From a virus, in IMG/VR virus record IMGVR_UViG_3300021959_009614, positions 1-26,043 of that record: a stretch of 26,043 nt of DNA. One strand, written 5' to 3'. Below are positions 1-26,043 of the stretch, one piece after another; the first letter of the stretch is position 1, and each line of letters opens with the position of its first letter. Made by a program: the position numbers and the translations under genes. A model generated the notes under the pieces. It was given only the letters and a program-made list of their open reading frames with translations, was not told the DNA's origin and made no database searches.

Positions 1-323
1 GGATTTCCGATACCAGTAAGACGTCTTCTTGGATCACTTATACCGGTAATTTGCTCTGCTGCTTTTAAGACCTTACCCGCTTCTGCCACTCTTTCATCAT
101 CTACTTGCAGTTCTTGATCTTCTGTATTAACAAAATCTACAACCTCTAAGTTAACAGCTCGACCGTCTGGTAGATGTATAATAATGTTATCAGATTTTTG
201 ATCAGCATCACACCTAATATCTTTTTCCATTAGGCAACGCTGCACAGCTCTCTTTGCAGCTATCTTCTCATCTAAATTTAAATCCGGTGTGTTTTCTTCT
301 ATAAGACCGAGAAACTTACTCAT
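1..323 (-). CDS. Hypothetical phage protein, 3' end cut by window edge
   Basis: The reading frame starts with ATG at 323 (first residues MSKFLGLIEENTPDLNL) and stays open for 107 codons to the left edge, so the C-terminus is missing. The visible part is hydrophilic and acidic, has no signal peptide or membrane segment, and contains a short segment around HLPDGRAVNLEVVDF followed by an Asp/Glu-rich stretch. I do not recognise the family. It lies 8 bases downstream of the stop of the next minus-strand gene, so the two are probably co-transcribed. Being on the minus strand with genes that show late-type promoters, it may be a late (virion or morphogenesis) gene, but that is inference only. Confidence 0.75.
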   Translation of the reverse strand, partial: MSKFLGLIEENTPDLNLDEKIAAKRAVQRCLMEKDIRCDADQKSDNIIIHLPDGRAVNLEVVDFVNTEDQELQVDDERVAEAGKVLKAAEQITGISDPRRRLTGIGN

Positions 324-331
324 GCTAATAT

Positions 332-829
332 TTAATGTATGAGCGACAATTTAACGTTAATATCTTCGGTAAATTTTCTCTCAATAGCAGTAAGATCATT
401 CTTTACGAGAAAGGACTTAAAACGCTTCCAAGATATTTTACTGGTATCAACTGGGGTAAATATTTCATATTCGCGTTGTGCTATCAAAAAATCATCAAAC
501 TCTAACTGATTATAAATAATTTGTGAAGGTAGTACCTTAAAAATACGTTCAACTAATTTTTGTTCTTCCACAAACTGTGGAGATATCTGGTAGTAAAAAC
601 ATTTTTTACGTTTTGACATTTTACAAATAAGTAAAATTTCATTTAATATAAAATGTATACCAAGTTTTTGTTTTTCTCGTTGTTTGAGTTTGGTTAAGTC
701 ATTTTCAACAAGAAAATAGTTATATTTTTGATGTGAATGCTCTAAGTAAGGTTTAAGATTAATATATTCAACATTATTTTCTATATCAAAATAACTTCTT
801 AACTCAGTCTTACTTGTATTTACTGGCAT
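332..829 (-). CDS. Hypothetical protein with internal FLVxNDLT repeat
   Basis: A 165-residue soluble protein starting at ATG 829. I do not recognise it. The octamer FLVENDLT at residues 39-46 recurs as FLVKNDLT at 140-147, each followed by a charged helix-like stretch, suggesting two copies of a small structural unit. The middle part is Lys- and aromatic-rich (KMSKRKKCFYY). No signal peptide or membrane helix is seen. A late-promoter-like AATAAATA lies 13 bases upstream of the ATG (843-850), so it may begin a late transcript that also carries the gene ending at the left edge. Function unknown. Confidence 0.7.
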   Translation of the reverse strand: MPVNTSKTELRSYFDIENNVEYINLKPYLEHSHQKYNYFLVENDLTKLKQREKQKLGIHFILNEILLICKMSKRKKCFYYQISPQFVEEQKLVERIFKVLPSQIIYNQLEFDDFLIAQREYEIFTPVDTSKISWKRFKSFLVKNDLTAIERKFTEDINVKLSLIH

Positions 830-842
830 TACCCTACATTCA

Positions 843-850
843 TATTTATT
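843..850 (-). promoter_or_regulatory. Candidate T4-type late promoter (AATAAATA)
   Basis: The minus strand reads AATAAATA, one mismatch from the T4 late consensus TATAAATA, 13 bases before the ATG of the gene at 332-829 and in the gap after the GIY-YIG gene. A TAGGG stretch close to the ATG could serve as a weak ribosome-binding site. In such AT-rich DNA a one-mismatch octamer can arise by chance, so only its position supports it. Confidence 0.4.
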
Positions 851-872
851 TCCTGAAGTATAGGAACATAAA

Positions 873-1301
873 TTAAGTTAGCAAGAGTTTAGGGGGAGAT
901 TGTGTAAATTTTACCTTGCCTATACGTACATTCAGAATACCGTTGTAATAATCTTCGCGAATAAGGGCCTCTGCTTGAAATTGGTAAAAGGTCTCCATAT
1001 AGGCAAGTTCACTTTTAGTACCACAGCTACGAATAATTTCAAAAGTAAATTGATTCTTACCAAGCTTTTCGATATCTACATTTAATCTGTCAGATGAACC
1101 AGTATATGTCTTCCAATCTGACTCTCCAACTATAATTCTTTTACGTTTTTTACCTTTAAGTGGAGGTCTCTTAGTTTTCTTGACTATTTGCTTTTTACCA
1201 ATATATTTCATATCGTTTGACAGGTTTGTAATGATATAAACAAACCCAAATGGTAATTCATCCCATTGCTCAACGCAAGTCCAATGTCCTAAATCAAGCA
1301 T
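873..1301 (-). CDS. GIY-YIG-type endonuclease-like protein
   Basis: The N-terminal part matches the GIY-YIG nuclease pattern: FVYIITN at residues 20-26, then KYIGKK at 32-37, a basic loop (KRPPLKGKKRKR), a W.TYTGSS segment, and a later helix with YMETF carrying the candidate metal-binding Glu. Family members are homing or repair endonucleases; free-standing Seg-type genes are common in T4-like phages. I chose ATG at 1301 (142 residues) over the GTG at 1343: the domain begins soon after it, and its first 8 bases overlap the end of the upstream gene, a usual coupled arrangement, whereas the GTG would extend the overlap to 50 bases. A very basic stretch at residues 37-55 probably contacts DNA. 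Whether it cleaves at a specific site is unknown. Confidence 0.75.
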   Translation of the reverse strand: MLDLGHWTCVEQWDELPFGFVYIITNLSNDMKYIGKKQIVKKTKRPPLKGKKRKRIIVGESDWKTYTGSSDRLNVDIEKLGKNQFTFEIIRSCGTKSELAYMETFYQFQAEALIREDYYNGILNVRIGKVKFTQSPPKLLLT

Positions 1302-1635
1302 TGTTAATTTCGTGACAATTACAGTGAGGGCAGTCAGGACCACATTTACATTTATCTACTGGCATACCACAACAATCATCCGGACACATTGTTTCTTCAG
1401 CATCTTCATCTTTCTTTTTCTTTTTTCTTTTCCTTTTAGAACTAGAAAGACGTGATTGCACTTTTCCTATAGCTTTAGGTAATCTTGCATCACCTGGAGC
1501 GTAAAAATCACCAGACTTAATATTAGTAGGGGAAAATCCACCATCACCACTACCTACACCAGCATCTCCTGCGGTTATATCTTCCATGACAAGCTTTTTA
1601 AAGTAAAGTGCAAACTTACCAGTTGATTTTTCCAT
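1294..1635 (-). CDS. Small hypothetical protein with polybasic run and Cys-rich tail
   Basis: A 113-residue protein starting at ATG 1635. The first half contains MEDITAGDAGVGSG and YAPGDARLPKAIG, a Gly/Asp-rich style I associate with small conserved proteins of marine T4-like phages, though I cannot name it. Residues around 66-75 form a polybasic block (KRKRKKKKK), followed by an acidic linker and a C-terminal tail with eight cysteines and a histidine (CPDDCCGMP, CKCGPDCPHCNCH), which could bind zinc or iron. Its end overlaps the GIY-YIG gene by 8 bases. A late-promoter-like AATAAATA lies 5 bases before the ATG. Function unknown. Confidence 0.7.
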   Translation of the reverse strand: MEKSTGKFALYFKKLVMEDITAGDAGVGSGDGGFSPTNIKSGDFYAPGDARLPKAIGKVQSRLSSSKRKRKKKKKDEDAEETMCPDDCCGMPVDKCKCGPDCPHCNCHEINNA

Positions 1636-1650
1636 ATTATTATTTATTCT
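1623..1650 (+). promoter_or_regulatory. Sigma70-like promoter for uvsY-uvsW (TTGATT-N16-TATTCT)
   Basis: TTGATT at 1623-1628 and TATTCT at 1645-1650 are separated by exactly 16 bases. ATG 1660 lies 9 bases after the -10, so the transcript would have almost no leader. The -35 sits inside the first codons of the divergent minus-strand gene. The first ATG (1654) is only 3 bases after the -10 and would lie upstream of the expected transcription start, which favours ATG 1660. Confidence 0.6.
1641..1648 (-). promoter_or_regulatory. Candidate T4-type late promoter (AATAAATA), near-leaderless
   Basis: The minus strand reads AATAAATA with only 5 bases (ATAAT) before the ATG at 1635. This is the same geometry as the exact TATAAATA before the gene starting at 22128. 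It physically overlaps the plus-strand -10 element at 1645-1650, so the two divergent promoters share bases. Confidence 0.5.
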
Positions 1651-1659
1651 ATTATGTGG

Positions 1660-2055
1660 ATGGAGCTACTAAAAAAATACATCGAAGAGGTAAGTAAGGA
1701 TCTCGTACTTGATGATTTCAATATTAAAGAGCAGACGTTAAGATTACCAGCACGAAAACACTATTGGGTAGCTCAACTTATTAAAGCTAAAATTGAACGT
1801 AATCATACGTTTGAAAAGAAAAAGCAGTTAAAGAAAAACATTACTAAAGAAGTAATAGCTACTTCACCGGTAAAGTTATCTCAATCAGCAGCTGAGCAAG
1901 CGGCTGAAAGGCATGAATCATTATACTCTTTAACATCCAAGATTAAGGAGTTAGATATTATTATTGAGTACTTAGAAAAAGTTGAAAAGACCATGTCTCA
2001 AATGGGATTTGATATTAAAAATGCTGTTGAAATAATGAAAATGGAACAAATGTAA
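1660..2055 (+). CDS. uvsY: UvsY-like recombination mediator
   Basis: A 131-residue, highly charged, mostly helical protein, close to the 137 residues of T4 UvsY. UvsY loads the RecA-like UvsX onto single-stranded DNA covered by gp32. Support comes from size, the C-terminal segment (EKTMSQMGFDIKNAVEIMKME, resembling the end of T4 UvsY with its GFAIKHIQDM), and position directly before uvsW, as in T4. Sequence similarity is weak, so the call rests partly on context. ATG 1660 is preferred over ATG 1654 because of the promoter spacing. Its stop overlaps the uvsW start as TAATG, indicating translational coupling. No membrane or signal sequence. Confidence 0.7.
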   Translation: MELLKKYIEEVSKDLVLDDFNIKEQTLRLPARKHYWVAQLIKAKIERNHTFEKKKQLKKNITKEVIATSPVKLSQSAAEQAAERHESLYSLTSKIKELDIIIEYLEKVEKTMSQMGFDIKNAVEIMKMEQM

Positions 2056-3494
2056 TGATACAATTTGATTATAAGACTCCTACATCTAAACAACCTGGTA
2101 AATTAATTATAAAATGTTCTGATACATGTTTATTTGATAGTATTCGTGAGAATTTTTCTGTAGAAAATACAGGAGCTCACTTCGCTAGAAGATATTCCCG
2201 TTTTGTCCCACGCCGTAAATATGTTATAACACCAACAGGTACGTGTGAGTTAGGACTATATTGGGAAGTTCGTCAGTATCTAATTAAAAAACAAATTAAC
2301 GAGCCTATTGAAGTAACAGACAAGTTAGAAAAAGCTTTGAAGGTAGGTATTGACGCGGAGTTATTTGATGATTTTAAATTTACATTGCGGGAATATCAAG
2401 AAGAAGTAATACGTAAAGCAATGAGACTCGGTACAGGGACTTGTGTACTCGGTACAGGGGCAGGAAAGACTTTTACCACAGCAGCCTTAATTGAAAACTT
2501 CTTTAGAGTATCAAAGGACAGGGATACTTTTAAGTGTTTAATGCTTGTACCAGATTTAGGTCTAGTTACTCAAACATATGAAGAATTTTTAAATTGTGGT
2601 ACTACATACAAACTTACAAAGTGGACAGGTAAAAATAAGCCAGACCTTACAGCTAATGTGATTGTTGCTAATATCGGAATAATTCAAAGTAGATTTGACG
2701 AAAATGATTGGTTAAAATATATTGACTTATTAATAGTAGATGAGTGTCATAAGATAACAGCGGGTAATAAAATATCTAAAATTGTACAGCAAGTTAAGAC
2801 TCCAAATAAATACGGGTTTACAGGAACATTACCAGAAGATCAACTAAACAAATGGTCTATAATTGGAAAACTAGGACCCATAATATATGAGAAGTCCTCA
2901 TTTGAATTACGACTAGAAGATTATCTTGCAAATGTTAATATTAAAATACTAAATATTAATTATAGCCCTAGACCGCACTTTAGCGGTCAAACTGGTTATA
3001 GAGATGAACTTGAATATATTTATAATAATGATAGACGTAATAACATTCTTAAATCACTTGTTTCAAAGTTGCTTAATAATACTCTTATCATGGTTAATCA
3101 TATCGCTCATGGTGAAGGTATTATGGAGCATCTTCAGCAAATTAACGGGAAAAAAGTATACTTCATCCAAGGATCGGTTGATGTTGAAGAACGCGAAAAA
3201 ATTAAAGCGATAATGGAGAGAGAAACTAACGTTGTGGTTGTTGCAATCAGTGCAATTTTTGCAACAGGAGTCAACGTTAAAAATCTACACAATATTATTT
3301 TTGCATCTGGTGGTAAGAGCTTTATACGTACCGTACAATCAATTGGTCGAGGTTTACGTAAGCATGATTCAAAAGATAAACTTATCATTTTTGATATATG
3401 TGATCAGCTCAATTATGGTGTAGCACATTGTAAAAAGCGTAAGACTATTTACGATAAAGAAAAGATACAGTATACTGAGACAGATATAAACTAA
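2055..3494 (+). CDS. uvsW: UvsW-like superfamily 2 DNA/RNA helicase
   Basis: A 479-residue SF2 helicase. It shows motif I GTGAGKT at residues 133-139, motif II DECH at 229-232, a TGTLP motif III, and motif VI QSIGRGLRKH from residue 428. UvsW unwinds R-loops and branched DNA and helps switch T4 replication from origin-dependent to recombination-dependent initiation. The residues before about 110 would correspond to the UvsW N-terminal substrate-binding domain. It starts on the last base of the uvsY stop codon and is followed after about 60 bases by the promoter and gene of gp55. The helicase fold is certain; assignment to UvsW follows from its partner genes. Confidence 0.88.
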   Translation: MIQFDYKTPTSKQPGKLIIKCSDTCLFDSIRENFSVENTGAHFARRYSRFVPRRKYVITPTGTCELGLYWEVRQYLIKKQINEPIEVTDKLEKALKVGIDAELFDDFKFTLREYQEEVIRKAMRLGTGTCVLGTGAGKTFTTAALIENFFRVSKDRDTFKCLMLVPDLGLVTQTYEEFLNCGTTYKLTKWTGKNKPDLTANVIVANIGIIQSRFDENDWLKYIDLLIVDECHKITAGNKISKIVQQVKTPNKYGFTGTLPEDQLNKWSIIGKLGPIIYEKSSFELRLEDYLANVNIKILNINYSPRPHFSGQTGYRDELEYIYNNDRRNNILKSLVSKLLNNTLIMVNHIAHGEGIMEHLQQINGKKVYFIQGSVDVEEREKIKAIMERETNVVVVAISAIFATGVNVKNLHNIIFASGGKSFIRTVQSIGRGLRKHDSKDKLIIFDICDQLNYGVAHCKKRKTIYDKEKIQYTETDIN

Positions 3495-3519
3495 TTAGCA
3501 TGAAATACATCAAAAGAAG

Positions 3520-3547
3520 TTGATCTTTTTAAACAGTAGGCTATAAT
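3520..3547 (+). promoter_or_regulatory. Sigma70-like promoter for gene 55 (TTGATC-N16-TATAAT)
   Basis: TTGATC at 3520-3525, 16 bases, then a perfect TATAAT at 3542-3547 in the gap after uvsW. ATG 3556 follows after 8 bases, so the mRNA would begin at or next to the start codon. The late sigma factor thus appears to be made from a host-type promoter, as expected for a regulator that must act before late transcription. Confidence 0.7.
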
Positions 3548-3555
3548 TAGGTAGA

Positions 3556-3987
3556 ATGTCTAAAAAATCTAAAGAGGAATATTATATTAAGCCGACTGAG
3601 TTTAGAGAGAGTTTACGTAAGTACTACGCTTCAGATATTTTGACCGATGACCTTGCTGAGAATATTAAAAAGATTGCTTATGGTTTGAGCTATAATGGAT
3701 CCTTTATTAATTACAGCTATAAAGATGATATGATTGGAGATGCATTGATTAAAATGTATGCTGCTCTTAAGTATAAAAAATATAAGTTTGAAACTAAATC
3801 GAACCCCTTTTCATACTTTACCACTATTGCTTATCATGCATTTATTAATCGGATTAAGAAAGAAAAAAAGCACCATCAGACAATTACTTCATATAAAGAA
3901 AAAGTATACGAGGAGTATATGACGGATCCTAGAAATACACACGGGACTGTCTATGTGAAGCCGCTTGATGATGATTCCAACTATTAA
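3556..3987 (+). CDS. 55: gp55-like late-transcription sigma factor
   Basis: A 143-residue protein similar to T4 gp55 (185 residues), the phage sigma subunit that directs host RNA polymerase to late promoters with TATAAATA. The conserved core is visible: KKIAYGLSYN..F..Y.YKDDMIGDALIKM, then NPFSYFTTIAYHAFINRIKKEKK, which matches the gp55/sigma region 2 pattern (T4: MDEMIGDG and NPFAYFTQI..AFLRRI.KEKK). The acidic C-terminus (PLDDDSNY) is where T4 gp55 carries its sliding-clamp-binding tail, but a clear clamp motif is not obvious here. Its end overlaps gene 47 by 20 bases. It links directly to the TATAAATA sites on the minus strand of this window. Confidence 0.9.
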   Translation: MSKKSKEEYYIKPTEFRESLRKYYASDILTDDLAENIKKIAYGLSYNGSFINYSYKDDMIGDALIKMYAALKYKKYKFETKSNPFSYFTTIAYHAFINRIKKEKKHHQTITSYKEKVYEEYMTDPRNTHGTVYVKPLDDDSNY

Positions 3988-5026
3988 AAAAAGTAAGGTT
4001 GCTATCTTTAGCGATCTACATTTAGGGGTTCATTCAAATAGTTCAGAATGGCATAAATATGCTATTGAATGGGCTAATTGGTTTAGAGAAGAATGTCGAG
4101 ATAAAGGAATTAAAGATATTATATTCTGTGGAGATTGGCATCATAACCGATCCGAAATATCAGTTAATACTCTGCAGGTATCAGCTGATATTTTAGATAT
4201 GTTTGAAGAGTTTAATCTAATTGCTATAACCGGTAATCATGATATTTACTACAAACATCGTACGGATGTAAATTCTTTGTCAATCTTTAAGAATAGAAAA
4301 AACGTCACTATTCTAGAGCAGTATCAAACATTAGAAGCGTTTGATAGAAAGCTTTCTTTTTGCCCGTGGAACACTCCAACATCGGTAATTGAAGAAAGTG
4401 ATGTTGTATTCGGACACTTTGAAATTCAGTCATTTAAGATGAATGCATTTAAGGTATGTGAAGAAGGTGTAAAGGTTAAAGATCTGCTACGTAAGTCTTC
4501 TTTAGTTATATCAGGACATTTTCATACTAGACATGAAAAGCAGTTTGGTGCAGGTACAATTTTATATGTTGGTAATCCGTTTCAGATGGATTTTGGTGAT
4601 GCGGGTAATCGAAAAGGTTATCATATTTTAGATATAGATACGTTAGAGTATGAGTTTTTCGAAAATAATGTATCTCCATGTTATGAAAAAATAACATTAA
4701 GTGAATTAGTTGAACAAGGTGATATCACACCATTAGTTAAGCATAAAATAAACAATAACATAGTTAAATTGAAAGTGGATAAGAACATATCTCAGGAAGA
4801 TATGGATATACTTACATCAGTTTTCAATAAATTACAACCAGAGCAATTTCTCGTTGACTATGATATTAACTTTAACCGAATACTCGATAATCGTGAAGAT
4901 ATAGAAGATTTGTCTGGAGTAGATGTTGAACAAGCTATTGAAGAGTTTATTGGTACTATGGATTTAAATGATTCAAAGGCTATAATTGAATATACGTTAG
5001 GACTATACGAGCGTTGTAAACGATGA
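3968..5026 (+). CDS. 47: gp47-like Mre11/SbcD nuclease subunit
   Basis: A 352-residue metallophosphoesterase of the Mre11/SbcD family. Metal-binding motifs are present in order: FSDLHLG (Asp16, His18), CGDWHHNR, ITGNHDIY, and GHFHTRH. With gp46 it forms the ATP-driven nuclease that resects DNA ends for UvsX recombination and contributes to host DNA breakdown. A TTG at 3965 and ATGs at 3968 and 3971 are in frame; I give ATG 3968. The start lies inside the 3' end of gene 55, and the stop overlaps the ATG of gene 46 (ATGA), a tightly coupled 55-47-46 order. T4 gp47 is 339 residues, so this is full length. Confidence 0.92.
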   Translation: MMIPTIKKSKVAIFSDLHLGVHSNSSEWHKYAIEWANWFREECRDKGIKDIIFCGDWHHNRSEISVNTLQVSADILDMFEEFNLIAITGNHDIYYKHRTDVNSLSIFKNRKNVTILEQYQTLEAFDRKLSFCPWNTPTSVIEESDVVFGHFEIQSFKMNAFKVCEEGVKVKDLLRKSSLVISGHFHTRHEKQFGAGTILYVGNPFQMDFGDAGNRKGYHILDIDTLEYEFFENNVSPCYEKITLSELVEQGDITPLVKHKINNNIVKLKVDKNISQEDMDILTSVFNKLQPEQFLVDYDINFNRILDNREDIEDLSGVDVEQAIEEFIGTMDLNDSKAIIEYTLGLYERCKR

Positions 5027-6828
5027 AACAGGTTAATTTTAAACGAGTTGCTATACAGCATTTTCTTTCAGTAGGTGAAGAGCCTGTTGTGGTAGACTTT
5101 ACTAAAGGGCTACATGTTATTACTGGTACAAACAAAGATAAACCAGATAGGCGGAACGCCATTGGTAAAAGTACTATAGCAGATTCTATTTATTTCGCTA
5201 TATTCGGGGATACATTACGGGAGCTTAAAAAGGATCTTATACCTAATAATATTACTGGAGGTAAGACGCATGTTGAGTTGGACTTTGAGGTAGTTACTGC
5301 CAAAGAGACAAACAAGTACAAAGTGATACGTCATCTTAATCCCTCAAAAGTTTTAATTTTTAAGGATGAAGTAGATATTACAAGAGATAGTATTGCTAAT
5401 ACTAATAAGTTTATATGTGATGTAACTAGCGCTACACCATCTATATTTCAAAACTGTGTCATTATGACAGTTAATAATGCAGTACCTTTTATGGCAAAGA
5501 GTAAAATCGAGAAGCGTAAGTTTATCGAAGACATATTTGGTATGGAGGTTTTTAGTCAGATGTTAGCACAGCTTCGAGTTGAATATAATGATCTAAAACG
5601 TGATCATGATATTGTACAAGCTACATTAGTAGAAGTTAAAAGTCAAAACAATAATTTTGTTAAGCAAAAGGAAGCAGCGTTAACTAAGCGGGAAGATAAA
5701 AAACTAGTATACATTGAGCGTAAAGATAATAACATTATTGAGAAAAAGAGGCTTAATACTAGGCTTAAAGAGTTTGAAGATACAGATACATCAAAGATAG
5801 AAGAATGTATACAACACTATACAAATACATTAGTTACTGTTGAAGAAAAAATTAATGAAAAGACAGTAGAAGTAAGTACAAAAAAGGCTGAGCTATCACA
5901 TAGTAAGTCTGCATACAATAAAATTGGTACAGATGAAGCGGAGTGTCCAGTATGTTTACGTCCTATGGAAGATCATGATGTAGAATATATGGAAAAAGAG
6001 AAGTCTATTCTTAGAACTAAACTTATTAAATTTGGAGACGATATCAAATTACTTAGTGAAGGATTAGATAGAGCTAAAGAAGCGAAAGTTAAATGTATGC
6101 AAATTATTCAGAATAATAATAATAAATTATCTGAAGCAAAATTAGCTAATCAGAAACGCGAAAGTATACAGCAGCGTATTAATCAGTTAGATGTTTGGTT
6201 GGAAGAGTTGGAAGTAGATCTAAAATCTGTGGGCAGTGCAGAGACAGATTTTGATAATCTTATTATTGAGACGGAAGAACGATTAAAGGATACTGAAGAT
6301 AAAGTAGAAAGATTTAGGAAGGATCTCTCTAAGTTAGATATTGTTAAATATGTAGTATCAGAAGAAGGTGTTAAATCGTTTATTGTTAATAAACTGTTGG
6401 AACTGCTTAATAACAAATTATTAACATACCTACGTAAGTTAGACTCTAACTCTATATGCATATTTAATGAATATTTTGAAGAAGAAATTACAAATGAAAA
6501 GAATAAAATTTGCTCATACTTTAACTTCTCTGGTGCTGAACGTAAGTCTATCGACTTGGCCTGCTTGTTTACCTTCTCTGATATGAGGCGGATGCAAGGA
6601 GGTGTTAAATATAACCTAGCTATTTATGATGAGTTGTTCGATTCATCATTTGATGAAAAGGGTATTGAGTTAGTTACACAGATACTACAAGAACGTACAG
6701 AAGAGTTAGATGAGTGTTCTATTGTTATATCGCACCGCAAAGAGTCTATTAAAGCTGTTACAGGAGAGGTAATTTATATTGAAAAGGAGAATGGCATTTC
6801 ACGTAGAGTGGCCTATACTGAATTATAG
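5023..6828 (+). CDS. 46: gp46-like Rad50/SbcC ATPase subunit
   Basis: A 601-residue SMC-like ATPase. Walker A is NAIGKST (residues 45-51), followed by long coiled-coil segments on both sides of a zinc hook, CPVC at 308-311. The C-terminal head has the ABC signature FSGAERKS from residue 502 and Walker B LAIYDELFD at about 532-540, with a late IVISHRKE (H-loop). This is the partner of gp47 in double-strand end resection. Length is similar to T4 gp46 (560). It overlaps gene 47 by 4 bases. No gaps or missing motifs were seen. Confidence 0.94.
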   Translation: MKQVNFKRVAIQHFLSVGEEPVVVDFTKGLHVITGTNKDKPDRRNAIGKSTIADSIYFAIFGDTLRELKKDLIPNNITGGKTHVELDFEVVTAKETNKYKVIRHLNPSKVLIFKDEVDITRDSIANTNKFICDVTSATPSIFQNCVIMTVNNAVPFMAKSKIEKRKFIEDIFGMEVFSQMLAQLRVEYNDLKRDHDIVQATLVEVKSQNNNFVKQKEAALTKREDKKLVYIERKDNNIIEKKRLNTRLKEFEDTDTSKIEECIQHYTNTLVTVEEKINEKTVEVSTKKAELSHSKSAYNKIGTDEAECPVCLRPMEDHDVEYMEKEKSILRTKLIKFGDDIKLLSEGLDRAKEAKVKCMQIIQNNNNKLSEAKLANQKRESIQQRINQLDVWLEELEVDLKSVGSAETDFDNLIIETEERLKDTEDKVERFRKDLSKLDIVKYVVSEEGVKSFIVNKLLELLNNKLLTYLRKLDSNSICIFNEYFEEEITNEKNKICSYFNFSGAERKSIDLACLFTFSDMRRMQGGVKYNLAIYDELFDSSFDEKGIELVTQILQERTEELDECSIVISHRKESIKAVTGEVIYIEKENGISRRVAYTEL

Positions 6829-6842
6829 AATAATTAAATATA

Positions 6843-8060
6843 ATGATTCAATCATCACCATTTCCACAACCCTTTGCTTCTCCATTGGCTCAACCATTTG
6901 GAACTTCCCCTGTACGTTCATCTAAGCCTCAAAAACCTCGTGAGGAATCAATGCCGAGATTTGTTAATTATTTAGCAGATTATTCTGGATGTGGTCATTG
7001 GCGTATATTGTGGCCAGAACAGGTTATTAACATGACCCAACGCGGGTTAAGTCAATCGATTACTGCTATGATTGCTGAGCCGAGATGGTATCAAGGGGTG
7101 AAGGCTGTAAAATTGCAGCGTCAAGCTTCTAAAGCTCAATTAGAGTTCGTAAAACATCTCAAAAAAATACAGCAAGAACACGATTTTAAGATAATTTATG
7201 AAGTTGATGATGTGGTGTTTAGAGAAGAGATTCCAGACTATAATAAGTTTAAGTTTGCCTTTGATACTGATGAAGTAAGGGAGAGTGTTGTTAGTATTAT
7301 GGATTTGTGTGATGAGATTACCTTAACATGTGACTTTATGCGTAAGTTGTTTCAATCTAAACTTACAAATCAGAATGTTACGGTAATACCAAACTTTGTA
7401 CCATATAATTGGATGGGCTATTTGTTCAATCAAAAAAGAGTACAAACTGCGTTTGAGAAGCATAAAGGCAAGCCACGTATACTGTATACTGGTTCTGGAG
7501 CTCACTATGATGTAGCTAACAAGACAGGTGGTAAAGATGATATGTCTGCTGTTAATCATATTATTCGGAAGACAGTAGATAAGTATAAGTGGGTGTTTGT
7601 GGGTGCATATCCTCCACCATTACAAGATTTAGTTAAGTCTGGTAAGCTAGAGTTTTATCCATGGCGATCGTTGCTAGAATACCCTCAATTTATTGCTAAT
7701 TTAGACCCGCAATTAATGGTTGCACCTCTTACGTCTAATAACTTTAACAATTCAAAATCTGATATTAAATTTATTGAGGCATGCACGTTAGGTATACCGT
7801 GTTTGTGTCAAGATATGCATACATACTCTAATGCACCTGATGATCTTAAGTTTAATACACCAGAAGAGTTTGAAGAGAAGATTGAATGGATTTTGAATTG
7901 GAAAAACCGTAAGCGATACTTCCAAAACATTAGTATGCTTCGCGAAATAGGTACTAAGCGATTCCTGGAGAATCCGGAAAATATTGGATCTCATATGGAA
8001 GCTCTTACCACACCATACGGTTCACCGGAACGAAAATACCTTAAACAGTGGAATCCTTAA
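6843..8060 (+). CDS. GT-B (group 1/GT4-like) glycosyltransferase in the replication block
   Basis: A 405-residue protein. The first 35 residues are Pro/Ser-rich and low complexity. The N-terminal half contains YEVDDVVF and DEITLTCDFMRK, the second half RILYTGSGAHYDV, KWVFVGAYPPP and SDIKFIEACTLGIPCLCQD, the arrangement of a two-domain GT-B glycosyltransferase with the donor-binding E-containing helix. Acceptor and sugar are not visible. It sits 14 bases after gene 46 and 24 bases before the polymerase gene, not in the minus-strand sugar island. In T4, alpha-glucosyltransferase, which modifies hydroxymethylcytosine in DNA, lies near gene 47, so a DNA-glycosylating role is possible but unproven; a virion glycan role is the alternative. 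Confidence 0.8.
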   Translation: MIQSSPFPQPFASPLAQPFGTSPVRSSKPQKPREESMPRFVNYLADYSGCGHWRILWPEQVINMTQRGLSQSITAMIAEPRWYQGVKAVKLQRQASKAQLEFVKHLKKIQQEHDFKIIYEVDDVVFREEIPDYNKFKFAFDTDEVRESVVSIMDLCDEITLTCDFMRKLFQSKLTNQNVTVIPNFVPYNWMGYLFNQKRVQTAFEKHKGKPRILYTGSGAHYDVANKTGGKDDMSAVNHIIRKTVDKYKWVFVGAYPPPLQDLVKSGKLEFYPWRSLLEYPQFIANLDPQLMVAPLTSNNFNNSKSDIKFIEACTLGIPCLCQDMHTYSNAPDDLKFNTPEEFEEKIEWILNWKNRKRYFQNISMLREIGTKRFLENPENIGSHMEALTTPYGSPERKYLKQWNP

Positions 8061-8080
8061 AGGAACTATGTTATAATTAA
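8059..8080 (+). promoter_or_regulatory. Extended -10 promoter element before DNA polymerase gene
   Basis: The core GGAACTATGTTATAATTAA contains an extended -10 (TG, one base, TATAAT at 8072-8077). The start codon at 8085 is only 7 bases after TATAAT, so the mRNA should be leaderless or nearly so. The 22 bases match 22179-22200 at 21 positions. No good -35 is seen at 16-17 bases, consistent with an extended -10 type or with activator dependence. Confidence 0.6.
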
Positions 8081-8084
8081 CTCG

Positions 8085-10661
8085 ATGTATAGGAATGTTG
8101 TCTATAATGGTCGAGAGGGTACGGTAACTTTATTTGGTTGGAATGAACATGGTGATCGTATTCGACGTGAGTGTTCTTTTGAACCATATTTATATACGGA
8201 AGATCCAAGAGGTGAAAAGACTTCTATTTTCGGTACTAAAGTAAAGAAACGTTCATTTAATACTGGTTATAATCGTTATAAGTTTCTTCAAGATTCTGGG
8301 GTCAAAAGAGTATTCGAGAACTCACCACCTGCTCAGCAATTTCTTCTCGACATGTATTGGGAAGAGAATGAAAAACCAGAGTTTAATACTAACCCTATCA
8401 AGTATTGCTTTATTGATATTGAGACTTATTCAGTAGATAGCTTTCCTGATATAGATGATCCTACTCATGTTTGTAATGTTATAACATGTTGGGATAATTT
8501 TAGTAAGAAGTTCAATACATTCGGTATTCACGAGTATACAGGTGAAGGGCGTGATGATATGGTTTATCATTATTGTAAGACAGAACGTGATATGTTCTTA
8601 AAGTTCCTTAATTATATTGAGATGCAGCATCCTGATATTATTAGTGGTTGGAACTCTGAAGGTTTTGATATACCATACATAGTTAATCGAATGGAGCGCA
8701 TCTTAGGTCAAGAGTATGTGGATAGACTCTCACCGTTACGTAATGTTTACTTCCGCATGCGTATGGGTTCCTTTGGACGTGAGCAAAAGCGATACTATTT
8801 TGACGGTGTTGCTAATCTCGACTACCTTGATGTATATAAACGCTTTTGTCTAAAGTTACGCGAGTCATATAAGTTGGATGCTATCGGGGAATTAGAGTTA
8901 GGTCAGAAAAAAATTGACTATGAAGGCTTAGCACTTCATGAACTTGCTGATCAAGATTGGAATAAGTTTATCGACTACAACGTTCAGGACGTTAATCTTC
9001 TTGTTAAGTTGGAAGAAAAGCTTCAATACATTCCTCTCTTGCGAATGCTCTCATATGTTGGTCTAACTACCTTAGAAGGTGCTATGGGTACTATTGGAGT
9101 GATTAACGGTGCATTAACAGTTAGGGCTCGAAAAAGAGGTGAGGTTATCTCTACCTTTGTTCGTAATGGTAACAAGGATCATAAGAATCCTGGTGCGTAT
9201 GTTGCTGAACCTAAACGTGGCTTTAAAGAGCATGTTATATCGTTCGATGCTAACTCACTATACCCTAACGTGATGATCTCTCTTAATACTTCGCCCGAGA
9301 CTAAGGTGGGTAAGATTGAGAAAAATGATGGTAAAGAGATAACTATCCAGCATAACTCTGGTAGATTGTTCAAGCTTAGTAAGAAGGACTTTGTAAAGTT
9401 CCTTAAAGATGAAGAGTGTGCATTATCTAAGGCTGGGTTCTTATTCAGTCAGAAGAAACAAGGTATCATTCCTGAGTTTCTCGAGTACTATTACAATCAG
9501 CGTGTTGAGATTAAGAAAGGTCTGTTTACTAACCAGAAGAAGCTTAAGAAAGACCCTGGTAACATCGACCTAAAGTATGAAGTCGAACGTCTTAACACTC
9601 AACAGATGGTTATTAAGATTCTTATTAACTCTTGCTATGGTTATATGGGTAATAAAAATGCTCCTATTGGTGATGACGATATTGCTGCGAGTGTTACTCT
9701 AACTGGGCAAGCTGTTATTAAGTACTCAAACGAGTTGCTTAAAGACTTCATGCGCGCTGAGGTTGGCTCTGATAACATCTCTGAACGCGACCTAGAAGAG
9801 TGTATTGTATATAATGATACTGACTCATCTTATATCTCTATATCACCTCTCATTGAGAATGGTGTTAAGTTCTGGGAGTCTAAAGAAGATGCTCTTGTTC
9901 ATCAAGAGACGTACGACAAGATTCAAGAGATTGAAGATTATCTTAACGAGGGTATTACTAGTTGGTCCCGTAAAGCGTTGTTAACTAATGATCCTCGGTT
10001 TGTATTCAAGCGCGAGATGATTGCTGATGTTGCTACGTTCCTTCAGAAGAAGCGTTATGTTATGCATATCCTAGATGATGAGGGTATTAAAGAGAATAAG
10101 TTCAAGTATACCGGTGTAGAAGTTGTCCGTACTACTATGCCTAATGCTATTAAGCCTTACGCTAAGGGTATTATTGAGACTATGCTTACTACACAGGACT
10201 TGGGTAAGACTAATAAGATTTTTAACGAAGCTTATGAGACTTTTAAGACGTTATCACCGGAAGAGATATCGTTTGTGATGGGTATTAAAGGTTATGAGAA
10301 GCATGCAGTACAATGCCGTGAATGGCAAACAGTAAAGGGCATGCCAGTACATGCTAAGTCAGCATATTATTATAATCAAATACTTGAAAAGCTTGAGACG
10401 GGAAACAAATACGAATCTATTAGTTCTGGTGATAAAGTACGCTTCATGTATATTGAAACTCCTAACAAATACGGTCTTCAGTCGATGGGATTCAAATATG
10501 AATGGCCAGAGGAGTTTAATGAACTGTTTAAGATTGACTATGAAAAGATGTTTGATAAGATTCTCTTTCAATCGATTGCTCGTTTTTATGATAGTGTAGG
10601 CTGGTCGATACGTAAACCATCTGAAAATGTTCAGACAGAATTATTTGATTTATTCACCTAA
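8085..10661 (+). CDS. 43: Family B DNA polymerase (gp43)
   Basis: An 858-residue replicative polymerase with proofreading. Exonuclease motifs: FIDIET (Asp111, Glu113), GWNSEGFDIPY, and YNVQDVNLL. Polymerase motifs: A as FDANSLYP (Asp388), B as KILINSCYGYMGN, C as YNDTDSS (Asp578, Asp580), plus KKRYV. The C-terminus QTELFDLF looks like a sliding-clamp-binding peptide (Q..L/I..FF type). Length is near T4 gp43 (898). It follows the glycosyltransferase gene with its own extended -10 promoter. The gene seems slightly richer in G/C than the AT-rich sugar island downstream. Confidence 0.97.
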   Translation: MYRNVVYNGREGTVTLFGWNEHGDRIRRECSFEPYLYTEDPRGEKTSIFGTKVKKRSFNTGYNRYKFLQDSGVKRVFENSPPAQQFLLDMYWEENEKPEFNTNPIKYCFIDIETYSVDSFPDIDDPTHVCNVITCWDNFSKKFNTFGIHEYTGEGRDDMVYHYCKTERDMFLKFLNYIEMQHPDIISGWNSEGFDIPYIVNRMERILGQEYVDRLSPLRNVYFRMRMGSFGREQKRYYFDGVANLDYLDVYKRFCLKLRESYKLDAIGELELGQKKIDYEGLALHELADQDWNKFIDYNVQDVNLLVKLEEKLQYIPLLRMLSYVGLTTLEGAMGTIGVINGALTVRARKRGEVISTFVRNGNKDHKNPGAYVAEPKRGFKEHVISFDANSLYPNVMISLNTSPETKVGKIEKNDGKEITIQHNSGRLFKLSKKDFVKFLKDEECALSKAGFLFSQKKQGIIPEFLEYYYNQRVEIKKGLFTNQKKLKKDPGNIDLKYEVERLNTQQMVIKILINSCYGYMGNKNAPIGDDDIAASVTLTGQAVIKYSNELLKDFMRAEVGSDNISERDLEECIVYNDTDSSYISISPLIENGVKFWESKEDALVHQETYDKIQEIEDYLNEGITSWSRKALLTNDPRFVFKREMIADVATFLQKKRYVMHILDDEGIKENKFKYTGVEVVRTTMPNAIKPYAKGIIETMLTTQDLGKTNKIFNEAYETFKTLSPEEISFVMGIKGYEKHAVQCREWQTVKGMPVHAKSAYYYNQILEKLETGNKYESISSGDKVRFMYIETPNKYGLQSMGFKYEWPEEFNELFKIDYEKMFDKILFQSIARFYDSVGWSIRKPSENVQTELFDLFT

Positions 10662-10672
10662 GGGCGTAAATA
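10645..10672 (+). promoter_or_regulatory. Candidate promoter (TTGATT-N16-TAAATA) inside end of gene 43
   Basis: TTGATT at 10645-10650, a 16-base spacer and TAAATA at 10667-10672 lie across the polymerase stop codon. ATG 10678 follows 5 bases later. The -10 is a weaker match than at the other sites, but spacing and distance to the ATG agree with the set. Confidence 0.45.
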
Positions 10673-10677
10673 AGAGT

Positions 10678-10977
10678 ATGAGTGAAAGTTATTTAGATAA
10701 CCCGGCAGATGATAATACCCCTAAAGCGCACCCTGCATATAATAGGGGTAAACTGGCAAGTACTGTCTATTTCCTTAAGTTAATTAAAGGTACCGTCTCA
10801 GGTACGGATATTGGTGAAGGTCAAATAGGCTCACCGCAGATTGAAGCTGCGCGTCGCGCTATTCTACACCTGTCTAGTGCATTAACACACGCTAGTGGTA
10901 AATCTACATACCTATCAAGCCAAGCAAAAGAAGCATTAGAAAAAGCTCGTGAAGAGCTTAAAAATATTAATGTTTAA
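10678..10977 (+). CDS. Small hypothetical phage protein
   Basis: A 99-residue soluble protein beginning MSESYLDNPADD. A longer frame opens at 10627, but it would lie inside gene 43 and upstream of the likely promoter, so ATG 10678 is preferred. The first 25 residues are acidic and Pro/Asn-rich; the rest is helical (PQIEAARRAILHLSSALTHASG and a final KEALEKAREELKNI). I do not recognise the family. It ends the plus-strand replication block and converges on the minus-strand glycosyltransferase gene with a 4-base stop overlap and no obvious terminator hairpin between them. Confidence 0.7.
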   Translation: MSESYLDNPADDNTPKAHPAYNRGKLASTVYFLKLIKGTVSGTDIGEGQIGSPQIEAARRAILHLSSALTHASGKSTYLSSQAKEALEKAREELKNINV

Positions 10978-12236
10978 ATATGACCTTCTATGGGGTCCGC
11001 GAAACCATGCTCTTTACTCTCAGGCCAAACCCGCCACTTAGTAATATTTTCCTCAGTAGCAAACCATCTCCAAAGCTTACAATAGCCATCTGGATCTGAT
11101 TTAAGTCTTTCAATTTCAGCAGGATCAGCATCCTGTCTATATACTTCTTCATCTTTGTCATTAAAGAAAGATACAGCCCAAAAATTATAATCGTCGTGTG
11201 GTACTTGGTCGTAGCTTAGATCTATACAATGCTTAAACTGCTTGACAAAAGAATTATTATATTCTTGTTTGTTAGTATATTCTGGATTAGGGGGATAAGA
11301 TCTATCTAAAGTAAATTGTTGAATTTTTTGATCTCTAAATCTAACTCCAGCATATCGTTCATAATCATTTAAACTTCGTATCTTACCGAAACCGTATTTA
11401 TTTTCTTTAGGTTTAAACTCTTCGTTATTAATACCGAATAATTTACGCACCCGTTTATATGACTTAATATTATCATCTTGCCACGTATCACTATCATCCC
11501 AATGTTTTGTGGCAGTTTTTCTACCATAGTGATGCCAGGCTATTAATTGATGTGGATAGTATATATCATATCCATGGGTAAATGCCCGGGCCGCTATACT
11601 TATTTCCTCTCCATGAAAATACATCTCTGGATCATGTTGAACATTTTTACTAAATAACCCATCTGTAAAAGCAAAATGTGCAGAATAAAATCTCCCTTTA
11701 ATAGGGCCTCCTAAACCTTTCCAATTAGGGATCGCTTCCGGTATCGTATGTAATGGCCCGTCTTTCGCGAAAAAATTATAGGATAACATCCATGGGTCAA
11801 GATCTATTGGTTTACTAGTTTCAATATCATACGCTGGTAAGTATGTCGTAATTAACGGTTTCGGAGATCCGTTAAGTTGTAGACCAGCATACATATTTTT
11901 AAGTTTTGTATCCCACCCCGCAACAAACCGATGGTGTGAGTCTAATTGCAATGTAAACTTTTCTTTATTGTAATGTTGTTGAATAAGATTTCTAGCCCAA
12001 CAAGCCCCTTTTGAATCTTTAAAATTTATATCAATAATAGTAAATCTATCATCATTAATATATTCATCTAAATTATCCCAATCATCATCTTCAGAATGTT
12101 GCCAGCAAATACAAATATGTAATAATTTTGGCTTATCAGCTTTAGAAAGTAAGTCTCTTAATGTTGGTAATAACTCCTTATCCCTATAAGAGGCTATTTG
12201 TACAAAAATAGAACCATTAGTATAGGCATTTTTCAT
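10974..12236 (-). CDS. Skp1-type GlcNAc-transferase-like glycosyltransferase (copy 1)
   Basis: A 420-residue protein matching the family of [Skp1-protein]-hydroxyproline N-acetylglucosaminyltransferase-like GT-A enzymes: IFVQIASYRDKELLPTL at the N-terminus, SKGACWARNL, LQLDSHHRF with a D.H metal/sugar motif, a FTDGLFSK segment and MYFHGEEISIAARAFTHGYD. After about residue 290 a C-terminal extension begins that the gene at 16939-18180 shares. Acceptor unknown; virion protein or host surface sugar are possible. The start at ATG 12236 is 55 bases after the stop of the upstream gene, so it may be the last gene of the island operon or have its own promoter; no exact TATAAATA is present there. Confidence 0.85.
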   Translation of the reverse strand: MKNAYTNGSIFVQIASYRDKELLPTLRDLLSKADKPKLLHICICWQHSEDDDWDNLDEYINDDRFTIIDINFKDSKGACWARNLIQQHYNKEKFTLQLDSHHRFVAGWDTKLKNMYAGLQLNGSPKPLITTYLPAYDIETSKPIDLDPWMLSYNFFAKDGPLHTIPEAIPNWKGLGGPIKGRFYSAHFAFTDGLFSKNVQHDPEMYFHGEEISIAARAFTHGYDIYYPHQLIAWHHYGRKTATKHWDDSDTWQDDNIKSYKRVRKLFGINNEEFKPKENKYGFGKIRSLNDYERYAGVRFRDQKIQQFTLDRSYPPNPEYTNKQEYNNSFVKQFKHCIDLSYDQVPHDDYNFWAVSFFNDKDEEVYRQDADPAEIERLKSDPDGYCKLWRWFATEENITKWRVWPESKEHGFADPIEGHI

Positions 12237-12291
12237 AAATATACTTATTACGGTTTTAGTAAATTACCAGAGCTGTTAATATAAAGTAAAT

Positions 12292-13983
12292 TTAATTTTC
12301 CCGTCTTTCATCAGGTTCATAATACTTGATACGGTCATGCCAAATAGGTGAAGCTAATAATACAGCCGGCTTTAATTTATCTTCTTTAGTTAATTGATAC
12401 ATATGAGACATCCAGGTTTGCTCAAACGGGTAAGCCCATTTTGTATCAATAAACATTTTCTTATTACCCTCTTTACTTACAATCATAGGCCAGTTAGCAT
12501 AATAAATTTCACCGGTTATATATGCGACATCATCAGTAGTTAAAATTTTATCAAATTTTGTTCTAGGGCAATTAGGATCCAATCCAGTGGTAGGTAGTTT
12601 ATCATAATCTGGCCAGTCTCTTGTTCTTATTTCTTGTGGTACATTATACCATGAACATTGCTTGTCATTATCAAAGTATACTTCAGTAAATGATAGCTTA
12701 ATAAAATCAAACTCATTTTTAAGCATTGCTTTGTGCACTATATTATATAGATTAGGCACAAACTTACGTAATCCATTTCTACAATATTGCCCTTTTAGAC
12801 TAGGGGGATTACATGTCATATCATCTTCAAAAAAGAACATGTAATCAGCATCTGATGCATCAAAATGATCAGCTGCTGCTTGACGTCCTCCACATATACC
12901 AGTATTACCACCTAAATCAATATATTCAAAATTATATTCTTTTGATATTTTTTGGTTACGAATTTTAGCATTCTTATTTGTAGAATTATCTAGTAAAAAT
13001 AAATTAGGTTTTTCCAACCACTCAGGAGTTTCCTTCATGGATTCGATAGTATGAAGTACTTGTTCTGGAAAGTTAAACGTGAGCATATATAAATTTGTCT
13101 TAACATTAATAACATCACGATCTGTATATTCTCTAGTATTAGATAAACGCTTGAACGAAGGTTCTGCGATAGTAACGTTGTCCTCATGTAATGCTTGCGC
13201 AAACTTTACAATTAGACCGTTACTATCTAATTCATATCTTCTATAAACGTCTGGTTCTAAGTATGACATTATAGTAAACAAACTTTCTTCTGTACCCATT
13301 AAACCTTCACTTAAAGAGCGATCTAGCAAACTATAATATGTGCCATTAGCTTTATTAATTTGATGTTTATGGCCACCAAACAAGCCACCTCTGCAAACAT
13401 AGTTTACAACAGCATCCGAATATTGGTTTATTTTTTGATAGTTAAATCCGTGAATTTCTGTATTAGCCTCATACGGGTAACTTAAAAATAAAAACGGGTT
13501 ACTGTATGCTGGTAACTTATCCAGTACATTATCGTCTGTTAAATAACCACTAGGTACTGTATTAGTAATACCTGCATCGAGCCAGTAGAAGTAATCTGTA
13601 TCGAATGGGTTCCAAATAGTTGCATCATTAAGAAGAAACATTTTGGATTGTACGATAGGATTATACCATTCTAATGACGCTTGAGGCGAATCAGGCAACC
13701 ATGTCGCTTGTGATAGCCAATCAGTATCTTTTCTTATTGATTGAGTTTTATCCCAAAACGGATTATATAGTCGTTGTATGTCTTCCAAACTATATACTTT
13801 AATAAAAGTATTAGATTCGTCACGCCTTTCACGTACATAGCTTTCAAACTCTTCAGGTATATATATAAATAAGTTTTGAGGTAATTTTAAGACATTGGTT
13901 AAGTGTTCTAAATAATGCTCATATGAGCGATTATCCCGGTTTATATTCCAATAACCGGTAACTATAGTACTTGTTGGTTCCAT
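12292..13983 (-). CDS. Two-domain protein: HtrL/YibB-like plus family 2 glycosyltransferase
   Basis: A 563-residue protein. Residues 1 to about 265 resemble the HtrL/YibB (WlaTC) family of putative glycosyltransferases: TIVTGYWNINR, NPIVQSKMFLLNDA, FYWLDAGIT, and VCRGGLFGG. From about 285 a second, GT2-like GT-A domain follows: NLYMLTFNFPEQVLHTIESM, LFLLDNST, YIDLGGNTGICGGR, and DYMFFFEDDM with the DXD-type metal motif, then WPMIVSKEG near the end. It could add two sugars in succession. Its ATG overlaps the stop of the methyltransferase gene as TAATG. Acceptor unknown. Confidence 0.8.
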   Translation of the reverse strand: MEPTSTIVTGYWNINRDNRSYEHYLEHLTNVLKLPQNLFIYIPEEFESYVRERRDESNTFIKVYSLEDIQRLYNPFWDKTQSIRKDTDWLSQATWLPDSPQASLEWYNPIVQSKMFLLNDATIWNPFDTDYFYWLDAGITNTVPSGYLTDDNVLDKLPAYSNPFLFLSYPYEANTEIHGFNYQKINQYSDAVVNYVCRGGLFGGHKHQINKANGTYYSLLDRSLSEGLMGTEESLFTIMSYLEPDVYRRYELDSNGLIVKFAQALHEDNVTIAEPSFKRLSNTREYTDRDVINVKTNLYMLTFNFPEQVLHTIESMKETPEWLEKPNLFLLDNSTNKNAKIRNQKISKEYNFEYIDLGGNTGICGGRQAAADHFDASDADYMFFFEDDMTCNPPSLKGQYCRNGLRKFVPNLYNIVHKAMLKNEFDFIKLSFTEVYFDNDKQCSWYNVPQEIRTRDWPDYDKLPTTGLDPNCPRTKFDKILTTDDVAYITGEIYYANWPMIVSKEGNKKMFIDTKWAYPFEQTWMSHMYQLTKEDKLKPAVLLASPIWHDRIKYYEPDERREN

Positions 13984-14618
13984 TATTCTTTAATCTTGCA
14001 AACCCAAACTGCTTTATCAAAAATCTCTTGCATATATGGAAGCAGGTTATTTCTTTCAGCGCAATCTAATATATGAATTTCAGATATTTCATGCCAATTC
14101 CACAATTTCTTCAATACCTTTTCTTGAAAAACGTCACTATCGTAGGCATAATCGTGAGCCATAATAATATCAGATACCTTAATATAATCAGATAATAAAT
14201 TGTACTCTCCTATTTTATTACCCCCGTCGCACAAAACTAACGTCACACCATCTTGTTGTATATAATTAATAACGTCCGGATCTAGTAATTCAGTATAATC
14301 ATTATTAAAAATATTTTCTAGACGTAAATCAATACCCCTACTTCTAATATCATCGTACCACTCACGCTCATCTACATCATAAGTTCTAATCTCTGTACTT
14401 AAGCCCAACTTCTCACACATTTCTTTTAAATATATGGTCAACCCACCTAAAGCTGTTCCAATTTCTAAAATACGTGCTGGTCTTACTTCACTGAGAAGGT
14501 TAAAAAACGCCTCAAAGCAATGGTGATTTTGTTGACAGGTATGACCATCATAAGCGGACAAACTATCATCTACTTCTAGATTAGATTTACGTGTTATTTT
14601 TTCTTTATTAAAACTCAT
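13983..14618 (-). CDS. SAM-dependent methyltransferase (CmcI-like class I fold)
   Basis: A 211-residue protein with the SAM-binding motif ILEIGTALGGLTIYL, an acidic strand end (YDVDEREW) and TLVLCDGGNKIGEY, then DIIMAHDYAYDSDVF. This pattern fits small sugar- or antibiotic-type O-methyltransferases of the CmcI/rhamnosyl class, probably methylating a sugar made in this island. The start region is peculiar: a perfect 37-base tandem duplication covers its ATG and first 11 codons. The copy nearer the upstream gene carries an identical ATG (14655) but runs out of frame after 15 codons, so the working start is ATG 14618. Confidence 0.8.
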   Translation of the reverse strand: MSFNKEKITRKSNLEVDDSLSAYDGHTCQQNHHCFEAFFNLLSEVRPARILEIGTALGGLTIYLKEMCEKLGLSTEIRTYDVDEREWYDDIRSRGIDLRLENIFNNDYTELLDPDVINYIQQDGVTLVLCDGGNKIGEYNLLSDYIKVSDIIMAHDYAYDSDVFQEKVLKKLWNWHEISEIHILDCAERNNLLPYMQEIFDKAVWVCKIKE

Positions 14619-14657
14619 AGGATTTACGTGTTATTTTTTCTTTATTAAAACTCATAG
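14584..14657 (-). repeat. Perfect 37-bp tandem duplication across a gene start
   Basis: Positions 14584-14620 and 14621-14657 are identical over all 37 bases. The unit holds the ATG and first 11 codons of the methyltransferase. Since 37 is not a multiple of three, the upstream copy is out of frame with the gene. Identity of 37/37 points to a recent slippage event, or to an assembly artefact. Confidence 0.95.
14608..14655 (-). other. 15-codon mini-ORF created by the duplication
   Basis: ATG at 14655 overlaps the stop of the upstream gene (ATGA) and reads MSFNKEKITRKSYEF before a TAA that lies 10 bases inside the true methyltransferase gene. Ribosomes coupled from the upstream gene would start here first, terminate just past ATG 14618 and may re-initiate at it. 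Confidence 0.6.
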
Positions 14658-15431
14658 CCAGAATCTTTCTACCTCAGGATTATGATTTACATTAAACAAA
14701 CTCGGTGTATCGTGAGATGGACCTAATATGTTTAAAGCATTATATATAGGAGCTAGTATATATTCATTATTTACAGCATACCCGCCCTGAAACAAGTGGG
14801 TATTCTTTGTTTTATAGATATAATTTATAATACTATCCCAAATACTTAAGAATTTCATCATATTATCTACTTTATCGAAGCAAAACAACTTACCAGCTGC
14901 ATCATAAACCATAACTTCGTTATTAACAGTTAAATTAAACTTAGACTTGAGCAGATCAACAATAATGGTCATATTTTGATTACTAATTAACTCCTTCCAC
15001 CTACTAACACAGTTATAAATTTTATTATTTTTATCGGTTAAAGTTTTATATATATCAATATTAATATCCGTGTCCGTACCTAAAAGTGCTACGTTTTTTA
15101 TATTATATTTTTCAGCTAATATAAAATTAAATCTATTTACAGAAAAGGGAAATCTATATTCAGTCTCAATAAATTTTCTACCGTAATCTTCAGCGCTATT
15201 ACTTTCCAAAAAATACTCATATGCTTCAATATGTGGATAATCGTCATAAAAATCCTTCAAATTTTTAACAATTAAATTTTTTCGTTTTATATCTTTAAAG
15301 TAGTCAACATCTTCTGTTATCACAAAATAGAAAATGTCTTCATTATCTTTATGAAGATTTATTAATTTATCTCTCGCGGTTTTTCTATATGTGGGTCCGC
15401 AGCACGTATAACATATTGCTAGTTTATCCAT
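14652..15431 (-). CDS. Hypothetical protein, possible glycosyltransferase
   Basis: A 259-residue protein starting at ATG 15431. It is very rich in Asn, Lys, Ile and Tyr. The central VALLGTDTDINID (with a D.D motif after a hydrophobic strand) and the N-terminal LAICYTCCGPTYR followed by YFVITEDVDYF resemble the nucleotide-sugar end of a GT-A fold, and its place between two methyltransferases supports a sugar role. I do not recognise a defined family. It starts on the stop of the FkbM-like gene (TAATG) and its own stop overlaps the mini-ORF start. No signal peptide or membrane helix. Confidence 0.65.
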   Translation of the reverse strand: MDKLAICYTCCGPTYRKTARDKLINLHKDNEDIFYFVITEDVDYFKDIKRKNLIVKNLKDFYDDYPHIEAYEYFLESNSAEDYGRKFIETEYRFPFSVNRFNFILAEKYNIKNVALLGTDTDINIDIYKTLTDKNNKIYNCVSRWKELISNQNMTIIVDLLKSKFNLTVNNEVMVYDAAGKLFCFDKVDNMMKFLSIWDSIINYIYKTKNTHLFQGGYAVNNEYILAPIYNALNILGPSHDTPSLFNVNHNPEVERFWL

Positions 15432-15943
15432 TATTTTGCAGCGAATATTACCCCTAAATTAGATGGTGTGTTTATAAAGTTAGCAATGCAATGAATATGA
15501 AATCCCCATTCTGGAATTTTTTTCATAAACTGCTCTTTCAATTCATCAGTATGAAACTCAATAGCAATATCAGTAATATTTTCCATATCTTCAAGAGTTA
15601 AATTTAGTAAATGAATTTCATGACCTTCTATATCACATTTTAAAGCAGTTATGTTGTATTCTTGCAATAAATTTTTTACGTACGATGCATCAGTTATATT
15701 GTGTGTAAAAAATTTAAAGTTGTTACTACCTTCAGTATAACGTTCATATCTAGATATGTCGTTTATATTACTATCTACACCAACAACAAAATTAGCAGTC
15801 TTAGCAAAATATATAGGACTTGTTTCCTCCATATCCTCCGTATACCAAATGCCACATCCAATATCTATAACATTTTTATTTTGTACGTTAAAATACGGCC
15901 AATGATCGGAAGAGTTTTCCGAGAGTATAGTATAATTGTTCAT
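15431..15943 (-). CDS. FkbM-type SAM-dependent methyltransferase
   Basis: A 170-residue protein with SAM motif VIDIGCGIW (residues 25-33), a VGVDSN second motif and LKCDIEGHEIHLL, which is the signature K.D.EG.E of FkbM-family methyltransferases. These usually methylate sugar hydroxyls or carboxylates. At 170 residues it is shorter than most members and is close to a bare catalytic domain. Its ATG overlaps the stop of the upstream gene (ATGA) and its stop overlaps the next gene's ATG (TAATG), so it is translated within the island operon. Confidence 0.8.
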   Translation of the reverse strand: MNNYTILSENSSDHWPYFNVQNKNVIDIGCGIWYTEDMEETSPIYFAKTANFVVGVDSNINDISRYERYTEGSNNFKFFTHNITDASYVKNLLQEYNITALKCDIEGHEIHLLNLTLEDMENITDIAIEFHTDELKEQFMKKIPEWGFHIHCIANFINTPSNLGVIFAAK

Positions 15944-16854
15944 AGATTAAATTTTGCCAGTAAAAGATTAACGTTATTATCTTTAGAGCAATACTGTTCG
16001 TAGTATTGTCTAGCATTCAAAGCTATATATTGTAAAAAATCATAGTCATCTTTAACCTCGTTAAAGCGATTAATATATTTTTGCACATTTATATCACTAC
16101 CATGTAAATCCTGATATGGGTCAAACGCCAACTCACCTCGTTCTACGGCAATATAATGAACATTTGGAATAAGCAGCGGGTCATACTTATTACAATATTC
16201 GAATCTAAGATTCGGTACACCTAAAGCCATGTTTTCAATATCTCTATAGCACATTTCTAAGTTACCTGCAATAGATAGTCCCATTTTATGTGTAATAGCA
16301 GATTCACAGTATTTTACAATATCAACAATTGCATCAATATCACATGTTATATAACCTTGTTTTTCTAAAGTAAAAGCATCAACCCTACCAGTAGCGCATT
16401 TAAAAAATAATTTATCCTTACGCTTACTAAACGGGGTTTTTAACCCTATTTTATAAAAATGATCGTAATCATGGTTAGCTAAAAATGTATAGTAAGTACA
16501 TTGCTTTAATTGAAAATTTAAAACGGATATATCCTTATTAGCCATACCCCATTCTTGTTGGCCTACTAGTATAAACACATCTTCTTTTTTGTTACGCTCA
16601 CAAAAAACATCCCATAGACGTGTTTGAGTTTCAGATAATGACATTGCGTATAGTATATCCTTTTCTTCATCATATATTACTACTTCACAATCGGGTAAAA
16701 TATGATCTATAAAGTCGATTCTCAAATGACCGCCAACTTGACTTATAACCTCGGCGTTATATTTTGCTTCTAAAGTCTTGGACAATCTATAGAACATATC
16801 CAACCACGATCGCCACACACTTTTGTTATTTTGTAATGTAGTATATACTTTCAT
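15940..16854 (-). CDS. Putative GT-B glycosyltransferase
   Basis: A 304-residue protein starting at ATG 16854, the first gene of the tightly overlapping part of the island. The C-terminal half contains HKMGLSIAGNLEMCYRDIEN, ALGVPNLRFEY, and IPNVHYIAVERGE, similar to the donor-binding part of exostosin/CAP10-like GT-B transferases (a conserved pattern where an unmarked residue precedes a P..L..Y segment and then a HYI strand). The N-terminal half is less clear (WRSWLDMFYRLSKTLEAKY). I cannot name the donor or acceptor. An exact TATAAATA lies 67 bases upstream. Confidence 0.6.
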   Translation of the reverse strand: MKVYTTLQNNKSVWRSWLDMFYRLSKTLEAKYNAEVISQVGGHLRIDFIDHILPDCEVVIYDEEKDILYAMSLSETQTRLWDVFCERNKKEDVFILVGQQEWGMANKDISVLNFQLKQCTYYTFLANHDYDHFYKIGLKTPFSKRKDKLFFKCATGRVDAFTLEKQGYITCDIDAIVDIVKYCESAITHKMGLSIAGNLEMCYRDIENMALGVPNLRFEYCNKYDPLLIPNVHYIAVERGELAFDPYQDLHGSDINVQKYINRFNEVKDDYDFLQYIALNARQYYEQYCSKDNNVNLLLAKFNL

Positions 16855-16921
16855 TTTTTAAAAAACTTATAATTAAAAATATTTATTTCTGGATTTTAAT
16901 TATTATTAACAAACATAGTAA

Positions 16922-16929
16922 TATTTATA
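16922..16929 (-). promoter_or_regulatory. Candidate T4-type late promoter (TATAAATA) for the sugar island
   Basis: An exact TATAAATA on the minus strand lies in the 84-base gap between the stop at 16939 and ATG 16854. Transcription from it would start near 16915 and give a leader of about 60 bases, then read the overlapping genes down to 12292. Together with gp55 in the same window this suggests late expression of the island. Confidence 0.6.
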
Positions 16930-16938
16930 GCCTACAAA

Positions 16939-18180
16939 TTAAAAGTTAAATTCAATTCTTTCTGCCCATCCTTGTGATTTAGAATATCCCCAGTATACAA
17001 TTTTAACTGGCGTGCTAGTTGTGTAAAACATTTCTTCGTAGTGAATATTACTACCCTGTATAAACTGTACCAATCTATCATCTGTAATATATGTTTGATG
17101 TATACCTTTTCCTTCAATATCATCAAAAGAAACTAAAATATGATCGTATTCTTTTCCGGGTAGCATATCATGTGTTATATTTACTAAATGGTAATAAGAA
17201 TTTTTCCATGGACTATCTTTAGGATTAGACGGAAAGTTGTTATCAATAGTATGCTGTTGAAATGAGCGATTTTTAAAATTTATACCCGAATAAACTTCAT
17301 AGTCGTGAAGTGTTCTCTTTGTACCAAGATTATAATCACCTAAATTATGCCCGTTATCTTCTACGTCTAGCAATTGACGTATTCTAGAACGAGCTATATC
17401 ATTACCTTTATGCCACTGATCATCACCTCGTTTATGCTGATCATCCCATACTAGTATACCACTACGCTCTTCTCTCATAGTAGCATGCCATATAACTACT
17501 CTATGTGGATGAAATAAATCATACCCGTTAGTGAACGTTCTTACTGTTAAATTAATTTCTTCGCCAGCGAAAAATATGTTAGGGTCGTGTCTAACATCTC
17601 TAGCCCATTTATTAGAACCGAAAGCAAAATGACCACTAAGAAATCTTGCTGGGTATGGCTTCTTTAAATTTTGCCAATTAGGTACAGCACCTGGACGTAT
17701 AAAAATAGTTCCAAAAGGATAAAAGCATGCTGCTTGAGACATCCACGGTTCCTGCACTCTTTCTTCAGGATCATTAAAGGGATTATACAGAGGTGAGTAC
17801 CCCCCTATAACGGGGTTATAACCATCATCTACTAACTCATCATACCAATTAATTAAAGTAGTGTCCCAATTCTCCGTAAACCTATGATGAGAATCTAACT
17901 GACATACAAAATCCTCATCAGTAAGTAGGTTATCATTTATTAATGCCCGGGCATATGGTAGACCTTTTGCCTTAGTGTAATGAATCTCTTCAATTTTAAA
18001 TCTAGGATCATCTTTATATTCAGACAAGTCATCAAAACCATCATCCGGGTTATACTGCCTGAAAATACCAAAATGAATTCTTTCAGGATATTCAGCCATA
18101 GCTAACGCGTCCTCAATAGTAGGTATTAATTCAGGGTCTCTATACGCAGGTAAATGAAGAAGAATTGTTCTCTTAGGCAT
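16939..18180 (-). CDS. Skp1-type GlcNAc-transferase-like glycosyltransferase (copy 2)
   Basis: A 413-residue paralogue of the protein at 10974-12236. The same landmarks appear in order: TILLHLPAYRDPELIPTI, AKGLPYARAL, CQLDSHHRF, GAVPNWQNL, SGHFAFGS, and IFFAGEEINLTVRTFTNGYD, with YEVYSGINF and a shared C-terminal extension. The enzymes of this family transfer GlcNAc to protein in eukaryotes; in phages the acceptor is unknown. It is the most upstream gene of the island on the minus strand and is divergent from the small gene at 18264. No exact late octamer is seen before its ATG. Confidence 0.85.
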   Translation of the reverse strand: MPKRTILLHLPAYRDPELIPTIEDALAMAEYPERIHFGIFRQYNPDDGFDDLSEYKDDPRFKIEEIHYTKAKGLPYARALINDNLLTDEDFVCQLDSHHRFTENWDTTLINWYDELVDDGYNPVIGGYSPLYNPFNDPEERVQEPWMSQAACFYPFGTIFIRPGAVPNWQNLKKPYPARFLSGHFAFGSNKWARDVRHDPNIFFAGEEINLTVRTFTNGYDLFHPHRVVIWHATMREERSGILVWDDQHKRGDDQWHKGNDIARSRIRQLLDVEDNGHNLGDYNLGTKRTLHDYEVYSGINFKNRSFQQHTIDNNFPSNPKDSPWKNSYYHLVNITHDMLPGKEYDHILVSFDDIEGKGIHQTYITDDRLVQFIQGSNIHYEEMFYTTSTPVKIVYWGYSKSQGWAERIEFNF

Positions 18181-18227
18181 AAATAAAGCTTACGATTACT
18201 TATGGAATAAAAAAATTAAATCCACAG

Positions 18228-18255
18228 TTGATACCTAGCTATGGTATATTATAAT
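18228..18255 (+). promoter_or_regulatory. Sigma70-like promoter (TTGATA-N16-TATAAT) before gene at 18264
   Basis: TTGATA at 18228-18233, 16 bases, and TATAAT at 18250-18255 in the 83-base divergent gap. ATG 18264 follows after 8 bases. It should drive the small gene and the tRNA up to the terminator at 18712-18740. Confidence 0.7.
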
Positions 18256-18263
18256 AATAGTAT

Positions 18264-18626
18264 ATGAGCGAACAAAAAGAAATCATTGCTATCGTTGACC
18301 AAGTTGGTCGTACTGTTGTTGGAGTTGAGACAGGTCAAACTGACGAGACTTTGACTCTTAATAATCCTGTTATTGTGCATGTTCAGCCGGATCAACAAAA
18401 TGGTCAGCTTCAAGTACAAACCTTTCCCTACCTGTTTATGGAGTTCATCAAAGGAGATAAAAAGAATAACGAATGGACTTTTAACAAGTCTTCTATTGCT
18501 ACCTCCACAGTACAACTGACAGATCAGATTACAGCACAATATCATGCTATTAACAATCCTGCCCCGGCACAACCAGCAGCAGCAGAGCCTGAGGTTATTA
18601 AGCTGTTTGATGCTGACGGTAAATAA
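18264..18626 (+). CDS. Conserved hypothetical phage protein
   Basis: A 120-residue protein starting MSEQKEIIAIVDQVGRTVV. The N-terminal 60 residues look like a small beta-rich domain (IIAIVDQVGRTVVGVETG, PVIVHVQPDQQNGQLQVQ, FPYLFMEFI), followed by a helical QLTDQITAQYHAI and a Pro/Ala linker ending in an acidic tail (VIKLFDADGK). I believe similar proteins occur in marine T4-like phages but cannot assign a function. It has its own promoter and shares its transcript with tRNA-Asn. The nearly leaderless start argues against a needed Shine-Dalgarno site. Confidence 0.75.
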   Translation: MSEQKEIIAIVDQVGRTVVGVETGQTDETLTLNNPVIVHVQPDQQNGQLQVQTFPYLFMEFIKGDKKNNEWTFNKSSIATSTVQLTDQITAQYHAINNPAPAQPAAAEPEVIKLFDADGK

Positions 18627-18632
18627 TTTTTA

Positions 18633-18707
18633 TCGGGTATAGCTCAGCGGCAGAGCGGGTGGCTGTTAACCACTAGGTCCTTGGTTCGAATCCAAGTACC
18701 CGAGCCA
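18633..18707 (+). tRNA. tRNA-Asn (anticodon GTT), CCA encoded
   Basis: The cloverleaf can be drawn in full: acceptor TCGGGTA pairs with TACCCGA, D-stem GCTC/GAGC, anticodon stem GGTGG/CCACT around the loop CTGTTAA with anticodon GTT, T-stem CTTGG/CCAAG with loop TTCGAAT, discriminator G and encoded CCA. AAT and AAC codons are frequent in this AT-rich genome. It lies 6 bases after the small gene and 4 bases before the terminator. Confidence 0.96.
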
Positions 18708-18711
18708 TTTT

Positions 18712-18740
18712 AACTACCGACATATGTCGGTAGTTTTTTT
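18712..18740 (+). terminator. Rho-independent terminator
   Basis: A perfect 24-base inverted repeat (18712-18735, arm AACTACCGACAT) is followed by a T run to 18740. It ends the transcript of the small gene plus tRNA and lies 3 bases before the -35 of the uvsX promoter, isolating the two units. The hairpin is symmetrical, and an A run on the other side is short, so plus-strand action is favoured. Confidence 0.9.
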
Positions 18741-18743
18741 ATC

Positions 18744-18771
18744 TTGATTAATAAAGTTAAGTTCATACAAT
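18744..18771 (+). promoter_or_regulatory. Sigma70-like promoter for uvsX (TTGATT-N16-TACAAT)
   Basis: TTGATT at 18744-18749, 16 bases, TACAAT at 18766-18771. The first ATG (18772) touches the -10 and could not be on the mRNA, while ATG 18778 is 6 bases after it, so this promoter decides the uvsX start. Confidence 0.7.
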
Positions 18772-18777
18772 ATGTAT

Positions 18778-19941
18778 ATGAATGATTTTGATAAAGATAC
18801 GCTAGCCGCGTTAGATTCAATCGATAAAATAAATCCGTTTGCAACATACCTAGAAGATAGTACGTTATCACGAGTAGGTGGTTGGATTGATACAGGTAGT
18901 TATGTTCTTAATGCTATCATCTCTGGATCTATTCATGGTGGAATTCCTAAGGGTAGGGTAACGATGATGGGTGGTGAGTCAATGACAGGTAAGACTTTGT
19001 TTGTTCTTAAGATTCTTGCTAATGCTCAGAAAGAAGGATTGATTCCAGTTATTTTTGATACTGAGAACGCGGTCGATCCTGAGGGGGCTGAACGTATTGG
19101 TTTAGATATTAGTAAAGTTAAATATGTTCCTTGTGTTACTATTGAGCAGACTCGTAATGCATTATATAAGTTCCTTACTTCGGTTAAGGAAAAAGGTCTA
19201 GAAGGTAAGTTTATTGTAGCTATTGACTCACTTGGTAATCTTCAATCAGAACTAGAACATAGTCGAATGGGTAAAGATAGTACTTCATCTGATATGGGTA
19301 CCAAAGCTCGTGCTATGAAGTCCCTTATGCAGACTTGTACTAATCTAGGGGCTACTACACAAACTACTATCCTCTGTACTAACCATGTTTATGATGATCC
19401 AGCTGCTATGTTTCCTTCTATTGAGAAGCATATGCCTGGTGGTAAGTCGATCGTGTATTTACCTTCAGTAACTGTTCAGTTGGCTCGTAAGCCTATGAAG
19501 AGTGATGGTGGTAAGACTATGGATGCTGAAACTGCGGTAGGTCAGAAGAACTATGCAGGCGTTCTTATTAGAGCTCTTACTCGTAAGAATCGATTCATTA
19601 AGCAGTACCTTCAAGGTGAAATGTTCCTTTCGTTTCATACTGGACTCGACCGTTACTATGGTCTACTTGACCTTGCTGTAGGTGTAGGTGCTGTTATTCA
19701 AACTGGCTCTACTTATCAACTACCTGATGGTAAGAAGATTGGATATTACAAAAATTTTCGGAAGGATAAAGACCTCTGGGAGAATACTATCCTACCTGTC
19801 CTAGAAGAAAAGATTAAGACTGAATGGGCTTACTCTGGTGGGGAAGGTGATGACGATGTTCCTGATGAAGTAGAAGAACAGGTAATTATTCCAAAGCAGG
19901 AAAATGAAATCCTAAAAGATTCCCTAGATAAAAATGAGTAA
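18778..19941 (+). CDS. uvsX: UvsX, RecA-like recombinase
   Basis: A 387-residue RecA/UvsX family strand-exchange protein (T4 UvsX is 391). Walker A is GESMTGKT at residues 66-73, Walker B ends FIVAIDSLG (Asp150), and the ATP-linked Glu/DNA-loop region includes DMGTKARAMKSLMQ, TTILCTNHVYDD and MPGGKSIVYLPSV. The C-terminus is acidic (GEGDDDVPDEVEEQ), as is usual for regulation of DNA binding. It acts with UvsY, gp46/47 and UvsW encoded elsewhere in the window. I chose the second ATG because of promoter geometry. Its last 8 bases overlap the start of queC. Confidence 0.95.
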   Translation: MNDFDKDTLAALDSIDKINPFATYLEDSTLSRVGGWIDTGSYVLNAIISGSIHGGIPKGRVTMMGGESMTGKTLFVLKILANAQKEGLIPVIFDTENAVDPEGAERIGLDISKVKYVPCVTIEQTRNALYKFLTSVKEKGLEGKFIVAIDSLGNLQSELEHSRMGKDSTSSDMGTKARAMKSLMQTCTNLGATTQTTILCTNHVYDDPAAMFPSIEKHMPGGKSIVYLPSVTVQLARKPMKSDGGKTMDAETAVGQKNYAGVLIRALTRKNRFIKQYLQGEMFLSFHTGLDRYYGLLDLAVGVGAVIQTGSTYQLPDGKKIGYYKNFRKDKDLWENTILPVLEEKIKTEWAYSGGEGDDDVPDEVEEQVIIPKQENEILKDSLDKNE

Positions 19942-20677
19942 ATTAGTATTAAGTATATCGGGTGGTATGGACTCTGTGGTCCTACTACATATGGCAGTAG
20001 ATAGAGGATTTAAAGAGATTCATCTTATCTCATATGATTATGGTCAACGTCATAAGCGTGAACTAAACTGTGTATCAAGTCAGATTGAAGCGGTAAAAGC
20101 TAAAGTATCTGATTTGGTGATAACGCATTATATAGCTGATGTTGGATTCATTAAGCACCTAGCTCCTACCTCATCTCTTACTAACGAAGATATTGATAAC
20201 CCGGATATTAGTAAGATGGCCGGTGATGCACAACCAGTAAGCTATGTACCTTTCCGCAATCAGTTGTTCAATACTATAGGATGTGCATATGCAGAAGCTA
20301 AAGGTGCTGATATTGTTTGGTATGGAGCGGCTGAAGTGGATAGTCTAGCCGGTTATTGGGATGGTTCTAATGAATTTGTTGATTCTATGAATGCATTGAT
20401 TGCTCTTAACAGGGAACATCGTATTAATATTGAAGCTCCGTTGCTTACAATGAGTAAAGAAGCTATCGTTGAAGAAGGGGTAAGGTTAGGGGTCGATTTT
20501 GGTAATACTTGGACGTGTTACTCTAATAGGAAAGATGGATTAGCAGATGCAACAACCCCATCATCTAGTATGCGAGTAAAGGGCTTTGTTGATGCAGGCT
20601 ATCAGGACCCTATTCAGTATATACAGCAATCTAAGTTGAATGAGCTATACTTGTCTAAAGGATGTAAAAAGCTTTAG
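19934..20677 (+). CDS. queC: QueC-like 7-cyano-7-deazaguanine synthase with lost zinc cysteines
   Basis: A 247-residue protein of the QueC family, which uses ATP and ammonia to turn 7-carboxy-7-deazaguanine into preQ0. The PP-loop SGGMDS is intact at residues 9-14, as are SYDYGQRHKREL, VPFRNQLF and the C-terminal KGF..AG..DP. QueC normally binds zinc with four cysteines; here only Cys195 (in TWTCY) remains, and the usual CxxCxxC is replaced by Asp205, Thr208 and Ser211 in DATTPSS. In phages QueC homologues supply 7-deazaguanine bases for DNA modification. It is translationally coupled to uvsX (8-base overlap). It could be active with a changed structural site, or altered in substrate. Confidence 0.85.
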   Translation: MSKLVLSISGGMDSVVLLHMAVDRGFKEIHLISYDYGQRHKRELNCVSSQIEAVKAKVSDLVITHYIADVGFIKHLAPTSSLTNEDIDNPDISKMAGDAQPVSYVPFRNQLFNTIGCAYAEAKGADIVWYGAAEVDSLAGYWDGSNEFVDSMNALIALNREHRINIEAPLLTMSKEAIVEEGVRLGVDFGNTWTCYSNRKDGLADATTPSSSMRVKGFVDAGYQDPIQYIQQSKLNELYLSKGCKKL

Positions 20678-22128
20678 AGACCGTATCGACGAACTTCTTC
20701 GAGTTGCCAGTGCGTCTTAGGCTGGAAGCGCTCTTTAAAGCTAAGATTGTTTTCCTTCCTTTGTTTAGGTAGAGCATCTTGTACTTTTTGCTCTACTAAG
20801 TACTGGTTAGTGTAGACTTCTTCAATGGCTTCTTCATGCTTCTCAACAAGATATTGCTGTGTGGGTGTTGTTTGACCATTTTCGTTAACAGTACTTTCAA
20901 TAATTGGCTCAACTGTTGAATAGATATCAGTAAGATAGTCAGCAGTTGTATATTTGCTTTCAGCGACCATTTCATAATCTTCTGTATCTAAAAACTTAGC
21001 AGCAGCAGCCATACGAACTTCATCACCACGACGCTTGTATTTAGCATAAACTTTCTTAGCAGCATCTTTAAAGATAAAATCTCGTTGCTCACCACCATAC
21101 TCATCTGTATTAAGAGAAGCAATTTTTTGTATTTCACTAACAACACCTTTATTAACTGTATGATCGGCTTCACCGTCTTCGTCTTTAATATCATCTTCAT
21201 CATGGTAATCATCAGGTATCTCACCATCACCTAGCTCCTCTACTTCAACTTGAGCCATACCATCTATATCATCTTCTCCATCCTCTTTATCCATTGAAGA
21301 GGCAATAGCTTCACCTCTTTTACGCTCATATTCGGAAATCTTACCGTCGTCGTCAAGGTCTGATTTTTCAGCATCAAAGTCTGGATCTTCTTGATCTTCC
21401 ATTTCGGCTTCCACTGTACCCTGTTCGATAGGCTTAACGATTGATGATAAGTAAACAGCAATTTTTTCATACTCCGGTAAATTACTAATTTGTGAAATAA
21501 ACGACTTAAGCTGCTCAACTGTGTTAATATTTTTTACAAATTTTGAAACTTCATCTAGAGCAGGTTCGTCAATATCTTCAAATCCTGGATCACCGAGATT
21601 AAGTCTAATGTTACCTAGCATAGTAGCGAGTGAAGTAATGAGCAGTATTTTTTCATCTGAAATAACATCAGCTAAGGCATCATCCATTTCTTTACCAGAT
21701 TTAACAGCACGTGCTTGTGCGGCTAACTCTTGAGCAGCGGCCTGCGCAGCGTATTTTTCTTCACGTGAGCGGTTAGCACCCATACCAGAAATAAAATCAT
21801 CTAAAGTACTTTCAATTGTCTGTGCAATTTCATCCGATTTAGCATTAATTGCATCTTGATTACCTTGAAGAACTTTAAGCATAGCTTGCTTTTTACCAGT
21901 AAAGCCTTTACTCATTTTAACAGCATTTAATTCCTCTTCAGAAATAACATCTAGGTTAAATAATAGCTCTCTGATAAATCTTATGGTATCTAATGGAGCA
22001 GAACTTAATCCAGCTGATCGCATTTGCTTTGTAACACCAGTAGCACCAGGTACTAAAGCCTCCACAGGAGATTTTCTTGCTTCATTTAGAGATTGCAACC
22101 TGGTGTAAAAGTTATCGAATGAGCTCAT
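20674..22128 (-). CDS. Acidic late protein with EF-hand-like loop, possible prohead/virion protein
   Basis: A 484-residue, very acidic, Ala/Glu-rich and largely helical protein. Its first 17 residues end LQSLNEA; LNE followed by Ala fits the L/I-x-E site cut by the T4 prohead protease gp21, so it may be a processed head or scaffold-type protein. Residues 257-268 form a full EF-hand-type calcium loop (DLDDDGKISEYE), inside a strongly acidic region from about 240 to 320. The gene is preceded by an exact TATAAATA late promoter, which agrees with a structural role. I cannot assign it to a specific T4 gene. It converges on queC with a 4-base overlap. Confidence 0.75.
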   Translation of the reverse strand: MSSFDNFYTRLQSLNEARKSPVEALVPGATGVTKQMRSAGLSSAPLDTIRFIRELLFNLDVISEEELNAVKMSKGFTGKKQAMLKVLQGNQDAINAKSDEIAQTIESTLDDFISGMGANRSREEKYAAQAAAQELAAQARAVKSGKEMDDALADVISDEKILLITSLATMLGNIRLNLGDPGFEDIDEPALDEVSKFVKNINTVEQLKSFISQISNLPEYEKIAVYLSSIVKPIEQGTVEAEMEDQEDPDFDAEKSDLDDDGKISEYERKRGEAIASSMDKEDGEDDIDGMAQVEVEELGDGEIPDDYHDEDDIKDEDGEADHTVNKGVVSEIQKIASLNTDEYGGEQRDFIFKDAAKKVYAKYKRRGDEVRMAAAAKFLDTEDYEMVAESKYTTADYLTDIYSTVEPIIESTVNENGQTTPTQQYLVEKHEEAIEEVYTNQYLVEQKVQDALPKQRKENNLSFKERFQPKTHWQLEEVRRYGL

Positions 22129-22134
22129 TGATAT

Positions 22135-22142
22135 TATTTATA
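22135..22142 (-). promoter_or_regulatory. T4-type late promoter (TATAAATA), near-leaderless
   Basis: Exact TATAAATA on the minus strand, with 6 bases (ATATCA) before the ATG at 22128. In T4 this octamer is the only DNA element needed by gp55-RNA polymerase. The expected transcription start falls on or next to the ATG. Confidence 0.8.
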
Positions 22143-22178
22143 GCCGGTAGTAGAAATTACTTTAAAAAAGTGCAAATA

Positions 22179-22200
22179 AAAGGAACTTTGTTATAATTAA
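22179..22200 (+). promoter_or_regulatory. Extended -10 promoter element before HhH gene
   Basis: Core GGAACTTTGTTATAATTAA with TG, one base, TATAAT (22192-22197), matching the element before gene 43 at 21 of 22 bases. ATG 22209 follows TATAAT after 11 bases. No strong -35 is present at 16-17 bases. Confidence 0.6.
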
Positions 22201-22208
22201 TATAGAAT

Positions 22209-22595
22209 ATGAGATTGAGTTACAAGGATTTCAATAAAATGAACGATAAAGAGCTTCGAGCTCTGCCAGGTGTTGGTAAGCTAACTGCAAGAAACATTGT
22301 AGGTATGCGACCATATCGTAGTAGTGAGGACCTTTTTAAGGTAAGAGGTCTTGGTAAAAATACTCTTAAGAAATTAGGTATTGAAAAGAAGAAGAAAAAG
22401 CGTAAACGTTGGATTGATGTAGATGGTATGCAATATCCACACTATACATTCGCTTTTCATGAAGTTACTGGTGTAATGGATTTCTTTTGGAGAATACCAC
22501 GTGAGTTTAGACTTTATTACGGTAGAGAAGAAGAAAGTAAGGAACAAACAGCACGAATACGTAAAGAAATGGACATCCAACTGGAAAAACTATAA
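22209..22595 (+). CDS. Helix-hairpin-helix (ComEA-like) DNA-binding protein
   Basis: A 128-residue protein. Residues 10-60 hold two helix-hairpin-helix units: LRALPGVGKLTARNIVG and LFKVRGLGKNTLKKLGI, the ComEA-type arrangement that binds the DNA backbone without sequence preference. A polybasic run follows (EKKKKKRKRW), then a domain of unknown type (YPHYTFAFHEVTGVMDFFW) and a charged helix. It likely binds DNA or branched intermediates of phage replication. It has its own extended -10 promoter and is followed 21 bases later by the amidotransferase gene. Confidence 0.8.
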   Translation: MRLSYKDFNKMNDKELRALPGVGKLTARNIVGMRPYRSSEDLFKVRGLGKNTLKKLGIEKKKKKRKRWIDVDGMQYPHYTFAFHEVTGVMDFFWRIPREFRLYYGREEESKEQTARIRKEMDIQLEKL

Positions 22596-22616
22596 TATTA
22601 GATTAAATTATAGTAT

Positions 22617-23285
22617 ATGTGCGCTATTTTTGGAGCTCCAGATAAGTCTATGTTAGAAGTATTGTATGCTGCTAATCAAGATCGTGGAACTTTTGCTAGC
22701 AGTTATGTACAACTTACATACGATGATCAATTTATATATAAAAAGGAAGGTGAAATTGACTTTAATAAAGTAAAAGGTTCAAAACAATCTAAATATAGTT
22801 GCGGTCATGTACAGGCTCCTACATCGGCTATGAGGCAATGGTCTTATGAAACGTCCCATCCCTTTGATACTATATCATGGATGGTTTTTCATAATGGTGT
22901 TATAACTAACGATCGAGACATACGCAAAAAGCATCTTCCATTTATAGAGAATCCTGTAGATACCTCTCTGATTGTAAATTTATTGCAAAAGTTTATGGAG
23001 GATGATCGTAGTAATGGTGCAAATCCTGTAAGGTATATTAGACAAGCCCTTGAAGAGCTAGCAGGATCATTTGCTGTATCTATAGTTGATTGCGATACAA
23101 ACGAATTGTATATTGCACGGGTTGGTTCGATGCTACATTTTAACAATAAAGGGTGTTATTCAACTATACCCGGTAAGGGGTATAAAGCTCTTAAAGAGGG
23201 TGAGATACGACGATTAGATAAGAAGACTCTTAAGTTTAAAAAAGTAGGTGAATTCAAACACGACTCACCGTTTCTATTTATTTGA
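22617..23285 (+). CDS. Class II glutamine amidotransferase domain protein (Ntn hydrolase)
   Basis: A 222-residue stand-alone glutaminase of class II. Cys2 becomes the N-terminal nucleophile after Met removal (MCAIFGA). Further landmarks are CGHVQAPTS (place of the usual GH.R..T), HNG at 92-94 (oxyanion site), and VDTSLI with Asp115 for glutamine binding, then AGSFAVSIVD and LYIARVG typical of the fold. It would release ammonia from glutamine for a partner enzyme, which is not fused to it. With queC about 2 kb away, a split Gat-QueC-type system is a possible partner; asparagine synthetase-like or sugar amination are alternatives. The next gene starts 1 base after its stop. Confidence 0.85.
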   Translation: MCAIFGAPDKSMLEVLYAANQDRGTFASSYVQLTYDDQFIYKKEGEIDFNKVKGSKQSKYSCGHVQAPTSAMRQWSYETSHPFDTISWMVFHNGVITNDRDIRKKHLPFIENPVDTSLIVNLLQKFMEDDRSNGANPVRYIRQALEELAGSFAVSIVDCDTNELYIARVGSMLHFNNKGCYSTIPGKGYKALKEGEIRRLDKKTLKFKKVGEFKHDSPFLFI

Positions 23286-23286
23286 A

Positions 23287-23955
23287 ATGAACAACGAATT
23301 ATTTATTTGTGTCGCGACAAAAGGTAAGAAAGAAGATACCTTATTATGGCAAACTAAAAATAAAAAAATGGAAGTATACTTCAAGGAGCATAATAAAGAC
23401 TCTTTGCAAAAGGTATATAATAAAGCAATTGATTTTGCTATTAAAGAAAACGTGGATCATATTATTTTATGTCACGATGATATTATTCTAGAAAATTTTG
23501 ATTATAGTAAGCTTAAGAAGCATTTTAAAGAATATGATGTTCTTGGAGTAGCAGGTGCTTCACAAATCAATGTACAACAGCCGGCCCTATGGCATCATAT
23601 GGGTCGCGGCAAACTACATGGTGCAGTTGCACACCTAGACGGTACTCAGAAATCAATGACTGCGTTTGGTCCATATCCACATCAAGCATTAATTATGGAT
23701 GGTGTATTTTTGGCAATTTCACGTAATGTATTTAAGAAGATTAGATTTGATGAATCATGTCCTGCTGGATTTCATTTTTATGATCTAGCATACACCCTTG
23801 ACGCGTCACTTGCAGGATTTAAGTGCGGTGTTATTGACGCGTACGTTACACACGCCTCACCCGGGCTTAAAGAATTTACCACAGACTGGACAAATGGTCA
23901 AAAGTGGTTTTTTGATAAGTATAATAAGTACGTTGGTAAAACGGTACAAATATAG
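23287..23955 (+). CDS. GT-A glycosyltransferase-like protein
   Basis: A 222-residue protein beginning MNNELFICVATKGKKED. It has the layout of small GT2-like transferases: HIILCHDDIILENFDY with Asp64-Asp65 as DXD-type motif, VLGVAGASQIN, LHGAVAHLDG, ALIMDGVFLAISRNVFKKI and DLAYTLDASLAGFKCGVID, then THASPG near the end. Donor and acceptor are unknown. A longer frame opens at 23248, but ATG 23287 right after the amidotransferase stop is better and lets the two genes be coupled. It is a plus-strand sugar gene apart from the minus-strand island. Confidence 0.8.
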   Translation: MNNELFICVATKGKKEDTLLWQTKNKKMEVYFKEHNKDSLQKVYNKAIDFAIKENVDHIILCHDDIILENFDYSKLKKHFKEYDVLGVAGASQINVQQPALWHHMGRGKLHGAVAHLDGTQKSMTAFGPYPHQALIMDGVFLAISRNVFKKIRFDESCPAGFHFYDLAYTLDASLAGFKCGVIDAYVTHASPGLKEFTTDWTNGQKWFFDKYNKYVGKTVQI

Positions 23956-23983
23956 TTGATTCTTAACAATAGGTTACTATTAT
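23956..23983 (+). promoter_or_regulatory. Sigma70-like promoter for gene 41 (TTGATT-N16-TATTAT)
   Basis: TTGATT at 23956-23961, 16 bases, TATTAT at 23978-23983, directly after the stop of the glycosyltransferase gene. ATG 23991 is 7 bases after the -10. The G-rich AGTGGG just before the ATG could add a weak ribosome contact if transcription starts slightly upstream. Confidence 0.6.
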
Positions 23984-23990
23984 AAGTGGG

Positions 23991-25301
23991 ATGGGTAAGC
24001 TAGATCTCGACTATTTCGAAAACTTGTTGATGTATAATGCGTTGACAGATAGTGGCTATTTGTCAACTATCGCAGATATAGTCCAACCAGACTATTTTAA
24101 GAGTAAAGATATCGCAAGTGTCTTTACAATCATTAAAGAATTTAACGAAAAGCGGAATCAATTACCCACTACAACTGAGATTAAGCAGTATCTAGTAACT
24201 GATGAGCAGAAAGTATCATTTAAACGTTTAGTTACATCCTTTTCTGATATTGATAAGAATATCAATAAAGATGAATTAATTGAAAATACGGAGCAATTCT
24301 TAAAAGAGAAAGCAGTATATCATACAATGTTGAAAGCAGCAGAAGATATATCTGCTGGTGATGTTGATACTACAGTTATATTAGATAAGTTTGAGAAAAG
24401 TTGTAACATTAGCTTAGTTACTGATCTAGGTTTAGGTGTTAAGACTAATATTGATGATATTATTGAAGATCTTACTACGGTCGAAGATAAAATACCTAGT
24501 ACGTGGGAATGGTTGGATGATTCATTAGATGGTGGCTTTTTACAAGCAGGTAAATCGTTATACGTATTCGCTGGTGAGACAAATATTGGTAAATCTATAT
24601 TTTTAGGTAATGTAGCTTCTAATATTGCTAAACAAGGTAAAAATGTGTTACTAATAACTTTAGAGATGTCAGAGTTATTATATGCGAGACGTATATGCAC
24701 TAATATCTCTAAGATACCAATGAAGGAAATGGCGGTAAATGGAGCTTCATTGAGAGCTGCAGTAACGGAATCACCTGGTAGTATTTATATCAAAGAGTTT
24801 CCACCCTCAACCGTTACACCTAATCAGATAAAGGCATTTTGTAAGAAGTTTCAAGATAAAGGTATTAAGTTAGATGCAATAGTTATCGACTATCTTAACT
24901 TAATACATTCACCGATTGGTAATAATTCTTATGAGAGAATTAAGAACGTTACAGAGCAAATACGTGCTATTAGCTACGTGTTTAATTGCCCTATTATTAG
25001 TGCTACACAGTTAAATAGGGCTGGATTTGATCAAGATAATCCTGATCTTGCTACTATCTCCGAGTCTATTGGATTAGCTGCTACTGCTGATGTAATACTC
25101 TCAATTTTCCAAAATGACGAAGATAGAGATTTAGGTATTATTAGGCTAGGTATGATGAAGAATCGATATGGGCCACGTGGGATGACACAACCTATGCGTA
25201 TTGATTACTCAACACTTACTATTGAACAAGCAGATGATATTGATCTAGAAGAAGACGATTCAATGCTTAATACGTTAGCTGGACTTTCTAGAAGCACATA
25301 G
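23991..25301 (+). CDS. 41: DnaB-like replicative helicase (gp41)
   Basis: A 436-residue hexameric 5'-3' helicase of the DnaB/gp41 family (T4 gp41 is 475). The N-terminal 150 residues are helical, as in the primase-contact domain. The RecA-like domain has Walker A GETNIGKS (195-202), LITLEMSELLYARR (motif H1a region), Walker B VIDYLNL (Asp300), ISATQLNR, and KNRYGPRG with the arginine finger region. The tail is acidic (DDIDLEEDDS). It has its own promoter and works with gp43 and a primase not seen in this window. Confidence 0.93.
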   Translation: MGKLDLDYFENLLMYNALTDSGYLSTIADIVQPDYFKSKDIASVFTIIKEFNEKRNQLPTTTEIKQYLVTDEQKVSFKRLVTSFSDIDKNINKDELIENTEQFLKEKAVYHTMLKAAEDISAGDVDTTVILDKFEKSCNISLVTDLGLGVKTNIDDIIEDLTTVEDKIPSTWEWLDDSLDGGFLQAGKSLYVFAGETNIGKSIFLGNVASNIAKQGKNVLLITLEMSELLYARRICTNISKIPMKEMAVNGASLRAAVTESPGSIYIKEFPPSTVTPNQIKAFCKKFQDKGIKLDAIVIDYLNLIHSPIGNNSYERIKNVTEQIRAISYVFNCPIISATQLNRAGFDQDNPDLATISESIGLAATADVILSIFQNDEDRDLGIIRLGMMKNRYGPRGMTQPMRIDYSTLTIEQADDIDLEEDDSMLNTLAGLSRST

Positions 25302-25312
25302 TAAATACGTAT

Positions 25313-26043
25313 GTGCACATCATTATCTTTACAGATACCGACCTCGACGGCGCAGGTTCAGCGTTGTTATTGAATAAGCTATACAAAGGTCATGATGTAA
25401 TAACAGTTGAGACAACTGAAGCAACTATACTTAATGAATTTAAAAGTAGGTGGAATACTTTAGACCATTTCGATAAAATTTTTGTTTGTGATTTATGCTT
25501 AAACGCAGAACAAGCGGAAGCAATTAATAGGGATAATGTTGTTGTTATAGATCACCATGAGCTACACGTACCTCATGCAGTAAAATATACAAAAGCTAAA
25601 TCAATTGTTACAGAATATACTTCATGTACAAAATTAATTGCGGATAAATTTAAAACAAAGCTTAACTTAAATAAGCAACTAGAATCATTAGTAACTCTTA
25701 TAGATCAATATGATTGTTGGTCATTTGACTTTCCTAATGAACTAGAACCAGCTCGTTTAAATGCTATTTATTATACATATAACAAACCAAAATGGGAAAA
25801 ATTTGTAAATGCATTTGGTGACGGTCTTCGTGAATATAATTTACATGAAAAAAATTCAATAAAATTATTTTTTAAGAAATTTGCAGAGCAATTAACTAAC
25901 CCAAAGTTTGTAGGTACAGTAAAGGATTATAAAGTAATATCAACGTTTATTACATCACATGTGAATGAAGTAGGTCATTATTTAGTAAATAAATACGATG
26001 CTGATATTGCAATACTGGTAAACTTAGATAAACAGTTTGTATC
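25313..26043 (+). CDS. DHH-family phosphoesterase, 3' end cut by window edge
   Basis: An open frame from GTG 25313 to the right edge (243 codons and continuing), starting MHIIIFTDTDLDGAGSALLL. DTDLDGAGS is the first DHH-superfamily motif, FVCDLCLN the second, and VVVIDHHEL the third (DHH), so this is a RecJ/NrnA-type phosphoesterase: an exonuclease, oligonucleotidase or cyclic-dinucleotide hydrolase. The C-terminal DHHA1 domain would lie partly outside. No ATG exists in frame between the upstream in-frame stop (25289) and the motif, so GTG is the likely start. TAAATA at 25302-25307 is a possible -10 with a poor -35. Confidence 0.9.
   Translation, partial: MHIIIFTDTDLDGAGSALLLNKLYKGHDVITVETTEATILNEFKSRWNTLDHFDKIFVCDLCLNAEQAEAINRDNVVVIDHHELHVPHAVKYTKAKSIVTEYTSCTKLIADKFKTKLNLNKQLESLVTLIDQYDCWSFDFPNELEPARLNAIYYTYNKPKWEKFVNAFGDGLREYNLHEKNSIKLFFKKFAEQLTNPKFVGTVKDYKVISTFITSHVNEVGHYLVNKYDADIAILVNLDKQFV

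Follow-up and report, generated by a model that had tools for sequence, protein, structure and literature searches.

A clade of uncultured, mainly marine T4-like phages very probably makes mRNAs with leaders of only 0-3 nt from promoters of three classes, and these mRNAs would be read by a host that rarely needs a Shine-Dalgarno (SD) sequence. This reading builds on what is seen directly: the sequences of the promoter elements, their spacing and conservation, and the loss of SD signals. An initial annotation had proposed near-leaderless mRNAs at six promoters of a single class in one fragment and regarded widespread leaderless initiation in a T4-like phage as unusual. The spacing conserved in orthologs, the SD loss across the clade and the match of -10 boxes with a -35 element argue for its inference, and leaderless placement appears to extend further than it had claimed, over three promoter classes.

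The window, the whole stretch of 26,043 nt that was analysed (IMG/VR record IMGVR_UViG_3300021959_009614), is a fragment of an uncultured T4-like phage with 34% GC. PHROG profiles matched UvsY, a UvsW-type helicase, the gp55 late sigma factor, UvsX and gp41, and the T4 core set (uvsX, uvsY, uvsW, 41, 43, 46/47 and 55) is present, as expected of a T4-like phage. The gp43 protein aligns over 98% with T4-like DNA polymerases at ~30% identity, 46/47 match their T4 counterparts weakly (~25%), and the closest cultured relatives of uvsX, gp43 and gp41 are about 30-33% identical; a megablast search of the window against cultured phages returned no match. IMG/VR holds at least 80 contigs with a uvsX 79-98% identical to that of the window. 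Eight IMG/VR relatives (G001-G008, 39-197 kb) were examined nearly in full, and four more contigs (G177, G178, G182 and G187) were picked up via the promoter pattern. These four belong to the same clade, each sharing 44-70 ORFs with it, and we therefore rejected the idea that the AAGGAAC element described below is common to four unrelated phage types. Clade-wide counts cover the window plus these 12 related uncultured contigs (32-37% GC; 1,478 ORFs), with T4, HTVC008M, C48C1 and Syn9 as controls (408 ORFs); genome-wide counts take mechanical 5'-most ATGs as starts.

Six promoters of the form TTGAT-N16-TATAAT had been claimed in the window, ahead of core genes including uvsY, 55, uvsX and 41. 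Five are as described, with -10 to ATG spacings of 9, 8, 8, 6 and 7 nt, and promoters do sit before all four core genes:

1623 to 1650, plus strand: TTGATT-N16-TATTCT promoter of uvsY, 9 nt before ATG 1660
1660 to 2055, plus strand: uvsY (PHROG UvsY-like, E 1.5e-10)
3520 to 3547, plus strand: TTGATC-N16-TATAAT promoter of gene 55, 8 nt before ATG 3556
3556 to 3987, plus strand: gene 55, late sigma factor (PHROG E 4.8e-23)
18228 to 18255, plus strand: TTGATA-N16-TATAAT promoter, 8 nt before the ORF start at 18264
18744 to 18771, plus strand: TTGATT-N16-TACAAT promoter of uvsX, 6 nt before ATG 18778
18778 to 19941, plus strand: uvsX (PHROG E 5e-60)
23956 to 23983, plus strand: TTGATT-N16-TATTAT promoter of the gp41 helicase, 7 nt before ATG 23991
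10667 to 10672, plus strand: TAAATA, 5 nt before ATG 10678, kept in the nearest relative only

The sixth site, before 10678, was rejected as a TTGAT promoter: its "TTGAT" is gp43 coding sequence for a conserved C-terminal ELFDLF-type peptide, and its hexamer is TAAATA rather than TANNNT, at most a weak late-type box. The spacing of exactly 16 bases holds within the window, whereas relatives use 15-17. When the site pattern (TTGATN, exactly 16 nt, then the hexamer, which equals TTGAT + 17 nt + TANNNT) was scanned against 5,000 dinucleotide-preserving shuffles of 25 upstream regions, the shuffles gave no site 4,972 times, one site 28 times and never more than one, compared with the five observed. 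Four additional TTGAT-type copies lie scattered within genes of the window. The uvsX promoter stands directly 3' of a hairpin and T-run that end the preceding tRNA-Asn unit. For uvsY, homologs start at the matching codon (GTG or ATG), 6 nt past the -10, and we predict that translation begins at 1660 and not at the 5'-most ATG, 1654. Missing from the original list were -10 boxes near the starts of gp43 and of the ORF at 22209, as well as late TATA boxes on the minus strand 5-6 nt before starts, all of which belong to the further classes below.

The placement of TTGA-type promoters recurs across the clade irrespective of how sites are chosen. A search that began from the motif, covering 81 loci, yielded 148 distinct TTGA-N17-19-TATAAT sites; an ORF ATG follows within 60 nt in 104, and 79 of those 104 have it at 6-8 nt, while the reversed pattern gave 47 sites and no peak in the nine examined contigs. 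Of 120 starts chosen solely for a TANAAT that precedes them by 5-8 nt, 50 also carry TTGA at the -35 distance; shifting the search interval gave 6, and reversing the tetramer gave 4. When starts were set by protein homology alone, the element lay 6-8 nt before the start of uvsX orthologs in 9/9 contigs (once with CATAAT). Orthologs of gp55 have a box 5-8 nt before the start in 9/9, a TTGA-type element at 6-8 nt in eight of these and TACTAT at 5 nt in the ninth. For uvsY the element lies mostly 6 nt before the start, and for gp41 at 6-7 nt where present. The ortholog proteins are 52-96% identical, and homology-placed starts retain the spacing until protein identity falls to about 50-80%; the distance from -10 to start is conserved in orthologs of uvsX, gp55, uvsY, gp41 and gp43. 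Counting both -10 and late boxes, 513 of the 1,478 clade starts (35%) have one 4-9 nt upstream versus 24 of 408 control starts (6%). The remaining starts, about 65% in the clade, are operon-internal genes, have weak boxes or are misplaced. In bacteria, a TANNNT or TATAAT box 6-7 bp before the ORF serves in published work to recognise leaderless genes (PMC3160421, PMC12340547), and the architecture of the clade fits this rule; the mark of genes with a TA-like signal, a box enriched with its first T ~10-12 bp ahead of the start codon (PMC3160421), is likewise found here.

A second class of promoters has no -35 and carries AAGGAAC instead, at -24 to -18. We found 135 AAGGAAC-N5-TANNAT sites, and the distance from AAGGAAC to TATAAT is exactly 5 nt in 98 of 103 sites when spacings of 2-9 are scanned. 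The start codon lies exactly 6 nt past the -10 in 53 of the 135 and at 5-8 nt in 85; in the four control phages taken together, only two sites match, and those loosely. In the window, two TATAAT boxes belong to this class:

8060 to 8077, plus strand: AAGGAAC-N5-TATAAT promoter of the gp43 DNA polymerase, 7 nt before ATG 8085
22180 to 22197, plus strand: AAGGAAC-N5-TATAAT promoter, 11 nt before ATG 22209, with AAGGAAC kept in the orthologs shown

Elsewhere in the clade the sites cluster before small ORFs (in G002, G004, G178, G177 and G187) and, in G004, also precede a tRNA and a tmRNA. From the size and clustering of the genes that they drive, we infer that these genes are early. The class matched nothing known and appears to be undescribed within the open-licence literature.

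The third class corresponds to the late promoters of T4. The T4 late box TATAAATA peaks 5-6 nt before starts in the clade, and a late box lies 5-7 nt before the start of the gp21 protease gene in 7/7 contigs. Two such boxes were located on the minus strand of the window, the second overlapping the uvsY promoter on the opposite strand:

22135 to 22142, minus strand: late-type TATAAATA, 6 nt before ATG 22128 of the ORF at 20674-22128 (minus strand), with the same spacing in 4/4 contigs
1641 to 1648, minus strand: late-type AATAAATA, 5 nt before ATG 1635 of the ORF at 1294-1635 (minus strand)

As at T4 late promoters, TATAAATA occurs without a -35 at late-type genes, and a gp55 homolog is present as its putative user. 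The T4 box begins at -13, about one helical turn before the transcription start, and runs to -6 (PMC2988020), so an ATG that follows 5 nt after the box falls at +1. The reversed pattern for this class, ATAAATAT, overlaps the real late box, so we dropped it as a control.

SD-like tetramers precede 0-10% of starts in each clade contig, which equals the background in each, compared with 62% in T4, 51% in HTVC008M, 43% in C48C1 and 23% in Syn9 (overall, 8% of the 1,478 clade ORFs versus 50% of the 408 control ORFs). Operon-internal uvsW, 46, 47 and queC have neither a near box nor an SD, and each begins where a stop codon overlaps its start or close to such a place. Only the major capsid gene clearly departs from the lack of SD signals: in 5/5 cases a conserved SD-like AAAGGAAA stands 7-10 nt ahead of its ATG. 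SD use is thus not wholly absent, and because the major capsid gene keeps AAAGGAAA, the host ribosome is suggested to retain its anti-SD.

In the mechanism that we propose, RNA polymerase would start at the start codon or 1-3 nt before it, a position expected from the customary distance between -10 or late TATA boxes and the transcription start. Sigma70-type TTGA-N16/17-TATAAT promoters would serve the T4 'middle' recombination and replication genes; a -10 with AAGGAAC in place of the -35 would serve small early-type ORFs, gp43, the tRNA and the tmRNA; and gp55-type TATAAATA would serve the late genes. The 5'-terminal AUG would be the entry point for the host ribosome without an SD, and translation would pass to operon-internal genes by coupling where stop and start codons overlap. 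The mode of translation, the temporal classes and the SD-independent habit of the host are the probable components of this scheme; the point of initiation can move by 1-3 nt, and transcripts running on from upstream promoters would contribute copies with leaders. A fuller account, to which we lean with less assurance, is that early, middle and late genes of the whole clade are all leaderless, that the SD has been dropped almost everywhere but at the major capsid gene, and that the AAGGAAC class is read on the earliest genes by host RNA polymerase together with an additional phage or host factor.

Four other explanations were weighed. The TANNNT hexamer is common at 34% GC, but chance in an AT-rich genome was rejected as negligible by the shuffles, by the reversed-pattern control with its 47 sites and no peak, and by ortholog conservation; moreover, T4 and HTVC008M, which have the same GC, show no -10 peak. 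It is very improbable that the AT-rich block ahead of the ATG acts as a Kozak-like translation signal and resembles a -10 by accident. The low GC of the clade genomes would allow for such a signal, and in Flavobacterium start choice is reported to rely on base preferences just upstream rather than on an SD (PMC6847099). Yet a signal for ribosomes would not explain why the block is accompanied by a correctly spaced -35 (50/120 versus 4-6) or with AAGGAAC at 5 nt (98/103), or why the AAGGAAC element also stands before tRNA and tmRNA genes, which are not translated. The promoters might also be real while most mRNA comes from upstream starts or read-through, with leaderless copies in the minority. 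Many genes are indeed separated from the one before by no more than 40 nt, and overlapping transcription units are well known in T4-like genomes. We consider this unlikely, for leadered use needs translation signals, yet SD signals are at background throughout, and the terminator-like hairpin directly before uvsX should stop read-through.

A small but real chance goes to a takeover, in which the phage shifts the balance of initiation factors so that its leaderless mRNAs outcompete the leadered mRNAs of the host. The precedent is the Thermus phage phiYS40 (Sevostyanova 2007), for which the review PMC3594737 describes leaderless middle and late mRNAs, a rise of IF2 and a fall of IF3. Against this, a search of clade contigs turned up no homolog of IF3 or bS21, and the SD loss at genes that are not first in their operon points to host habit. 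Early-type genes, too, are placed leaderless, so their mRNAs have to be translatable by the host ahead of any takeover, which makes a habit of the host the more likely cause.

Clues to that host came from G004, which carries a one-piece tmRNA. Its 33-nt 3' end occurs in only 10 of the bacterial genomes searched: five of Akkermansiaceae/Lentisphaeria/Victivallales, four rumen MAGs with a Lentisphaeria-type tmRNA tag and one Clostridia MAG. This phage-borne tmRNA hints at a Verrucomicrobiota host, which we take as a lead only; no clade uvsX was found in the bacterial genomes searched. Akkermansia is among the SD-scarce bacteria (PMC10783764), and in three of four Akkermansiaceae samples SD signals are at or below background (7-23% versus 18-21%), the fourth having 17% versus 7%, while other Verrucomicrobiota genomes use the SD. 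A scan of promoter-to-ATG spacing in Verrucomicrobiota found both 6-7 nt and 26-27 nt to be common (~97, with duplicates, versus ~61), with no clear preference between them, and the idea of a strongly leaderless phylum was not supported.

Compared with known systems, the clade would share with phiYS40 the features of a lytic phage whose middle and late mRNAs are mostly leaderless in a host able to translate them. However, phiYS40 lies outside the T4-like phages, and the review cited (PMC3594737) does not describe its early transcripts as leaderless, whereas in the clade sigma70-type, AAGGAAC-type and gp55-late promoters all lie at the start codon in many uncultured marine contigs; conversely, the 5' ends of phiYS40 mRNAs have been mapped, and the clade is known here from sequence alone. 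The -10-adjacent ORFs of Deinococcus-Thermus (PMC12340547) and the genes with TA-like signals (PMC3160421) show the same box distance and invite the same inference rule, but those systems are cellular with mostly GC-rich genomes, whereas the clade consists of phages whose SD signals do not exceed background and whose promoters are of three types. With T4 the clade shares uvsX, uvsY, 41, 43 and 55 and the late TATAAATA with a gp55 homolog (PMC2988020). T4 differs in that most of its late boxes stand 13-29 nt ahead of the ATG, its starts have an SD in 62% of cases, and TATAAT does not peak close to them; a search of the clade for the MotA family (PF09114), the activator of T4 middle promoters, found no member, though it was run without a positive control. 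HTVC008M, a T4-like, marine, low-GC Pelagibacter phage, is no close relative (uvsX 33% identical). At five of its late genes the distance from TATAAATA to the ATG is exactly 5 nt, so leaderless late mRNAs are predicted there too, but half of its genes keep an SD and its non-late promoters are not at starts.

Leaderless phage mRNAs are already known, phiYS40 being the precedent; what appears to be new, within the open-licence literature, is the T4-like background, the AAGGAAC element and the spread over three promoter classes. T4 is a reference system for phage gene control, and leaders with an SD are the rule there. The AAGGAAC element offers a new promoter class open to testing, and the prediction for the late genes of the cultured HTVC008M makes part of the leaderless reading testable now. 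Start-codon calls in viral metagenomes would be corrected, as for uvsY, and a clue to the hosts of uncultured phages that needs nothing but their genomes would follow. A T4-like clade without SD leaders would mean that the translation signals of a phage can be rebuilt genome-wide, probably to suit the host.

Conserved Shine-Dalgarno (SD)-like motifs persist before only one of the core genes tested, that of the major capsid protein, where AAAGGAAA is conserved ahead of the ATG of the gp23 homologs in G002-G005 and G182, related uncultured contigs of the same T4-like clade. Promoters of the AAGGAAC-N5-TATAAT (AAGGAAC) class are not always leaderless, since a few sites have leaders of 28-60 nt (near 44450 in G004 and 1340 in G005, both - strand); two of these leaders start with ATAGGAG or AAAAAGG. 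The cultured pelagiphage HTVC008M (L116), which otherwise uses SD sequences, has a late box close upstream of the ATGs of late-type genes:

L116 6280, 7562, 31132 and 49760, + strand: TATAAATA, separated from the ATG by exactly 5 nt
L116 18916, - strand: TATAAATA, separated from the ATG by exactly 5 nt

Phage-borne tmRNA genes were also found in the clade, and the tag predicted for G004, AANKVVDFVLPQAEPQFALAA, is unusual:

L081:15777-16193 (G004), - strand: tmRNA gene with an AAGGAAC promoter upstream
L126:4252-4661 (G005), - strand: tmRNA gene, a weaker call whose tag looks odd

Within the window, seven consecutive - strand ORFs (10974-18180) are inserted among the replication genes, several looking by eye like glycosyltransferases or methyltransferases. 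The conserved ELFDLF-type peptide ending gp43 (10640-10661, + strand) looks, from its sequence, like a sliding-clamp binding tail. A gene named queC-like by eye (19934-20677, + strand) lies directly 3' of uvsX and overlaps it, as in every clade contig checked; its presence may be a sign that guanine in the DNA is modified.

Upstream of uvsY, two divergent promoters overlap:

window 1623-1651, + and - strands: uvsY promoter overlapping a late-type promoter

The + strand -10 of uvsY and the - strand TAAATA of the late-type promoter have bases in common, and the uvsY -35, TTGAT, falls within the opening codons of the divergently transcribed ORF (MEKSTG/MESTG). The same overlap occurs at the equivalent position in seven of eight clade contigs. 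Judged from this arrangement, the pair could constitute a middle-to-late switch.
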